From positions 124,001-188,000 of the forward strand of contig NZ_QJJK01000008.1 of NCBI RefSeq assembly GCF_003201475.1: DNA of 64,000 nucleotides, given 5' to 3'. The position numbers were made by a program, and so were the translations under genes. Below are positions 1 through 64,000 of this stretch, one piece after another. Numbering within the stretch: the first letter of the stretch is position 1; the number at the start of each line of letters is the position of its first letter. The notes below the pieces were generated by a model that saw only the letters and a program-made list of their open reading frames with translations, did no database searches and was not told where the DNA came from. Source of the stretch: Chelatococcus asaccharovorans (GTDB lineage: Bacteria; Pseudomonadota; Alphaproteobacteria; Rhizobiales; Beijerinckiaceae).

Positions 1-858
1 GTCGTGTGGGACATCCGGATGCCGGTCGCCGTCATGGCGATCGTGGTGGGCGCTTCCCTCTCCGTCGCCGGGGCGCAGATGCAGACCATCCTCGCAAATC
101 CGCTTGCGAGCCCGTTCACCCTGGGTATCTCGGCCGCGGCGAGTTTCGGCGCAGCCTTCGCCATCGTCGTCGGCGTGCCCTTCCTGCCCGTGGTGGCCTC
201 GGGCCTCATCGTGCCGCTGAACGCCTTTCTCATGGCGCTGGTCGCCACGCTGTTCATCCATTTCATTTCCCAGATGCGCGGCGTGTCCGTCCAGACCGTG
301 GTGCTTCTCGGCATCGCGCTCGTCTTCACGTTCAATGCGGCACTGGCCTTCCTGCAATATCTCGCGTCCGAGCAGGCGCTTGCGACCGTCGTGTTCTGGA
401 CCATGGGCAGCCTGACCAAGGCGACATGGCCGAAGATCTGGATCACGCTCGCCGTCCTGGTGATTGCACTGCCGCTGTTCGCGCGTAATGCCTGGGCCTT
501 GACGGCCATTCGCCTGGGTGAAGACAAGGCCGCGAGTTTCGGCGTGAATGTGCGGTCCATACGTCTCGAGACCATGCTGATCATCTCGTTCCTCGCGGCC
601 ATCCCCGTCAGCTTCGTGGGGACGATCGGCTTCGTCGGGCTGGTCGGCCCGCATATGGCCCGCATGATTTTCGGGGAAGATCAGCGCTTCTTTCTGCCCG
701 GCTCGGTCGTCTCCGGCGCGCTCCTGCTGTCGGTCACGTCGATCGTCAGCAAGTCGATCATCCCCGGGGTGGTCTTCCCGATCGGCATCATCACGGCGCT
801 GGTTGGCGTGCCGTTCTTCTTCTCGCTGATCCTGACCGATGTGAGGCGCTCATGGTGA
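1..858 (+). CDS. FecCD-family iron-siderophore/haem ABC permease (5' end outside window)
   Basis: Inner-membrane permease of an iron-chelate importer. The reading frame is open from base 1, so the gene begins upstream; about 285 residues are visible against roughly 330 for a full FecCD protein. Visible marks are 'GAQMQTILANPLASPF' near the N-terminal side, which matches the FecCD signature (usually GxxxQxxxrNPLAxP), then alternating hydrophobic helices and the C-terminal 'GLVGPHMARM' coupling region that contacts the ATPase. Its stop overlaps the start of the ATPase gene by 7 bp, so the two are translationally coupled. The substrate (ferric siderophore, haem or cobalamin) cannot be told from sequence alone. 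No Fur box can be judged because the promoter lies outside. Confidence 0.93.
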   Translation, partial: VVWDIRMPVAVMAIVVGASLSVAGAQMQTILANPLASPFTLGISAAASFGAAFAIVVGVPFLPVVASGLIVPLNAFLMALVATLFIHFISQMRGVSVQTVVLLGIALVFTFNAALAFLQYLASEQALATVVFWTMGSLTKATWPKIWITLAVLVIALPLFARNAWALTAIRLGEDKAASFGVNVRSIRLETMLIISFLAAIPVSFVGTIGFVGLVGPHMARMIFGEDQRFFLPGSVVSGALLLSVTSIVSKSIIPGVVFPIGIITALVGVPFFFSLILTDVRRSW

Positions 859-1610
859 CGCTCCAGCTCGATCAGGTCGGGGCCTATTACGGCAAGACGT
901 TGACGGTCTCGGAGATCAGCACGCCGGTGCTGAAAGGGGGCGAGATCGTCGCCGTCATCGGCCCGAATGCCGCGGGCAAGTCGACATTATTCAAGCGGGT
1001 CGCCGGCCTCCTGAAGGGGCCGGGACATATTCGCCTGGAGGGCAGCGCCAAAGGCAAGCGGGCCATCAGCTACATGCCGCAGGACAGTTCGGCGAATGCG
1101 GTGTTGACGGTCTATGAATCGATCCTGCTGGCACGGAAGCAGGGCCAGTCGTGGAGCGTCCGTGATGACGACCTCCGCCTGATCGATCACATCATGGAAG
1201 CGCTCGACATCCGGGATCTGAGCTTCCGCGATCTCGGCGCGCTGAGCGGGGGGCAGCGCCAGCTCGTGTCCATCGCCCAGACATTGGCGCGCGAGCCCGA
1301 CGTCATCATCATGGACGAACCGACCAGCGCGCTCGATCTCCACAGGCAGATGGAAGTGCTCGCCTTCATGCGCAAGCAGGCGAAGCAGCGCGGCATGATC
1401 GTCATGATCGCGATCCATGACCTCAATCAGGCCCTTCGCTTCGCAGACAAGACGCTGATCATCGCCAAGGGCCGGATGGTCGCCTGTGGCCTCTCCGGCG
1501 ACATCATCACGGCCGATATGTTGCGGGATGTCTATCGCGTTGAAGCCAGGATCGAGCGCTGTTCCCGCGATCTCAGCCACGTCATCGTCGACGGCAATTT
1601 AGCCGTCTGA
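852..1610 (+). CDS. ATP-binding protein of the iron-siderophore ABC importer
   Basis: Cytoplasmic ATPase that powers the preceding permease. It has 252 residues, normal for FecE/FhuC proteins. Walker A reads GPNAAGKST, the ABC signature LSGGQRQ, and Walker B VIIMDEP followed by the 'TSALD' D-loop and the H-loop in 'AIHDLNQAL', so all catalytic elements are intact. The ATG lies inside the 3' end of the permease gene. The next gene is on the other strand, so this is the last gene of the operon. Confidence 0.95.
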   Translation: MVTLQLDQVGAYYGKTLTVSEISTPVLKGGEIVAVIGPNAAGKSTLFKRVAGLLKGPGHIRLEGSAKGKRAISYMPQDSSANAVLTVYESILLARKQGQSWSVRDDDLRLIDHIMEALDIRDLSFRDLGALSGGQRQLVSIAQTLAREPDVIIMDEPTSALDLHRQMEVLAFMRKQAKQRGMIVMIAIHDLNQALRFADKTLIIAKGRMVACGLSGDIITADMLRDVYRVEARIERCSRDLSHVIVDGNLAV

Positions 1611-1723
1611 CGCGCGTATGACCGCTGGACGGTTCATCGGGACATAATCGCGAAGCATCTTCGCGCGAACTCGGCCCGAGCCCCTGTTCGATGTCTCGGC
1701 CAAGCTTGTCATGACCGGTGCGG

Positions 1724-2641
1724 TCAGCGCGCTTTGTCGAGGAAGGCACGCACCAGGGCCACGGTCGCGGTTGGGTTCTCTTCCATGATCCAATGGCCGG
1801 AGTCTGGAATGACACCCACGGTCACGTCGGTTGCCGCGTCGTGCATTGTGGCGGCCATCGCCGCGCCGAATGACGTCGCGCCGCCGACCGCCAGCACCGG
1901 CATGGTGAGTTTGCCGCCGGCCGCCAGATAGGCGCGGTTGTCGATGGCGTCCTGGTCGAAGGCGGCGAATTGGGCGAAGCCTGAATGCATTGCGCCTGGC
2001 AAGGCGTAGAGCTTGGCGTAGTGTTCTCGCGACGCTTCCGTAAAGCGGCTCGGAGTCGCCGAGAACTCGTTCCAGAAGCGATCGAGATAGATGCGCTCGC
2101 GGCCGGCCACAAGCCGCTCCATGTCGGGCCCGCCGAAACGGAAATGCCAGAGCAAGGGGTTCTTGAGGATCTCCTCCCATGGCCCAACGCCGGGCACCGG
2201 GGCATCGATGAGAATGAAGCTCAGGACACGCTGCGGATGCTGCGCCGCGAAAGCGAAGCCGACCATGTTGCCGATGTCATGGGTGACCAGATCGACGCGC
2301 TCGATCTTGAGGGCATCGAGCACGCCGGCGACGTCCCCGGCCTGGGTCTTCTTGTCGAAGCCGGAGGCTGGCTTGGACGACAGGCCGAGCCCACGCAGAT
2401 CAGGCACCACCACCGTATGGTCCCGCGCCAGATCAGCGGCCATCGGCGCCCACATGTCGCCGGTCTCGCCATAGCCGTGCAGGAGGACGACCGCCGGTCC
2501 CTGTCCACCGGTGCGAACGTGAATATTCGCGCCATTGGTCGCGATCTCCTGCGTCTTGAAGGACGACGGGAAGTCGGGCACCTGAGCGAGCGCCGGGGTG
2601 GTGAGGGCTAGCGCGCCGAGCGCCAAAGCGAATTTCAACAT
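1724..2641 (-). CDS. Secreted alpha/beta hydrolase, epoxide hydrolase/dehalogenase type
   Basis: About 305 residues. I place the start at the ATG that begins 'MLKFALALGALALTTPALAQ', a clear cleavable signal peptide; the longer frame upstream has no signal. The fold marks are the oxyanion 'HGYGETGDMW', the nucleophile elbow 'THDIGNMVG' with Asp as nucleophile (as in epoxide hydrolases and haloalkane dehalogenases, not Ser as in lipases), and the catalytic His in 'DSGHWIMEE'. It would act in the periplasm on an epoxide or related substrate; the substrate is unknown. It is divergent from the AraC-type regulator that follows, which may control it. Confidence 0.88.
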   Translation of the reverse strand: MLKFALALGALALTTPALAQVPDFPSSFKTQEIATNGANIHVRTGGQGPAVVLLHGYGETGDMWAPMAADLARDHTVVVPDLRGLGLSSKPASGFDKKTQAGDVAGVLDALKIERVDLVTHDIGNMVGFAFAAQHPQRVLSFILIDAPVPGVGPWEEILKNPLLWHFRFGGPDMERLVAGRERIYLDRFWNEFSATPSRFTEASREHYAKLYALPGAMHSGFAQFAAFDQDAIDNRAYLAAGGKLTMPVLAVGGATSFGAAMAATMHDAATDVTVGVIPDSGHWIMEENPTATVALVRAFLDKAR

Positions 2642-3019
2642 CGCGGATCTCCACCTGTCGGGATGGCGGTCGGTGCGACCGTCGCTGTCAGCCCCGTTGG
2701 CAATGGCGAAGGTAGCATTCCTCGGGCGTTCGGATGAGTCACGCATCAGCGAAATTAATGTCCGGACGGTCCGAACGATGCTGAGGCGCGACGCTGTTCA
2801 TCGCCAATACCGAGATCCAGAGCGGCGGTCTCGCCATCGGCGACATTGGCGTTCAGCCTGAAACCGAATTCATTCACCCGGCCACCGGCGCGGATCGGCC
2901 GGGACCCCAATGATGGGAGGCGCCGGAGGCAGACATGTCGACATAAAGTGTTTGGCTTCTCGAAGGGGATAGCGTTAGCAATTTCCTTATCGTGCCTCCG
3001 CACCCTTGGAGTGCTGCAC
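2642..3019. other. Divergent intergenic region, hydrolase / AraC regulator
   Basis: About 380 bp between two divergent starts, so it must hold both promoters. Frames across it are open but lack family similarity. The stretch around 2940-3000 is poorer in G+C and is the likeliest promoter for the regulator. No clear palindrome was found. Confidence 0.5.
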
Positions 3020-4042
3020 ATGTGGGACCGCCATCCGGTCAGTTTGTCGTTGATGCATATGCTGCCGGATGTGGCCGAGCTCCAAGGCGTCGCGCTGGCA
3101 CCGCTCCTGAACCGGGCCGGTATCGGCCAGGACCTCGACGCGAACCGTATCGTTGCGCGCGCGCAGATTTCGACCTTGCTGCAGGAGCTCTCCAGGCGGG
3201 CGGGCGCGCCGACGATCGGGCTGGACTTGGCCGCATCGGCCGATCCCAATCGTCTCGGGCTTGCCGGACAGGCGTTCTTCGCTGGCCGGACATTGCGCGA
3301 ATGCCTGAGCGCTCACCAGCGTCACATTCCAACGCTCCAGGGCGGCGTCCAGATCGCCCTGGAGGAGTGGGACGGCCGGGCCTACTGGCGTCACACCCTG
3401 CAGGATAGCGATGCCACTCACGCCGGCGTCCTCAACGAGGGCGTGGCCGCCTTCGTGGTCGCGACGCTGCGGGCCATCTCGGGTGCTGAGGGCGGGAATT
3501 TTCATATCAGCCTGCCGCATCGCGCACGCGCGCCGGTTCGCGCCTATGAGGACAAGCTCGGCGTGGCTGTCTCTTTCGGCACCGGCGCCGGTGTCGTCGT
3601 CGACTTCGACGCCGCCTGGCCGGACCGCCCCAATCTGGTATTCGGCGGCGTAAAAGCGCCGATCGGCGAGGCGCCGTCCGTGGCGGGCTACTGGCAATGG
3701 CGTGACGACGGGGCGCTGATGGCGGCGCTGGAGCGCATCATTTCCGCGGCCGCGCTCGCGGGAACGCTGTCGCTCTTGAATGCCGCCCACAGCCTCGGCC
3801 TTTCGCCACGCAGCCTGCAGCGGCGCCTCGCGGCGCTTGGCACATCGTTCGAGACGCAGGTCGACGCCTGGAGACGCGACCATGCGCGCCAGCATCTCGA
3901 GGGTTCCGAACTCGCCGTCGGCACCATAGCGCGTCTGCTCGGCTATCGCGACCCCGCACATTTCATCCGCGCCTTCCGCCGCTGGGAGGGACGCGCCCCG
4001 CTAGCCTGGCGCCGAGCGGTGATGGCGCGAAATGGCAATTGA
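3020..4042 (+). CDS. AraC-family transcriptional regulator (OruR/ArgR-like architecture)
   Basis: About 340 residues from the ATG of 'MWDRHPVSLSLMHMLPD'. The N-terminal two thirds has the layout of the 'arabinose-binding-like' domain of AraC regulators such as OruR ('AGIGQDLDANRIVARAQ', 'GLAGQAFFAGRTLRECL'). The C-terminal ~85 residues form the two-helix AraC DNA-binding domain ('AHSLGLSPRSLQRRLAALG' and 'IARLLGYRDPAHFIRAFRRW'). The effector is unknown. The gene faces away from the secreted hydrolase and is followed 44 bp later by the sulfatase on the same strand, so either may be its target. An upstream GTG at 3011 is an alternative start. Confidence 0.9.
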   Translation: MWDRHPVSLSLMHMLPDVAELQGVALAPLLNRAGIGQDLDANRIVARAQISTLLQELSRRAGAPTIGLDLAASADPNRLGLAGQAFFAGRTLRECLSAHQRHIPTLQGGVQIALEEWDGRAYWRHTLQDSDATHAGVLNEGVAAFVVATLRAISGAEGGNFHISLPHRARAPVRAYEDKLGVAVSFGTGAGVVVDFDAAWPDRPNLVFGGVKAPIGEAPSVAGYWQWRDDGALMAALERIISAAALAGTLSLLNAAHSLGLSPRSLQRRLAALGTSFETQVDAWRRDHARQHLEGSELAVGTIARLLGYRDPAHFIRAFRRWEGRAPLAWRRAVMARNGN

Positions 4043-4086
4043 GTGACGGCCCCCCGTTTGGTTAAGGCTCAACGTGCCGCGATCCT

Positions 4087-5568
4087 GTGAGTACCCTCAT
4101 GAACGACGCCCCCAAGAATAATACCTCCCCAGCGCCGCACCGGCGCGACGTGCTGACCGGCGGTGCGGGTTTCCTTGCGGCCATCGCCGGCCTGTCCACG
4201 CTGGCCTCCGGCGCCAGAGCCGCCGAGGCGCCCCGGCCGCACATCCTCTATATCGTCGCCGACGACCTGGGTTTCGCGGATGTCGGCTTCCATGGCTCCG
4301 ACATCAAAACGCCCAATCTCGACAGGCTCGCCGCACAGGGCGCGAAGCTCGGCCAATTCTATACCCAGCCGATGTGCACGCCGACCCGGGCGGCCCTGCT
4401 GACAGGCCGGTATCCGCTGCGCTACGGATTGCAGACCGGCGTGATTCCGTCTGGCGCGAGCTACGGCCTCGCGACCGACGAATACCTTCTGCCGCAAGCG
4501 CTGAAGGAGGCAGGTTATCGCACCGCCCTGGTGGGCAAATGGCACCTTGGCCACGCCGACACGAAATACTGGCCGCGCCAGCGTGGCTTCGACTCGTTCT
4601 ACGGTCCGCTCGTCGGCGAGATCGACCACTTCAAGCACGAGGCGCATGGCGTCACGGATTGGTATCGCGACAACGAACTGGTGAAGGAAGAGGGCTACGA
4701 CACCACGCTTCTCGGCACCGAGGCCGCGCGTCTCTTGGAGAACCATGATCCGGCCACACCGTTGTTCCTCTATCTCGCCTTCACAGCGCCGCATACGCCC
4801 TATCAGGCGCCGCAGCCCTACCTCGACCTCTATGCGCATATCCAGGACCCGGCACGCCGGGCCTATGCGGCCATGATCACGGCCATGGATGACGAGATCG
4901 GCAAGGTGCTTGCCGTGCTCGACGCGCGCGGCCTGCGTGACAACACGCTGATCATCTTCCATTCCGACAACGGCGGCACGCGCAACAAGATGTTCGCCGG
5001 CGAGGGCGCCGTTACAGGCGAGTTGCCACCCAACAACACGCCCTATCGCGATGGCAAGGGCACGCTCTATGAAGGCGGCACGCGCGTCGTCGCGCTCGCC
5101 AACTGGCCGGGCCATATCAAGCCCGGCACGGCGGAGGGTGTCATGCATGTAGTCGACATGCTGCCGACGCTGGCAAAGCTGACTGGCGCGCGGCTCGATC
5201 GTTCAAAGCCGTTGGACGGCCGCGATGCATGGCCGGCGCTCGCTCTCGGAAAGGCCGGACGGGACGAGATGGTCTATAATGTCGAACCCACGCAGGGCGC
5301 CATTCGCGACGGCCAATGGAAACTGGTCTGGCAGGTCGTGTTGCCGCCTAAAATTGAGTTGTTCGATCTCGCGGCGGACCCATCAGAGACCACCGATCTC
5401 TCGGCGCGGCATCCGGAGAAGGTCTCTGAGCTGCAGGGCAAAGTGGTCGAGCTCGCTCGCACCATGGCGCCGCCGCTCTTCTACGCTGCTGCTCTGAAAT
5501 CGACGCTGTCCGCCCCGCTGTCCACCCCTGGTGCTGCCCTCTACGAAATGGGGCTGGAGGACGACTGA
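4087..5568 (+). CDS. Tat-exported type I sulfatase (arylsulfatase B-like)
   Basis: 493 residues from GTG (an in-frame ATG follows at codon 5). It hydrolyses sulfate esters in the periplasm. A twin-arginine signal is visible ('HRRDVLTGGAGFLAAIAGL'), ending near residue 46. The N-terminal metal ligands 'VADDLGFAD' and the sulfatase signature C97-T-P-T-R101 are intact; C97 must be converted to formylglycine before the enzyme works. Further marks are 'VGKWHLGH' and 'HSDNGG'. A genuine formylglycine-generating enzyme is encoded 11 kb downstream at 16725-17708, so the window carries its own activator. The substrate (aryl or carbohydrate sulfate) is not readable. Confidence 0.94.
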   Translation: MSTLMNDAPKNNTSPAPHRRDVLTGGAGFLAAIAGLSTLASGARAAEAPRPHILYIVADDLGFADVGFHGSDIKTPNLDRLAAQGAKLGQFYTQPMCTPTRAALLTGRYPLRYGLQTGVIPSGASYGLATDEYLLPQALKEAGYRTALVGKWHLGHADTKYWPRQRGFDSFYGPLVGEIDHFKHEAHGVTDWYRDNELVKEEGYDTTLLGTEAARLLENHDPATPLFLYLAFTAPHTPYQAPQPYLDLYAHIQDPARRAYAAMITAMDDEIGKVLAVLDARGLRDNTLIIFHSDNGGTRNKMFAGEGAVTGELPPNNTPYRDGKGTLYEGGTRVVALANWPGHIKPGTAEGVMHVVDMLPTLAKLTGARLDRSKPLDGRDAWPALALGKAGRDEMVYNVEPTQGAIRDGQWKLVWQVVLPPKIELFDLAADPSETTDLSARHPEKVSELQGKVVELARTMAPPLFYAAALKSTLSAPLSTPGAALYEMGLEDD

Positions 5569-5717
5569 CGCGGAACTGCTTTGGTCGCGCGCGGAGATGG
5601 TGGGAAGGATCCGCCCCTGCGCGATTTCGGCTCTGCGGCCCTTCAACGGGCTGATTTCAGCTTCCGCGGCGCGCTGGAGTCTATCCGTTGAACTCCGGTT
5701 CACCGGATAGCCTCCGG

Positions 5718-5779
5718 GTCTTTGTTTCTACGCATTGTCTTCACGCGAACCGGTGTCCACTTCGCTCGAAAATGCTCCA
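5718..5779 (-). repeat. Dispersed intergenic repeat B, copy 1
   Basis: Read on the minus strand it contains AATG(C)-type ends and the core 'GAGCGAAGTGGACACCGGTT' followed by 'CGCGTGAAGA' and 'AATGCGTAGAAACAAAGA'. The same string, in the opposite orientation, occurs at 27160-27228 with a few changes. Such elements are scattered through many Hyphomicrobiales genomes and are not protein coding. Confidence 0.8.
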
Positions 5780-5934
5780 TTTGCGCAGATTCGCGCCGAC
5801 GCGACTGCAGGCCTTTTTTTACGTGAAGGCGGTCGATACAAAACTTCACAAGCTGAAACTTGTCTGTAACGAGATGGGCACTTTCTGGCCGCAATTTCCA
5901 GCGGAAATGCCTGTGCTCGCTTGCCAAGCTAGCA

Positions 5935-5980
5935 ACCCCACCGTGGCGTATCACTCCCCCCGAGACGTCCACGGTGGGGT
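5935..5980. repeat. Perfect 12-bp inverted repeat (hairpin)
   Basis: ACCCCACCGTGG at 5935-5946 is exactly complementary to CCACGGTGGGGT at 5969-5980, with a 22-base loop. It lies downstream of the sulfatase gene but about 370 bp from its stop, and it has no T-run, so it is not a simple intrinsic terminator. Confidence 0.7.
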
Positions 5981-6013
5981 CCCCGCGAAGCCAAGATCAT
6001 GAATCCGCCTTGC

Positions 6014-6035
6014 CGGGGGCTTGGCGGAGCCCCCG
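6014..6035. terminator. Possible GC-rich hairpin terminator
   Basis: CGGGGGCT / AGCCCCCG arms with a six-base loop. No T-run follows on either strand, so termination is only a suggestion from the strong stem. Confidence 0.3.
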
Positions 6036-6218
6036 ATCACCTCGGTTACTCCTGTGGGTGGTCGGGGGCGCGAGGCTCACGCGTGACCGCCTGATCCCGA
6101 ACGAAAAAGTCGGATTGTTACAAATTGAAACACGGCGAAACGAATTGGCCATTGATCAATATTTGCTGCGCCATAATATTGGTCGCTCTTGCTGAACACT
6201 GTGAGCGTTCGAACTTAT

Positions 6219-6476
6219 ATGAGAAAAGATGAGGCTACATCGATCTGCCCGGAGTACATCGATCCATCCGTATCGATGCAGCAAATCGAACGTTACGTCC
6301 GACACTCGAGATTTGACTCACTGAAATCAGATTCAGACGATCATATCGTGAAGCAAATGCTTCAAATCGAAAGCCGCCTTGACCAACTGAATTCTGAAAT
6401 CAGTTTCATTTTATTTTTCTCCAGTGCAACATTGGCCATCATGATCGCTATGATCATCGTCAAAGCTATGGATTAA
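6219..6476 (+). CDS. Small hypothetical membrane-anchored protein
   Basis: 85 residues from ATG 6219 (GTG 6201 and TTG 6189 are alternatives; no start has a good ribosome site). The protein has a charged N-terminal half with a likely coiled-coil stretch ('KQMLQIESRLDQLNSEISF') and one C-terminal membrane helix ('FILFFSSATLAIMIAMIIV'). Composition is clearly AT-richer than neighbouring genes, which hints at foreign origin. I do not recognise the family. A helix-plus-tail layout resembles small regulatory or holin-like membrane peptides, but no function can be claimed. Confidence 0.4.
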   Translation: MRKDEATSICPEYIDPSVSMQQIERYVRHSRFDSLKSDSDDHIVKQMLQIESRLDQLNSEISFILFFSSATLAIMIAMIIVKAMD

Positions 6477-6616
6477 AGCCATCAGAGCGGCGATGCCGAT
6501 CCCGGGGCCGAACAAGGACCCAGGGCCGGACAGTCTTTGCAGAGCAATGCACGGACGCATGCGCCCGTCGCCGGGCAGACCCTGCACTGCGCCCGCACCT
6601 CCGGTGCCGAGCCCAG

Positions 6617-6805
6617 AACAAATCCGACTTGGATGGAATCGTTTGACGCCATCCAAGCCATTGACTTGGATCGCTATTCCTGCGCGCAGCAAGTCTATAA
6701 CAGACGGACTTGCCTGTCGGTTATGAAGCTGAGCAAGTCCGCAACAGACGGACTTGCCTGTCCGTTATGAAGCTGAGCAAGTCCGCAACAGACGGACTTG
6801 CTCTA
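6617..6805 (+). repeat. Two-hairpin dispersed repeat A, copy a, with internal tandem duplication
   Basis: Starts with 'CAAATCCGACTTGGATGGAA', has the second-half hairpin GCAAGTCCG / CGGACTTGC, and the second half is duplicated in tandem with a 44-bp period (units at 6689-6732 and 6733-6776, then a partial unit to 6805). Its last bases CTAG at 6803-6806 supply the stop codon of the convergent DUF892 gene. Confidence 0.85.
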
Positions 6806-7294
6806 GGCCGCCTTGGCGTTGAGAGACTTTTCGGCGAGCCTCGTGAGCAGCTTGTCCGTTTTGATCTCCTCCTGGAGGGTCTGGTCGAGGAGCCTTGCGG
6901 CGTCCTTCATGCCGAGCTGGGTTGCCCAGGTCTTGAGGGTGCCATAACGCGCGATCTCGTAATGCTCCACCGCTTGAGCAGAGGCCGTGAGCCCGGCGTC
7001 GAGCGCTGACGTCCCGGCGAAATCCTCCATTACTTCCTTGCCCTCCTCGACGAGGCCAAGGATAGCGTCGCATGTCTTGCCGCGCGCTGGCTTGTCCATC
7101 ATCTCGAAAACTTGCTGCAAGCGATCGACATGCGTCTCGGTTTCGTCGCGGTGGGCCAGAAAGGCCTGCTTCAATTCCTCGGATCCTGCCCCGCGCGCCA
7201 TTTTGGGGAGGGCTCTCAGGATCTGCTTTTCGGCGTATAGGATATCCTTCAGCGTCTCGTGGAAGAGCGTCTCAAGATTCTGTTCCTTGGCCAT
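6803..7294 (-). CDS. DUF892 ferritin-like stress protein (YciE/YciF family)
   Basis: 163 residues, the usual length. A four-helix ferritin-like protein linked in many bacteria to general and envelope stress; the exact chemistry is not settled. Family marks: 'LETLFHETLKDILYAEKQILRALPKM' at the N-terminus, 'HRDETETHVDRLQQVFE', and 'QAVEHYEIARYGTL' with Glu/His residues in ferritin-like positions. I chose the ATG at 7294 because GGAG lies six bases before it; another ATG at 7300 overlaps that site. The stop codon is made by the CTAG end of a repeat A copy. Confidence 0.88.
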   Translation of the reverse strand: MAKEQNLETLFHETLKDILYAEKQILRALPKMARGAGSEELKQAFLAHRDETETHVDRLQQVFEMMDKPARGKTCDAILGLVEEGKEVMEDFAGTSALDAGLTASAQAVEHYEIARYGTLKTWATQLGMKDAARLLDQTLQEEIKTDKLLTRLAEKSLNAKAA

Positions 7295-7757
7295 AGCCAT
7301 CTCCGTGAATGTGGGGACGGCTGATTAACGAAAGCGACAGCCAGCGGTTCCCTCCAAACTGCGCGCTCTCCCCGATGCATGCCGCAGCGGCGGATGCGGC
7401 GAGATTAGAGAAGCTGATCCACACCGATAAACGGCGTCCTTGCTCTTGCATTCGCAAGAACGGACTATCTTCATGTCCACAGCGCTCCGGATGTCATCCA
7501 CCATACTCAAGCTAACGCTTCAGGATCCGGGGGACCGGGCGGTTTCCATAAAGGCGTCATGTCCTCGGATACAACACAGAGACTGTTTGGTGTCTCGCCG
7601 CGCGGCATGGACGATAACGTGATATGCACGCCGAACCCGCCATGACCTGCATGAGCTGCGATCGTTATGTCGGCCCGCGCCTTCCGAAGTGCGGGTCGTT
7701 TCCCTTGTACCAATCGCTTGGTTCTGGGAAGATTTGTGTTCGACTCAATTCGCTAGG
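7295..7757. other. Divergent spacer between DUF892 gene and NUDIX gene
   Basis: About 460 bp, no supported gene. It must carry both divergent promoters. I saw no conserved operator. Confidence 0.5.
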
Positions 7758-8312
7758 ATGCCAGTCTCGAAGATGAAATCAACGCGTCGCAAGGCCGCCC
7801 GTAATGGAGCTCCACTGCGTCAGGTGGCGGCCTTACCGTTTCGTGTGACCGAGACCGGTGCGGTCGAGGTGCTTGTGCTCACCACGCGCGAAACGCGGCG
7901 TTTCACTGTGCCCAAAGGCTGGATCGATCGCCGTCGGAAAGCCTGGAAATCGGCCGCGCAGGAGGCCCAGGAGGAGGCCGGCGTCGCTGGCAGGGTGAAG
8001 CACAAGCCAATTGGAACCTACACCTACTGGAAGCGGTTGGCGGATCACTTCGCGCTCGTCGAGGTCGATGTCTATCCGCTGAAGGTCGAAAAATTCCTCA
8101 AGCGTTGGCCGGAGAGGCGCGAACGATTTCGCAGATGGCTACCGGCCAGGGATGCCGCCCTTCTTATTGATGAACCGCAGTTGCATCACCTTGTCGAAGC
8201 ATTTGGCAAGGGTACCGCAAATGCGCTCATCGCGGGTGGAGTGCAACGTCCTCGGCTACCCAATGCGGTCGACAGGTCATTTGAGACTGAAGACGCAGAG
8301 CCCCAGAGTTGA
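7758..8312 (+). CDS. NUDIX hydrolase
   Basis: 184 residues from ATG 7758 ('MPVSKMKSTRRKAARNG'). The N-terminal 'RQVAALPFRV' strand and 'PKGWID' are typical of the alphaproteobacterial NUDIX group related to diadenosine/diphosphoinositol polyphosphate hydrolases. The NUDIX helix reads G-W-I-D-R-R-R...Q-E-A-Q-E-E-A-G. The catalytic Glu cluster EAQEE is present, but the first Glu of the 23-residue consensus is Arg and the conserved Arg is Gln. It probably cleaves a nucleoside-diphosphate-linked substrate in the cytoplasm. It sits among stress genes. Confidence 0.85.
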   Translation: MPVSKMKSTRRKAARNGAPLRQVAALPFRVTETGAVEVLVLTTRETRRFTVPKGWIDRRRKAWKSAAQEAQEEAGVAGRVKHKPIGTYTYWKRLADHFALVEVDVYPLKVEKFLKRWPERRERFRRWLPARDAALLIDEPQLHHLVEAFGKGTANALIAGGVQRPRLPNAVDRSFETEDAEPQS

Positions 8313-8362
8313 AAGGGTGATCGCACATCGCCTGGCGGAATGGTCGCAATGCCGTTCCTGCT

Positions 8363-8461
8363 AGAGCGCGTTTCGATCTGATTGCATCAGATCGGCGCTC
8401 TACCCTCTTTTATTTCAAGCATAATCTTATCGATCCTCGTTTCACTCCGGTCGGATTATGC
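8363..8461. repeat. Intergenic hairpin repeat interrupted by the IS element
   Basis: 'CTAGAGCGCG' followed by the hairpin GATCTGATTGCATCAGATC and GGCGCTCTA, then a second arm pair ending in 'GATTATGCTC'. The sequence continues beyond the IS at 9491 as 'TCTAGAGCATGCTG', so the insertion sequence split an older palindromic intergenic element. Confidence 0.6.
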
Positions 8462-9496
8462 TCTAGATGTCGTTTCCAAGAAGGTTGTTCAGCCTTGTCC
8501 ATGGCGCAAGGCCGTTGTGGGCTGAGTGGGGCCTGACGAGGTTGTAGTCGTCGAGCCAGGTCGGCATGGCTTCGGTTCTCTCGCGCGACGAGGCGTAAGG
8601 TGCGGCGTAAGCCCATTCCCGCAAGGTCGTTTGGATAAAGCGTTCGGCCTTTCCATTTGTGCGAGGCGTGTAGGGTCTCGTTCGGATGTGGCGGACGCCT
8701 CGGTTGGCGAGGAACCGTCGGAAAACATGGCTCTTATAGGCGCTGCCGTTGTCGCTCATGAGCCTCGCCACAGTGACGCCGTGGCGCGCGAACCAGGACA
8801 GAGCCCGGTCAGTGAAAGCGCAGACAGCGTCTGTTTTCTCATCGGCCAGGATTTCCGTGTAGGCCAATCGTGAGGCATCATCGATTGCGACGTGGAGAAC
8901 TTCCCATCCGGTGCCTCGCTTGCTGCTCTGGCCCCTCCTGTCACCGGTCATCCGATGGCCGATCCCATCGATGCGGCCCAGCTTCTTCGTGTCGACATGG
9001 ATCAGATCGCCCGGCCGTTCGCGTTCGTAGCGGTTGGCTGGGAGCTTGGACTCCAATGCTGTCAAACGCCCGAGGCCAATCCGGCGCAGGATGAGGCCCA
9101 CGGTCGCGCGCGGCATGCCCAGACGCCGCGCAATGGCCGGCCCGGTGAGGCGCTGACGACGCAGTTCCTCGATGGTGGCCACCGTTCCGATGGGAGTGCT
9201 GCTGGGCCGCCGCGCGGGCGCCGAGCTCCTGTCGTGCAGCATCCGCTCGCCGCCCGCCCGGAACCGCGCAAGCCACTTGAACCCTGTTCGCACGGAGACG
9301 CCCGCTGCCTCAGACGCGGCTACCACTGTCCAATCTTCTTCCACGACACGCCGCACGAGAAGGACTCGACCATGCATCGTCAGGCGCGCATTCTTATGAA
9401 CGTTCATCCGGGTGCTCCGGTTAGGGTTGGTGCTTCGCAACCCCAGCCTCACATCCCGGCCCCGGATGAACAACCTTCATAGCTTCGACATCTAGA
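8462..9496 (-). mobile_element. Intact IS481-family insertion sequence with 6-bp target duplication
   Basis: The element core runs from TGTCG at 8468 to CGACA at 9490. The terminal inverted repeats share TGTCG and, after seven mismatched bases, GAAGGTTGTTCA. The flanks are direct copies of TCTAGA (8462-8467 and 9491-9496), matching the NCTAGN target duplication reported for IS481 of Bordetella. One transposase gene fills the element. Clean ends and an uninterrupted frame suggest a recent, potentially active copy. Confidence 0.88.
8463..9407 (-). CDS. IS481-family transposase
   Basis: 314 residues from 'MNVHKNARLTMHGRVLLVRR'. An N-terminal helix-turn-helix ('AASEAAGVSVRTGFKWLARFR') is followed by the rve integrase core with the DDE triad: Asp in 'LIHVDTKKLG', Asp in 'ARLMSDNGSAYKS' and Glu in 'NGKAERFIQTTLREWAY'. 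Length and motifs are complete. The stop codon TAG is not in the element itself; it is formed by the duplicated target TCTAGA, so the frame ends correctly only when the element sits in a CTAG site. Confidence 0.93.
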   Translation of the reverse strand: MNVHKNARLTMHGRVLLVRRVVEEDWTVVAASEAAGVSVRTGFKWLARFRAGGERMLHDRSSAPARRPSSTPIGTVATIEELRRQRLTGPAIARRLGMPRATVGLILRRIGLGRLTALESKLPANRYERERPGDLIHVDTKKLGRIDGIGHRMTGDRRGQSSKRGTGWEVLHVAIDDASRLAYTEILADEKTDAVCAFTDRALSWFARHGVTVARLMSDNGSAYKSHVFRRFLANRGVRHIRTRPYTPRTNGKAERFIQTTLREWAYAAPYASSRERTEAMPTWLDDYNLVRPHSAHNGLAPWTRLNNLLGNDI

Positions 9497-9700
9497 GCAT
9501 GCTGACTTTATACGGAACCGTGGTGTCATTCCGGGGCGGGCCGAAAGGCCCGAGCCCGGAACCCATGAACACCATGGTCTACCAGAGAGGCACAGTCCGA
9601 TGCGTCTTTTCTCGGGCCGCGTGTTCATGGATCCCGGGCTCATTGCTGCGCAACGCCCCGGGATGACCGTGGGATTCCATCCAAATACAGCATGCTCTGG
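9491..9700. repeat. Imperfect ~200-bp intergenic palindrome
   Basis: GAGCATGCTG near 9496-9505 pairs with CAGCATGCTC near 9688-9697, and inside them 'GTCATTCCGGGGC' pairs with 'GCCCCGGGATGAC'. The inner 'GTCATTCC...GGGATGAC' design is a common non-coding repeat in this order. Frames across it look protein-like only by chance. Confidence 0.65.
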
Positions 9701-9939
9701 CGGTGCCGTGCATGATCTTGCGGGTGGAGCGGACTCTCGCGCGGCTCGTCAGCAGGCGCGGTCTTGTCTGTTCTCAACGTGGCGTCATGGCGGCGGTGTG
9801 TAGGGCACTCTTGCCGCGAATAGGGCTTTGTTCACCGGCGATGACGGGAGATGGCGCGCTCGGGTGACAAGGCTCGCCTGGCCTTCGGATCTTGCTGTGC
9901 CGGCGTATCGGGGAATATCGCGGTTCCGGCCGTAGACCG
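9701..9939. other. Spacer with no recognised gene
   Basis: About 240 bp following the palindrome. Nothing that I can support: no ribosome site, no family similarity, no clear hairpin. Confidence 0.5.
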
Positions 9940-10173
9940 TCAGCGAGCCGCAGCGACAGCCTTGGGCTTCCTGCGGGCTTTCACGGGGGGCGCAACCGTC
10001 GGCTCGCGCGCTTCCTGCTCCAACCTGGCAGCCCTCAGCCGGGCGGTCTTGGCATCGCGCGACGCCTCTTCCTGTCCAAGGATATCCCGCGCTGCCTTTG
10101 AGGTTGTTTCATGCCGTGCTTCAGTACGAGACAGTGCCAATTTGGAGCTGCGAAGCTCAGGCGTCGAGCGCAT
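9940..10173 (-). CDS. Small hypothetical protein, charged helical
   Basis: 77 residues, ATG preceded by a good site (GGAAGG, 8 bases away). The core 'AARDILGQEEASRDAKTARLRAARLEQEA' is a long charged helix of a type often seen in small uncharacterised Hyphomicrobiales proteins, and the tail is very basic ('KARRKPKA'). Function unknown. It lies downstream of the cold shock gene on the same strand, separated by a strong hairpin. Confidence 0.65.
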   Translation of the reverse strand: MRSTPELRSSKLALSRTEARHETTSKAARDILGQEEASRDAKTARLRAARLEQEAREPTVAPPVKARRKPKAVAAAR

Positions 10174-10196
10174 CAGAGTTCTTCCTTCCAGAGGAA

Positions 10197-10220
10197 GGAG
10201 GTCGGGCTTGCCCGACCTCC
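10197..10220. terminator. Strong hairpin between cold shock gene and small ORF
   Basis: GGAGGTCGGGC and GCCCGACCTCC are perfectly complementary with a two-base loop. It lies about 40 bp after the stop of the cold shock gene and just before the next start, so it may end or process that transcript. There is no T-run on the minus strand. Confidence 0.5.
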
Positions 10221-10257
10221 AAAAGCAACCACAGCAGCGTAGCGGGCGGATCGGGCC

Positions 10258-10467
10258 TTAGACGGCCTGAAGATTCTCGGCCGCCACCTTGCCCCTGCGA
10301 TCGTCCTTGACGGCGTCGAAGCTGATCTTCTGCCCTTCCGCAAGCGTGCGCATTCCAGCGCGCTCAAGCGCTGTAATATGCACGAATACGTCCGGTCCGC
10401 CGTTATCGGGCTGGATAAAACCGAAACCTTTATCGACGTTGAAGAATTTTACGGTACCAACAGTCAT
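10258..10467 (-). CDS. Cold shock domain protein (CspA family)
   Basis: 69 residues from '[21 protein letters not shown]'. A single OB-fold with RNP-1 (KGFGFI) and RNP-2 (VFVHI) binds single-stranded RNA/DNA and acts as an RNA chaperone. The window has a second paralogue at 34497-34706 with the same length. The start at 10467 is chosen by family length; the frame extends upstream without similarity. The leader upstream is long and contains the hairpin GCGCAGAC/GTCTGCGC near 10500-10521, as often found in csp leaders. Confidence 0.96.
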
Positions 10468-10717
10468 GGCGAGCTCCTTGTCGCATGCATAAAGGTACGC
10501 GCAGACCGTCTGTCTGCGCGCTAGTTGCATCGATTTTGTTGAGAAGATCGCCGGAAGCGCCGTTGGCGCAAAAAACAAAGTTCGGCAGCAAGATCGATAA
10601 TTCAGTTTAACACCGAAAAGATCATAACACCAGCGAAAGCTGCGCCATGCCGCGCAAGCCGGTTTCCCCGGTCGGTGCCCCTCCTGGCCTGCGCGCAGAT
10701 GGTCCGGCCCGCTGTGG

Positions 10718-13468
10718 CTAAGCCATATAGGCCGCGGTTGGCCAGACCTTGCGCATGACCGCCTTCTCGATCTCCAGCACGATCATCGTGAGTACACCGA
10801 GAGCGACGATCAACAGACCGTCGACGAGGGAGATGGGCGCGCTACCGAACAGATCGTTCATGAAGGGCGCATAGGTGAATGCGATCTGCGCCACGACTGC
10901 GACGCCGATCGCGCCGAGTACGGCAGGTGTTCCCACCGCGCCGATCAGGCTGAAAGACGTCATGTGCAGGTAGCGAACATTGAAGAGATAGAAAATTTCC
11001 ATCACGACAACCGCGTTGACAACCGCGGTGCGGGCCTCACCCTGCGTGTATCCGCGCCAGAGGGCGAGATAAAACGCGCCGAACACACCCAGCATGAAGA
11101 GGAAGGAGACGAAGACAATCCGCCAGACGAGGAAGCGCGACAGGAGCGGGGCACCGCGCCTGCGCGGCGGACGCCGCATCACGTTCGGCTCGGAAGGCTC
11201 GAACGCAAGCGCCAGTCCGAGCGTCACGGTCGTAATCAAGTTGATCCAGAGAATCTGCACAGGCGTCATCGGCAAGGTCAAGCCGAAGACGATCGCGAGC
11301 ACGACACTGAGCGTCTCGCCGCCGTTGGTGGGAAGCGTCCAACCGATGACCTTGCGGATATTGTCGTAGACGGTGCGGCCTTCATGAACGGCCGCGACGA
11401 TCGAGGCAAAATTGTCGTCGAGAAGCACCATCTGCGCCGCCTCCTTGGCGGCCTCCGTGCCCTTGCGGCCCATGGCGACGCCGACATCCGACTGCTTCAG
11501 CGCCGGGGCGTCGTTGACGCCGTCGCCCGTCATCGCGACGATATGCCCATTCGCCTGGAGCGCGCGCACGATCCGGAGCTTGTGCTCCGGGGTCGTCCGG
11601 GCGAACACGCTGACCTCATCCACGACAGCACGCAGTTCCGCATCTGTGAGCCTGTCGAGCGCCGCCCCCTCGATAGCCTTGGGGTCGTTGGCAATGGCGA
11701 GCTGGCGGGCGATGGCCCTCGCGGTGCCATTGTGATCACCGGTGATCATCTTGACGCCGATGCCGGCCGCCCGGCATTCCGCCACGGCGGCTATGGCCTC
11801 CTCGCGCGGTGGATCGATGAAGCCGACCACGCCAAGGAAGGTCAGCCCGGATGTGACGGTTGCGAAGGCCATTCGGTCGACCCCCGCATCCGGGACCATC
11901 GTCGCGAAGCCGAGAACGCGCTCGCCGCCAGCCGCGGCGGCATCAATCCGCTGCTGCCAGTAGGCGTGGTCGATCGGACGCGTCGCGCCCGGGCCTGCCT
12001 GGTCGATGCACATTGCCAGCACGCGCTCGGGTGCACCCTTGACGAACACACGGCGTTCGCTGCCCGGTCCCTCGTGGAGGGTCGCCATGAAACGGTGCTG
12101 CGCATCGAAGGGGATCTCGTCCAGCCTCGCCCACGCCTCACGCTCGGTCTCGGGATGAAGCCCGGCCTTGGCGGCGAGCGTCACGAGGGCGCCCTCCATC
12201 GGATCGCCGAGGACCGACCATTGGCCGTCCTCATCAACGAGGCGGGCGTCGTTGCAGAGCAACGCTGCCTGGATCAGCCGGTCACGGGCACCGTCAGGCT
12301 CAGCCGCCCCGCCATCCTCGGCCACAAGCTTGCCCTCCGGCGCATAACCGGCCCCCGACAGTCCCGTCACCCCTTGCGCCGTCGCCACGCGGCGGGCCGT
12401 CATCTGGTTCTTGGTCAGCGTGCCGGTCTTGTCGGAACAGATCACGGAGGTCGCGCCCAGCGTCTCAACGGCCGGTAGACGGCGGACCACGGCGCGGCGC
12501 GCCGCCATCCTGCGGACGCCGATCGCCAGCGTTATGGTGATCACAGCTGGCAGTCCCTCGGGCACCACGCCGACGGCCAGCGCGACGACCACCATCAATG
12601 CGTCGACCCAATCATAACTCCTGGCAAGGACGGCAAAGACGAACAACGCAGCCGCAGTCGCGACGGCAAACCACGTGAACTGCCGGCTGAATTCGTTGAT
12701 CTGCCGCAGGAGGGGCGTCGTCAGCATCTCAACCTTGCCGATCAGATCAGAGATCCGGCCGATTTCCGTGCTTGCACCCGTCGCCGTGGCAACGCCGTAT
12801 CCCTGGCCGGTCGCGACCAGCGTACCCGAATAGAGCATCGAGAACCGATCACCGAGCGGCGCGTTCTCCGCAGCGACGCCTTCGCTCTTCTCGGCCGGAA
12901 CGGATTCGCCGGTCAGGATGGCCTCATCCACAGTCAGCCCACGGGCGCGCAACAGCTTGATATCGGCTGGCACCTTGTCGCCGGCTTCGAGGACGACGAT
13001 GTCTCCCGGGACGATATTCCTTGCGTCGATCGTGTGCCGTTCGCCCTCGCGCAGGACGGTCGCATGAGGCGCGATCATGTCGCGGATCGCATCCAGCGCC
13101 TGTTCGGCACGGCCTTCCTGGACGAATCCGACCACCGCATTGACCAGCACGACGATCACGATCACCGCACCGTCGACAAGATGCCCCAGAACGATGGCGG
13201 CCGTCGCTGCGCAGAGCAGGACATAGATCAGGGCATTGTTGAACTGCGCGAGGAAACGAAGAAACGGCCGGGTCCGTGCTGCTGCTGGTAGCTGATTCGG
13301 TCCGTAGATTCCCAAGCGGCGCCCAGCTTCCTGATGATCGAGGCCGTCGGTGCCGGTCTCAAATGCAATGCAGGTCTCTGCAGCCGTTCTTGCGTGCCAG
13401 GCGCCAGATCGTGTGTTGTTGGGCCTCGTGTCATGGGCGCGTGTTACATTCACCGTTTTCGCCGCCAT
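10718..13468 (-). CDS. P-type ATPase, cation-transporting (P2A-like)
   Basis: 916 residues starting at '[18 protein letters not shown]'. Actuator loop TGES (186-189), TM4 PEGLP (303-307), phosphorylation site DKTGTLT with Asp346, and the hinge '[13 protein letters not shown]' are all intact, so it is an active ion pump of the Ca2+/Na+-ATPase branch. The TM4 motif '[15 protein letters not shown]' is SERCA-like. The TM6 region reads '[16 protein letters not shown]', lacking the Asp that binds Ca2+ in SERCA, so the ion is uncertain. The start is preceded by three tandem 19-bp repeats that each contain AGAGAGG, and about 330 bp upstream lies an FNR/FixK-type promoter. Confidence 0.92.
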
Positions 13469-13470
13469 GA

Positions 13471-13527
13471 CACCTCTCTGTCCGTTGCTCACCTCTCTGT
13501 CCGTTGCCCACCTCTCTGTCCGTTGCC
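13471..13527 (-). repeat. Three tandem 19-bp repeats carrying the ribosome binding site
   Basis: Units at 13471-13489, 13490-13508 and 13509-13527 read (minus strand) GGCAACGGACAGAGAGGTG with a single-base difference. The unit next to the gene places AGAGAGG about five bases before the ATG of the P-type ATPase; the other two copies repeat the same Shine-Dalgarno-like core 19 and 38 bases upstream. Confidence 0.9.
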
Positions 13528-13768
13528 CGGTCCTTTCGGCGCATGAGCGAGTCGGTGGCGGCGGGCCCCCCTCGCAGCGCGGGACAGCACCACCGGATTG
13601 CCGCGGCCACGACCACCTACACCTGCGAAGCGCGCCCTCGCCTTCCCCACGCGACGGGAGAAGAGGCGGTCTCCGCCTTCCAATGAATATGCGGCCCATG
13701 CGGACAGCGAGGCTGGCGCAAGTCTGCAACTCATCTAAAGGCAATCGGGTCGACGACCCAATTAAGCT

Positions 13769-13812
13769 ATCTATAGCTGCAACAATCATCAACAAGCGTT
13801 GACTGAGATCAA
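13769..13812 (-). promoter_or_regulatory. FNR/FixK-type box with a class II -10 element
   Basis: On the minus strand TTGATCTCAGTCAA (13812-13799) matches the FNR/FixK consensus TTGAT-N4-ATCAA at nine of ten fixed positions. TATAGAT follows at 13775-13769; the box centre and -10 hexamer centre are 33 bp apart, within one base of the -41.5 geometry. A transcript starting near 13764 would read into the P-type ATPase with a ~295-base leader. Confidence 0.65.
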
Positions 13813-14169
13813 GCCGGTTGCGTCGACATTGACCCCACAGCGAGCCTGATGCCCCACCGCGGCGCGAAGCGGCGGTCTCGGCCAGCGTCACGGCAGGCGG
13901 AGCGCACGTCGAAGCCCACGCGCGGCGGCGATGCGACACGCGACAGATTCGATCAGCCAAGAGTGATGAGGGCGCCACGAACAAAAGGCGAGCGACAGAA
14001 GCCTGACCAGCAGAACCTGGCCATAGGCCGCGCTTCACAAGGCATCTCGCGCGCAAGCGCGCCGCGGCACTCTTCCCGTCAAACGGGCGCGCCGCGAAAC
14101 CATCCAGGTCGGGACCGGCTTATGGGCCCGTTCGCCGAGGCCGATGCCGCGACGATTCGGCTGGCCTGT
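13813..14169. other. Spacer between HdeD-like gene and FNR-type promoter
   Basis: About 360 bp with no gene that I can support. GC-rich frames here lack ribosome sites and recognisable motifs. No clear terminator for the HdeD-like gene was found. Confidence 0.45.
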
Positions 14170-14745
14170 TCAGCGCCGTGACCGCAGCATCCAACCGAAG
14201 CTGATGAAGCCTATGCCCTGGAACAGCAGATCAAAAGCGAGGATCGCGCCGAGCAGGACGAGGCTGTTGCCGGGCCAGGCCGAATAGACCAGGACACCGA
14301 CGAGGAGCGTGATGACACCCGTCGCGACGATCCAGCCCCAGCCGCTCTCCGGACGCGCGGCGAAACCGATCCAGATCCGGAAGATGCCAGCCACCACCAG
14401 CAGGACGGCAAGCAGCAATGTCAGCGCCGCGGACGCCAAGAGCGGATTATAGAAGGCAATGACGCCCGCGAAGGCGTAGAAGATGCCGCTGAGAAGCCAA
14501 TAGAAGAAGCGCCCCCAGGTCTTGACCTGGAACGCATGGACGATCTCAACGATACCCCCGATCAGCATCATCGCGCCGATATAGAAGATCGTCGCAACCG
14601 TCGCGAGCAGGAGATTGGCAAGCGCGACGACGCCGAGGAGGATGAGCCCCACACCAAGCGCGACAAACCAGCCCCATTTACCACGCACTTCCTCTACGGC
14701 TGTACCAAGCGAGGAGGACGTTCCTGTTTGTCCGGCATGTGTCAT
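14170..14745 (-). CDS. HdeD/DUF308-family membrane protein
   Basis: 191 residues with six predicted membrane helices in three pairs, the DUF308 repeat layout ('GLILLGVVALANLLLATVATIFYIGAMMLIGGIVEI...'). E. coli HdeD belongs to this family and is tied to acid resistance at high cell density, but the molecular role is unknown. It lies among stress-type genes, and its transcription points toward the P-type ATPase gene, 700 bp away with a separate promoter between them. Confidence 0.9.
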   Translation of the reverse strand: MTHAGQTGTSSSLGTAVEEVRGKWGWFVALGVGLILLGVVALANLLLATVATIFYIGAMMLIGGIVEIVHAFQVKTWGRFFYWLLSGIFYAFAGVIAFYNPLLASAALTLLLAVLLVVAGIFRIWIGFAARPESGWGWIVATGVITLLVGVLVYSAWPGNSLVLLGAILAFDLLFQGIGFISFGWMLRSRR

Positions 14746-15352
14746 AGATCGCCCCTGATGCGGAAATCACCATCATATTGCTGCACTATAACCTTTCGGT
14801 TGAACCAACGATACCACAGCCGGGCGAAATAGTCACCGGTCGCAGATTGCGCCACTCCAAGTCGTTTGGCGCGTAATGACGCGTGACAACTGCCGCCTCG
14901 CCATGTATCTGCCTGGCGTCATCATCCGATTCCCTCGCGGTTGAACGTTCAGACATGTCCAGGTTCCCTGGAAAGAACGCATGCTCATGCCTCCCATCTC
15001 CTGGCGCCCATCTCCTGGCGCCCGTCTCCTGGCGCCCGTCTCCTGGCGCCCGTCTTCGCGATCGAGGCGCGCGACGGCCCGCGGCGTCCCGATCGGCGTG
15101 TATCAACCAGATGGCTGCAACAGCCTTTGTATTCGAAGACAATGCGCCGGCTACCGGATGCGGCGCGTCGTTTAAAGTTACTTCAGTGCGTCTTATTACG
15201 CTGCGATAGCTCCAGTTACGCGATCCCGAGACGGCGCGATTTCGACCTGTGCGGCGGAACACAGGCGCGCCCGGTGGATAAGAGCATAATCCCGGGCGTC
15301 GAAAACTGGATCGGCCCGTGCGGTTTCTCAGTTTTGATGACGGAGTTAGACA
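14746..15352. other. Spacer containing a 14-bp tandem repeat
   Basis: About 600 bp without a supported gene. Overlapping frames on both strands exist only because of high G+C and the repeat at 14997-15052. Confidence 0.5.
14997..15052 (+). repeat. Four tandem 14-bp repeats (TCTCCTGGCGCCCG)
   Basis: Four units of TCTCCTGGCGCCC[A/G] in head-to-tail order, with the partial unit TCT after the last. Such short perfect arrays often vary in copy number between strains. Each unit contains the palindrome GGCGCC. Confidence 0.9.
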
Positions 15353-15565
15353 ATGTATACGCCGAAGGTCGTTCCGATCGCGGTGTCTTCGCAGCATATC
15401 GCTGAAGCTGAGGCGCGCTGCGCCCGACAACGGGCGTTTATCAGGGACCTGCAGGCCACCGGCCAGCCGACAAACACGGCCGAGACCATCTTGGCGAGCA
15501 TGGAGGATTGCCTCGCCCGCATGCGCGAAGCTCTGGCACGGCCCATCTTGCGGAAGGCCTCCTGA
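15353..15565 (+). CDS. Small hypothetical helical protein
   Basis: 70 residues, ATG with GGAG about 7 bases upstream. The sequence 'QHIAEAEARCARQRAFIRDLQATG...TAETILASMEDCLARMREAL' is two amphipathic helices joined by a short loop, a layout common in small uncharacterised Hyphomicrobiales proteins. No catalytic residues. Function unknown; it is convergent with the HAD phosphatase gene. Confidence 0.7.
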   Translation: MYTPKVVPIAVSSQHIAEAEARCARQRAFIRDLQATGQPTNTAETILASMEDCLARMREALARPILRKAS

Positions 15566-15640
15566 GCTCGCCCGGGACCTCTCAGTCGCGCGGCGGGACG
15601 ACTGGAGAGCGCCGATCACCGGACGACATTTCCACGGTTT

Positions 15641-16681
15641 CTACTTCTTGTCGAAAGGAAAGACGACCTTCCAGTCGCTCTTCATATCGACCACGGTCCA
15701 GCCGCGCCGGGGCGCTTCGTCGAGCGCCTTGTCGAGGCGGCCGACCGGCGACGCCCGGTCATAGGCCCATTCTCGCGCGGCATCCGTATGATGCACGATC
15801 AGCCCGAAGCGCGGCCCCGAATCGAGCGTGGTCCACTGCAGCATTTCAAGATCGCCATCGGAATTTCCGGCGGCAAAAAGAGGCCGGCGTCCGATGAAGC
15901 GGTTGATGCCGATCGGCTTGCCCGGTCCATCGTCGACGAACTCGACCGCCGCGAGCTTTTCGATGACCGGCTTGTCGGCCCCCAGCTTGAAGAGGGTCTT
16001 GCCGCTCGACCCGACGATCCGCTCCGGCGGAATGCCGTAGGCCGCGGGCACCCACGGACGCATGAACTCGATCCCCCCTCCCGAGACGATGAATGTCTTG
16101 AAGTCATTGGCCTTGAGGAAATCAAGCAGTTCCAGCATGGGCTGGTACACGAGCGCGGTATAGGGCTGGTTGAACCGGGGATGGCGGGCCGTGGCCAGCC
16201 ATGTCCGGACGATCGCCTCGAATTCCGTCACCGTCATTCCCGAATGGGTCTGCGCTATGATCGCGAGGAGCCCCTTTTCGCCCAGGGCGGCGAGAGCGGC
16301 CCGGTCGCCTTCAACCACAGCCTTGAACGGCTGGCTATCGCGCAATGCCGGATTCGCCGTCGCCATTTCCTTCAGGCGATCCACGGCGAAGACGACCTGG
16401 ACATACATGGGTTGCTCGGACCACAAGGTGCCGTCATTGTCGAAGGTCGCGACACGCTCCTCGACAGGCACGTAGTCAGCGCCCCCTTGGGTCGTCACGC
16501 GGCGCACGAAATCGAGGATCGCGGTCTTCGCCTTGCCGTCATTCCATGAGGGCAGAGGATCGGTCTGGGCCAAGGCCACCGATGCGTCGAATGGGCCAAG
16601 CGCCGGGGTGAGCGCCAGCAGAAGACCAAGGCCGAGCGCCGCGAGGCTGCGCCTGCTCCAGCTCCGGGCTGTCGTGCTCAC
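15641..16681 (-). CDS. Exported HAD-family phosphatase
   Basis: 346 residues from a GTG preceded by GGGGAGGG. An N-terminal signal ('RRSLAALGLGLLLALTPALG', ending near 'ALAQ') sends it to the periplasm. HAD motif I is F-D81-N-D83-G-T, motif II Ser in 'FIVSGGG', and motif IV 'AAGNSDGDLEML' with the metal ligands; all are intact. It resembles the phosphoserine-phosphatase-like HAD group. It starts 43 bp after the stop of the formylglycine-generating enzyme gene and is probably cotranscribed with it; such pairs may process sulfated or phosphorylated compounds, but the substrate is unknown. Confidence 0.88.
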   Translation of the reverse strand: MSTTARSWSRRSLAALGLGLLLALTPALGPFDASVALAQTDPLPSWNDGKAKTAILDFVRRVTTQGGADYVPVEERVATFDNDGTLWSEQPMYVQVVFAVDRLKEMATANPALRDSQPFKAVVEGDRAALAALGEKGLLAIIAQTHSGMTVTEFEAIVRTWLATARHPRFNQPYTALVYQPMLELLDFLKANDFKTFIVSGGGIEFMRPWVPAAYGIPPERIVGSSGKTLFKLGADKPVIEKLAAVEFVDDGPGKPIGINRFIGRRPLFAAGNSDGDLEMLQWTTLDSGPRFGLIVHHTDAAREWAYDRASPVGRLDKALDEAPRRGWTVVDMKSDWKVVFPFDKK

Positions 16682-16724
16682 GGTTTCGCCCTCCCCTCTC
16701 AATGGATCTCGACCCCACCTCTGC

Positions 16725-17708
16725 TCATGTCCGCGGAACCCGCCGCAGACAGCGAAAGCCGACATGGCTGGTCGATGTGTCGACCGGCTCGGCATGGCGC
16801 GCCGCGGGCCGATAGCGTCGGCAGTAGTTCGGGGCGCAGAGATGCGAGCCCCCCTTCAGCACCTTGCGGGGAATTACAATTTCTGGTTGCCGCGGATCAT
16901 AGCTCGCGTCCTGCGTTCCGCCGCGTGGATTGACGGGCACGCAGCAGGCCTTCGGCGCATCGTCGGGGTGGCGGCTCGACCACCAGTCGGCGGTCCATTC
17001 CCAGACATTGCCGATCATGTCGTAGAGCCCGTAGCCGTTCGGTGGAAAGCTCCGGACCGGCGAGGTGCGTTCATAGCCGTCGGTGGCCAGATTCTCGAAA
17101 GGGAAGCGGCCTTGCCAGGTATTGGCCATCTGGCGTTCATCGGGATAGAGGTCGTCGCCCCAGGCAAACTCTGCCCCATCGAGGCCGCCGCGCGCCGCAA
17201 ACTCCCATTCGGCCTCGGTGGGAAGTTCCTTGCCGACCCATTTCGCGTAGGCTTCCGCATCCCGATAGGCAACATGGACGACAGGATGATCATCCAGGCC
17301 CGCAATGGAACTGCCCGGACCGTAGGGCTTGCGCCAATTGGCCCTGAAGCGGAAGCTCCACCACTGGCTCCAGTCCTCGAGATCGACGGGATGGTCCGGG
17401 GGGGTGAAGACGAGCGAGCCGGCCTTCAGCATGGCGGGCAGCGCGCCGGGATAATCTTTCGGATCGGGGCGGATCTCAGCAAAGGTCACATAGCCCGTGG
17501 CCTCGACGAAGGCCCGAAACTGCGCATTGGTGACCGGCGTCTCATCCATGAAGAAGCCGTCGACCGTGACGGTGTGTTGAGGCTTCTCTTCCGCGTAGTG
17601 ATGATCGGACCCCATGCGGAACGTCCCTCCCTCGATCCAGATCATCGGGGCGTCGCGCATCTCAGGCTTTCCCGTGGACCGTCGGGACGCGGGGGATCGC
17701 TTGCTCAC
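16725..17708 (-). CDS. Formylglycine-generating enzyme (sulfatase-modifying factor)
   Basis: 327 residues from GTG (AGGGAG upstream; ATG at codon 17 is another option). It oxidises the cysteine of the CxPxR motif of type I sulfatases to formylglycine using O2 and copper. Many FGE-like domains lack the catalytic pair, but here both cysteines are present in 'GGSHLCAPNYCRRYR' (C291 and C296), matching the human and Streptomyces active site. Other marks: 'GGTFRMGSD', 'PVTNAQFRAFVEATGY', 'LPTEAEWEFAARGG', 'GNVWEWTADWW'. The likely client in this window is the sulfatase at 4087-5568. Confidence 0.95.
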   Translation of the reverse strand: MSKRSPASRRSTGKPEMRDAPMIWIEGGTFRMGSDHHYAEEKPQHTVTVDGFFMDETPVTNAQFRAFVEATGYVTFAEIRPDPKDYPGALPAMLKAGSLVFTPPDHPVDLEDWSQWWSFRFRANWRKPYGPGSSIAGLDDHPVVHVAYRDAEAYAKWVGKELPTEAEWEFAARGGLDGAEFAWGDDLYPDERQMANTWQGRFPFENLATDGYERTSPVRSFPPNGYGLYDMIGNVWEWTADWWSSRHPDDAPKACCVPVNPRGGTQDASYDPRQPEIVIPRKVLKGGSHLCAPNYCRRYRPAARHAEPVDTSTSHVGFRCLRRVPRT

Positions 17709-18435
17709 AGCCTCACTCCCTGGAATGGCAGCGACATCGCTGGCATCGTCAGTTCCCTACACCGAATGGCAGGGCGACCAAAAGGTCCGACCGTTCCGTG
17801 CCGGCAATTCTTTGGCGCCCGCGTCGAATGGATTCGATCCTTGGCGATTGGCCGGCGGAGCCGCGCCTTCCGCCCGCCAGTTGCGACAGTTGAGCCTCGC
17901 GTTGTCAAGTCGCTTCTACAGTCTTTCCATGACCTGCGCGATGAAAATGCCGCCGGAACGCTGACATCGGTCGTATAGACGATGAGGGTGCCGTCCTCGA
18001 TCTCCCGTCAGCGCTCGAACGGATGACGCCACGCAGGCCACCCTCCTGTCGAGAGGCGGGATCCGCGGAGCAATCCGTATGGTCCGGCGCCTGACACGGC
18101 ACAGGTCCGCCATGCCGCTCTGCTTATTCGCAATTTCCGCCATATATTCGATCATTTTTATTTCGATTAAGAATATATATTACTATAATTCACGCAGCTA
18201 TATTTTATTGACGACGGTCGAGTTCAAGACTACAAATTGAAACAGCTGGCTCAATTCGCCAGATCGAGAGTCTAAACTCGAATATGAGCTGATTGATCGC
18301 CACAAAATGGCATTCATCTTTTGGAGGTTCCGCAGTCAACCGCAGGGTGCTGGTCCAGATTTGCGCTCGGCTCGTCTTACCTTGATCAGCCTTGTCAAAT
18401 CCAGACTTGTCAAATCTAAACTCGCCAGATCCAGC

Positions 18436-18469
18436 CTTGCCTTTGATCCCGTCTTGCCTTTGATCCCGT
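18436..18469 (+). repeat. Two tandem 17-bp repeats (CTTGCCTTTGATCCCGT)
   Basis: Perfect head-to-tail units at 18436-18452 and 18453-18469, followed by a partial third (CTTGC). They end a longer degenerate run of CTTG/GATC-containing segments from about 18380. Confidence 0.85.
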
Positions 18470-19340
18470 CTTGCACGCGTACGGGAGCGGTGAATCGACC
18501 GGCCGGTGTGCCATGGCGCGATCGATGCAACCTGACCCACGCGCTTCCGGTTGATGTTTGAAGTAAAGAGGCATGCCTATGCCGCAGACGGCACATACCG
18601 CATCATCTCCGAACGGCGAGACGGCGTCGCCGGCGGCTCTGGTGCCCTATCCGATTTCGGCCGCGTCGTCGCGCAAGTTTCGGCGCTTCCGACGGATGGC
18701 CGCGCCACGCGCCTTTTGCCAGCGCTTTTCATTGGTCGCGCCCCCTCCGCCGTTCCCGGAAAGCCCATTCAAGGGCGGATATCAAGTGGCCAAACTGCAA
18801 GCCGAATTCGCCCGATATAGCCATTGACGGCCGCGATCATATAGCACTAACACTACGCCGCCGAAGCGTGGCGCGACTTTTGCCAACCATCGTATGGGCC
18901 AGTCTGAAGTGGCCGCCTCTGCTTCATTTTGGCACCGATCCCCGGCCCAGTCCTCCAGCTGGGCCGGGGACAGGGCCAGATAGGACAGTGTTGTTCCTAA
19001 ATGGGACCGTACAGCATCAACTCTACAATCCACCAGTATAGGTCGCCATCCCGGCGGCCGTCACACGCGTGATCATCGTCATACCCCCCCGGGAAAACAG
19101 CGCCGGAAATATTGCCGCATAGCGACAGCGGAGCCTGGGCTCTCGGTCCGATGGTAACACGATGCCACGGCGCAGTTTTTGGACATTTGTTCGCGCTGAT
19201 ATTTCCACTTTGCAACTTTCGCTTAACAATCGCCACCTAAGTTCTTAGTCGCCCTCCCCCCCCGAGGGCAGGCCCCGGTCGTTTTGACCTTTCCCCCCAA
19301 GATTGGTCATGCATGCGACCGGGGCCACAGCGCGGCGTGG

Positions 19341-19460
19341 CTGGAGCAAATCCGCCTTGGATTGTATCAACTTGGATTGAAGCAGCCGGTACGATCCAAG
19401 CCGGTGAATGGGCTCGTTCGTACCGAAGTGGAGCAAGTCCGCACAAGACGGACTTGCTCG
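19341..19460 (+). repeat. Two-hairpin dispersed repeat A, copy b
   Basis: Begins CTGGAGCAAATCCGCCTTGG, contains a middle segment diverged from the consensus, and ends with the perfect hairpin GCAAGTCCG-CACAAGA-CGGACTTGC. It lies 130 bp before the AI-2E-type permease start. Confidence 0.85.
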
Positions 19461-19590
19461 CGACGTGCGGCGGCGGCGCAATCGCAGCGCGTCACGGCCC
19501 GCCCGCCGCGGCTTCGCCGTCGCTCACCATCCGAGGCCGGCAAGGGGGATTTCCAAACGTCAGCGGAACCGCCTTTCCCGCCGGAGACTT

Positions 19591-20760
19591 ATGTCAACGC
19601 ACGGTCAACGGCATGGGCTTGCTTGGATGGATGTCCTGGACAATAGGAATGGACAGCGGGATGGCGTCGCTACGGCCCCGCCGAAACTTCCGCTGGCAGA
19701 GCCGCCCGGATTGCCGACGGATCCGGTCGTCGTATGCCTCGTCATCCTGATCACACTCGCCCTCCTGACCGTCGCCTATGTCGCGGCGGACATCATCCTG
19801 CCGATTGTGCTCGCCTTTGTTCTGAAGCTTCTGTTTCAACCGGTCATGCGGCTTCTCGAGAAGCTCGGCGTGCCACGCAGCATCGCGGCGCTGCTTCTGA
19901 TCCTGGCCGTCTTCGGCGCAATCGTCGGGGTCGGCGCCGCTGCCTCCGGCCCCGCCACGACCTGGGCCGGCAAGCTGCCGGAGGGGATCGCGCGCCTGCA
20001 GGAGCGTCTGCGCTTCCTCGATGAGCCGATCACCACCCTGCGGACATTCCTTCACCATGCGGATGGCATCGTTCAGGGCGGCGGTGGCGGCGGCAGCGGT
20101 GGCGGCGGCGCCGCCGGCACCGCGATCGCCGCCGTTCTGTTCAGCAGCACCACGCATTTTGCCGGGAGCTTCTTCGAGACGATCCTGATCCTGTTTTTCC
20201 TGCTCGTGTCGGGCAACACCTTCCTGAAGCGCACCGTGGAGATCCTTCCGACGTTCAGGGACAAGCGCCAGGCTGTCGAACTGTCGCAGCGGGTCGAGGA
20301 GAATATCTCCGCCTATCTCCTGACCATCACCATCATGAATGCCGCCGTCGGCTTGGCGACCGGAGCCGCGATGTGGGCCTGCGGCCTGGGCGACCCCTTG
20401 CTGTGGGGCGTCGTCGCCTTCCTTCTCAACTACGTTCCCATCATCGGACCCTTTTTCGGCGTCGGCCTCTTTCTGCTGGCCGGCCTGCTGACGCTGGACC
20501 CGATCTGGGCCGCGCTGCTTCCGGCTGCGCTTTATCTCGTGATCCATGTGATCGAGGGGGAACTCGTCACTCCGATGCTGCTCGCCAAGCGCTTTACCCT
20601 CAATCCCGTCCTGGTGATCATCTCGCTGATCTTCTGGTTCTGGATGTGGGGGGTACCGGGAGCCATTCTGGCAGTGCCTATGCTGGCAATCTTCAAGATC
20701 ATCTGCGATGGCGTGCAGCCCCTCGCCGCCATCGGCCATTTTCTGACCGGGGACGAGTGA
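19591..20760 (+). CDS. AI-2E/PerM-family membrane transporter
   Basis: 389 residues; the ATG at 19591 follows GGAG by five bases, while the longer frame upstream runs through repeat A. PerM-type proteins have about eight membrane helices and export small molecules or ions; TqsA exports the signal AI-2, but most members are uncharacterised. Visible marks: N-terminal helix pair 'VCLVILITLALLTVAYVAADIILPIVLAFVL', 'NYVPIIGPFFGVGLFLLAGLL' and 'FWFWMWGVPGAILAVPMLAIFKIICD'. A pure Gly/Ser linker (about residues 152-163) replaces part of the periplasmic region, an oddity. No partner gene is adjacent. Confidence 0.9.
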   Translation: MSTHGQRHGLAWMDVLDNRNGQRDGVATAPPKLPLAEPPGLPTDPVVVCLVILITLALLTVAYVAADIILPIVLAFVLKLLFQPVMRLLEKLGVPRSIAALLLILAVFGAIVGVGAAASGPATTWAGKLPEGIARLQERLRFLDEPITTLRTFLHHADGIVQGGGGGGSGGGGAAGTAIAAVLFSSTTHFAGSFFETILILFFLLVSGNTFLKRTVEILPTFRDKRQAVELSQRVEENISAYLLTITIMNAAVGLATGAAMWACGLGDPLLWGVVAFLLNYVPIIGPFFGVGLFLLAGLLTLDPIWAALLPAALYLVIHVIEGELVTPMLLAKRFTLNPVLVIISLIFWFWMWGVPGAILAVPMLAIFKIICDGVQPLAAIGHFLTGDE

Positions 20761-20957
20761 CCCGGACAGGACCGATGACGCCGTCTGGCTCCGGTTCGGA
20801 GGCCCTGTCGGAACGCAGCGTAATCGAACAGCCTCCAGCAGGCTGGTGACAAGCGGAATTCGAACAGGCCGTGGCCATCCCCGGGGGCGATCCGTCGGGT
20901 TGGCCGGACTATGCCTGTCGGCGACACCTGCGACGACTGACTATCGATAGCTCCCAG

Positions 20958-21060
20958 GGCAAATCCGACTTGGATTGAATTCGCTTCTTCAATCCAAGTG
21001 CGTGAATTTGCTCGTCCATTTATGAGCGGAGCCAATCCGCTGCAGACAGACTTGCTCTAG
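20958..21060 (+). repeat. Two-hairpin dispersed repeat A, copy c (near-consensus)
   Basis: GCAAATCCGA then a perfect 11-bp hairpin CTTGGATTGAA / TTCAATCCAAG, spacer 'GTGAATTTGCTCG', 'TTTATGAGCGGAGC', and the second hairpin ending ACTTGCTCTAG. The final CTAG is shared with the left end of the MITE at 21057-21326, so one element lies directly against the other. Confidence 0.9.
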
Positions 21061-21326
21061 GGTCAGGACCCATTAATCTGGTTGAAATGGTGTGAGGCCA
21101 TTTGGCCGGATACAAGAAGCGGAGGTGAAGGAAGCCTTTCGGCTTTCGAGCGCTGCGCGACGCAGTTGCCGGCCAAATGGACCACATCCGAAGGACGCCG
21201 AAACGGCTGCGACCTGCGGCGTCGAGCCACTCGGCCGATGGAACCCCATCGACCTTCGCGTCTCTCCTGGCATCTCTTTGCCGTTTCAGGCGCCATTTCC
21301 ATCATATTAATGGGTCCTGACCCTAG
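21057..21326. mobile_element. 270-bp palindromic MITE-like element with TA duplication
   Basis: The ends are perfect inverted repeats of 21 bp: TAGGGTCAGGACCCATTAAT on the left and its complement on the right, with similarity continuing about 17 bp inward. No transposase frame fits inside. The bases outside GGGTCAGG/CCTGACCC are TA on both sides, consistent with TA-target elements (IS630- or IS427-like). The right-hand CTAG forms the stop codon of the diguanylate cyclase gene. Confidence 0.8.
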
Positions 21327-22255
21327 CTTGCCGCCGCGTGATCGGACAAGTCGATGTCGACGTGGATGCGATTGCGGCCGGCCATTTTTGCCGCGTAAAG
21401 CGCCTTGTCGGCGCGACCGAACAGGTCGGTCGGCGTGTCACCCGCGCGCCCTGCCGCGACACCGGCCGAGAAGCTGTAGCTGAAGTCGCTCCAGGCCGGA
21501 AGGGGCCGTGAGAGGCGCACGATAGCCAGCATGCGCTCGACGATCAGCGCGGCTTCCTCCACCGAGGTGGCGGGCATGACGAGAACAAATTCTTCACCGC
21601 CGAAACGGCCGAAACAATCGGAGCGCCGCACGCGTCCGATGATCCGCGCGGCCAGATCCCGCAGGATGATATCACCCGCCTGGTGACCGTATCGGTCGTT
21701 GATATACTTAAAATTGTCGAGGTCAAGCACAGCCACGCAGCCGTAAAGTCCGGTGTCGGGATCAGGCCGGCGCAACATATCCTCGATACGCGCCGTGGCG
21801 AACCGGCGGTTGGCGATGCCTGTCAGTTCATCGGTATAGGCGGCCTTGATGGCGAAATCCCGATCCTGGCGCAGGAGACGCTCGCCGGCGCGCAGGTCCG
21901 TGATATCGCTGGCAATACAGAGCATCCACCCATCGCCCTGCACGGTCTCGGTCATCCAGAGCCATCGCCCGTCCCACAGGTCCGTCTCGAACGCGCGAAA
22001 ACCTGTCTTGCCACGGCGCGATTGTGTCGAAATGAGCCAGGCCTCGAAGTCATCCTGGCGAATCACGGTACCGCGCTGCGCATGGAAATTCCGGCGCATG
22101 AGCTGCGACCACAGGGGGGCCTCGTCCGGATCGAGAAAAAAGGCAGCGCGAAACGACCGGTTTGCATAACGCAGACGGTCAAACGCGTCATAGAGCGCGA
22201 TGAGAACCGGCGCATTTTCATAGAGTTGAAACAGCTTGGCTGCCGTATCGGTCAT
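21323..22255 (-). CDS. PAS-GGDEF diguanylate cyclase
   Basis: 310 residues. Makes the second messenger c-di-GMP from two GTP. Residues 1-120 form a PAS-like sensor ('LFQLYENAPVLIALYDAFDRLRYANRSF'); the GGDEF domain follows ('AAYTDELTGIANRRF'). The active loop is GGEEF (219-223), catalytically competent, and the inhibitory I-site R210-x-x-D213 sits exactly five residues before it, so product inhibition is expected. There are no membrane helices, so sensing is cytoplasmic. The stop codon belongs to the end of the MITE next door; the GGDEF domain is complete, so only a short tail can have been lost. Confidence 0.95.
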   Translation of the reverse strand: MTDTAAKLFQLYENAPVLIALYDAFDRLRYANRSFRAAFFLDPDEAPLWSQLMRRNFHAQRGTVIRQDDFEAWLISTQSRRGKTGFRAFETDLWDGRWLWMTETVQGDGWMLCIASDITDLRAGERLLRQDRDFAIKAAYTDELTGIANRRFATARIEDMLRRPDPDTGLYGCVAVLDLDNFKYINDRYGHQAGDIILRDLAARIIGRVRRSDCFGRFGGEEFVLVMPATSVEEAALIVERMLAIVRLSRPLPAWSDFSYSFSAGVAAGRAGDTPTDLFGRADKALYAAKMAGRNRIHVDIDLSDHAAAS

Positions 22256-22549
22256 AGCGCCACGTTACAGTCCAGCCGGACGATAGCTTGCCGGATGTCG
22301 CCCCACCCCGTTTCCAGGTCTTGTCCGCCTCGCGTGATGGATCCCGTTGCTCGCAACACCGTGCCTCGACTCGAAACAAGAGCGCAACTACGCCCGCTAC
22401 GTTATTAAGTTACCAAATATCAGGGCCGCTCGCAATAAAACGCATCGCCGCTGATATATAAATAAATATCAACAATATTGCGCAAATTACCAAGAAATAA
22501 TGTCTGAAATTTCTCAATTATAAGAATTGATTCCAAAGGAGATCATTTG
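22256..22549. promoter_or_regulatory. AT-rich divergent promoter region
   Basis: Base composition falls sharply from about 22380. It contains a hairpin-forming inverted repeat TCAATT-ATAAG-AATTGA at 22514-22530, about 20 bp before the start of the orphan gene, and the strong ribosome site AAAGGAG. Confidence 0.5.
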
Positions 22550-22960
22550 ATGGCAAAATTCCTCGAAAATCTCGGCGATAGCCTGGGCGGCTTCGCACAA
22601 TCGGCTTACGATGGAATAGGCGATGGATTAAAGGCCGGCATGAGCCTTTGGGGCTCCGGCATGGCGAAGTTCCTGGAATTCGATGGTTGGCTTTTGCAAA
22701 AAGCTGCGGACGGAATCATCTGGTCTGCTTCGACCGTCTGGGACCTGGCGACCGGGGGCTTGGTCTTGCGTTTTCTGGAGAGCGATGAGACCGCCGGAAA
22801 CGCGGCACCTGCCGCAGGGCTCGACGCACCGGCAACGTCCGGGCCCGTAACCGTCGTCAACGAAGCACAACCCGGCTCCCATGACCGGGTGAATGACGAC
22901 GCTGTTCTTCTCGTCGGATTGCCCGAGCCGATGCCAGCGATAGACTGGCATCCGGCTTAG
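22550..22960 (+). CDS. Orphan hypothetical protein with amphipathic N-terminal half
   Basis: 136 residues, ATG with a strong AAAGGAG site about seven bases upstream, the best in its neighbourhood. Residues 1-80 are rich in Gly, Trp, Phe and Leu and form amphipathic helices ('GDGLKAGMSLWGSGMAKF', 'ASTVWDLATGGLVLRFLE'); the second half is Ala/Pro-rich and acidic, probably unstructured. There is no signal peptide or clear membrane span. I do not recognise the family. It stands alone, divergent from the diguanylate cyclase, behind an AT-rich promoter. A surface- or membrane-active peptide is possible, but this is only a guess from composition. Confidence 0.65.
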   Translation: MAKFLENLGDSLGGFAQSAYDGIGDGLKAGMSLWGSGMAKFLEFDGWLLQKAADGIIWSASTVWDLATGGLVLRFLESDETAGNAAPAAGLDAPATSGPVTVVNEAQPGSHDRVNDDAVLLVGLPEPMPAIDWHPA

Positions 22961-23000
22961 GCATACGGGGCACGGGCGGGCTTACCAGCCCACCCTGCCA

Positions 23001-23633
23001 TCAGCGCCGGAATGTGGCGTCGGTCCAGTCCAGGAGGCCGGCCAGAAAGGCGGTGGCCATTGGCATGAAGTGGCTGCCGTTGTGATAGAACGGATCCAAG
23101 GTCGTCACGATGAGCCGTCCCTTGCCACCGCCCACACCCGGATGGTCGTAGAGCAGCGTACCGTCCGGGCCTCCACCCATCTCCGGCGCGATCGTGACGA
23201 GCGGCACGGCGCCGGCCGGCGGGTGAAGCAAGCCGTGGAAATGCCAGACGACCGCGCGCTGCGGCAGGTAGCGGAAAACATCGTGATCGGGGTTCGGGAT
23301 GCGATGGCCGGGGTCCGTTCCCTTGTCGAGCCACCACCAGAAATTGGTGGGTTTGAACGTCCATTCGACACCAGGCAGCCACGTATGCGCCTGGTTTTCC
23401 CCCAGAACAATCAGCGTGCCGCCCTGGTTGAGATAATGCAGGAACAGCCGTCTCTTGGCGCGCAGGACGGTGGGGCTGATCCGGTCAGCAACCATGACGG
23501 CCGTGAAATCGTCGAGGTCCCCCTCGGCCAGGTCCGGCGCATAGAAAGCCCGGTCGAAACGTCCGCGAAACCGCTCCGCGTGAATGGTTTCGTGGTGGTA
23601 GTAGCAGCCGCCTTCGACAACCGCGAGGCTCAT
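23001..23633 (-). CDS. Glutamine-amidotransferase-like (class I fold) protein, second copy
   Basis: 210 residues. The fold is read from 'YLNQGGTLIVLGEN', 'FTAVMVADRISPTVL' and 'KGRLIVTTLDPFYHNGSHFMP', typical of ThuA/GATase1-like proteins. The position of the nucleophilic Cys of true amidotransferases holds no Cys, so glutaminase activity is unlikely. It overlaps the upstream gene by four bases (ATGA) and is a distant paralogue of it: same length and same order of strands. It is the last gene of the ABC transporter operon. Role unknown; it may bind or hydrolyse the imported compound. Confidence 0.72.
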   Translation of the reverse strand: MSLAVVEGGCYYHHETIHAERFRGRFDRAFYAPDLAEGDLDDFTAVMVADRISPTVLRAKRRLFLHYLNQGGTLIVLGENQAHTWLPGVEWTFKPTNFWWWLDKGTDPGHRIPNPDHDVFRYLPQRAVVWHFHGLLHPPAGAVPLVTIAPEMGGGPDGTLLYDHPGVGGGKGRLIVTTLDPFYHNGSHFMPMATAFLAGLLDWTDATFRR

Positions 23634-24262
23634 CGCCCGATCTCCCCCTTGGCGAACTCCCCCTTGGCGATCCAGTCGAACAACTGAGGCACCATGCGCT
23701 CCGCGCTGTTGCCGGCGTCTGTATAACTCCAGAGGTCGGCGCCGGCATGCACCAGAAGGCGCCCGCCAACGCCGGGGGCGACCTCGAAATCCACGGGGTA
23801 GCGCCCCCGTCCGAGCGTGTTGATGACGCGAGCCCCAGCCGGTGGCGGATTGGCGCCCCGGCCATAGAAGCCCGCGACACCGCGCCGCCAGGTCAGATGG
23901 CGCGGGTCCACGCCGGCCCAGACCGGATGGTCTGAAGCGCGCGCGACCTCAAGATCATCCACCGTGTAGCCCGGGATGGCCTGGTAGGGCGCGAGTTCAT
24001 CCAGGAAGGGATAGGCGACATGGCCGCAGAAAACGATCGTGCCCCCGCCTTGCAGGAAAGTCTCCAGCTGGGATTTGCGCGCCAGGAGATAGCGCTGGTC
24101 GGCGTGAAGACCGATCAGCAGGCCGCGATAGGCCCCGAGGTCGACGTCACCCAGTTCGTAAAGCGGGACGACGTCGAGCCGGGAGCCGAGATCGACGCTC
24201 TTCATGAGGAGGTTGACGCCACCCTCGGTCTGTTCACAATCCAGCAGCAAGGCGTCGATCAT
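23630..24262 (-). CDS. Glutamine-amidotransferase-like (class I fold) protein, first copy
   Basis: 210 residues starting 'MIDALLLDCEQTEGGVNLL'. 'YRGLLIGLHADQRYLL' and 'LETFLQGGGTIVFCGHVAYPFL' match the GATase1-like fold; a Cys is present in 'FCGH' near the elbow position, but no clear Cys-His-Glu triad can be assigned. It starts seven bp after the binding-protein gene ends. Together with its neighbour it forms a paralogous pair fused by overlap to a NitT/TauT importer operon, an arrangement I do not recognise from a characterised pathway. Confidence 0.72.
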   Translation of the reverse strand: MIDALLLDCEQTEGGVNLLMKSVDLGSRLDVVPLYELGDVDLGAYRGLLIGLHADQRYLLARKSQLETFLQGGGTIVFCGHVAYPFLDELAPYQAIPGYTVDDLEVARASDHPVWAGVDPRHLTWRRGVAGFYGRGANPPPAGARVINTLGRGRYPVDFEVAPGVGGRLLVHAGADLWSYTDAGNSAERMVPQLFDWIAKGEFAKGEIGR

Positions 24263-24269
24263 CGTTGCC

Positions 24270-25256
24270 TCACTTCTGGGTGAAGGCGATCGGTGCGACG
24301 AGGTCGGCCTTGATGTCGATCTTCTTCTTCATCATGCCGGCTTCCACCATGAAGTCCTGGTCTGCCGCGAGATTGGCCACGTCCGCGTCACTCATCTTGA
24401 GCGTGAAATCGTACCAGGCATTCATCCGGCGGGCGTCTTCCAGCGAGATCTTCTGTTCGGCGGCGGCGAGCTTCAGCGCCTCCTCGGGCTCCTCGGCCAT
24501 GAAGGCAAGGGCCTTGCGGTGGGCGGCGAGATAGGCCTCCACGAGATCGGGATGGTTCTTCAGGAAGGCGCCGTTCACGCCGATGACGGTCGTCGGATCG
24601 AACAGGCCCTTGCCGTTCGCGATCACATGGCCGCCGGCCTGCTCGACGGCGAGCGCATTGTTCCCGGCCAGGGTCGCCGCATCGACCTTGCCTGCGAGCA
24701 GCGCCGCGCGGGCCGCGCCGAGATCCATGTTGATGTAGTTGATGTCGGCGAGCGTCATGCCGTTCTTGATGAGCGCCGCGGCCAGAAGCTGGTGGAGCGC
24801 CGTGCCCTTCGGGCCTGCCACGGTCTTGCCCTTGAGGTCCGTGACCTTCTGAGGCCCGCCCTTCGTCGCAAGGATGGCATAGGCCTCCGGGTTGCGGCTA
24901 TAGGCGGCGATCACCTGGACATCGGCCCCGTTGGTCTTGCCCAGGATGGCCGAGGAGCCACCGAGCACGCTGGCGATGTCGATCTCGCCCGCGGCGATGG
25001 CCTGCACCTGCTGGGCACCGGAGGTGATCTCCGGCGACTCCACCTTGATGCCGTAAGGCGCGAAGGCCTCGTCCAGATAGCCCTTCGCCCGCATGACGAT
25101 GGACGGCACGTTGAACGGCGACGCGACATAGGTGATGCGGACGGTCTTCGGCTTCTCGGCAGCAAGTACACCGGTGATGCTGCCGGCGGTCAGCGAAAGG
25201 GCGCCGACGAACGCCAGCGCGGTGGTGACGAGGCGACGGCGGGTATGATGGATCAC
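24270..25256 (-). CDS. NitT/TauT-family ABC transporter substrate-binding protein
   Basis: 328 residues with a signal peptide ending near 'VLAAEKPK'. It belongs to the SsuA/TauA/NrtA-like periplasmic binding proteins: 'VRITYVASPFNVPSIVMRAKGYLDEAF', 'GEIDIASVLGGSSAILGK', 'LKGKTVAGPKGTALHQLL', 'AALLAGKVDAATLAGNNAL'. Likely ligands are sulfonates, nitrate, pyrimidine precursors or similar anions; the ligand cannot be named. The start overlaps the ATPase stop (ATGA). Confidence 0.93.
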   Translation of the reverse strand: MIHHTRRRLVTTALAFVGALSLTAGSITGVLAAEKPKTVRITYVASPFNVPSIVMRAKGYLDEAFAPYGIKVESPEITSGAQQVQAIAAGEIDIASVLGGSSAILGKTNGADVQVIAAYSRNPEAYAILATKGGPQKVTDLKGKTVAGPKGTALHQLLAAALIKNGMTLADINYINMDLGAARAALLAGKVDAATLAGNNALAVEQAGGHVIANGKGLFDPTTVIGVNGAFLKNHPDLVEAYLAAHRKALAFMAEEPEEALKLAAAEQKISLEDARRMNAWYDFTLKMSDADVANLAADQDFMVEAGMMKKKIDIKADLVAPIAFTQK

Positions 25257-26038
25257 GGGACGGTCTCCTGTTGGAATACGCGTTGGTCTGACGAGGGATG
25301 TCTGGTGGCAGCCTGGCTGGGATCGCCGGCGAGGTCATCGAGGATGGCGCGGCGCAGCGTTACGAGCGCCTGATCGGTGGCATCGCGCGGTCGGGCGAGC
25401 GGCACCGGCCGGCGTCCGATGATGCGGCCCCCATCCATATGGACAACCTGATCGGCGAGAAGGACGGCCTCTTCGACGTCATGGGTGACGAAGACGACCG
25501 TTGGCCGGCGTGCCAGCCAGATATCGGTGAGTTCGGCCTGCAGCCCCCGCCGCGTGAACGCATCGAGCGCAGCGAAGGGCTCGTCGAGGAGCAGGAGGTC
25601 CGGTTCGAGCACGAGCGCGCGGGCAAGCCCGACGCGGCTCGCCATGCCGCCGGACAACTGGTCGGGATAGGCATCGCGGAAGTCGGTGAGGCCGACCAGC
25701 GCAAGGGCCGCCGCGACACGGGACGCTATCTCGGCCTTGGCGACCTTGCCGACGAGACCGAAGCCGGCATTGCCCGCCACGCTGAGCCACGGCATGAGCC
25801 GCGGTTCCTGGAACACGCAGCCGATTGTGGGGCGATGCCCGTCGGCATGGCGGATGTCGCCCGTCGTCGGCGCCACAAGGCCGGCCAGCAGGCGCAACAA
25901 AGTCGATTTGCCACAACCCGAGCGCCCGACGACAACCGTAAAGCTACCCGGCGCCAACATGAGATCGACATCGGCCAATGCCACCACGTCGCGGTCACTG
26001 ACCTTGTAGTGCTTGCTGAGCCCGCGCACCTCAAGCAT
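25253..26038 (-). CDS. NitT/TauT-family ABC transporter ATP-binding protein
   Basis: 261 residues. Walker A GRSGCGKST, Q-loop 'CVFQEPRLMPW', signature LSGGM, Walker B LLLLDEPF and H-loop 'VTHDVEEAV' are all intact. The Q-loop 'QEPRLMPW' is typical of the SsuB/NrtD group. It overlaps the permease gene by eight bases and the binding-protein gene by four, so the operon is translationally coupled. Confidence 0.95.
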   Translation of the reverse strand: MLEVRGLSKHYKVSDRDVVALADVDLMLAPGSFTVVVGRSGCGKSTLLRLLAGLVAPTTGDIRHADGHRPTIGCVFQEPRLMPWLSVAGNAGFGLVGKVAKAEIASRVAAALALVGLTDFRDAYPDQLSGGMASRVGLARALVLEPDLLLLDEPFAALDAFTRRGLQAELTDIWLARRPTVVFVTHDVEEAVLLADQVVHMDGGRIIGRRPVPLARPRDATDQALVTLRRAILDDLAGDPSQAATRHPSSDQRVFQQETVP

Positions 26039-26849
26039 GGGTGATCTCGGTGCGCTCGCGGAGCCAGGGCGCCGTGCGCGCGATCAGCCGCCGCATGCCG
26101 AAATCGGCGAGGAGCCCAAGCCCGCCGATGACAAAAATGCCGACGATAATGATGTCCGTGCGTGCCAGTTGCTCGGCATCGACGATCATGTAGCCGAGGC
26201 CGGCCGCTGACGCGACGAGTTCGGCGCCGACGAGCGCGCGCCACCCCTGCCCGAGAGCTATGCGCAAGCCGATGACGATCGCGGGCAAGGCTGCCGGCAG
26301 CACGATGCGGCGCAGGATCGACCCGCGCGACAAGGCGCAGGCGCGTCCCACCTCGACCAGTTTCGGGTCGCATTGGGCGATACCGCCGAGCGCGCCAAGG
26401 AAGATCGGGAAGAAGCAGGCGAGCACGATGATGCCGATCTTCTGCGTCTCGCCGATACCGAGCCACAGAATGAGCAGCGGCATCATGGCGAGCGGCGGGA
26501 TCTGGCGGAGAAACTCGAGAACCGGCTCGAACGCCCGTTGCGCGGCGGGCGAAATACCAAAAAGGAAGGCAAGCGGCAAGGCCAGCGCCGTCGCTATCAG
26601 ATATCCCGCAACGATGCGCACGATGCTGACCGCGACATGCGCGGCGAGCGTCCCGTCACCCACAAGCTCCCAACCCGTGAGGAGAACGGTCTGCGGCGTC
26701 GGCAGGAGAAAGCCCGAGACAAGCCCTCGGGCGGAAGCCTGCCACCAGGCAACCGCAAACGCAGCGATAACGCAGGTGGCGCCGAAACGCTTGGAGAACC
26801 GGGAAATGGCCATTGTTGTGTACGAAGCAGCAGCGAGGCGAAGCGACAT
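26031..26849 (-). CDS. NitT/TauT-family ABC transporter permease
   Basis: 272 residues (ATG at codon 13, 26813, is an alternative start), six predicted membrane helices. The EAA coupling loop reads 'EVGRACALSRGSILRRIVLPAALPAIVIGLRIALGQGWRALVGAEL', as in SsuC/TauC proteins. It is the first gene of the operon, divergent from nothing; the 400 bp upstream should hold the promoter. Confidence 0.93.
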   Translation of the reverse strand: MSLRLAAASYTTMAISRFSKRFGATCVIAAFAVAWWQASARGLVSGFLLPTPQTVLLTGWELVGDGTLAAHVAVSIVRIVAGYLIATALALPLAFLFGISPAAQRAFEPVLEFLRQIPPLAMMPLLILWLGIGETQKIGIIVLACFFPIFLGALGGIAQCDPKLVEVGRACALSRGSILRRIVLPAALPAIVIGLRIALGQGWRALVGAELVASAAGLGYMIVDAEQLARTDIIIVGIFVIGGLGLLADFGMRRLIARTAPWLRERTEITHA

Positions 26850-27254
26850 CCTTCGCCCATCACAGAGGTGATGTAGGCGCTGTCATAGTGGTCCCTGTTC
26901 GCCCAGGCAACAAAAACCAACACATTGGAATTATTATAACTTTAGCCTCAGCTAGACCCTCTGCGAGGGATCGCCGCCCGCCTCGGGCCGCGTGGTCGAC
27001 CCCTCGCAAAAAACCGGCGGATTGGCATCGCTGCGCATTTTTCTCGGAAGCCCGCCGCCATTCCCGGGCCTCGATCAGCAAGGAACCCGGATCCCCCCCG
27101 ACAGGCGGTCGGCCAGGAATTCGCTGATCAAGAATTCACGGCCGGACCGGTCCTCTCGCAGAGCGTTTTCGAGCGAAGTAGACACCGGTTCGCGTGAAGA
27201 AAATGTGTAAAAACAAAGGCCTGGAGCATCGACCGATAGACTGTCATTCCGGAG
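26850..27254. other. Spacer upstream of the ABC operon, with repeat B
   Basis: About 405 bp. The ABC operon promoter should lie in the AT-richer part around 26900-26950. The rest holds repeat B copy 2 and an open frame without support. Confidence 0.5.
27160..27228 (+). repeat. Dispersed intergenic repeat B, copy 2
   Basis: Core GAGCGAAGTAGACACCGGTT, then CGCGTGAAGAAAATGTGTAA and AAACAAAGGC; the reverse-oriented partner lies at 5718-5779. It sits after the stop of the AraC-type gene. Confidence 0.8.
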
Positions 27255-28316
27255 CTATTCGTTATTCAAACTTCCATGATGACGCGCGGGTTGGTGAGGT
27301 CGTTCGTGCTCCGTCCGCCAGTCGCGAGGCGAGGCGCCAAAGCGCGCCTTGAACAGCTTGCCGAAGGCGGACAGATCGGGAAAGCCGCAAGCCATGGCCA
27401 CCGTGCCGATGTTCTGGCTAGCCGACGATTCAAGCCTTCTGCGCGCGTTCTGCATCCGCAACTCACGCAGGGCGTCCATCACAGTCGTGTCGTGGTCAGC
27501 AAAGGCGCGATACAGGGTGGCGCGCGAGCATCCCAGCGCATGGGCGATCATGGCCGGATCGAGGTCGCGGTCGGGATAGCGCGCCGCCATGAATTGGACG
27601 GCGCTGGCATAGAGGCCTTTCGTGAACAGCTCCGTGCCGCCGGGCCCGCGCGGGGCAATCCCACGCAGCAACAGCAACGCCGTCTCGACGGTTGCGTCGA
27701 GCATGGCGGCCAGCTCATTACGCGCCAGGCAATGGCCGTGCGCTTCAAGGTCCAGCATCTGCCGGCGCAGAAATGGCGCGAGCCGCTGCTGCTCCAGCGG
27801 AAGGGAGAGGCCGTCGAGCGCACCGCCAATGGCCGCCATTGCCGCCTGTCGTGGCAAGAGCAGGTAGAGATCCTTGCCCTTGCTCCAGTGGTAACGCATC
27901 GGCCGGGCCACATCATAAAGCGCCATCGAGCCGCTCTCGGCGATCATCCGCGCGTCATCGGGCCCCTCCAGCGCGACACGACGCTCTGCCAGCAAGGCGA
28001 TGACCATACATTCGCCGAGCCCGGCGCTGCGCGCTTCGCGCGAAAACACCGTTTGGTAGCCTGATCCCTGGTGACTGCCGAACATGGCGGACTTGCCACG
28101 GACGAATTTGACGGTGCCCCTGAGTTCCTCGTCCGGCGGCAAAAGATCGACAGAATGATAAGCGGCCGCGCGCCAGGCTTCATAAAGCGTCGCAGGGTCG
28201 AAGTCGTCCGTCGAGAGACGATCGAACCTGTAGAGATCGGGATCAGTTGGCTGCGGCACGGAAATGGCCCTTGCAAGGACGGCGAGCCAGCGGAAGCATA
28301 GCGGCAAGGCTGCCAC
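27255..28316 (-). CDS. AraC-family regulator (AraC-binding-like/FeaR-type N-terminus)
   Basis: 353 residues if the first start is used; a GTG at 28259 would remove 19 hydrophobic residues. The C-terminal domain has both AraC helices ('IAHALGCSRATLYRAFADHD' and 'TVAMACGFPDLSAFGKLFKARFG'). The N-terminal region ('LYEAWRAAAYHSVDLLPPDE', 'GSMALYDVARPMRYHWSKG') resembles the ligand-binding domain of FeaR/NphR-like activators. It ends 5' to the ABC importer operon and follows a sugar-type importer on the same strand, so it could serve either. Confidence 0.88.
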   Translation of the reverse strand: MAALPLCFRWLAVLARAISVPQPTDPDLYRFDRLSTDDFDPATLYEAWRAAAYHSVDLLPPDEELRGTVKFVRGKSAMFGSHQGSGYQTVFSREARSAGLGECMVIALLAERRVALEGPDDARMIAESGSMALYDVARPMRYHWSKGKDLYLLLPRQAAMAAIGGALDGLSLPLEQQRLAPFLRRQMLDLEAHGHCLARNELAAMLDATVETALLLLRGIAPRGPGGTELFTKGLYASAVQFMAARYPDRDLDPAMIAHALGCSRATLYRAFADHDTTVMDALRELRMQNARRRLESSASQNIGTVAMACGFPDLSAFGKLFKARFGASPRDWRTEHERPHQPARHHGSLNNE

Positions 28317-28421
28317 TTTGCACGCCCCTCACAGCCATTCCACCCATCATGTCCGAGCCTTCACCTGGGCTCGCGCCACCGGCGAAGGCAGCCGAGCGCC
28401 AACAGGACGCGAACCGGACGC

Positions 28422-29246
28422 TCACCCGCCCTTCACCGCCCCCGCAGTCAATCCGGCAATGATCTGGCGCTGGGCGATGATCGTCAGCAAGAGGACCGGC
28501 AGGGTCACGATCAAGGCCGCGGCCGCCAGGGGCCCCCAGCTCAGCTGCTCGAACGAGATCATGTTGTAGACCGCGACCGGCAGCGTCCGGGTCTCGCGGC
28601 CGGCCAGAACGATGCCGAAAACGAAGTTGTTCCAGGAAAAGATCACCGCGAGGATGAAGGCAACCGTCACGCCGGGCTTGGCGATGGGCAGCGCGACGTG
28701 ACGAAACACCTGCCAGCGATTGGCGCCATCGATCGTCGCCGCCTCTTCCAGTTCCATCGGCGTCGTCTCGAAATAGCCGATCATGATCCAGATGATGATC
28801 GGCACGGTGATGACCAGATGGATGATGATCTGCGGCCAGAGCGTCCCCATGAGACCGAGCCACTGGAACAGGAGGAACAAGGGGATGAGATAGGACAGGC
28901 CTGGCGTCATGCGCGCGATGAGAATGACGATGGCCGACCGTGTCGCTTTCATGCGCGCGATGCCATAGCCCGCCGGCACGCCGACGATCAGGCCGAGCAA
29001 GGTCGCCGTGCCGGTGACGATGAGGCTGTTACCGAAGAACAGCGGAAAGCGATTGGATTCGAGAACCGAGACATAGTTCTGCCAGGCAAAATTCTCCGGA
29101 ATGAGGATCGGCGGATAGGCCGCGTTGTCGACCTCGTATTTCAGCGAGAGGGACAGCATCCAGATGAAGAACAGCAGAGCCGGCGAGACGATGATGATCA
29201 CGGCAACCATCAGGAGCAGGCGGTCGAGAATGGCGCGCAGCGTCAT
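28422..29246 (-). CDS. Carbohydrate ABC transporter permease, MalG type (CUT1)
   Basis: 274 residues from the ATG that overlaps the stop of the preceding permease gene (ATGA at 29246-29243). Six helices and the EAA loop 'ELEEAATIDGANRWQVFRHVALPIAKPGVTVAFIL' show it is the second CUT1 permease. It forms a heterodimer with the next protein. No ATPase gene is found in this operon. Confidence 0.93.
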   Translation of the reverse strand: MTLRAILDRLLLMVAVIIIVSPALLFFIWMLSLSLKYEVDNAAYPPILIPENFAWQNYVSVLESNRFPLFFGNSLIVTGTATLLGLIVGVPAGYGIARMKATRSAIVILIARMTPGLSYLIPLFLLFQWLGLMGTLWPQIIIHLVITVPIIIWIMIGYFETTPMELEEAATIDGANRWQVFRHVALPIAKPGVTVAFILAVIFSWNNFVFGIVLAGRETRTLPVAVYNMISFEQLSWGPLAAAALIVTLPVLLLTIIAQRQIIAGLTAGAVKGG

Positions 29247-30184
29247 AGGGCGGCTCCTCCCATCTCGGTCCATTTCGTCCGCTGCCTGAGCGCGAGCAGC
29301 AGCACCGACAGCCCGATGACCAGCGCGAAGAAGACGACAGCGATCGCCGAGCCATAGCCGATGTCGTAGTAGGCGAAGGCGACGCTGTAGAGATACAGAT
29401 TGATGGTCTCGGATGCGGTGCCCGGCCCGCCTTGCGTGATCGCATAGATGATATCGAAGCTCTTCAGCGCGTCGATGGTGCGAATGATGGCCGCGACCAT
29501 CAGGAAGGGCGCGAGCATCGGCAGCGTGATGTGACGGAACATCTGCCAGCGGTTGGCACCGTCGATCAGGGCGCTCTCATAAGGCTCCGCCGGGATCGCC
29601 GCGAGGCCGCCGAGCAGGATGAGCATGACGAGCGGGGTCCATTGCCAGGTCTCCACCAGCACCAGCGAGGGAATGACGGTGGCCGGCTCGAAAACCCAGA
29701 GCTGCGGCGGAATGCCGACGAGGGACAGAAGATAGTTCAGCACCCCGAGCTGCGGGTGGAACATCATCGTCCACACCAGGGCGATGGCAACCGGCGTCGC
29801 CATCATCGGCATGACGAAGATGCCGCGCAAGAAGCCACGGAGCGGGAACCGCGCGTGGAAGATCACCGCCGATACGGTGCCCAGTACAAGCGGCAGCAGC
29901 ACGGCGAGGACGGTGTAGTAGAGGGTATGGACGACCGCATCGGCAAAGCGCGGATCACCCGGCAGTCGCAGGTAATTCGCCAATCCCACGAAGCTCGACG
30001 AGCCGCCCACGGTCCATTCGTGCAGGCTCATCCACAGGGTGAAAACCCAGGGAAAAACGATAACCGCGCTGACGGTGACCACCGCGGGCAGAACGAACGG
30101 CCAATAGGAGGGTGGCCGCCAAGGGCTCCGGGCGGATGGATGCGCGTTGGAAGCCGCGGCCTCCCTCATGACAAGCTCACTCAT
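29243..30184 (-). CDS. Carbohydrate ABC transporter permease, MalF type (CUT1)
   Basis: 313 residues with the EAA loop 'EPYESALIDGANRWQMFRHITLPMLAPFLMVAAII' and six helices. It lies 240 bp downstream of the binding-protein gene; the spacer carries a large stem-loop that is likely to lower permease expression relative to the binding protein. Confidence 0.93.
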   Translation of the reverse strand: MSELVMREAAASNAHPSARSPWRPPSYWPFVLPAVVTVSAVIVFPWVFTLWMSLHEWTVGGSSSFVGLANYLRLPGDPRFADAVVHTLYYTVLAVLLPLVLGTVSAVIFHARFPLRGFLRGIFVMPMMATPVAIALVWTMMFHPQLGVLNYLLSLVGIPPQLWVFEPATVIPSLVLVETWQWTPLVMLILLGGLAAIPAEPYESALIDGANRWQMFRHITLPMLAPFLMVAAIIRTIDALKSFDIIYAITQGGPGTASETINLYLYSVAFAYYDIGYGSAIAVVFFALVIGLSVLLLALRQRTKWTEMGGAAL

Positions 30185-30300
30185 GCTGCACTTTTGCTTG
30201 TGGCATCAAATGGATGGCGACCGCCCTCGCCCCGCCCGAGGTCGTCTCGCCTGCGGTACACGGTCTTTGCGCGATCACGAAACGGCCGCGCGAATTGAGG

Positions 30301-30354
30301 CGAGCATGCCCCGGCTAGGGGCCCGAAGGCCCGCCGCCCCCCGGGGCATGCTCG
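30301..30354 (-). ncRNA. Intercistronic stem-loop between binding protein and permeases
   Basis: CGAGCATGCCCCGG (30301-30314) pairs perfectly with CCGGGGCATGCTCG (30341-30354), giving a 14-bp GC-rich stem. It lies between the abundant binding protein and the permeases, where many ABC operons carry an mRNA-stabilising or attenuating hairpin. It is a structure within the transcript, not a separate RNA gene. Confidence 0.65.
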
Positions 30355-30425
30355 GCAGGCTTGCCCGGCTGCGCACCGATGATCGCCGAGATCCGGCGCG
30401 CACGCATGCCGGGCAGCCTATGATC

Positions 30426-31751
30426 TCAACTGCGCTCGCTGCGCTCGAGCACCGGCTTGAACTGCTCGGTCGCCTTCTTGAGTTCGGTCGCCGGATCCCC
30501 GCCCGACAAAGTGCTCGTCAGCGCCGTTCCGATAATGTCGCGGAATTCGGTCACCGGGATCACCACCGGCAAGCCGAGCCGGCTCACCTTTGCGGAGCCG
30601 GCCACGGCCTCCACCCAGGCCGCGGGCATTTTCACGCCGGCGCGAACCTCCTTGTCGTTGAGGATCGAGTTACGGAACGGCACACCACCGCCCGCCTGCA
30701 GCAGGCGCGCACCCATCAGCTTTGAGACCGCCCATTGGCAGTAGAGATAAGCAGCCTCCTTCTTCGTCGAAGCGGCGGCGACACCGATACCGTCGCCGAA
30801 GGTGGCCGATGCCTGCGCCTTCGGGCCGGTGGGCATCACGCCATAACCGACCTTGCCGACGATCCGCGACCGGGTCGGGTCCTCGAGCGGCGGCGCGAAG
30901 CCGACACCGTCGAGCCACATACCGACCTTGCCCTGCAGGAAGGCCGACTGGCATTCCGACCAGTTGAAGCCGGCAACGCCGGGCGGTGCCGCCTTGGTCA
31001 GCAGGCGCTGGTAAAGCTTGGCCCCCTCGATCGCCTCGGGCTTGTCGGTGAGGAGATTGCCATTGGCATCGAGGAAGTCACCGCCATACCCGAGCAGGAA
31101 GCTCGCCCAGACCGGGACATTGGCGTTGCGCAACCCGCGGGCGACGAAGCCATAGGTGCCGTCGGAAGGATTGGTCAGCGCCTCGGCGGCCTTGACCATC
31201 TCCTCGAAATTGGTGGGATAGGACAGGCCCTTCTTTTCAAAGAGATCCTTGTTCCAGTAGACGATCCAGTAGTCCACCGAGAAGGGCAGAGAGCGCATCG
31301 CGCCCTTCTGGTCCTTGGCATAGAGCAGGCCTGCCGAGGAAAAGTCAGCCTCTGTCAGATCCGGGGCTGTCAAATCCGGGTTCTTCATGAAGGGCGTGAG
31401 ATCGGCAAGCCAACCGGCCTTTTCGAACTGTCGTTTCTGCACGTGGTAGCTCAGATGCACCACGTCGAAGCTCGGTTTGCCCGACGTCAGCTCAATCACG
31501 GCCTTCTGGCGCTGCTGCTGCTCCGGGATCTGCTCCGAGGCCACCTCGATACCCGTGAGATCCGTGAATTCCTTGGCATATTTCTCGAGGACGTCGCCGC
31601 GCGGGCTCTTGATGAGATTGACCTCAAGCTTCGTGCCGGCGAATTTCTTCCATTGCGGATCAGCGAAGGCCGGCGTTCCCGCCAGGCCGAGAGCACCAGC
31701 GGCCAGACTTCCCTTCAGCACCGTACGGCGCGAGATGCCGTTGTCGAACAT
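30426..31751 (-). CDS. Extracellular solute-binding protein family 1 (sugar-type), Tat-exported
   Basis: 441 residues; the ATG at 31751 is preceded by GGGGAGG at good spacing, which decides the start. Tat signal 'ISRRTVLKGSLAAGALGLAG'. Family 1 marks: 'KYAKEFTDLTGIEVASEQIPEQQQRQKAVIELTSGKPSFDVVHL' and 'AFLQGKVGMWLDG'. It would bind a sugar or sugar acid in the periplasm and deliver it to the two CUT1 permeases. The divergent DapA-family lyase suggests the cargo is a keto-deoxy sugar acid or related acid, but this is inference. Confidence 0.92.
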   Translation of the reverse strand: MFDNGISRRTVLKGSLAAGALGLAGTPAFADPQWKKFAGTKLEVNLIKSPRGDVLEKYAKEFTDLTGIEVASEQIPEQQQRQKAVIELTSGKPSFDVVHLSYHVQKRQFEKAGWLADLTPFMKNPDLTAPDLTEADFSSAGLLYAKDQKGAMRSLPFSVDYWIVYWNKDLFEKKGLSYPTNFEEMVKAAEALTNPSDGTYGFVARGLRNANVPVWASFLLGYGGDFLDANGNLLTDKPEAIEGAKLYQRLLTKAAPPGVAGFNWSECQSAFLQGKVGMWLDGVGFAPPLEDPTRSRIVGKVGYGVMPTGPKAQASATFGDGIGVAAASTKKEAAYLYCQWAVSKLMGARLLQAGGGVPFRNSILNDKEVRAGVKMPAAWVEAVAGSAKVSRLGLPVVIPVTEFRDIIGTALTSTLSGGDPATELKKATEQFKPVLERSERS

Positions 31752-32278
31752 CACATTCCTCCCCTTCATGTCCATCCCTGACGCGGCGCATTTTAGGGCA
31801 GCACCGTCATTCATCATCCCAAAGCGGTCAGGCCAAGGGCAAACCGCCATTTTGGACCAATCTGCAACCCGGCAATGGATTGGTCATCCCATTCTTTAGG
31901 CCTATAGCAAATCCGACCGGAACGGAATCCTCCGAGACCACTCAAGTATTTGAATTTGCTTTTCTATTATCGCCCAAAGCAAGTCCGCACCGGCCGGTCT
32001 TGCTTCTTGCGGGGCGCGTGGGGTGCGGAGCCCGCCGCCATTCCTGGAGATCCACCCCGGAGGGGTATCCCGCAACGCGAGACCCGATACGGCGCGGTTC
32101 GGCGGCCCGAATGCCCTCCATTCATCCGATTCCCTGCCATGCTCCTCCAACGGCGCTCCTCCAACGGCGCTCCAACCGATGCGATCTATTGTTGATCAGC
32201 CGGGACGACCCTTGCAAGCACATTTTCATCCGACTAACATGTTACTGTGCAGTCAATTCAAAATGGGACGCTTTCATC
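31752..32278. other. Divergent promoter region containing repeat A copy d
   Basis: About 525 bp between the binding-protein gene and the DapA-family gene. Both promoters must be here. Copy d of repeat A occupies 31906-32008. A short tandem TCCAACGGCGCTCC duplication lies near 32145-32175. Confidence 0.55.
31906..32008 (+). repeat. Two-hairpin dispersed repeat A, copy d (diverged)
   Basis: AGCAAATCCGACC at the start, TTTGAATTTGCTT in the middle, AAGCAAGTCCGCACCGGCCG and GGTCTTGCTT at the end. The first hairpin is eroded; the second is still nearly palindromic. Confidence 0.7.
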
Positions 32279-33163
32279 ATGCCTGGTCGGTTCGGTCTCT
32301 CCGTGGCGCTGGCCACCCCTTTCCAGTTGTCTGGAGCGGTCGATAACGACCGCCTCAAGGAGCAGGCCGGATGGTGCCTTGCCATGGGCTGCAGCAGCAT
32401 CACCCTGTTCGGTACGACCGGCGAAGGCGCCTCGATCGGCCTGACCGAACGGGAGGCGATCTTCAGCGCGCTGGCTAGGGACGGCATCACGGGTGAGCGT
32501 ATCGTGGGCGGCGTGGCTGCGACCGCGGTGAGCGACGCGGCGGCACAGGCGACGCTTGCGCTCGACCATGGCTGTCGCGCCCTCCTTGTTCCACCGCCCT
32601 ATTTCTTCAAGGGCGTTGCTGAGGACGGGGTCTTCGGCTGGTACGCCGCTCTCGTCGAGCGGCTGGGACACCGGGCGCGCCATATTCTCCTCTACAATAT
32701 TCCGCAGATGACGGCGGTCGCCATGCCGCTGTCGCTCATCACGCGGCTCATCCGTGCTTTCCCGGAGGTGTTCATCGGCGTCAAGGATTCAGCCGGCGAC
32801 TGGCCCTATACGGAACAACTGCTTGAGGCACATCGGGACCGTGTCATTTTGGTCGGCGATGAGCGCAGTCTCGCACGCGCCGTGCGAAACGGCGGCCAAG
32901 GGGCCATATCGGGGCTGGCAAACATATGCCCAGATGCGCTATTGCCCCTAGTGATGGAGGGGCGACCCGACCAGCGAATCGACCAACTGGTCGAGACAGT
33001 CCTTGGCTATCCGGTCATGGCAGCGGTCAAGGCGCTCGTCGCCCATCGCAGCGGCGACACCGGATGGCTGACCATGCGGCCGCCGTTGACCGCCTTGTCG
33101 CGCGCCGAGATGGCCCAGCTCGGGGAACGCTGCGATCGAATCTTTTCTGCAACGGCCGCTTGA
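32279..33163 (+). CDS. DapA/NanA-family lyase (dihydrodipicolinate synthase fold)
   Basis: 294 residues from 'MPGRFGLSVALATPF'; the longer frame upstream crosses repeat A. Members form a Schiff base with pyruvate and add or remove an aldehyde. Marks: 'FGTTGEGASIGLTERE', the Tyr in 'ILLYNIPQMT' and the Schiff-base Lys in 'VFIGVKDSAGDW', so it is catalytically complete. Because it is divergent from a sugar importer and followed by a GntR regulator rather than lysine genes, a catabolic role (keto-deoxy sugar acid or similar) is more likely than lysine synthesis. Confidence 0.9.
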   Translation: MPGRFGLSVALATPFQLSGAVDNDRLKEQAGWCLAMGCSSITLFGTTGEGASIGLTEREAIFSALARDGITGERIVGGVAATAVSDAAAQATLALDHGCRALLVPPPYFFKGVAEDGVFGWYAALVERLGHRARHILLYNIPQMTAVAMPLSLITRLIRAFPEVFIGVKDSAGDWPYTEQLLEAHRDRVILVGDERSLARAVRNGGQGAISGLANICPDALLPLVMEGRPDQRIDQLVETVLGYPVMAAVKALVAHRSGDTGWLTMRPPLTALSRAEMAQLGERCDRIFSATAA

Positions 33164-33175
33164 GAGGAGTTTCGG

Positions 33176-33847
33176 ATGGAGAGGACGGGCGAAGAGCGCG
33201 ACCCTCCCAAATTGCGCGAGATCGCATACGACAGCTTCACCCGGCATCTGCTGGCCAATGCTGTCCGGCCGGGCCAGTTCGTCTCCCAACGGGAACTGGT
33301 CGAACTGACCGGCCTGACCCTCGGCGCCATCCGCGAGCTCGTGCCGCGGCTCGAGGCCGAAGGCCTGGTGAAGACCGTGCCGCAGCGCGGCATGCAGGTC
33401 GCCCATATCGATCTCGGGCTCATCCGTGACGCCTATCAGTTCCGCCTCTTTCTGGAGAAGGAGGCGATGGCCTTGTTCGTCGAGACCGCCTCGGACGCGA
33501 CGATCGCCGCGATCCGCGCCCAGCACGAAGACATCCTGCGGCGCGCCGAACAGGACGGGGCGAGCCTCGATCTCGCCGCGGAGGCGCAGGCCGTGGACTG
33601 GGGCTTCCACGACACGATCATCGATGCGCTCGGCAACGAGATCATCGCCAAGGCCTACCGGGTCAATTCCATCAAGATCCGCCTGATCCGTCAGGAACTG
33701 ACACGGATCGACGGCCTCGTCGTGCCCGTCATGAACGAACATCTTGCCGTGATCGCGGCCATGGAAACGCGCGATCCAGCCTTGGCGGCCGATGCGCTCG
33801 CCCGACATATCGACAGCGCCCGCCGTCGTGCCTTGGGATTGCGCTAA
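33176..33847 (+). CDS. GntR-family regulator, FadR/FCD subfamily
   Basis: 223 residues, start preceded by GAGAGG. N-terminal winged helix ('LVELTGLTLGAIRELVPRLEAEGLVKTVPQRGMQV') and an FCD all-helical effector domain with metal/ligand positions 'DWGFHDTIIDALGN' and 'NEHLAVIAAMETRDPALAADALARHI'. It lies 12 bp after the lyase gene, so it is cotranscribed and probably represses this catabolic cluster until the substrate or a product binds. Confidence 0.93.
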   Translation: MERTGEERDPPKLREIAYDSFTRHLLANAVRPGQFVSQRELVELTGLTLGAIRELVPRLEAEGLVKTVPQRGMQVAHIDLGLIRDAYQFRLFLEKEAMALFVETASDATIAAIRAQHEDILRRAEQDGASLDLAAEAQAVDWGFHDTIIDALGNEIIAKAYRVNSIKIRLIRQELTRIDGLVVPVMNEHLAVIAAMETRDPALAADALARHIDSARRRALGLR

Positions 33848-34150
33848 AGTCTATCCATGAGCGGAGCAAATCCGTCTTTGGCGGACCTGGTGCAGAGCCC
33901 CGGAGAGGCTGCAGCCTGGCACCTCCGACGGCTGACCGCGCGGGGATTGCCCGGCATCGGGCGGCGCGTTACACCGAATCACGGTCGGCCCGCTACGATC
34001 GGCCATTGACAGGAACATCAACGCCTCCCATGTGTTCGCGATGCGCGGAGGAGGCGGGGCCGTCCAATGTGCTGACCTGAGATGGAATTCGTCGAGGGCG
34101 GTCGCGCACCGGAGCGCGGCATGGGCCCATCATGTGATGAGAGCATCGTG
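33848..34150. other. Spacer with a fragment of repeat A
   Basis: About 300 bp, no gene supportable. GAGCGGAGCAAATCCG at 33859-33874 starts a hairpin CCGTCTTTGGCGG and looks like a decayed piece of repeat A. Confidence 0.5.
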
Positions 34151-34429
34151 ATGCCTGCGCGCGTTTTTGCAGTTACATCGGCCGTGCTTGTGGCGCTGTT
34201 GGCGACCCCGGCCTTTGCCCAATCCCGTTCGTCGGACAGGATCGCATCCACCCGACAGCAAACGCCAACCGAGAACTGGACGAAGCCTGCACGCTCCGAG
34301 AAGGATATTGCGGCACGCTATGCCGACTGGGATCGCAAGGCGCGGGATTCGACAAGCGGAATCTGCGTCGGTTGCGACACGCCGGCGCCCATGAACACCC
34401 AACGCAAGCCTAAAAAGAGTAAGCGCTGA
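34151..34429 (+). CDS. Small secreted hypothetical protein
   Basis: 92 residues from ATG 34151. A clear signal peptide ('MPARVFAVTSAVLVALLATPAFA', cleavage after Ala) leaves a ~69-residue basic, Ser/Thr-rich chain with two cysteines in 'GICVGCDTP' and a lysine-rich tail. The CxxC pair could bind a metal or form a disulfide. Family not recognised. Confidence 0.72.
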   Translation: MPARVFAVTSAVLVALLATPAFAQSRSSDRIASTRQQTPTENWTKPARSEKDIAARYADWDRKARDSTSGICVGCDTPAPMNTQRKPKKSKR

Positions 34430-34459
34430 TCCTGCGCACCTGAAGTTTCAGGTTACGGT

Positions 34460-34485
34460 CGGGGCCGATGCTTAGCTCGGCCCCG
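34460..34485. terminator. Convergent hairpin terminator
   Basis: CGGGGCCGA / TCGGCCCCG with an eight-base loop lies between two convergent genes (34429 and 34497), so it could serve both. T-runs are weak. Confidence 0.6.
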
Positions 34486-34496
34486 TCGCGTTTAGC

Positions 34497-34706
34497 TTAA
34501 ACCTGCTGGAGGTTGACAGCCGCATCCTTGCCGGTCCGGCGGTCAGCTTCAACCTCATAGGCAATCTTTTGACCCTCGGTAAGGCCTCTCAGGCCCGAGC
34601 GCTCCACGGCGCTGACATGGACGAACACGTCCTTGCCGCCATTGTCCGGCTGAATGAAGCCATAGCCTTTTTGGTCGTTGAACCACTTAACTGTTCCGGT
34701 AGCCAT
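34497..34706 (-). CDS. Cold shock domain protein (CspA family), second copy
   Basis: 69 residues: '[31 protein letters not shown]'. RNP-1 (KGYGFI) and RNP-2 (VFVHV) are present. Start set by family length. It is a clear paralogue of the protein at 10258-10467; this copy has the commoner CspA-type N-terminus. Confidence 0.97.
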   Translation of the reverse strand: MATGTVKWFNDQKGYGFIQPDNGGKDVFVHVSAVERSGLRGLTEGQKIAYEVEADRRTGKDAAVNLQQV

Positions 34707-35095
34707 CTTGTCGTCCTTCTGCAGCCGGCGCCGAGTTGCGCCTGCCTCAACGCGACAGATAGCCCGAGCGGGCGATAATGCCAAATCATCAATTATGGCA
34801 ACGCGCATGTCGGGATCGCCTCAGCCATCAGAAAGCTGCGCTCCCCGGCGACGCACTGCGCCCGCCGCGCTCCCTTCACGGGGAAAATTTGTAATATAAT
34901 ATCAATCGTTTACCCGCATACGAGGGAAGCTCCGCGGGAGAGGTGGGCAGGCGACAGCCAACCCCTTGCCGCGACCTGGACAATCCTTCGCGATCATACA
35001 AATTACGAGGCACCCGCTGCGATTCGCCTCTTGCCACGCGACGCGCGTCGACATTTCACGATCCTGTCGGCCGCCGCGGTGTGGATAGGGCCGGC
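34707..35095. other. Spacer, csp leader side and unassigned DNA
   Basis: About 390 bp. A short AT-rich stretch (34890-34910) is probably part of a promoter. No gene that I can support. Confidence 0.45.
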
Positions 35096-35974
35096 TCAGG
35101 TCCACGCTGCGCCCGGCAGGGCATTCAACGGAAATTTGAGATAGCGCCGTCCGTTGCTCTCCGGCTCCGGCAGGCGCCCACCATTCGTGTTGACCTGCAG
35201 CGCATGGAGAATGAGCTTCGGCATCGGCAGGGTACGATCGCGCGCCTCGCGCAGCGCCACGAAGTCTTGTTCGGTCTTGCTCCTCACCATATGGCTGTTG
35301 CTGGACCGCTGCTCCGCGACTGTCGCCTCCCAGAGCGCCTCGCGGCCGCCGGGCTGATAGTCGTGTCCGGTGAACAGGCGGGTCTCGTCCGGCAGTGCCA
35401 GGATCGCCTGGATGGAGCGCCACAGGGCCGCCGCGCTCCCGCCGGGAAAATCGGCCCGCGCCGTGCCACTGTCCGGCATGAAGAGCGTGTCGTGAATGAA
35501 AGCGGCGTCCCCGATCACATAGGTGATCGACGCGAGCGTATGGCCGGGTGAGAACATCACCCTTCCCTCGAGCCCGCCTATGGTGAAGCGGTCTCCGTCA
35601 ACGAAGAGCCGGTCCCACTGAGACCCATCCGTGCGCAGCTCCGGCCAATTGTAGATGTCCTTCCATAAGGCTTGCACGTCCTTGACGTGCTCGCCAATGG
35701 CCGTCGCTGCCCCGGTTTTCTCTTTCAGGTAACTCGCGGCCGAGAAATGATCCGCGTGAGGATGCGTATCGAGGATCCAGACGACGTTGAGCCCGCGCTC
35801 CGCCACGAAAGCAAGTAGCCTGTCTGCATTGTGGGTGGCGGTCGCACCCGACTTCTCGTCGAAGTCGAGCACGGGATCGATGATGGCGCAGGCCCCGGTG
35901 CCGGGATCACTCACCACATACTGGATCGACCCCGTCCGCGGGTCGTAGAAGCCCTGCACATCCGGCTTACGCAT
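35096..35974 (-). CDS. MBL-fold persulfide dioxygenase-like hydrolase
   Basis: 292 residues; ATG at 35974 follows GAGG. The metallo-beta-lactamase motif reads T-H-P-H-A-D-H, followed by 'FSPGHTLASITYVIGDAAFIHDTLF' and 'LFTGHDY', which match the ETHE1/Blh group that oxidises glutathione persulfide to sulfite with mononuclear iron. 'FYDPRTGSIQYVVSDPGTGACAIIDPVLDFD' is the usual N-terminus. The following gene encodes the TIGR01244-type phosphatase/rhodanese-like partner that is often found beside it. Confidence 0.88.
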   Translation of the reverse strand: MRKPDVQGFYDPRTGSIQYVVSDPGTGACAIIDPVLDFDEKSGATATHNADRLLAFVAERGLNVVWILDTHPHADHFSAASYLKEKTGAATAIGEHVKDVQALWKDIYNWPELRTDGSQWDRLFVDGDRFTIGGLEGRVMFSPGHTLASITYVIGDAAFIHDTLFMPDSGTARADFPGGSAAALWRSIQAILALPDETRLFTGHDYQPGGREALWEATVAEQRSSNSHMVRSKTEQDFVALREARDRTLPMPKLILHALQVNTNGGRLPEPESNGRRYLKFPLNALPGAAWT

Positions 35975-36079
35975 GGTTGCTACCTCGTATTCTGGCAAAG
36001 CCGGCCCTTGTGACAGGACATGCACCGCCGGCAGGCGCTTTCGCAGGAACCTGCATTGTGTCGACTGGCCCTGGCAGCT

Positions 36080-36505
36080 TCAGCCGCGGCCCGCGAACCA
36101 GCGCTGCACACCCGATAGATCGAAGCCGTGGCTACGCCCGAAGGCATCCACATCCTCGATCGCCATGCGTCCATCGAGCACTTCGCCAACCGCCCAGATC
36201 GTCAGCGAGCGCGTACCCGAACGGCAGTGGGCAACGACAGGCCCGGGCTGCGCCGCAAGGGCCGCCTGCTGGGCGCGCACGAGCGCTTCGTCGAAGCCGT
36301 AACCGGAGAACGGCAGATGCGTGTAGGCGAGCCTCAGGGCTGCGGCAGCTTTCGCCGCTTCCGCCGCCGTCGGCTGGCCAGGCTCCTCACCATCGGGACG
36401 GTTATTGATGATGGCCGTGAAGCCCTGCTCCTTTAATGCCGCGAAATCTTCCGGATCGATTTGCGGAGCGACCCACAGGGTGTCGTTGATCTGGACCAGT
36501 CTCAT
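36080..36505 (-). CDS. TIGR01244-family sulfur-transferase/phosphatase
   Basis: 141 residues, ATG preceded by GGGAGAGG. The Cys active-site loop is 'VAHCRSGTRS' (HCxSGxR, dual-specificity phosphatase fold). Family members occur fused to, or beside, Blh persulfide dioxygenases and are implicated in sulfide handling; the exact reaction is not settled. It lies 105 bp upstream (in transcription order) of the MBL gene. Confidence 0.87.
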   Translation of the reverse strand: MRLVQINDTLWVAPQIDPEDFAALKEQGFTAIINNRPDGEEPGQPTAAEAAKAAAALRLAYTHLPFSGYGFDEALVRAQQAALAAQPGPVVAHCRSGTRSLTIWAVGEVLDGRMAIEDVDAFGRSHGFDLSGVQRWFAGRG

Positions 36506-36567
36506 CGTGAACCTCTCCCAAGGCATTAACCGAAATACATTCGAGCGGGCGGATGCCGCTCCCGCCG

Positions 36568-36879
36568 TCAGGCGGCCGTCCATTCGACATGCGCCCTGAC
36601 GGCGCCGCTGGCTGGCTCGACCCAGCCATGCGTCTCGGCGACGTGAAGCATGCGCGAAAGCCCTTCGCGCCACAGCGGATCGTTCGGAGGGCCGAGCGCG
36701 TCGAGCGCGTCCTTGTCGATCCAGACATAATCGGTGCCGTCGACCTCGCCAATGCCGGTGAAGGCGCGGGCCAGCCGCCCGGCATCGCGAACCACCCACG
36801 GCACGGACACCTTGAAGGTGCCGAAATCCATGGCGTCCTCCAATTCGGGCCGATCGTCGTGCCCCACCGCGATGATCAT
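36568..36879 (-). CDS. Hypothetical protein, 103 residues
   Basis: ATG 36879 has AGGGA eight bases before it; another ATG at 36831 ('MDFGTFKVSVPWVVRDAGRLAR') is possible. The sequence 'VDGTDYVWIDKDALDALGPPNDPLWREGLSRMLHVAETHGWV' looks like a compact alpha/beta domain. No catalytic motif. It is the first gene of this small sulfide-type cluster, 62 bp before the phosphatase gene. Function unknown. Confidence 0.6.
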   Translation of the reverse strand: MIIAVGHDDRPELEDAMDFGTFKVSVPWVVRDAGRLARAFTGIGEVDGTDYVWIDKDALDALGPPNDPLWREGLSRMLHVAETHGWVEPASGAVRAHVEWTAA

Positions 36880-37195
36880 CAAAGCTTCCCTGGTTGCGAC
36901 GGCCCCTCTCCGGACCGGTGGCCGGCGCCCAGACGATAGAGCCTTCCGAGCGTCTTGACATGAGGCATAGGTGACGCAGTCACGCGCCGCAAGCCTTCGC
37001 GTCAGGCTGCTCGGTGGTGGCGCAGGTCCCCGCATATCTGCGTTCCCGATGGGCAGATAGGGCTCAGGCAACCTGCCAGAGACGGGGTTCATGCGGCATT
37101 CCGATGGGAGCTATCCCGTTCAGGCATGGCGTTGCGCCATCAGGTGCTGTAGCGAAACGACGTTTCAATCACATAGCGCGATAGGACATATTGTG
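36880..37195. other. Divergent spacer, sulfide cluster / MFS gene
   Basis: About 315 bp that should carry two divergent promoters. Nothing specific was recognised. Confidence 0.45.
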
Positions 37196-38509
37196 ATGGC
37201 CGACGCCGTTTCCTCGCGACCTTTGACCAGAGGGGATGCCAAGACGCTCGCCCTGGCCTCGCTCGGGGGCGCCCTCGAATTCTACGATTTCATCATCTAC
37301 GTCTTCTTCGCGGTGGTGATCGGACGGCTGTTCTTTCCCCCGGACATGCCCGAGTGGCTCGAGCAGCTGCAGACTTTCGGCATTTTCGCGGCGGGCTACC
37401 TGGCGCGCCCTCTCGGGGGCGTCATCCTGGCGCATTTCGGCGACAAGACCGGCCGCAAGCGCATGTTCACCTTGTCGATCTTCATGATGGCGCTGCCCAC
37501 CCTGATCATCGGCATCCTGCCCACCTATGAATCCATCGGCTATCTCGCGCCTTTGCTGCTCCTCGTCATGCGTGTGTTCCAGGGCGCGGCGATAGGCGGC
37601 GAGGCGCCGGGCGCCTGGGTTTTCGTCTCGGAGCACGTGCCGCAGAACCGCATCGGCCTCGCCTGCGGCCTGCTGACCGGCGGCCTCACAGGGGGAATCC
37701 TGCTCGGCTCCCTGATGGCCACGCTCATCAACTACGTCTATTCGCCGACTGAGATCCACGACTTCGCCTGGCGCATCCCCTTCATCGTCGGCGGCGTCTT
37801 CGGTCTTGTCGCCATGTATCTCAGGCGCTGGCTGCACGAGACACCGGTGTTCGAGGCCATGCGTGCCAGGAAGACCCTGGTTGCGGACATGCCGCTGAAG
37901 CAGGTGCTCAGCGGCTACCGCCCAGCCGTCGTCGTCTCGATGCTGGTGACCTGGATGCTGACGGCCATCGTGGTGGTCATCATCCTGATGACGCCGACGC
38001 TCATGCAACGCCTGCACGGGCTTGCCCCCCTCATCACGCTCTACGCCAGCATCGCCGCGACGCTCGGCATCACGCTGTCCGCCTTCACCATCGGCGCGCT
38101 CATCGATCGCTTCGGCCTGCTCAGGGTCACCCTCGCCGGCGGCCCGTTCTTCGTGGTGACGGCCTATGCCCTGTTCATCGGCACGGCCGCCGATACGGCC
38201 TATCTCATCCCGCTCTCGGCCCTGGCGGGCATCGGCGCCGGCCTCATCAACGTTGTTCCCTATACGATGGTGAAGGCGTTCCCGGACTATGTCCGCTTCA
38301 CGGGCGTGTCCTTCTCCTACAACGTCGCCTATGCGATCTTCGGCGGCTTGACGCCGATCGCCGTGCAACTGCTCCTCGTCGCCGACGGGCTCGGGCCGGT
38401 ACATTACGTCGCCGGTGCGACCGTGATCGGGATCGGGGCAATCGTCGTCTACAGCCTCCGTCCTTCCCTCGGCCTGGCAGGCAAAGTGGCGCAATCGCCG
38501 GTCCGATAG
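37196..38509 (+). CDS. MFS transporter, metabolite:H+ symporter (MHS) type
   Basis: 437 residues from 'MADAVSSRPLTRGDAKTLAL', with about 12 membrane helices. The start 'ALEFYDFIIYVFF' and the loop 'HFGDKTGRKRMFTLSIFMMALPTLIIG' are typical of MHS-family importers of organic acids (citrate, alpha-ketoglutarate, proline-type). The substrate is not readable. A hairpin terminator follows closely. Confidence 0.9.
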   Translation: MADAVSSRPLTRGDAKTLALASLGGALEFYDFIIYVFFAVVIGRLFFPPDMPEWLEQLQTFGIFAAGYLARPLGGVILAHFGDKTGRKRMFTLSIFMMALPTLIIGILPTYESIGYLAPLLLLVMRVFQGAAIGGEAPGAWVFVSEHVPQNRIGLACGLLTGGLTGGILLGSLMATLINYVYSPTEIHDFAWRIPFIVGGVFGLVAMYLRRWLHETPVFEAMRARKTLVADMPLKQVLSGYRPAVVVSMLVTWMLTAIVVVIILMTPTLMQRLHGLAPLITLYASIAATLGITLSAFTIGALIDRFGLLRVTLAGGPFFVVTAYALFIGTAADTAYLIPLSALAGIGAGLINVVPYTMVKAFPDYVRFTGVSFSYNVAYAIFGGLTPIAVQLLLVADGLGPVHYVAGATVIGIGAIVVYSLRPSLGLAGKVAQSPVR

Positions 38510-38530
38510 ATCCAGGCTGCGGATAAGGAG

Positions 38531-38560
38531 AAAGCCCCCGTGCAGCGCACGCGGGGCTTT
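38531..38560. terminator. Bidirectional intrinsic terminator
   Basis: AAAGCCCCCGTG...CACGCGGGGCTTT forms a strong stem (38531-38560). It separates the MFS gene from the convergent cytochrome bd operon, and A/T runs border both sides of the stem. Confidence 0.75.
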
Positions 38561-38593
38561 CCTTATTGAGGTACCGACGGAAGAGACCGTCGG

Positions 38594-38672
38594 ACCGACT
38601 ATCGCTTGGTCTGCTTGCGCTAAGTCTTGCCCTGCTTGCGCTAACTCTTGCCCTGCTTGCGCTAACTCTTGC
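38594..38672 (-). repeat. Tandem 21-bp in-frame repeats at the 3' end of cydX
   Basis: Units of GCGCAAGCAGGGCAAGAGTTA (minus strand) repeat three times with one base change, then a partial fourth. Each 21-bp unit encodes Arg-Lys-Gln-Gly-Lys-Ser/Thr-stop in the cydX frame, so the last six codons and the stop codon of cydX are themselves duplicated. Confidence 0.88.
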
Positions 38673-38778
38673 CCTGCTTGCGCTTGGCATCGTCTTCGGT
38701 GAGCTCGTACCACATGGCGTTGAGCACCGCGAAGGCGGCGGCCAGGGGAAGTCCGAGAAGCCAGGAAAAATACCACAT
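38662..38778 (-). CDS. cydX: Cytochrome bd oxidase small subunit CydX
   Basis: 38 residues: a single membrane helix, beginning 'MWYFSWLLGLPLAAAFAVLN' and continuing 'AMWYELTEDDAKRKQGKS'. The MWYFSW start and the helix followed by 'WYE' are diagnostic of CydX, a peptide needed for stable, active bd oxidase. It lies 22 bp after cydB, where it is expected. Too short for ordinary gene finders. Its basic tail comes from tandem repeats. Confidence 0.93.
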   Translation of the reverse strand: MWYFSWLLGLPLAAAFAVLNAMWYELTEDDAKRKQGKS

Positions 38779-38800
38779 CGCGACTATCCTCTCCCCGAGA

Positions 38801-39952
38801 TCAATAAGCGTGGCCGCTGTCGTCGCGGATCGCCTGCTCGTCGACCTTGCCCCACAGCACCCGATAGACCCAGGCGGTGTAGGCCAGCACGATCGGCAGG
38901 AAGATGACCGTTACGACAAGCATGATGAACAGCGTCAGATGGCTTGATGAAGCATCCCAGACCGCGAGGCCCGCGCGCGGATCTGCCGAGGACGGCAGAA
39001 TGAAGGGGAACATCGAGACGCCCACCGTGGAGATGATGCCGAAGATCGACAGCTTGCTCCACAGGAGGGTGCCGATCTCGCGGCCTGCCTTGGCATTGAC
39101 GTAGCAGGCGACGGCACCGACGAAGCCAAGCGCCGGGGCAATGAGCATCCAGGGGTGGGCCGCGTAGTTCGCGAACCATCCGCCGCCCGTTGCCACCGTC
39201 TTGAGCAGCGGATTCGACGGACCGACCATGTCGATGGGGCTGGTGATGCGGTAGCCGCCGACGAACAGCCAGAGCGCCACGCCGCCGAGCGCGAAGAGCA
39301 GGATGGTCAGGAGCGAGGCGACCTCGCCGACCCGACGTGCGCGCTGGGCCACCACACCCTCCGTCTTCAGGACGATCCAGGCCGCGCCGTGCATCACCAG
39401 CATGGCGACGGAAAGCAGGCCGCACAACAGCGCAAAGGGGTTGAGCAGGCCGAAGAACGTTCCGTCATAGAAAATCCTGAGATCCTCGTCCAGGCGGAAG
39501 GGCACGCCCTGCAGCACGTTGCCAACGGCCACGCCGAGGATGAGCGCCGGCACGAAACCGCCGATGAAGAGCGCCCAGTCCCAAGAGGAGCGCCAGGTCG
39601 GATCCTCGATCTTGGAGCGATACTTGAACCCGACCGGGCGCAGGATCAGCGCGAACAGGATCGCGAACATCGCGAGATAGAAGCCCGAGAAGGAGACCGC
39701 GTAGAGCTGGGGCCAGGCGGCGAAGATGGCGCCGCCGCCGAGGATCAGCCACACCTGGTTGCCCTCCCAGACGGGACCGACCGTGTTGATGACCACGCGT
39801 CGCTCGATGTCGTTGCGGGCGACGAAGGGGAGCAGCGCCCCCACTCCGAGATCAAATCCGTCCGTGACGGCGAAGCCGATGAGAATGACGCCGAGCAGCA
39901 CCCACCAGATCACGCGGAGGATGTCGTAGCTAATGAGTTCGTGCAGGATCAT
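38801..39952 (-). CDS. cydB: Cytochrome bd ubiquinol oxidase subunit II
   Basis: 383 residues, inner-membrane subunit with about eight or nine helices. N-terminal 'LLGVILIGFAVTDGFDLGVGALLPF' with the TDGFDLG motif is diagnostic. It pairs with CydA to reduce O2 to water with quinol; bd oxidases have high oxygen affinity and resist NO, sulfide and cyanide. It starts 5 bp after cydA ends. Confidence 0.97.
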   Translation of the reverse strand: MILHELISYDILRVIWWVLLGVILIGFAVTDGFDLGVGALLPFVARNDIERRVVINTVGPVWEGNQVWLILGGGAIFAAWPQLYAVSFSGFYLAMFAILFALILRPVGFKYRSKIEDPTWRSSWDWALFIGGFVPALILGVAVGNVLQGVPFRLDEDLRIFYDGTFFGLLNPFALLCGLLSVAMLVMHGAAWIVLKTEGVVAQRARRVGEVASLLTILLFALGGVALWLFVGGYRITSPIDMVGPSNPLLKTVATGGGWFANYAAHPWMLIAPALGFVGAVACYVNAKAGREIGTLLWSKLSIFGIISTVGVSMFPFILPSSADPRAGLAVWDASSSHLTLFIMLVVTVIFLPIVLAYTAWVYRVLWGKVDEQAIRDDSGHAY

Positions 39953-39957
39953 GGGTG

Positions 39958-41535
39958 TTACTCCGCGGCGACCAGTTGGGCGGGCGCAAGTTGGGCTTCG
40001 GGCTCGTCATCCGGCTCCGGGCCCTTGCGAATGGCGCGCAGCATCAGCTTCAACTCGATGATCAACAGGGTGGTGTAGATCGCCACGAAGCCTATGATCG
40101 TGAGAAGAACCGTGGTGACGCCGAGATCGGAGACGGCGGCGGCCGTCGGCAGAACCCCTTCGATGATCCAGGGCTGCCGGCCGTATTCCGCGACGAACCA
40201 GCCGCATTCGATGGCAATCCACGGCAGGATGATGAAGGCGACCGCGACCTTCAGGAGCCAGGGGTACCGGTCAAGCTTGCGCAGCGACGACAGCGCGAAG
40301 AATGTGGCGCTCAAAAGGATGAAGAGCATGCCGAGGCCAACCATGATCCGGAAGGTCCAGAACAGCGGCGCCACCATCGGCACCGTATCCCAGGCGGCCT
40401 TCTCGATCTGCTCCGGCGTCGCGGTGCGCGGATCATCGACATAGCGCTTCAAGAGGAGGGCATAGCCGAGCCGCGTGCCGTTCTCCTCGAAGGCGTTGCG
40501 CACGTCTTCCGGAATGGCCGTGGTCGAACCGGCCGCACGGATCTTCTGCAGTGCATCAAAAGCCTGGATGCCTTGCTCGATGCGGAGCTTCGCCAGATCC
40601 ACCTGTTCCTTGATGCCGGGGATCTCCTCGGTCAGCGTCCGCGTGCCGATGAGCCCCATCACCCACGGGATACGGATGGCGTAGCGGGTCTCGCGCGCCG
40701 CCTGATCGGGAATGCCGAACAGGGTGAAAGCGGCCGGAGCCGGCTCCGTCTCCCACATCGCCTCGATGGCGGCGAGCTTCATCTTCTGATGTTCGGAGGA
40801 GAGATAGCCGCTTTCGTCACCCAGCACGACGACCGAGAGCGAGGCAGCGAGGCCGAAGGAAGCCGCCACCGTCATCGAACGCTTGGCGAGTTCGATATGC
40901 CGGCCCTTGAGCATGTACCAGGCCGAGACACCGAGCACGAAGAAGGAGGCCGCGACATAGCCGGCGGAGACGGTGTGCACGAACTTCGCCTGGGCGACGC
41001 TGTTGAACAGCACCTCGTAGAAGTCTGCCACCTCCATGCGCATCGTCTGCGGATTGAACTGCGAACCGACGGGGTTCTGCATCCAGCCGTTGGCGATGAG
41101 GATCCACAGGGCGGAAAAGTTGGAGCCTGCCGCAACCGCATAGGTGGCGATGAGATGCCCGACCTTGGACAGGCGGTCCCAGCCGAAGAAGAACAGACCG
41201 ACGAAAGTCGCCTCGAGGAAGAAGGCCATCAGGCCCTCGATCGCGAGCGGGGCGCCGAAGATGTCGCCGACATAATGGCTGTAATAGCTCCAGTTCATGC
41301 CGAACTGGAATTCCATGACGATGCCGGTGGCGACGCCCAGCACAAAGTTGATGCCGAACAGCGTGCCCCAGAACTTCGTCATCTGCCGCCATATCAGGCG
41401 GCCGGTCATGACATAGACCGTCTCCATGATGGCAAGCAGGACTGAGAGGCCCAGGGTCAGCGGCACAAACAGGAAGTGATAGAGCGCGGTCAGGGCAAAT
41501 TGCAGCCGTGACAGCGAGACGATGTCGAGTTCCAT
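39958..41535 (-). CDS. cydA: Cytochrome bd ubiquinol oxidase subunit I
   Basis: 525 residues, E. coli-type length. 'ALTALYHFLFVPLTLGLSVLLAIMETVYV' holds the haem His near the N-terminus; 'GRQPWIIEGVLPT' is the family signature. The Q-loop is the long form (about residues 245-360, 'EEIPGIKEQVDLAKLRIEQG...'), so this is an L-type bd-I oxidase rather than a cyanide-insensitive CioA. Oxygen is consumed at the periplasmic-side haem b595/d centre. Confidence 0.97.
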   Translation of the reverse strand: MELDIVSLSRLQFALTALYHFLFVPLTLGLSVLLAIMETVYVMTGRLIWRQMTKFWGTLFGINFVLGVATGIVMEFQFGMNWSYYSHYVGDIFGAPLAIEGLMAFFLEATFVGLFFFGWDRLSKVGHLIATYAVAAGSNFSALWILIANGWMQNPVGSQFNPQTMRMEVADFYEVLFNSVAQAKFVHTVSAGYVAASFFVLGVSAWYMLKGRHIELAKRSMTVAASFGLAASLSVVVLGDESGYLSSEHQKMKLAAIEAMWETEPAPAAFTLFGIPDQAARETRYAIRIPWVMGLIGTRTLTEEIPGIKEQVDLAKLRIEQGIQAFDALQKIRAAGSTTAIPEDVRNAFEENGTRLGYALLLKRYVDDPRTATPEQIEKAAWDTVPMVAPLFWTFRIMVGLGMLFILLSATFFALSSLRKLDRYPWLLKVAVAFIILPWIAIECGWFVAEYGRQPWIIEGVLPTAAAVSDLGVTTVLLTIIGFVAIYTTLLIIELKLMLRAIRKGPEPDDEPEAQLAPAQLVAAE

Positions 41536-41615
41536 CTCAATTCCGCCGGCCCCCGGCGGCCTCTCTCATTCGCCGGTGCGGGAGGCACCGGAGACCGTTC
41601 CGTTGAGGGCAGACC

Positions 41616-43307
41616 TCAGTCGGGCCGCAAGGCGTCGAGCACGGCGTCAAAGCCGGGCTCGCCCCGATGCAGCACGGCAGCAATCTGCCCGTGTTCCATG
41701 ACAACCACGCGGGCGGCGAACGCCGCTTCGCGTCTGATATGCGTTGCGATGATGAGCGCACGCCGCTGCGCCTCGCGGCCAAGCCGGGCCAGCACGTCGC
41801 GCGCGGTTCTGCCATCGAGCCCTTCCGTCGGTTCATCGAGCAGCCAGAGCGGCGTATCGCGCAGGAAGAGACGCGCCAGCGCCAGCCGGCGCGACTGACC
41901 GCCGGACAGGCCAATGCCCCCCTCCCCCAGGGCCGTGTCGAGCCCCCGAGGAAGGGCAGCGACGTCCGGCCCGAGCCCCGCCGCATCGAGAACGCGCATG
42001 AGTTCCCTGTCCCCGGCGGCGGGCGCGGCCAGACGCAGATTGTCGCGCAGTGAGTCCTGAAACAATTCGGTGCGCTGCGTCATCAGGGTCGCCGGCAGAG
42101 CTGCCGCCTCCCCCCGCTCCGGCACGCGTTCACCCGCAATGAGATCCAGCAACGTCGACTTGCCGGCACCGCTCGCGCCGACGATGGCGATGCGCTCACC
42201 ACGATCGACGACGAGATCGATCCCCCGCAACGTGACCCGTGCGGCGCCGTCATGGCGAACGTCAACCCCGACCAGTTCCACCGCCATACCCCGCGGCAGG
42301 TCTTTTGGCGCAACGGGCACGTCCTCCCGCAGAAGGCGCGGCCCCAGCCGACGTGCGGCCAGCAGCGTGCGCCCGAATTCAAGCGCCCCGCGCCGCAGCG
42401 CGCCGAAGGGCTCGACGGCGGCCAGCACGACAAGGATGCCGAGCGCTGCGACCGGCGCTCCGATGGCCTCGGCCTCCACCAGCGCCGCGACGGCAAGCAG
42501 CATGCCCGCGAGCGCGAGTGCTGACGTGAGCCCGAAACCGATGGTCACCCCTGTCTCGATACGGTTCAGCCCGTCGTCAGCCGCCGTCAGGCGACGGTCG
42601 ATCGCCGCGAGGTGATCGCGCTGGGCCTCGAGGCGGCCCGCCATTACGAGCTCGGTCTGGCCGGCGACGAGATCGATGACGCCGGAGCGCAGCATCTCGA
42701 TCGCCTGGGCGCGGCGACGGGCCGGGCGATAGGCCATGCGCGCCGCCACCAGCGGAATGCCCAGCCCGACCGCGACGAGCCAAGCCCCGATGGCCAGGCC
42801 GAGCCAGGGCGCGATGAAGCCGACAACCACCGCCGTGCCGAGGGCAGATGCAACCATGGCCCCGACGGGCACGAGGATGCGCAGATAGAGCCCGTCGAGC
42901 GCATCGATGTCGGCCGTCAGCCGGAAGAGAAGCTTGGCCGGACGGAGCGCCAGCGCCCGCGCGGCGCGTGGGCCGGCCCATCCGCGGAACAGCCGCTCGC
43001 GCAGGGCGGCCAGAACGGACAGCGTCGCGTCATGGGTGGTGAGACGCTCGCCATAGCGCGCGCCGGTCCGCACCAGGGCGAGAAAGCGGATGCCCGCCGC
43101 CGGCGCGAAGACGTCGAAAGCCATGGCTGTCGCCGCCGTCAAACCCGCGAGCGCGGTCGCCGTGATGAACCATCCCGACAGCCCGAGCAGGGCGACGCCG
43201 GCCAGCACCGTCAAGGCGGCCAAGCCGGCGCCGACGAACAGCATGCGGCGACGCTCCGCGAGAAAGAGGGCAAGGACCGGCCGGAGATCGCTGAGGATCA
43301 CACGCAT
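41616..43307 (-). CDS. cydC: Thiol reductant ABC exporter subunit CydC
   Basis: 563 residues: six-helix membrane domain ('LGLSGWFITATALAGL') then an ATPase with Walker A GASGAGKST, signature LSGGQSRR and Walker B LWLLDEPTEGLDG. With CydD it exports glutathione/cysteine to the periplasm, which is required to assemble cytochrome bd. It overlaps cydD by ten bases. Confidence 0.95.
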   Translation of the reverse strand: MRVILSDLRPVLALFLAERRRMLFVGAGLAALTVLAGVALLGLSGWFITATALAGLTAATAMAFDVFAPAAGIRFLALVRTGARYGERLTTHDATLSVLAALRERLFRGWAGPRAARALALRPAKLLFRLTADIDALDGLYLRILVPVGAMVASALGTAVVVGFIAPWLGLAIGAWLVAVGLGIPLVAARMAYRPARRRAQAIEMLRSGVIDLVAGQTELVMAGRLEAQRDHLAAIDRRLTAADDGLNRIETGVTIGFGLTSALALAGMLLAVAALVEAEAIGAPVAALGILVVLAAVEPFGALRRGALEFGRTLLAARRLGPRLLREDVPVAPKDLPRGMAVELVGVDVRHDGAARVTLRGIDLVVDRGERIAIVGASGAGKSTLLDLIAGERVPERGEAAALPATLMTQRTELFQDSLRDNLRLAAPAAGDRELMRVLDAAGLGPDVAALPRGLDTALGEGGIGLSGGQSRRLALARLFLRDTPLWLLDEPTEGLDGRTARDVLARLGREAQRRALIIATHIRREAAFAARVVVMEHGQIAAVLHRGEPGFDAVLDALRPD

Positions 43308-45130
43308 GCCAGCGCCTCCAAAACCTGGGCCTCCACATCGATCGTGCGATCCATCTGCGCCATCAGGCGGGGATCGTGGGTGGCGACGACGAGCGTGCGC
43401 CCGCGCGACAGGGCGATCAGCCCTTCCGTGACCATGGCCGCGGTGGCCGCGTCGAGATGGGCGGTCGGCTCGTCCACGAGAATGAGATCGATCCTCGGAT
43501 CCGCCGCGGCGCGTGCGAGGGCGAGCCGCAGCGCCTCGCCGCCGGAGAGCCCGATGCCTCCCTCGCCGAGCGGGGCGGCGCCATGGGCGGCGGCCACATC
43601 CCGCAGCGCCGCCACGGCGAGCGCCTTGTCAAGGTCGGTCGCGGTCAGGCCGTCGCGCCCCAGGGTGATGTTGCTCATGAGGCTGCCGGCAAAAATATGC
43701 GGCCGCTGGCCAATCCAGGCCATGCGCGTCCGGAGCTCTGCGGCGGACGCCCCGGTCAGCGCGCGACCATCGATGAGAATCTGGCCGGACTCCGGCGCGA
43801 CGAGCCCGGCGATCAGCGCAAGCAGGGTCGACTTGCCGGCGCCGCTGCGGCCCGTCAGCGCAACCTTCTCACCCGGCGCAATCGCCAAAGCGGCATCGGT
43901 GATCACCTGCCGCCCGGCGCCCGCATGGGCAAAGGCGAGGTTCTCGACAACCACTGATGGCCCGCCGCGGGCGGCAGCCGGAACGCGGGAAGCCTTCGCA
44001 TCCGCGCCGGGAAGGCCTACGCCGGTCGTCCTGAGCCCGTCGAGCGCATTGAGCGCCGCTTCTCCCGATGCCCTGTCGTGCCAGACGGACGACAGCTCGC
44101 GCAGCGGCTCGAAGAAGGCGGGCGCGATGAGGAGGACAAACAGGCCTTCAGCCAGGGTGAGCCGGCCGCTCCAGGCACCGAAATTGAGTTGCCCGAGGAG
44201 GTGGAAGCCCACATAGACCGCGACCATGGCAACCCCGAGCGCCGCGAAGAGCTCGAGCACCGCGGACGACAGGAAGGCGATGCGCAGGACGGCCATGGTG
44301 CGCTTGCGCAGGCCCTCCGCATGGGCGCGCAGCCGGGCAGCGGTCATGTCGACAGCGCCAAGCGCGCGAATGGTGGCAAGGCCGCGCAACCGGTCGAGCA
44401 GGAAGGCGTTCATGCCGCCGATCTCGACCATTTGCTCCTCGCTCGCCGCTTTGGCGCGCCAGCCGATCAGCGCCATGAAGACCGGAATGATCGGCCCGGC
44501 GATCAAGAGCGTCAGGGCGGCAACCCAGGAGAAGGCGAGGACCGTCAAGAGAATGGCGAGCGGAACGATGGTCACCCGGATGCGCACGGGCTGGAAGCGC
44601 GCCAGCAGCGGCACGACCGCCTCGGCCTGCTCGGCCAGCACACTGGCGGCGAGACCCGACGCGGGCCGCGCCTGATCGAGCGGCGAGCGCCCCGCCAGCG
44701 CCGCTGCCGCGTCATGCCGCAACTGGCTAAGCTTTCCGCGTGCCGCGCGGAACGCCAGTCGCCCGGCCCAGCCGTCGAGGGCGGCCCGCAGGGCGCCGAT
44801 GCCGAAGACCAGCGCCGCGGGCGCGACCGCATCGGCAAGGCCCGCCCCCCGGGCCATCCCGCCGACACTCCACGCGATGAGCCCGGCCTGGGGCAGCCAG
44901 AGCAGGGAGGACAGGGTCTGGACATAGCCCGCGGCACGCGCCGAGACATGAGCGGAGGCATGGGCGGAGGCCTGGGCAGAGACATGGGCGGAGGCATGGG
45001 CGGAAGCCTGCGCACGTGGATGCGCCTCGGCCTGCGCCTGCGGCGGCTCTCCCGCAAGGCCTGCCGGGCGCTCAGCCGGCAGGGCTCCCATACCGCCCAG
45101 CCTGCCGCGAGAATAGGCCATGTCCGTCAT
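43298..45130 (-). CDS. cydD: Thiol reductant ABC exporter subunit CydD, with repetitive N-terminal extension
   Basis: 610 residues, slightly long. Membrane domain then ATPase with Walker A GRSGAGKST, signature LSGGEALR, Walker B LILVDEPTAHLD. An unusual insert of six tandem 12-bp repeats near residues 39-66 encodes Ala-Ser-Ala-His/Gln-type repeats, before the first membrane helix; it should be flexible and cytoplasmic. Its ATG overlaps the stop of the regulator (ATGA). Confidence 0.94.
   Translation of the reverse strand: MTDMAYSRGRLGGMGALPAERPAGLAGEPPQAQAEAHPRAQASAHASAHVSAQASAHASAHVSARAAGYVQTLSSLLWLPQAGLIAWSVGGMARGAGLADAVAPAALVFGIGALRAALDGWAGRLAFRAARGKLSQLRHDAAAALAGRSPLDQARPASGLAASVLAEQAEAVVPLLARFQPVRIRVTIVPLAILLTVLAFSWVAALTLLIAGPIIPVFMALIGWRAKAASEEQMVEIGGMNAFLLDRLRGLATIRALGAVDMTAARLRAHAEGLRKRTMAVLRIAFLSSAVLELFAALGVAMVAVYVGFHLLGQLNFGAWSGRLTLAEGLFVLLIAPAFFEPLRELSSVWHDRASGEAALNALDGLRTTGVGLPGADAKASRVPAAARGGPSVVVENLAFAHAGAGRQVITDAALAIAPGEKVALTGRSGAGKSTLLALIAGLVAPESGQILIDGRALTGASAAELRTRMAWIGQRPHIFAGSLMSNITLGRDGLTATDLDKALAVAALRDVAAAHGAAPLGEGGIGLSGGEALRLALARAAADPRIDLILVDEPTAHLDAATAAMVTEGLIALSRGRTLVVATHDPRLMAQMDRTIDVEAQVLEALACV
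44943..45014 (-). repeat. Six 12-bp tandem repeats inside cydD
   Basis: Period 12 with a clear higher-order pattern of two 36-bp blocks (each of three related 12-mers such as GAGGCATGGGCG). They stay in frame and add an Ala/Ser/His/Val/Gln-rich segment to CydD. Confidence 0.88.
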
Positions 45131-45705
45131 GGCTCAGCCCCCTGCCGAGAACGCTTCGAGCGCCCGAGGGAGACGATCTTGTCCTTTGTCTCGAGGAGCT
45201 TCGTGACCTTCGCGCCGAGGGCCAGCAATGTGGCGAGCCGCGCCGTCTCAAGCTGCTTCACATCGTCATACCAGTTGGTGAGTTGCTCGATGAGCCCGTG
45301 CATCTCCGCCATGCGGGCCTGCGCGTGACGCTCGGCCTCGCTGGCCGGCTGCTGCATCAGAATCTCGCGCAGCACCGACAAGGTGGGATCCACCTCACGC
45401 TTCTTCCGTTCTTCCGCCAGGGTGCGCAAGATCTGCCAGACATCGTCCGGTGTCGTGAAGAAGTCACGCCGGTCGTTCGGGACATGTTTGAGCAGAACCA
45501 GCTTCCAGGCTTGCAATTCCCTCAGGCTCATCGAGACGTTGGAGCGCGATATGCCAAGTGCCTCCACGATCTCATCGGCGCAGAGCGGCTGCGGCGAGAC
45601 ATAGAGAAGCGCGTAGACCTGACCCACAGTGCGGTTGATGCCCCAACGCGAACCCATCTCGCCGAAATGGAGGACAAAGGCTTGCACGAGAGGGGGCAGG
45701 TTCAT
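45127..45705 (-). CDS. GbsR/MarR-family transcriptional regulator of the cyd operon
   Basis: 192 residues (ATG 45705; a GTG immediately upstream is an alternative). The winged helix reads 'LCADEIVEALGISRSNVSMSLRELQAWKLVLLKHV', followed by a helical dimerisation region. GbsR proteins are best known for osmoprotectant genes, but this one heads the cyd operon and overlaps cydD, so it probably regulates cytochrome bd. A 20-bp perfect palindrome lies 24 bp upstream of its start, a likely autoregulatory operator. Confidence 0.9.
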   Translation of the reverse strand: MNLPPLVQAFVLHFGEMGSRWGINRTVGQVYALLYVSPQPLCADEIVEALGISRSNVSMSLRELQAWKLVLLKHVPNDRRDFFTTPDDVWQILRTLAEERKKREVDPTLSVLREILMQQPASEAERHAQARMAEMHGLIEQLTNWYDDVKQLETARLATLLALGAKVTKLLETKDKIVSLGRSKRSRQGAEP

Positions 45706-45728
45706 CACAAATTTCCGTATGGACAGTT

Positions 45729-45748
45729 ATTTCAGAAATTTCTGAAAT
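45729..45748. promoter_or_regulatory. 20-bp perfect palindromic operator candidate
   Basis: ATTTCAGAAATTTCTGAAAT equals its own reverse complement. It stands in an AT-rich strip just upstream of the GbsR-type regulator that leads the cyd operon. Size and symmetry fit a dimeric MarR/GbsR-type repressor overlapping the promoter. Confidence 0.7.
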
Positions 45749-45888
45749 TTACATATTCGCCAATTGACCAGCCGGCAAGCCCCCTCTTCACCGGGAGGCC
45801 CACCATCCACACGAACCTCATGCCGTCACCCGACACGAGCGCATGTCCATCTCGCATAAACCAGACGGGCATTCCCGGCCCGCTCGCG

Positions 45889-45990
45889 CACATCCGACTT
45901 GAGTGGACTGGTCCGGTACCATTCAAGCCGGTGAATTTGATCGACGACTTTCGAGCAGAGCCAATCCGCAAGAGACGGACCTGCTCTGGG
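45889..45990 (+). repeat. Two-hairpin dispersed repeat A, copy f
   Basis: CACATCCGACTTGAGTGGAC, a second arm ATTCAAGCC, GTGAATTTGATCG and the terminal GCCAATCCGCAAGAGACGG followed by ACCTGCTC. Both hairpins are recognisable though worn. Confidence 0.75.
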
Positions 45991-46123
45991 ATCGAGCCTG
46001 CTCGACCCTGCTCATTCACGCAACCGCCGCCGGTCCATCAGCGAAGGCGTACGGGCAGCAGCAACCAACGGAACCTCCCTTTTGCAGGCAGGCGGATACT
46101 ACCGAAGATCGATACAGTTTGGA

Positions 46124-46137
46124 TTGATTCTCATCAA
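46124..46137. promoter_or_regulatory. Perfect FNR/FixK-type box upstream of the cation efflux gene
   Basis: TTGATTCTCATCAA matches TTGAT-N4-ATCAA at every fixed base. It lies about 107 bp before the efflux gene start. A -10-like GATATCA about 53 bp downstream would place it near the -61.5 class I position. The site is clear; the promoter geometry is less so. Confidence 0.6.
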
Positions 46138-46243
46138 ATTCAATGATTGCTTTCGTCATGGACAGGCTATTGCTTTGGCGGATATCAGCTTGGCACTGCC
46201 TTGCCCCGCCGGGGCGCCGCGCAGCGATGGAAGGAGTTTCCCG

Positions 46244-47239
46244 ATGCACAGCCACGCGCTCGACAAATGGCAACACGAGCATGTGTTTCTCGGTGAACGG
46301 CACCAGAGGAACGAGCGGCGGACATGGCTCGTCGTCGGTCTGACAGCCGCCATGATGGTCGTCGAAATCGTCGGCGGCGCGATCTACGGCTCGATGGCGC
46401 TGGTCGCTGACGGCTGGCACATGTCGACGCATGCGGCAGCGCTCGGCATCGCGGCCCTCGCCTACCGTTTCGCACGGACCCACGCCCATGATCCGCGCTT
46501 CTCCTTCGGTACGGGCAAGGTCGGGGAACTCGCGGCCTTTGCCAGTGCGATGATCCTCCTGTCCGTTGCCCTGATGATCGGCTACGAGAGCGTGCTCAGG
46601 CTCGTGTCGCCGGTTGCGATCGATTTCGCGCAGGCGCTGCCCATCGCCGCCGTCGGCCTCCTCGTCAATCTGGGGAGCGCGTGGCTGCTGCATGACCACG
46701 ACCACGGGGGCGAGAGCGGCCATCACCACGGCCATGATCACAGCCACGGCGCTCACGGCCACGGTCATGGTCACGATGATGGTCACGATCACGGCCATCA
46801 TGGCCACGACAGCAACATGCGCGCGGCCTATATTCATGTGATGGCGGATGCGTTGACGTCGGTCCTCGCCATTGTCGCGCTGATCGGCGGCAGCCTTTAT
46901 GGCCTGACCTGGCTGGACCCGGCGATGGGCCTCGTCGGCACCGCCGTCATTCTCTTGTGGTCCGTGAGCCTCATCCGCTCAGCGGGCGCCGTGCTGCTCG
47001 ATACCATACCCAACACGGCGCTTGACGGGCGCGTACGCGAGCGCCTCGAGGTGAGCGGCGACCGGGTCGCCGATCTCCATCTGTGGCGGCTCGGCCCTGG
47101 CCACACCGGCGTGATTGCGACAATCATATCCGACGCGCCCCAGGATCCAGCGGCTTACAAGGAACGGTTGCGCCACATTCCCGGCCTGTCCCATGTCACG
47201 ATTGAGGTGCAGACCTGCCCGGACCATGCGCCGCTTTGA
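46244..47239 (+). CDS. dmeF: Cation diffusion facilitator, DmeF type
   Basis: 331 residues from ATG 46244 (GGAG upstream). Exports divalent metals such as Co2+, Ni2+ or Cd2+ in exchange for protons. TM2 metal site 'VADGWHMSTHAAAL' and TM5 site 'HVMADALTSV' are intact. Between TM4 and TM5 lies a long His/Asp/Gly loop (residues 150-189, nearly half His), typical of DmeF. No adjacent DmeR-type repressor is seen, which is unusual; an FNR/FixK box upstream suggests redox control instead. Confidence 0.92.
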   Translation: MHSHALDKWQHEHVFLGERHQRNERRTWLVVGLTAAMMVVEIVGGAIYGSMALVADGWHMSTHAAALGIAALAYRFARTHAHDPRFSFGTGKVGELAAFASAMILLSVALMIGYESVLRLVSPVAIDFAQALPIAAVGLLVNLGSAWLLHDHDHGGESGHHHGHDHSHGAHGHGHGHDDGHDHGHHGHDSNMRAAYIHVMADALTSVLAIVALIGGSLYGLTWLDPAMGLVGTAVILLWSVSLIRSAGAVLLDTIPNTALDGRVRERLEVSGDRVADLHLWRLGPGHTGVIATIISDAPQDPAAYKERLRHIPGLSHVTIEVQTCPDHAPL

Positions 47240-47335
47240 TCCACCCGAGCCGCACGGACCGGAACGTCGCGCCAATTCAGGATAGCGACGCGATCGACAT
47301 CCCTGTCAACGCGACGGGGATGTCGAAGATGGTGC

Positions 47336-48274
47336 TCACGGCGTATGTCGCGGTGAGTAGCCGTATTTGCGCTTGAAGTTGCGATAGAATGTCGAGACAT
47401 CATTAAAGCCGCTGTCAAAGGCGATATTGATAATCTTTTTCTCGACTGTTGAGGCAAGCTCTTTCCGCGCAGCCTCAAGCCTATAGTGGAGAATTGTATC
47501 CCTCAAGGACAATCCCGAGTCCTCAAATATCTTATAGAGCTTGCGTTGCGATACATTAAAATTTCGCGATATCTTTGCCGCTCCGAGATCGTGGAGTTCA
47601 AGATTGTTCTTGATATAATCGATGATCTCATTAGCAAGTCGCGCCTTGTTGCTACCGTCTTCGCGAGCCACCTGGTCGCGGAGGAACGCCCGGAGCATTT
47701 CCACGATACTCTGGCGAATGGAGAGATCGAGGTAACGCGAGATATCGTCGTTCGCATATCTTATGAAAAAATCGACAAAGAACGATATGTAATCACTCAA
47801 CGCATTCGAGCTAACCATAACTGATTTGTTACGGATGAGCGAACGAAGATCGGAAACGCTGGATAGCTCGATCCACGAAAACTGCGCCGCTTCCTCACCC
47901 GGGAGAATGTCGAGCTGAAACGGTGCATCTGCATGAACGATGGCAACCCCGAGCGGATCGACCGTCATGCTGCGACCATCGCAGGTCAACCTGGCCTGAC
48001 CACGAAGCACGTTGATGGCAACGAGGCTCGTGGTCTCTGCTGAAACAAGCTTGGCATTGCGTGTCAGTGTTCCGGGTGTCAGCGTCGCGCTGATCACACG
48101 CGCGTCATCAAACAATGCAACTTGCGCCTGCGCTGAGAATTCACCACCCTGATATATATCAAAGGCTGATCTCAGCAAATCGCCGCAGAATTCCTCACGA
48201 AATGGTCTATCGTACTCAGAGTAGCCTCTTTCCAGTACTTTTCCCACTTCGCTGGTTATTTCCTGATTTTTCAT
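47336..48274 (-). CDS. AraC-family regulator with cupin-type N-terminus, AT-richer
   Basis: 312 residues from ATG 48274 (AGGG upstream). The C-terminal domain has both AraC helices ('AKISRNFNVSQRKLYKIFEDSG', 'IAFDSGFNDVSTFYRNFKRKYGYSPR'); the N-terminal half resembles NphR/FeaR-like ligand domains ('VNPLGVAIVHAD'-type strand). Base composition is visibly poorer in G+C than all neighbours, with AT-ending codons, which suggests transfer. It is convergent with the efflux gene and has no obvious target beside it. Confidence 0.9.
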   Translation of the reverse strand: MKNQEITSEVGKVLERGYSEYDRPFREEFCGDLLRSAFDIYQGGEFSAQAQVALFDDARVISATLTPGTLTRNAKLVSAETTSLVAINVLRGQARLTCDGRSMTVDPLGVAIVHADAPFQLDILPGEEAAQFSWIELSSVSDLRSLIRNKSVMVSSNALSDYISFFVDFFIRYANDDISRYLDLSIRQSIVEMLRAFLRDQVAREDGSNKARLANEIIDYIKNNLELHDLGAAKISRNFNVSQRKLYKIFEDSGLSLRDTILHYRLEAARKELASTVEKKIINIAFDSGFNDVSTFYRNFKRKYGYSPRHTP

Positions 48275-49007
48275 GACATGCCCTGCTACGCCACTTCGCT
48301 GATTGCGAGAGACAGCAGAAAATCTGAACACGGACGGCACTCACAGCAATGCAATTGCCGCACATAGAGTTGCAGACATCGCAATTTGGCCCCCAATATC
48401 GCTATTTTCGACACAAAATTATCAATTGATTAATTTTATACTGCAATTAACATCGCAAAATGGAATAAAATTACAATACATTTTTGCGTATATCATTCAA
48501 ATATTATTCATATACGCATCAATACGTTATCAGAACCTATCCAGCATAAAGCGGAGATCGCAATCCCTATTTCACACATCGCGCTGTCCCAGGGGCTGCG
48601 GCCTGTCGTCATAATCATGGAAGGCAACGCGCGTCACGGAGGCCTAAATGGGCGGCTCCCGTCTTCGCGCGATGGCCGAACCACGCTCCGCATTGATCAC
48701 GACATCGCCGCCATCGGCTCCCGGCACCTCGGATACGCCTGCCGGGGAGATGAAGTTTGCACAGCTCAAGCTGGAGGTGAACAGGTTTTTGCACGTTTTG
48801 ATATATATATTTCTGTTGACACAACCTGCGCACTATTCCGCTCTTCGGCCGAGAGCGTGCTGGATGCCCTCGCCCACCGACCGATGTCGCCCAGGGATCT
48901 CGTGGTATCGGCGGAGCCCCATGGCGGCATCCGCGGCGGTTTTCATCCTGTCTCGTGCGACCCGCTTGCCAGGCGGCCTTCGGCCGTCATAGGGGCCACC
49001 CGAGGCG
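48275..49007. other. 730-bp gene-free region, strongly AT-rich at 48380-48545
   Basis: No supportable gene. The AT-rich part, directly upstream of the AT-rich AraC gene, looks like its promoter and like transferred DNA. A palindrome ATCAATTGAT lies near 48421-48430. The rest is ordinary GC-rich DNA with spurious frames. Confidence 0.55.
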
Positions 49008-49739
49008 TCACTGCGATCGCGGCTGCGATTGCGCGCCCATGACGCTGACGATGACGCAGCTCTTCGCCGAGGGCAGCAGCATCACGCGCTCGCCGCGCAC
49101 TGTCATGATGTTGCGCACGCCGACAAGCCCCTCAAGAGCCCGGCCGCCCTCCTTGCCAAGGCTGGCCCCGATGGCCTCGCAGCTTCGGGGGCTCGGAATA
49201 ACCTGCACCAACACCCCTTCGCATTGGTTCTCGCTCATCGGCGCGGCGACCAGGATGCTGCTGGCCTTGTTGAGCCCAGGCCGGCCGCTGTAGCTCAGTC
49301 CCATGAGCTGCCAGAACATATGCGCGTTTGGTTGATCGCGATTCCAGACGGATTGCACGGCGTAGTCCGTATCCGCAGCCATATTGCCAAGATGATTGAC
49401 GATGGGCGTGCAATTCTGCAGTCCGGCCTGCAGGGCATGCTGCGTGTAAAGGGGCACTTGCGCCTGCGGGGCCGCCGCTTCCTCCGTCGCCCCTCCCGCC
49501 CCTTCGGCGGGTTGCGGAGCCTCGGCCTTCACAGCCTCGGCGGGTTCTGCCGGCGCGGGCTGCGCCTTGGGCGCCGCAGCGGGTCTTGGCTTGGCGGCCG
49601 GCCGTTTTGCTGCGGGCTGGGCCTGGGCCACTTGCTGCGGTGCCGCGTCGATGGCCGTTGCATCCTGTGCCATGATGACGGCACCTATGGTGCATAGGAT
49701 GAGGGCGATATAGGCCGTGTACTTGATGATCTTGAGCAT
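49008..49739 (-). CDS. Exported Ala/Pro-rich hypothetical protein
   Basis: 243 residues, ATG after AGGG. An N-terminal signal or anchor ('YTAYIALILCTIGAVIMA') is followed by about 70 residues of Ala/Pro/Lys/Glu repeats ('AAKRPAAKPRPAAAPKAQPAPAEPAE'), a wall- or periplasm-spanning linker, and a globular C-terminal domain of ~145 residues with three cysteines ('LQNCTPIV', 'NQCEGVLVQ', 'AKSCVIVSVMG'). Layout suggests a periplasmic protein; family unknown. Confidence 0.75.
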   Translation of the reverse strand: MLKIIKYTAYIALILCTIGAVIMAQDATAIDAAPQQVAQAQPAAKRPAAKPRPAAAPKAQPAPAEPAEAVKAEAPQPAEGAGGATEEAAAPQAQVPLYTQHALQAGLQNCTPIVNHLGNMAADTDYAVQSVWNRDQPNAHMFWQLMGLSYSGRPGLNKASSILVAAPMSENQCEGVLVQVIPSPRSCEAIGASLGKEGGRALEGLVGVRNIMTVRGERVMLLPSAKSCVIVSVMGAQSQPRSQ

Positions 49740-50134
49740 TGTGCAATCCCTGCGCCATCAGCACATCCGCTTGGAGGCGTAAGCGACAAGCCATTCAAGC
49801 GGCGTGCATGCAACTTAGAGTTGATTAACCATGACCGCACATCCACGCAGATTGCGCGGCATCGTCCGCAACCGACATTGCAAGCCGCGCCGCCGGGCTC
49901 GAACGCCCCAGCCGACAACAGGCGGGTCGAGGGGATCGGGCACGTGATTACAGGCCCGGGCCCCCGCATGAGCGGATACACGGGCTCGCAGATCCATGAG
50001 CGCTTGGATATAGGGGCGGGAAGACGTATGGGCCGGTGGCCGTCCCCCGGGCCGGCGGAGAGAACCCGTCGCCTCGCAGCCCGGGACATCGAAGCAGCAT
50101 ATCGAAGCAGGACGTGGAAGCAGGACGTAGAAGC
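49740..50134. other. Divergent spacer
   Basis: About 395 bp, with both promoters and a short GAAGCAGGACGT near-tandem repeat at 50090-50133 just before the MBL gene start. No gene supportable. Confidence 0.45.
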
Positions 50135-51049
50135 ATGAGCGATATTCCGTTTGACCTGAACTTCGAGGCCGAGCCCGGCATCGCTGTCGCGGTTGCGCCC
50201 GGCATCCGGCGTGTTCTGGCGCGAAACGCGAGCCCCTTCACCGGCAAGGGGACCTGCAGCTACATCGTCGGACGCGGCAAGGTCGCCGTGATCGACCCCG
50301 GCCCGGACGACGCCCGGCATATCAACGCCCTCCTCGAGGCGGTCCGCAATGAGACGGTCAGCCACGTGGTGGTCACGCATACCCATCGCGACCATTCACC
50401 CGCCGCCGCGGCGATCCGCGCCGCGACCGGCGCGGTGATCGTCGGCTGCGGGCCGCATCGGCCATCCCGGCCTTGGGCGGAAGGTGAAGAGCCGCGGGGC
50501 GAATCAGGCGCCGACCGTGACTACCGGCCCGATAGCGAGATGCTGGACGGTGATACGGTGTCTGGCCCTGGCTGGACTCTCACGGCGGTCGCGACCCCCG
50601 GACACACGGCCAATCATCTCGCCTTCGCCTTCACCGAGGCCAATGCGCTCTTCTCCGGCGATCATGTCATGGCCTGGTCGACGACGATCGTCGCACCGCC
50701 GGATGGCTCAATGACCGATTACAAGGCGTCCCTCATCCGCCTTCAGGAGCGCTCCGAGGGCATCTACTGGCCGGGGCATGGCGGTCCGGTGCGGGAGCCG
50801 GCGCGATTTCTGCGCGCGCTCCTCCACCATCGCCTGCAGCGCGAGGCGGCGATCCTGGGGCGCATCAGGAGCGGTGACCGCACCATCGCCGATATCGTTC
50901 CGCGGCTCTATGAAGGGCTCAATGCGGCGCTGCTGCCGGCGGCTGCCCTCTCCGTCTTCGCCCATCTCGAGGATCTCGTGGCGCGGCGGCTCGTCGTGAC
51001 CGATGGCCCCGCGACGCTCACGGCCCGCTACCGGCCTGGCGGGTCCTAA
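50135..51049 (+). CDS. MBL-fold metallohydrolase (LACTB2-like)
   Basis: 304 residues from ATG 50135. The zinc motif is T-H-T-H-R-D-H, later ligands in 'ATPGHTANHLAF', 'LFSGDHVM' and 'YWPGHGGPV'. The C-terminal winged-helix-like extension ('LHHRLQREAAILGRIRSGDRTIADIVPRLYEGL') is typical of the LACTB2/endoribonuclease-like group. Possible substrates are RNA or thioesters; not assignable. Confidence 0.9.
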   Translation: MSDIPFDLNFEAEPGIAVAVAPGIRRVLARNASPFTGKGTCSYIVGRGKVAVIDPGPDDARHINALLEAVRNETVSHVVVTHTHRDHSPAAAAIRAATGAVIVGCGPHRPSRPWAEGEEPRGESGADRDYRPDSEMLDGDTVSGPGWTLTAVATPGHTANHLAFAFTEANALFSGDHVMAWSTTIVAPPDGSMTDYKASLIRLQERSEGIYWPGHGGPVREPARFLRALLHHRLQREAAILGRIRSGDRTIADIVPRLYEGLNAALLPAAALSVFAHLEDLVARRLVVTDGPATLTARYRPGGS

Positions 51050-51098
51050 AGCAATCCGACGTCAGTGGAATTGCCTGGTACCCTGACAAGGTGAAGTT

Positions 51099-51593
51099 AT
51101 GCGCAAAGACGATGGCATTCTTCCACAATATCATATTGCCGAAACGTCCGGCTGGTCAGTGAACCATCGCATCAATTCAGCGCTCCCTGGCTACCTGATG
51201 ATTGCTTCGACACAAGCCACGACTGATCTGAGCGATCTGCCTGCCGAAGCATTAGGCGTGATGGGGACGGTGTTCGCAAAGGTCCAGCGCGCGCTGAATG
51301 CGCTCGGTGCCCGTCGGGTCTACATCGCCCGCTATGGGCACTCCCCAGGCTACCCGATCCATTTTCACGCGATCCCTATCTATGAGTGGGTTGAAGACCT
51401 TTTCTGGAAGGATGATCGCTATCGGATGCTCGAGCAGTTCGCAGACGGGCCGGGAGAGACACCCACTGACGGCGCGGAGCTAACATTGTTCGTCTGGCGA
51501 GAATTCTGCGAACGAACTGATCCGCCGCCAATTAAGGGGCCATCGGTGTCGGAAACCATCGCACTCCTACGTCAGCTCATCCAATGTTCGTGA
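51099..51593 (+). CDS. HIT-like (histidine triad) family protein
   Basis: 164 residues. The C-terminal part of the HIT fold is visible: 'ARRVYIARYGHSPGYPIHFHAIPIYEW'. In H-x-H-x-H the first His is Pro (P-I-H-F-H), but the middle nucleophilic His remains. The N-terminal 'SGWSVNHRINSALPGYLMIASTQATTDLSDLPAEALGVMGTVFAKVQRAL' is as in AP4A/FHIT-like relatives. It might act as a nucleotidyl hydrolase or be degenerate. Confidence 0.75.
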   Translation: MRKDDGILPQYHIAETSGWSVNHRINSALPGYLMIASTQATTDLSDLPAEALGVMGTVFAKVQRALNALGARRVYIARYGHSPGYPIHFHAIPIYEWVEDLFWKDDRYRMLEQFADGPGETPTDGAELTLFVWREFCERTDPPPIKGPSVSETIALLRQLIQCS

Positions 51594-51686
51594 GACCGGG
51601 ATTTCGCGTCAGGCCGACCAGGGTTTTGGCAGGGATGCGCCAAAAGCCGCTATTGCCAAGCCGGACTCGCGAAAGACTTCGGGAGG

Positions 51687-52487
51687 TCAGCTCGCACTGC
51701 CTTCGGCGCTTTCGTCCGTGGCATCCGACAGCGCATCCAGAAACTGTTCGATGCGTTCGGCACCAACCGCCAGCGCAAAATCCGCGATGCCGTGGCGCAC
51801 GACGGTGCGGACATCGACGCGCACGCCCTGCGCGCGGGGCGTGAAGCGGATTGTTATGTCGACGGGCAGCCGCAGAATGGGGGTATGGTCGACGGCGTCT
51901 ATGCGACCGATTCCAACGCGGCCCTTGCCGGGGATGGCTTCGACAACATCCCACCCCAGGTCGCGGGCCACCTTCAGGGCCGCGTTGAATGCCGGCGCCA
52001 TCGGTACGTCGAGATCGAGCGGCTCGACGACGCCCCTTCCGGGGATCGATGCCTGTCGCACCACGCCAGGCGCAAGGGAGGGGGTCACGCCATGGCGCGC
52101 AGCCAGCGCGGCGCGCGAGAGGGAAAAGGCCGGTGGCCGAGCGACATCTGTCGCGACATCCTGCGGCCTGTGCGCGCGCAGCCCCTCGACGAGGACATAG
52201 GCTGGCCCGGCCAGCACGACGAGGGCGAGCACGATGCCGGCAAGAGCCGCGCCCAGGCCGCGCGCACCGTCCCGCCAGATCACGACAAAGGCCAGCAGGG
52301 CCAGCAGGACGGCGAGCAGGGCGATCGCCGGTGCGACCGTCAATACGGCCAGAGCATCCGGAAGGTCCACATGCCCGAAGCGCAGGAGCCCCAATCCGAA
52401 GAGCATCACAACGACCGCAAAGAGGCCGATCCAGCGACTGGCCGGCGCCATCCACGTGACCGGCTCGTGCAACGTTACGCGTCGCAT
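51687..52487 (-). CDS. DUF1499-family membrane protein
   Basis: 266 residues; start ATG 52487 preceded by GGAG. Three or more N-terminal membrane helices ('WIGLFAVVVMLFGLGLLRFG', 'AVLTVAPAIALLAVLLALLAFVVIW', 'GAALAGIVLALVVLAGPAYVL') and a C-terminal DUF1499 domain ('AFNAALKVARDLGWDVV', 'GRIDAVDHTPILRLPVDITIRFTPRAQGVRVDVRTVVRHGIADFALAVGAERIEQFLDAL'). Function of the domain unknown. Confidence 0.85.
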   Translation of the reverse strand: MRRVTLHEPVTWMAPASRWIGLFAVVVMLFGLGLLRFGHVDLPDALAVLTVAPAIALLAVLLALLAFVVIWRDGARGLGAALAGIVLALVVLAGPAYVLVEGLRAHRPQDVATDVARPPAFSLSRAALAARHGVTPSLAPGVVRQASIPGRGVVEPLDLDVPMAPAFNAALKVARDLGWDVVEAIPGKGRVGIGRIDAVDHTPILRLPVDITIRFTPRAQGVRVDVRTVVRHGIADFALAVGAERIEQFLDALSDATDESAEGSAS

Positions 52488-53020
52488 TCGTCTACTCCAC
52501 GCCCGTCGCCGACCTCGGGTCGTGCGAGAGGGCCATAAGGCGCCGCGCCCGTCCCGATGCACGGCACCGCTTTCCACTCAAGTCGTTGTACCAAATAGTC
52601 GTGGACGGCGGGTGAACGCGATGGTCGAAACGCGGCTCGGCCCGGACGCCAGCCGAGAGCAACGGACACGGCCTTCATGTAAAGGCGACGGCCGCAAGCG
52701 GCGGAGCCAATGCGGCTTGAATGGAACCGGCCGAAACCTTCCAAGGCGGTGAAGGTACCCAACCCTTTATCCAGCAGAGAACGTCCGCGACAGTCGGATT
52801 TGCTCTCCAACACCGAAACCGGGCCCGGTCAAGCGCATCGCCAACCGCTCCGTGAACCATTCGTTATCGATAGGATGAGAAAAATCCGCGGCTGGACGTT
52901 TCCGCCTCCGGATTGCCCAAACTCTGCCAAGTCCTGGTCGGCATCATCAGCGATCACTGTTGCGACGTGACTGGCGGACGAGCCGTCATCAGCGTCTTTA
53001 TGGAACGAAAGACCAGGATC
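52488..53020. other. Spacer containing repeat A copy g
   Basis: About 530 bp, no gene supportable. Copy g of repeat A occupies 52703-52806. Confidence 0.55.
52703..52806 (+). repeat. Two-hairpin dispersed repeat A, copy g (diverged)
   Basis: GAGCCAATGCGGCTTGAATGGAA at the start region (shown in part), TTCCAAGGCGGTGAAGG, and AACGTCCGCGACAGTCGG then ATTTGCTCT at the end; both hairpins are partly eroded. Confidence 0.65.
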
Positions 53021-53221
53021 ATGAATACCCAGGCTGAAAAGAACCAAGCCGCGTCGCGCAGCCATAAGGCCTCTCGCGCCGAGCGCGTTCCGACCTTCGG
53101 CTCCATCGGTATTCCGGCGGTCGCCGCGGCCGCGGCCATCGCGAAGGGAGCTCCCCCGCGCGAGGTCGACGCGCAGCGCAACCGCTCGAACGGACGGACC
53201 GCCTCGCGCTTCGCCAACTGA
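53021..53221 (+). CDS. Small basic hypothetical protein
   Basis: 66 residues from 'MNTQAEKNQAASRSHKASRAERVPTF'. It has an Ala/Gly helix ('GIPAVAAAAAIAKGA') flanked by basic segments and an RSNGRTASRF tail. A weak AGGA lies just before the ATG. It could be a small nucleic-acid-associated protein, but no family is recognised. Confidence 0.45.
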   Translation: MNTQAEKNQAASRSHKASRAERVPTFGSIGIPAVAAAAAIAKGAPPREVDAQRNRSNGRTASRFAN

Positions 53222-53471
53222 ACCGCGCGTCGTCCGAAACAGGCGCCGGTGCGCCCGGCGGTCGAGCCGGGATGGCGGCGCAGGCCTATCGACCAGGCGC
53301 GCTCACACGGCTTCACGGGTCGCTTCTCCCGGGCGCGCGTGGCGCATGTCTGCCGTCTCCGAGCCCCGGAGGCGTGCGACCCGTCTGACGGTGCGCGACT
53401 GCGTTGCGCCATTCCGGGCGGAGGACGGAGGACCCTCCAGCCCTTTTCTGGAATTGGCGAGCTACAATGGC

Positions 53472-54062
53472 TTACAGCACCACGACGCGGGTTCCCGGCT
53501 GGACGCGATTGTAGAGGTCGATGACGTCCAGATTGCGCATACGGATGCAGCCCGAAGAAACGGCCTGGCCGATCTTCTCGGGTTCGTTCGTGCCGTGGAT
53601 CCGGTAGAGCGTATCACGGCCCTTTTCGTCGTAGAGATAGAGCGCGCGCGCGCCGAGGGGATTGTTCGGGCCGCCCGCGGTGGCGCGGACATGCGGCCAG
53701 CGTTCCTTCATCTCAGCCGGCGGATTCCAGTTCGGCCATTCCGCCTTGCGCTGCACGGTCGCATTGCCGGTCCAGCCATAGGCCTCGTCGCCGACCGCCA
53801 CGCCGTAGCGCATGGCACGCTTGTTCGGCAGCACGTAGTAGAGTTGACGCTGCTTCTGCTTGACAACGATGGTGCCGGGCGGCTCACCCGTGGGATCATC
53901 GATCTCATAGCGCGCGAACAGCGGATCGACCGACGCCTGGGGCATCTGCGCCATCCATTCCGTATCGCGGCTCGACACCGCCGGATCCGGCACCGTCTTG
54001 AAATTACAGCCGGCGAGGACAGACGCAGACAGGAGAACAGCAAAAAACGTCTTGAGGCGCAT
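53472..54062 (-). CDS. YkuD-family L,D-transpeptidase lipoprotein
   Basis: 196 residues from ATG 54062. Lipobox L-A-G-C at about residue 18 anchors it to a membrane. The YkuD active site reads 'YRIHGTNEPEKIG...SSGCIRM' with the catalytic Cys. It forms 3-3 peptidoglycan crosslinks or attaches lipoproteins to peptidoglycan. It is divergent from the deacetylase gene, with an AT-rich promoter between. Confidence 0.93.
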   Translation of the reverse strand: MRLKTFFAVLLSASVLAGCNFKTVPDPAVSSRDTEWMAQMPQASVDPLFARYEIDDPTGEPPGTIVVKQKQRQLYYVLPNKRAMRYGVAVGDEAYGWTGNATVQRKAEWPNWNPPAEMKERWPHVRATAGGPNNPLGARALYLYDEKGRDTLYRIHGTNEPEKIGQAVSSGCIRMRNLDVIDLYNRVQPGTRVVVL

Positions 54063-54443
54063 GTCTGGGGCGGCTCCATCAGGGGAAGGCTGGCGCGATT
54101 CGGGAATCGTCAACCATGTTTATTATGGTTCTATTACCGTTATGGTTAATGAAACAATTACCGTCGGCACGCGGGTGGCCTGCGTGCCACGAATATCAAC
54201 GCCGCCGCAGAGCCGTGCGGGGGCGGCGATCCTCTCTCAGGCCCTATCTCGGGCCATCCGCACCGATCTCCGGACGTGACAGGACGATCCGGTCGCCCGG
54301 TCGCGGAGAGCCTTCTCTACACCGGGCCGATGGACGGCGCCCGTCAACCGCCCAAGTTCTGCTGTCGCCCGCGTGCATTTTCTGCTCAGCTTGGGGAGCG
54401 ATCGGGGCCGGGTCGTGCGGCACCGGTTGCAGGAGGCGAAGGC
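54063..54443. other. Divergent spacer with AT-rich promoter
   Basis: About 380 bp. At 54115-54165 the direct repeat TATTACCG/AATTACCG and TTATGGTT elements form an AT-rich strip that should hold promoters. The rest is without a gene. Confidence 0.5.
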
Positions 54444-55370
54444 GTGACGCTTTACATCACCCATCCAGCATGTCTTGAGCATCGGGTCCCGGCAGGACAT
54501 CCCGAGCGTCCGGACCGCCTGCGGGCCGTGGACGCCGCGCTCGCGACGCCGCCCTTCGCGGGCTTGCAACGGATGACGGCGCCACGCGCAAGCGAAGAAG
54601 CCGTCGCACGCGCACACACGGCCGCCTATGTCGCTGATATCGCGGGGCAGACCCCCGACGCAGGCCTCGTTCAGATCGACGTCGATACGACACTCTCACC
54701 CGGGAGCTATGAGGCCGCTCTCCGCGCCGCGGGAGGCGCCGTGCAGGCGGTGGACGAAGTCCTTCAGGGACGCGCGCGTAACGCCTTCTGCGGCGTACGC
54801 CCGCCCGGGCATCATGCCGAGCGCGAGAAGGCGATGGGCTTTTGTCTGTTCAACAATGCGGCGATCGCGGCTCGCCACGCCCGCGAGGTCCATGGGCTTG
54901 ACCGCGTCTGCATCTTCGATTGGGACGTGCATCACGGCAACGGCACCCAGGATATCTTCTGGAACGACGCGAGCGTGCTCTATTGCTCAACCCATGAAAT
55001 GCCGCTCTATCCCGGCACCGGGAGCCGCGCGGAGCGGGGCGAACACGACACGATCGTCAATGTGCCGCTTGCGGCCGGCGATGACGGAGCGGCATTGCGC
55101 GAAGCCTGCGACGTCGTGATCTTTCCGCGGATAGCGGCCTTCAGGCCGGACCTGATCATCCTGTCCGCCGGTTTCGACGCTCACTGGCGCGATCCCTTGG
55201 CGAGCCTCAATTTCACCGAGGACGATTTCGCATGGGCAACGCGCGAGATCATGGCGATCGCCGCGCGCCTGTGCGAAGGCCGAATCGTGTCCGTCCTCGA
55301 AGGCGGCTATGATCTGGAAGGGCTTGCCTGCTCGGCCGCGACCCATGTCGCGGCCCTCATGGAGGCTTAA
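54444..55370 (+). CDS. Histone deacetylase-family amidohydrolase (class II HDAC-like)
   Basis: 308 residues from GTG 54444, decided by the perfect AGGAGG site seven bases upstream. Zinc-dependent deacetylase of acetyl-lysine, polyamines or acetoin-type compounds. Active-site marks: 'RPPGHHAE' (His dyad), 'FDWDVHHGNGT' (Asp/His zinc ligands), 'SAGFDAHWRDP' (second Asp) and 'EGGYDL'. Highly similar arrangement to AphA/HdaH. A palindromic element abuts its stop codon. Confidence 0.95.
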   Translation: MTLYITHPACLEHRVPAGHPERPDRLRAVDAALATPPFAGLQRMTAPRASEEAVARAHTAAYVADIAGQTPDAGLVQIDVDTTLSPGSYEAALRAAGGAVQAVDEVLQGRARNAFCGVRPPGHHAEREKAMGFCLFNNAAIAARHAREVHGLDRVCIFDWDVHHGNGTQDIFWNDASVLYCSTHEMPLYPGTGSRAERGEHDTIVNVPLAAGDDGAALREACDVVIFPRIAAFRPDLIILSAGFDAHWRDPLASLNFTEDDFAWATREIMAIAARLCEGRIVSVLEGGYDLEGLACSAATHVAALMEA

Positions 55371-55576
55371 CAGGCTGTTGAAAAACTGTTTCTCGAACCG
55401 CTCACGTGTCATCCCCGGCGCGATTGGCGAAGCCAATAGCGGGAAGGGGATCCAAAATCATCAAGGGCGTCATTGTCCTGGATTCCCTTCCCCTCGGGCC
55501 TTGCGACCCTCGGCCGGGAATGACACCGTCGCCAAATGACATCGCTCAGGCAAAGGCTGAGTTTTTCAACAGCCTG
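55371..55576. mobile_element. 206-bp MITE-like palindromic element
   Basis: Ends are a perfect 17-bp inverted repeat: CAGGCTGTTGAAAAACT (55371-55387) and AGTTTTTCAACAGCCTG (55560-55576). No transposase inside; an inner 'GTCATCCCCGGC...GCCGGGAATGAC' palindrome is nested in it. The left end starts directly after the stop codon of the deacetylase gene, and a piece of repeat A begins just past the right end. Confidence 0.75.
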
Positions 55577-55579
55577 CTA

Positions 55580-55608
55580 AAGCAAGCCCGCAAAAGACGG
55601 ACTTGCTC
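55580..55608 (+). repeat. Repeat A, copy h (second hairpin only)
   Basis: AAAGCAAGCCCGCAAAAGAC followed by GGACTTGCTC; the first half is missing, presumably replaced or cut by the palindromic element to its left. Confidence 0.75.
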
Positions 55609-55650
55609 CGCAGGGGAACCGCCTGTCCCGCGGTCCCCCAACCTGGGCGT

Positions 55651-56952
55651 TCAGCCTATGTCGACGGGCTCCGTCGAGACGATCTCGATCCCGAAGCCGG
55701 AAATGCCGATATAGGTGCGCGGTCCCGATGCGAGATTACGGATCGAGGACACGCCGAGATCCTTCAGGATCTGCGCGCCGAGCCCGATCTCGCGCCATTG
55801 CTGCAGCCGCTGTTCCTCCGAGCTCACCCGGCCCGCCGCCTCCCCGGCAAGGCTGGTCGGCACGCCGGCCGTGCCGTCGCGCAGGTAAACGAGGACACCG
55901 CGCCCGGCCGATTTGAAACGCTGTAACGCCGCATGGATGACCTTCGCTCCACCGAGAACATCGGCCAGAATGTCGCAGCGGTGCAAGCGCGTCGGGATTT
56001 CACGGCCGTCGCTGATGTCGCCATAGACGAAGGCGTAGTGCTGCACCGGATCCATCGACGTCATATAGGCATAGCCCGTGAGCTCGCCGATATCCGTTTG
56101 AACGGGAAATGTCGTGACCCGATCGACGAGCTTCTCGCGCATGCGGCGATAGGCGATGAGGTCGGCCACGGAGATCCGCAGGAGGTTGTGCTTCTCGGCG
56201 AAGGCGGTGACCTGCGGGCCGCGCATGACGGTGCCGTCGTCATTGACCAGTTCCGCGAGCACGCCGACAGCCGGGAGGCCGGCAAGCTTGCACATGTCGA
56301 CACAGGCTTCCGTGTGGCCCGAGCGCATGAGTACGCCGCCTTCACGGGCGATAAGCGGAAAGACATGGCCCGGCCGCACGAAATCGTCGGGGGCCTTGTT
56401 GTGATTGGCGAGCGCCCGCACCGTATTGGTGCGCTCCTCAGCCGATATGCCCGTCGTCAGGCCGTCGCGAACGTCGACAGAGACCGTAAAGGCGGTGCCG
56501 AGCGGCGCATCGTTGAAGGTCACCATCGGATCGAGCCGCAGTCGCCGCGCCTCGGCCTGCGCGAGAGGTGCACAGACAATACCTGAGGTATGCCGGACGA
56601 TGAATGCCATCTGTTCCGGGGTGCACAAACTCGCCGCGACGAACAGATCGCCTTCATTCTCGCGATCATCATCGTCCGTCACGACAACCATCGCACCCCG
56701 AGCAAATGCCTCGATGGCTTCCAAAACGCTGTTACGCAAGCGCGCCTCCTCGCTCTCTCGAGCATCGGCCAGAAAATCGTTGGGTGTCACAGCTCCGCGC
56801 GTCTCGCGGATGATCAAACGCGCGGTTTCCCGGCTGAGCCAGGCCGCTTCATTGTTGCAGAGCTGGGTAACCGCAGCGGGGGTAACACCAATGCGGCGCG
56901 CAAACTCCGCCCGGCTGACGCCATGCAGTGTGAGCCAATCGATCAATTTCAT
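55651..56952 (-). CDS. ribB: 3,4-dihydroxy-2-butanone-4-phosphate synthase with N-terminal HTH and degenerate RibA-like domain
   Basis: 433 residues from ATG 56952. Residues 1-60 form a Cro/XRE-like helix-turn-helix ('MKLIDWLTLHGVSRAEFARR', 'VTPAAVTQLCNNEAAWLSRE'). The RibB domain follows with 'DDDRENEGD' (97-102) and 'SGHTEACVDM' intact, so it makes the four-carbon riboflavin precursor. The C-terminal RibA-like domain lacks the CDCG zinc cluster ('HRCDILADVLGG'), so GTP cyclohydrolase activity is not expected. Its promoter carries GCATT/AATGC palindromes, so it may bind its own operator. Confidence 0.94.
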   Translation of the reverse strand: MKLIDWLTLHGVSRAEFARRIGVTPAAVTQLCNNEAAWLSRETARLIIRETRGAVTPNDFLADARESEEARLRNSVLEAIEAFARGAMVVVTDDDDRENEGDLFVAASLCTPEQMAFIVRHTSGIVCAPLAQAEARRLRLDPMVTFNDAPLGTAFTVSVDVRDGLTTGISAEERTNTVRALANHNKAPDDFVRPGHVFPLIAREGGVLMRSGHTEACVDMCKLAGLPAVGVLAELVNDDGTVMRGPQVTAFAEKHNLLRISVADLIAYRRMREKLVDRVTTFPVQTDIGELTGYAYMTSMDPVQHYAFVYGDISDGREIPTRLHRCDILADVLGGAKVIHAALQRFKSAGRGVLVYLRDGTAGVPTSLAGEAAGRVSSEEQRLQQWREIGLGAQILKDLGVSSIRNLASGPRTYIGISGFGIEIVSTEPVDIG

Positions 56953-56962
56953 CGGCAGGGAC

Positions 56963-57040
56963 GCTAATGCCGAGGGGCATTTAATGCAAATAAAATCACG
57001 CGCGGACGCGCGCAACCCGGCATTAAGTGCAACTAAATGC
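56963..57040. promoter_or_regulatory. GCATT/AATGC repeats in the ribB promoter, candidate autoregulatory sites
   Basis: Three related sites: GCTAATGC (56963-56970), the perfect palindrome GCATTTAATGC (56977-56987), and GCATTAAGTGCAACTAAATGC's flanking half-sites (57020-57040), the last overlapping the aroC stop codon. They fill the ~80-bp gap upstream of ribB. The HTH domain of RibB is a natural candidate to bind them; an FMN riboswitch consensus was not recognised. Confidence 0.55.
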
Positions 57041-58157
57041 CACCGGGCGGCGTTTGCGGCCATGCCGGCGATGACCCGACCTGCCCGCGATGGCGCAGGA
57101 AGTGGTCGGCCAGCACGCAGGCGACCATCGCTTCACCAACAGGCACGGCACGGATGCCGACACAGGGATCATGCCGCCCCTTGGTCATCACATCAACCTC
57201 GTGCCCGAAACGGTCGACCGACTGGCGCTCGCTGAGGATCGAGGACGTCGGCTTGACCGCAAAGCGTGCGACCACCGGCTGGCCGGTGGAAATGCCGCCG
57301 AGAATGCCTCCGGCGTGGTTCGAGAGGAACAGCGGGCCGTCGTTACCCGGCCGCATTTCGTCGGCGTTCTCTTCGCCGGAGAGCGCCGCGGCGGCGAAAC
57401 CCTCACCGATCTCGACGCCTTTGACGGCATTGATGCTCATCAGCGCAGCCGCCAGATCGCTGTCCAGCTTCCCATAGATCGGCGCGCCAAGCCCCGCCGG
57501 CACGCCCTCTGCCACGATCTCGATGACAGCCCCGACGGACGACCCGCGCTTGCGCACCTCGTCGAGAAAATCGGCGAACCGGGCAGCCGCTTGCGCATCC
57601 GGGCAGAAGAAGGGGTTGCGACCGACCTCGTCCCAGTCCCAGCGGCTGCGATCGATCTTGTGCGGGCCGACCTGCACGAGAGCACCGCGCACGGCAAGCC
57701 CGGGGACGACCCGGCGGGCGATCGCTCCGGCAGCGACCCGCATCGCGGTCTCGCGCGCCGACGAGCGCCCACCACCGCGGTAATCCCGGATACCGTACTT
57801 GATATCATAGGTGAAATCGGCATGGCCCGGCCGATAGCGATCCTTGATCTCCCCGTAATCCTTGGAACGCTGATCGACATTCTCGATGAGAAGGCCGATC
57901 GAGGTGCCGGTCGTGACCTGCTCGCCCGTGACAGGGTCCGCGAAGACGCCGGAGAGGATCTTGACCGCATCCGGCTCGCGCCGCTGGGTCGTAAACCGGG
58001 ACTGGCCCGGGCGGCGGCGATCGAGCTCGGCCTGGATGTCCGCCTCGCTCAGCGGAATCCGCGGCGGGCAACCGTCCACCACGCAGCCGATAGCCGGTCC
58101 ATGGCTCTCGCCAAATGTGGTGACGCGAAACAGATGGCCGAAACTATTGTGAGACAT
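57033..58157 (-). CDS. aroC: Chorismate synthase
   Basis: 374 residues from '[20 protein letters not shown]' (GAGAGGG upstream). Last step of the shikimate pathway: EPSP to chorismate, using reduced flavin. Signatures '[16 protein letters not shown]', '[15 protein letters not shown]', '[21 protein letters not shown]' and '[15 protein letters not shown]' are all intact. Its stop overlaps a putative operator of ribB. The reduced-FMN requirement makes its neighbourhood with riboflavin synthesis sensible. Confidence 0.98.
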
Positions 58158-58490
58158 GGAGCCCTCTCGATCCAGCGCTTCATAGCGAAGCATGGCCTCA
58201 GGGGTCAAATGGACGTCGCGCCCGTTTATTTCATGGCAAGGACAAATTGTTGCCGTCACCGCTCCTACCGCCTGGAGCCAATCCGCCTGTTGCGAGTTGG
58301 CTCCGCTTAAAACTAGACGGCAAATTCAATGACTTGGATTGAATTAGCTGATTCAATCCAAGTCGGATTTGCCCCAGTCGGAACAATTGGCCCAGGCCGC
58401 GCGATAAGTCCCATAGCGGCCAAGGACGATCGTGTGCGATGCATTGCTCATGATGCGATCAAGACCTTGGCGCAGTCAGAGGAGATCAGA
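58158..58490. other. Spacer with an inverted copy of repeat A
   Basis: About 330 bp between divergent genes. It holds copy i of repeat A at 58273-58377 on the minus strand. Confidence 0.6.
58273..58377 (-). repeat. Two-hairpin dispersed repeat A, copy i (best preserved, inverted)
   Basis: On the minus strand: GGCAAATCCGACTTGGATTG, then a 14-bp perfect hairpin around AGCTAA, TTGAATTTGCCG, and a second hairpin GCCAACTCG...CGGATTGGC. Compared with other copies the arm change A/T to C/G is found on both arms, keeping the pairing. Confidence 0.88.
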
Positions 58491-59048
58491 ATGCGCATGG
58501 CATTAACGAGGAGCATCGCGGCCATCGGCGTCGGCGCTCTTCTTGGCGCTGGTGTCGCCATGGGGATGACCGTGGCGACCGCGTCGTCCGCACAAGCGCA
58601 GTTCGTCAAGCCGGTGCAGGCGCCGGCGGATCTATCACCGACAGAGATCCAGTGGCGCGGTGGGCCGAGAGGGCCACGGGGTCCCCATGTCGCGCCGCGG
58701 CCTGGTGGGCCCCGTTACGCGGCGCCAGGGGTGCGTTACCGTCCGCCGCCGCCGGGACGCTACTACGGGCGACGCTATGGCCCCCCGCCCCGCTACTACG
58801 GCCGTCCTTATCCCCCACCCGGCTATTACTATGGCCCCGGCTACAATGCGGGCGCCGCGGCGGCCGCCGGTGCCGCAGGGCTTGCGGCGGGCGCGCTCAT
58901 CGGCGGAGCGATCGCATCGCAGCAGGCCGCTCCGGTCGTCCGCGGCGATCCGGACTGGATCGCCTATTGCTCGTCCAAATACCGGTCCTTCGATCCGGCG
59001 AGCGGCACCTATCTGGGCTATGACGGCAGGCGCCACATTTGCCAGTAA
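58491..59048 (+). CDS. BA14K-family secreted protein
   Basis: 185 residues; ATG 58491 follows GGAGATC. A signal peptide (to about 'SSAQAQ') is followed by a Pro/Gly/Arg/Tyr-rich region (YGRRYGPPPRYYGRPYPPPG-type repeats) and a Gly/Ala-rich helix ('AAAAAGAAGLAAGALIGGAIA') that may insert in a membrane. The C-terminus 'PDWIAYCSSKYRSFDPASGTYLGYDGRRHICQ' is the BA14K domain, named after a Brucella immunoreactive, mannose-binding protein. Cell-surface adhesin or envelope function is likely. Confidence 0.9.
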   Translation: MRMALTRSIAAIGVGALLGAGVAMGMTVATASSAQAQFVKPVQAPADLSPTEIQWRGGPRGPRGPHVAPRPGGPRYAAPGVRYRPPPPGRYYGRRYGPPPRYYGRPYPPPGYYYGPGYNAGAAAAAGAAGLAAGALIGGAIASQQAAPVVRGDPDWIAYCSSKYRSFDPASGTYLGYDGRRHICQ

Positions 59049-59070
59049 GCCTGCCAGACGATAGGCGGGA

Positions 59071-62000
59071 TCAGGCCGCGAGAGCGGCCTGATGGACCTT
59101 CGCCTCGGCTGGCACCGTCTGCGCCTGGGGCTCGGCCGGCGCGCCGCACCAGGCGCTGTGCGCAGGAATCGACTCGCCTTTCATCACCAGGGTCAGCGGG
59201 CCGAGGCGGGCGAAGTCGCCGACCGTCGTGGCATAGAGAACGGTCGAACCCGCGCCGATGCTGACGCCCTTTCCGATGCGAACGCAGCCCACCTTCATCA
59301 CGCGGTCTTCGTAGAGATGGGTCTGGAGGGCGGACAGGCCGTTGATGACGGTGAAATCACCGACATGGACGCAATCGAACTCGGTCACATCCGTCGTATC
59401 GAGGAACACGCCCTTGCCGATCTTGCAGCCGAAGATCCGCAGCGCCCATGGCAGGAACGGCGTGCCGCGCAGATGGTCGAGCAAAACCTTGCCGGCGAGC
59501 CCCCAATACATGACGGCGACCGCCTCGGTGCGCATCGCCCACCACGACCACATCGGCTTCACGACCGGTCGATAGGCACCCATCAGCACCCATTTGATGC
59601 CGGCGACGACGAGCATCATCGCGCAGGAGATCACCACGCTCGCCGCCACGAAGAGTGCCGCGGCGGTGCCATAGCGGCCATCGAGCGCCGCCGGGCCCAG
59701 CACCTCGACCGCATAGGTACCGAAGGTGATGAACAAGGCCATCGGCAAGGACAGGTGGAAAGCCTCGAACAGGCCACGGCCGAGGCGGCGCCAGCGTGAA
59801 GGCTCATAGGTCCAGGTCGCGCCGACATCGCCGAAGGTCTGGCGCACGGGCAGGCGGATCGGCGGGCTACCGAACCACGTATCGCCCGCCGTCATGGCCT
59901 CGTTCGCCGGGGGCTTCGACTTGATGCCGATCAGCGCGCCTTCCGGAATGACGGCTCCGGGCGGCACCACGGCATCGTTGCCCACGAAGACGCGCGGACC
60001 GGTCTTGATGGGGCGCAATGTCATCCATCCATCCCGGATATCCTCGTCGCCCAGCACAACCTCGTCGGCGATGAAGCACTTCTCGCCAATCTCGGTCAGG
60101 TCATAGCGGCCGGCGAGATTGGTCGAGATCTCCGCGTCCTTGCCGATCTTGGCGCCCATGAGGCGGTACCAGCCGCGCATATAGACGGTGGCGTAGAGCG
60201 AGGAGAGCGTCTCCAGCGTCACCTCGGCGGCCAGCGCGACGGTCCATTTGCGCAGGTAGAAGCCGCTATGGACCGAATAAGACCCGGGGGTGACGCGTGG
60301 CAGCAGGGTCCAGCGCAGTGCGACGATCAGCATCACCGTCACGCCGATCAGCGCCATGGCCGTCGGCCAGGCGAGGAACGGCACGTAGTAGAGATAGTTC
60401 ACGTGCACGGCCGCGCCGAGGATCTCGTCGAGACGGTCAAACAGGTAGAAGGCCGGGAAGATCGGCAGGAGACTGATCGGCGGGAGCACGAGCAGCGCCA
60501 GAATATAGGCGGCGGCATTGGCATAGCGGCGCGGGCGGCTCGCCGCGGGCGGCACGCGCAATGCGGCCGGATCAACCTTGCCTGTAGGGGTCGCCGGCGA
60601 GCCATCCCAGCTCTCATAGGGGGGAATAACCGTGTCCTCGCCGACGGCCGAGAGATCCGCGAGTTCCACGCCCGCGCCCACATCGACGTCGCGGCTGATC
60701 ACGCAGGAGGTGCCGATATAGGCGCGCTCGCCGATGGTGATTTCGCCGATGATCAATTCGTTGCCGACAACCTCGGCATTGGCGAATTTGACCTTGCCGC
60801 CCGTGGACGCGCCCGCACCGAATGTCAGGAGATCGACCGCGCCGGCCTCGAACTCGCTGATCAGCGCGTCATCCCCGACTTTGGCGCCCAGCGCCCGGAG
60901 GTAGACCCGCATGATCGGCGAGGCCTGGAACCACTTCATGTGAACGAGGCTGAGAAGACGCTGGGTCAGCCACCAGCGGAAATAATACGTGCCCCAGAGC
61001 GGGTAGCGCCCGGGCTTGGTCCGGCCCATCACCAGCCACTTGCCGGCGATGACGATCGCCACCGTGGCGATGTTGATCGCGACATAGACGCCAAGAAAGG
61101 TCGACGCATCGACCAGGAAGGGCGCGTCCGCCGCCGTGATGAGCATGTAGCTGACGAAGACGCCGAGCCACTGCGCCGTCATCAGCGCAATGATGAAGGG
61201 AAGAGCCACCGCCTGGGCGAGGCCGCAGAGGAAGCGCCGCAACAGCGGCGGCGGCGTGAAACTGAGATCCTGCGGCGCAGCCGCCGGTCCGGCGGGGCGG
61301 CGCGCATCGAGGCCCGCCGCCATGGCACGCAGCGTGCGCTGTCCATAGACATCATTGAGCGTGAGCCCTGCCAGCGCGGGTGTCTCGCGCACGGCGGACA
61401 CGAAGCGGGCGGCAATCAGCGAATGGCCGCCGAGTTCCATGAAGAAATCGGCCTCGAGCGGGATCGCGGTATTGGGGAAGACGCGCTTCGCCGCGGCCAT
61501 GAGGACCGCCTCGGTCTCGCTCCGGGGCTCATCCTCGGCCTCCACGGCGGTCACCGCCAGCGGCATCACCCGCAGCACCTTGCGATCGATCTTGCCAGAC
61601 GCCATGGTCGGCAGCTCGCCGACCATCTCGATATGCGAGGGCACCATATAGGCGGGCAGGACCGCGCCAAGCGCGCGACGCAGGGCGGCGCCCGTCATGA
61701 CCGCGTCAGGCTGCTGCACGACGAAGCCGATCAGGCGCTCGATGTCATTGTCGGTCCGCAGGACGACGGCGGCACGCGCCACGCCCGGCTCGGCAACGAG
61801 ACGCGCCTCGATCTCCCCCAGTTCCACGCGGAAGCCGCGGATCTTCACCTGATCGTCGATGCGGCCGTGGAAATGGATGCGCCCGGTCTCGTCGAGACTC
61901 GCGGCATCGCCGGACCGGTAGAGGACAGGAGCCCTGCCTGCGAAAGGATTGGCGATGAACTTCTCGGCGGTCAGTTCCGGACGCGCGAGATACCCCTGCG

Positions 62001-63129
62001 CCACGCCGGGTCCGCCGATCAGGAGCTCGCCCGGCAGGCCGACCGGCAGGAGATTGAGTGCCTCGTCGACGATGTAGCAGCTGTAGTTCGGCAAGGGCCG
62101 GCCGATGGTGACAATCTCGCCCGGACGCACATCGGTCAGCGTCGCCACGACCGTCGCTTCCGTCGGCCCGTAGCTGTTGACGATGCGCCGGCCGGGCGTC
62201 GACCAGCGGGTCGCCACCGAAGGCGGGCAGGCCTCGCCACCGAGAATGATCAGCCTGAGGCTCGGAATGTCGCGGGCCAGCATCGACATGAGCGTCGGCA
62301 CCGTATCGAGCACGGTGATGCCGTTCTCCGCCATCACGTCGGGGAGCCGCTCGGGATCGTCCATGATCGCGCGGGTCGCGACGAAGAGGGTCGCGCCGAC
62401 GAGATAGGGGATCCAGATTTCCTCCATGCTCAGGTCGAAAGCGACCGACGCGCCCTGGAAGATCACGTCGTCTGCGCCGATGGCGTAGACCTCATTGGCC
62501 GCCCGCAGGAAATGGCAGATGTTGCGATGGGTGATGACGATGCCCTTCGGCGTCCCCGTCGAACCCGATGTATAGATCAGATAGGCAGGGTGATCCGGCG
62601 TCAGGCCACGGCGGCGCGGTTCCGGCGGCAGGGCCGAGCCGGCATCGGCAATCGCGGCCGCGTCCCAAACCGCGCAAGCAATCTCATTAAGGCGCGCCGT
62701 CCACTCCGGCGCGGTCAGGATGCCCATGGCCTTTGCGTCGGCGAGGCATGCTGCGATGCGCTCGACGGGCGCGTCAGCGTCGAAAGGCAGCCAGGCAGCC
62801 CCGGTCTTCGTGATGGCAATCTGCGCGACGAGCAGCGCTGCGCCCCGCGGCATCCACAGGCCGACGACGTCACCCGGACCGCAGCCGCGCGCCATCAAGC
62901 CGCCGGCGATGGCATTGGCGGCCGCATCCACGCGGTTGTAGCTCCAGACCTCGGCGCCGTCGACGAGGGCGATGCGATAGCCACGCAGACGAACGGTACT
63001 GGTGAAAATATCGCTCAGCGTCTCGTCACGCAAAAAATCCGGCCGCTCGTCCCCAAAAAGACACGAACCAGGGAGATCGATGACTTCATCTTCTATTCCC
63101 GGCGCATGGTTGGGTGACATTTTGTTCAT
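59071..63129 (-). CDS. Pls/PosA-family nonribosomal peptide synthetase (A-T-six TM-three LbH)
   Basis: 1352 residues from ATG 63129. Adenylation domain (about 40-525): A3 'YTSGSTGTPKG' (185-196), A4 'FDLSMEEIW' (231), A10 'SGKIDRK' (512-516). Carrier domain Ser570 in 'LGGHSL'. Three repeated blocks follow, each a pair of membrane helices and a left-handed beta-helix (hexapeptide) domain, as in epsilon-poly-L-lysine synthetase Pls. It should activate one amino acid and build an isopeptide chain or acylate it. The hand-aligned pocket DLEDIGSVVK has acidic residues at 239 and 278, suggesting a cationic amino acid. No other biosynthetic gene or phosphopantetheinyl transferase is adjacent. Confidence 0.9.
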   Translation of the reverse strand: MNKMSPNHAPGIEDEVIDLPGSCLFGDERPDFLRDETLSDIFTSTVRLRGYRIALVDGAEVWSYNRVDAAANAIAGGLMARGCGPGDVVGLWMPRGAALLVAQIAITKTGAAWLPFDADAPVERIAACLADAKAMGILTAPEWTARLNEIACAVWDAAAIADAGSALPPEPRRRGLTPDHPAYLIYTSGSTGTPKGIVITHRNICHFLRAANEVYAIGADDVIFQGASVAFDLSMEEIWIPYLVGATLFVATRAIMDDPERLPDVMAENGITVLDTVPTLMSMLARDIPSLRLIILGGEACPPSVATRWSTPGRRIVNSYGPTEATVVATLTDVRPGEIVTIGRPLPNYSCYIVDEALNLLPVGLPGELLIGGPGVAQGYLARPELTAEKFIANPFAGRAPVLYRSGDAASLDETGRIHFHGRIDDQVKIRGFRVELGEIEARLVAEPGVARAAVVLRTDNDIERLIGFVVQQPDAVMTGAALRRALGAVLPAYMVPSHIEMVGELPTMASGKIDRKVLRVMPLAVTAVEAEDEPRSETEAVLMAAAKRVFPNTAIPLEADFFMELGGHSLIAARFVSAVRETPALAGLTLNDVYGQRTLRAMAAGLDARRPAGPAAAPQDLSFTPPPLLRRFLCGLAQAVALPFIIALMTAQWLGVFVSYMLITAADAPFLVDASTFLGVYVAINIATVAIVIAGKWLVMGRTKPGRYPLWGTYYFRWWLTQRLLSLVHMKWFQASPIMRVYLRALGAKVGDDALISEFEAGAVDLLTFGAGASTGGKVKFANAEVVGNELIIGEITIGERAYIGTSCVISRDVDVGAGVELADLSAVGEDTVIPPYESWDGSPATPTGKVDPAALRVPPAASRPRRYANAAAYILALLVLPPISLLPIFPAFYLFDRLDEILGAAVHVNYLYYVPFLAWPTAMALIGVTVMLIVALRWTLLPRVTPGSYSVHSGFYLRKWTVALAAEVTLETLSSLYATVYMRGWYRLMGAKIGKDAEISTNLAGRYDLTEIGEKCFIADEVVLGDEDIRDGWMTLRPIKTGPRVFVGNDAVVPPGAVIPEGALIGIKSKPPANEAMTAGDTWFGSPPIRLPVRQTFGDVGATWTYEPSRWRRLGRGLFEAFHLSLPMALFITFGTYAVEVLGPAALDGRYGTAAALFVAASVVISCAMMLVVAGIKWVLMGAYRPVVKPMWSWWAMRTEAVAVMYWGLAGKVLLDHLRGTPFLPWALRIFGCKIGKGVFLDTTDVTEFDCVHVGDFTVINGLSALQTHLYEDRVMKVGCVRIGKGVSIGAGSTVLYATTVGDFARLGPLTLVMKGESIPAHSAWCGAPAEPQAQTVPAEAKVHQAALAA

Positions 63130-63393
63130 TAGACTTGACCTTGTTAGAGACGTGGCGCGTAAGAGGCTGCCCCGACCGCCGAAAGCGAGCGCGAATAAGG
63201 ATTTCAACGATGTCGGGATTGCCGATAACTTCGCGTCGGCGGCGCCATCACCTCATATCAGTCGGCCCATCAAGGATCGTGACGGGCACCCATACGGACT
63301 GATCGATACAACCAGCTCGTGCATCATTCTTGAGCTCGGCCGGCTGAACGCTGCATGAACGGGGCCGATCCCGACCGTTCATCTTGGCGTATG
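63130..63393. other. Spacer upstream of the NRPS
   Basis: About 260 bp that should carry the synthetase promoter. The stretch around 63120-63160 is poorer in G+C. No gene supportable. Confidence 0.45.
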
Positions 63394-63427
63394 CAAAAAG
63401 GGCCGCGCATCAATCGCGCAGCCCCTT
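63394..63427 (-). terminator. Intrinsic terminator of the histidine phosphatase gene
   Basis: On the minus strand AAGGGGCTGCGCG loops to GCGCGGCCCTT and is followed by TTTTTGC. It lies 30 bp after the stop of the phosphatase gene. Confidence 0.75.
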
Positions 63428-63456
63428 GTCATGAAATACGATCAGATGTGCCGAGG

Positions 63457-64000
63457 CTATTCGGGCGCCGGGGTCCAGCGGACGGCGCCGTCGCTGAAGA
63501 CCAGCATGCGCCCCTGCCAGATCGGCACCGAAGGCGCTTCGGAGGTCGACAGATCGGTCAGCATGGTCAGGAGGGCGCGCGCAACGCCGCCGTGCGAGAC
63601 GACGAGCGTGTCCCGCGCGATATCGGCGATGAACGGCCTCAGTCGTTCGACCACCATGGCGTAGCTCTCGCCATTGCGCGGCGCATAGCCAAAGCGATCC
63701 TTGTCACGGATGGCGGCATTGGCGTTGTCGCGGGAGCGGATCTCCTTCCACGTCATGCCTTCCCAGATGCCGAATGAGATCTCGCGCAGCCGGTCGTCCC
63801 GGCGGAAGCCCTCGGCAGGAAGCCCTGCCGCCACCCGCAGCCGCTCCATGGTTTCGCGCGTCCGCTGGAGGGGGCTTGCGACATAGTCGAGTGCAGCGAA
63901 GTCCGGCACCAGGCGCGGCAGAAAACCGCCGACTTCGTCAGCCTGCCGGCGTCCGCGATCGTTCAGTTGCGTATCGCGCTGCCCCTGGAGGCGCCCTTCC
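63457..64000 (-). CDS. Histidine phosphatase (phosphoglycerate mutase-like), 5' end outside window
   Basis: The frame is open to the window edge. The visible part begins 'EGRLQGQRDTQLNDRGRRQADEVG', typical of the region just after the RHG motif of GpmB/CobC-type proteins, then 'SPLQRTRETMERL', 'LREISFGIWEGMTWKEI' and the second catalytic His in 'LVVSHGGVARALL'. The first catalytic His lies outside. Substrate (phosphoglycerate, alpha-ribazole phosphate or other) is not assignable. Confidence 0.9.
   Translation of the reverse strand, partial: EGRLQGQRDTQLNDRGRRQADEVGGFLPRLVPDFAALDYVASPLQRTRETMERLRVAAGLPAEGFRRDDRLREISFGIWEGMTWKEIRSRDNANAAIRDKDRFGYAPRNGESYAMVVERLRPFIADIARDTLVVSHGGVARALLTMLTDLSTSEAPSVPIWQGRMLVFSDGAVRWTPAPE

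Follow-up and report, generated by a model that had tools for sequence, protein, structure and literature searches.

A family of two-hairpin repeats in Chelatococcus asaccharovorans with the features of a YTAR-targeting MITE, often located on stop codons

The presence of a repeat family was confirmed in the window (the whole stretch of Chelatococcus asaccharovorans DNA that was analyzed, 64,000 nucleotides) and throughout the draft genome. Judging from its sequence features, the family is most probably a non-autonomous MITE of ∼105 bp that targets YTAR, is mobilized in trans and often lies on stop codons. On this reading, the family is new but belongs to a known kind of MITE, and its insertion habit is one that restores stop codons.

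All nine places given in the initial annotation carry a whole or partial repeat. A covariance model (R1) derived from 28 copies in the genome matched eight window stretches at E<1e-6, along with weaker fragments, and its other window matches overlapped the listed ones on the opposite strand. The copy at 6615-6806 (+) was matched in two parts (6615-6718 and 6730-6806) and contains hairpin 2 in three tandem copies with a period of 44. Further copies, each found at E<1e-6, are located at 19343-19462 (+, ∼15 extra bases in hairpin 1), 20956-21060 (+, the best-matching copy of the window at 103 bits), 31904-32008 (+, decayed, with the left junction at CTA), 45885-45989 (+), 52703-52808 (+, strongly decayed and weakly folded) and 58272-58375 (-, inverted). 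A fragment of hairpin 2 at 33855-33885 (+) lies in a weak R1 match (33768-33895, E 0.005). Hairpin 2 stands alone at 55581-55608 (+), where ∼28 bp form an inverted repeat, a short loop and an inverted repeat, and where the weak match (55553-55611, E 2e-4) covers the second hairpin only; locus L102 outside the window is another such solo half. The initial annotation placed all copies between genes, a statement that needs one caveat: the right-end CTAG of the first copy (6803-6806) gives the stop codon of a DUF892 gene at 6803-7300 (-).

Model R1 gave at least 150 matches at E 0.01 in the whole draft genome (7,254,611 bases, 40 contigs), counted as the best 150 of 2436 candidates with a few antiparallel double hits among them. 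The 13-base end motif TAGAGCAARTCCG occurred 109 times in the genome vs. once for a reversed control. These two counts show that the family is not a product of chance, and the conserved pairing and many genome-wide copies found by the covariance model agree with its first description as a structured family. The density of about one copy per 7 kb is indeed high in the window, but it is a local value and not the genome mean (the window makes up 0.9% of the genome and holds 5 of the 150 matches listed). Removal of 2 of 125 rows as duplicates left a set of 123 rows, in which a few antiparallel or partial matches are still included.

The consensus element of ∼105 bp is (C)TAGAGCAAATCCGRCTTRGATGGAATCGTCTGATACCATCYAAGYCGGTGAATTTGCTCGTCAATTTTTGAGCGGAGCAAGTCCGCAAAAGACGGACTTGCTCTAG. 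The repeat itself had been recognized correctly at the outset, and its ends were corrected here to CTAGAGCAARTCCG...CGGACTTGCTCTAG, which gives the whole element terminal inverted repeats. It consists of two hairpins, each bounded by copies of the motif GAGCAARTCCG (four versions in all, the one at the inner end of hairpin 1 being less well kept), and the two outer copies constitute the terminal inverted repeats. A length of ∼105 bp leaves no room for a transposase gene. The element is short, carries no such gene and is flanked by terminal inverted repeats, as is expected of a MITE. Identity to the consensus ranged from 0.66 to 0.96 among 120 rows with a median of 0.87, and given this median the amplification may be over.

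RNA folding of two good copies outside the window gave -55.6 and -58 kcal/mol (z about -9). Six window copies were folded with z from -7.3 to -0.5, and the one at 52703-52806 folded no better than its shuffled versions (z -0.54); the window copies include decayed ones. Among 122 distinct rows, pairing was kept in 91.4% of cells, and 16 of 27 pairs showed changes on both sides, more than in any of 500 shuffles; these pairing counts are biased in favor of the model to which the alignment had been fitted. The covariation score was 0.153 vs. at most 0.055 in slid versions, one of which also reached 16 two-sided pairs. The paired changes first noticed in a single copy thus hold for the larger set. 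The covariation of the inner stem goes beyond what a MITE would require and counts against the MITE reading. It is possible, although we lean against it, that the arm-to-arm covariation is mutational, with template switching rewriting one arm from the other and no selection on the fold. Its position in long palindromic arms is consistent with this, as is one Chelatococcus sambhunathii copy in which the inner arms are almost wholly different and pairing is kept.

The strong folds of the two good copies, the covariation and the direct contact with stop codons (see below) could also indicate an RNA element, kept as portable 3'-UTR hairpins that stabilize or terminate mRNA. G-T cells exceeded A-C cells (139 vs. 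92; 18 of 24 unequal pairs, p 0.02), which is a mild hint of RNA-level pairing, the rows being related and not independent. We consider this explanation unlikely, since many copies are decayed and the G-T excess is mild; the orientation of the copies and their distribution among congeners, described below, also argue against it. Rfam covariance models at gathering score gave no match in the window, and a known RNA family was rejected there on this basis.

To describe the junctions, bases were counted from anchors inside the element; a smaller set of 55 copies gave the same picture. The left flank (n=92) reads C in 70 or T in 15 rows, then T in 71 and A in 71, followed by the G of the element in 87. 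On the right (n=82), the C of the element (76 rows) is followed by T in 58, A in 69, and G in 65 or A in 11. No base reached half of the rows outside the junction positions. Since the outer bases vary between C and T or G and A and the inner G and C are steadier, we concluded that TA is duplicated and that the target is YTAR. The target is mostly CTAG; conservation stops sharply outside it, and no duplication longer than CTAG was found. The element thus has the target-site duplication of a MITE, and a TA duplicated within YTAR is the pattern of IS5/IS427-type elements. In the window, CTAG occurs 17 times, which is 12-fold below the 214 occurrences predicted from base composition.

Many element ends coincide with stop codons. 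Coding-like frames that run towards the element and span 80 or more codons were called by length and third-position GC without a gene finder; 182 of 246 ends were testable, and 64 without a recognizable terminus were left out. A stop within -250 to +100 bases was present at 88 of the 182 testable ends, and in 28 of these 88 gene-facing ends the stop consisted of exactly the terminal TA and the base that follows it (27 TAG and 1 TAA), while no other stop offset occurred more than twice. With no coding filter, a cruder count showed an open stretch of 100 codons in 35 of 98 junction frames, vs. 17 and 8 in the other two frames. The DUF892 gene that ends on the element at 6615-6806 is the example in the window. 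Orientation of the element relative to the stop-codon gene was balanced (13 left, 15 right), which speaks against a directional role of the kind expected for an RNA element. The first base of the element is G and its last base is C; TA plus G makes TAG, and a stop would thus survive on either side; restoration by these terminal bases is the reading that the junction sequences suggest.

The same genes were compared with their orthologs in congeners, which were found for 23 of the 28 (the comparison used 30 + 20 congener loci plus stretches already compared, i.e., part of the congener places). The native stop (24 TAG, 11 TAA, and 10 TGA) coincided with the junction codon in 45 of the 53 comparisons, and these represent 20 of the 23 genes. 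In three of the 23 genes, next to L036, L038, and L045, the stop was shifted by about 1, 5, and 9 codons. None of the 53 congener gene ends runs on into the element. The host protein is therefore usually left whole when the element sits on its stop. The matches in other genomes comprised 29 distinct sequences with 28 testable ends. Of these ends, 17 face a gene and 8 were on a stop, three in congener G003, one in G001, and four in C. sambhunathii. Two of these eight ends are the two sides of one C. sambhunathii copy. The habit was not evident for repeat X, a second repeat, which had a stop codon at its end in 1 of 20 copies. In the openly licensed literature, represented mostly by titles and abstract openings, we found no report of stop-codon-restoring MITEs.

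An active preference of the transposase for gene ends (e.g., terminator DNA) beyond the CTAG motif could be suspected from the 28 of 123 rows with an end on a stop codon. However, of the 131 CTAG sites that this DNA has outside the elements, 24 likewise terminate a coding-like frame, and ∼23% vs. ∼18% is no clear excess, which makes such a preference distinctly improbable. Stop-codon seating is about as frequent as CTAG availability predicts, and availability together with purging is the simplest account. A transposon family adapted to stop codons, i.e., a "gene-end parasite" whose insertion at TAG or TAA is silent on either side and whose hairpins act on the mRNA, would be a stronger reading of the same coincidence; we regard it as doubtful.

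We examined presence and absence of the element at syntenic sites. The window from ∼10.7 to 64 kb has the same order in three congeners (G001-G003), with pieces of 74-88% identity. Seven window sites within this range carry a complete or half copy, and at none of them did R1 find a match in any congener, although a decayed or half copy there could escape the model; these include the sites of the copies at 19343-19462, 45885-45989, and 58272-58375. Elsewhere, R1 found one copy, in G003 only. The gap around 20956-21060 is ∼550 bp here vs. ∼80-93 bp in the three congeners. In another stretch of 12.9 kb, the element was absent at five sites compared in all three congeners and at a sixth compared in G003 only, and the congener stretches of this comparison (L181-L183) gave no R1 match. 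The absence is firmer than the exact junctions, because intergenic alignments were poor at several sites. Copies not common to congeners at the sites examined are a further point against a conserved RNA element; a MITE is expected to show such presence and absence at orthologous sites.

Clear two-sided empty sites were obtained for L049 and L109, each against two of the three congeners. At L049, this genome reads ...GCGTT-TAG-[element]-GAG-AGGACAACGGGC, whereas G001 has ...GCGTG-TAA-AGGACAACGGGC, and G003 is the same as G001. The empty site of L109 is alike, vs. G001 and G003, and L043 is a weaker one with 5-6 matching bases beyond the stop. The congeners have one TAG or TAA where this genome has one on each side of the element, the copy at the far end having decayed to GAG or TGG at two empty-site loci. 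These precise empty sites come from copies beside well-kept gene ends.

The family is also present in related genomes. R1 matched 6 of 41 genomes, own genome included, with 20, 15, and 36 matches in the three congeners; in other genera of the family, one genome had 6 matches and another had 1 (E 7e-4). A larger sample of the family gave any match in at least 13 of 397 genomes (best 9 candidates per search). The exact hairpin-2 pattern was found in three contigs of the named genomes, all from C. sambhunathii S14, which had 6 R1 matches in all. Copies with kept pairing thus exist in congeners and in C. sambhunathii as well, and for this reason the family is not a local accident, the outcome against which the initial annotation had proposed to check it. 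Blastn of the plasmid collection with the element gave no match. Repeat X matched 10 records of this collection, which indicates that the search works for a repeat of such size.

The two opposed hairpins of the element resemble a BIME, and the first suggestion was a REP-like element with a RAYT partner. Like the element here, REP/BIME sequences moved by a RAYT (Y1, IS200/IS605-like) transposase are high-copy palindromes, mostly intergenic, with a tetranucleotide at the end; REPs are described as carrying GTAG or CGTC at one end (PMC3733652), whereas the element here has CTAG at both. This suggestion did not hold, as the Y1 transposase profile PF01797 had no match in this genome or in the three congeners. 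The profile matched one of 7 genomes searched (same order, other family) and, as a control, 5 of 14 named genomes. The duplicated TA and the inverted repeats at both ends are also unlike described REPs. We therefore consider movement by a RAYT transposase very unlikely and rejected it.

We also searched for a helper transposase. For an IS630-type helper, there was no DDE_3 match. Two PF13340 (IS5-type) ISs of 824 and 849 bp are present in the genome, and we infer that they belong to the IS427 group. Both begin with G at a duplicated TA; one has CTAG at both ends, and the other is inserted in a frame that we take to be panB-like, with TA on both sides. As parents of the element they were rejected, since their terminal inverted repeats differ from GAGCAARTCCG. 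To look for a longer parent element, 14 stretches with end motifs were examined, taken from part of the 109 motif places in this draft genome of 40 contigs. In the six that lack a full-length element, the solitary end motif had no inverse partner within the following 2.4-2.9 kb (3 mismatches allowed), except for one at 40 bases, so that none lay at a parent-like distance; the remaining stretches hold elements, solo hairpins or lone motifs. No autonomous parent with the same ends was thus found among PF13340 and DDE_3 matches and solitary end motifs.

RIME (Rhizobium intergenic mosaic elements) resemble the element in size and in their two-palindrome form. They are described as rhizobial repeats that lie between genes and whose secondary structure is conserved (PMC2573895), and are likened to the element by this description, not by sequence. 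The same applies to Bru-RS1 and Bru-RS2 of Brucella, which are palindromic, alphaproteobacterial and of similar size (103-105 bp), and which are described as possible hot spots for IS711 (PMC2266754, PMC2267715), whereas no transposase of matching termini was found for the element here. IS711 (IS6501) is reported to duplicate the TA of YTAR (PMC2266754), the same duplication as observed here. The IS427-group ISs of Paracoccus are given as 832-865 bp long (∼0.83-0.87 kb) with mostly 2-bp direct repeats (PMC3281130); the two PF13340 ISs, of 824 and 849 bp, are similar in length and also lie at a 2-bp duplication (TA). IS5 of E. coli prefers Py-T-A-Pu and most often CTAG, at 15 of 24 known sites in the cited account (PMC5493358), and shares this preference with the element; it is reported to duplicate four bases, whereas the junctions here fit two (TA). 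Based on these analogies (the TA/YTAR of IS711, the 2-bp repeats and length of the Paracoccus ISs, and the CTAG preference of IS5), an IS427-type transposase is a somewhat favored candidate for the helper.

The MITE reading can be put together as follows. Each copy consists of two hairpins whose outer motifs serve as terminal inverted repeats. The element would depend on a trans-acting transposase, most likely a DDE enzyme of the IS5 family, IS427 group, which would insert it at the TA of YTAR, preferably CTAG, and duplicate the TA; this helper may have been lost, lie in an assembly gap or have gone unrecognized. This DNA contains few CTAG sites, a fair proportion of which are TAG stops. As insertions that hit the inside of a gene are presumably lost by purging, many of the surviving copies would be those on stop codons. 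There, the first G of the element (or its last C) would remake TAG and keep the stop whichever side the gene lies on.

The family shows, at base resolution, how a mobile element can settle in a densely packed bacterial genome while doing little damage: the motif that it appears to use is scarce in this DNA yet common at stops, and the base needed to restore the stop seems to come with the element. For annotation, this means that some stop codons belong to transposons; mRNA 3' ends may be affected too, since two hairpins right behind a stop could shape them. If the gene-end-parasite reading were true, many genes would gain a ready-made pair of 3'-UTR hairpins. The stop-codon junction test can be applied to other YTAR-targeting elements.

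The right end of the element copy at 20956-21060 (the element being the ~105-bp two-hairpin MITE) is joined to a second MITE-like stretch of ~270 bp, which occupies window positions 21057-21326 and carries inverted ends with CTAG at both ends. These inverted ends span 34 bp at 91% and contain GGTCAGGACCCATTAAT. Synteny comparison indicated that the three congeners are without the DNA region that contains this stretch. The solo hairpin at 55581 (hairpin 2 of the element alone) has, immediately to its left, a pair of inverted ends around CAGGCTGTTGAAAAAC and TTTTTCAACAGCCTG at window ~55370-55578, with ~200 bp between them; this stretch is absent from the congener alignment.

Repeat X (GAGCATTTTCGAGCGAAGTGGACACCGGTTCGCGTGAAG...) is present in the window at 5712-5777 and 27161-27226. 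Plasmids of Bradyrhizobium, Methylobacterium, Xanthobacter and Sinorhizobium carry it too, and those of Bosea carry part of it. Among the 123 genome matches to the element, reading of the flanks showed at least 11 in which X-like sequence adjoined the element at a CTAG-like junction. The window also holds short tandem repeats at 14984-15061 (period 14), 38599-38703 (period 21) and 44923-44994 (period 12).

In the genome, two IS5-type insertion sequences with TA/CTAG junctions were located, one in the stretch L193 (~1424-2248) and one in the stretch L194 (~955-1803). The one in L193 interrupts a panB-like reading frame. In another stretch, L101, a hairpin at ~2244 shares the outer motif of the element and differs in the inner arm (GCTTTACGGC); it perhaps represents a related subfamily.
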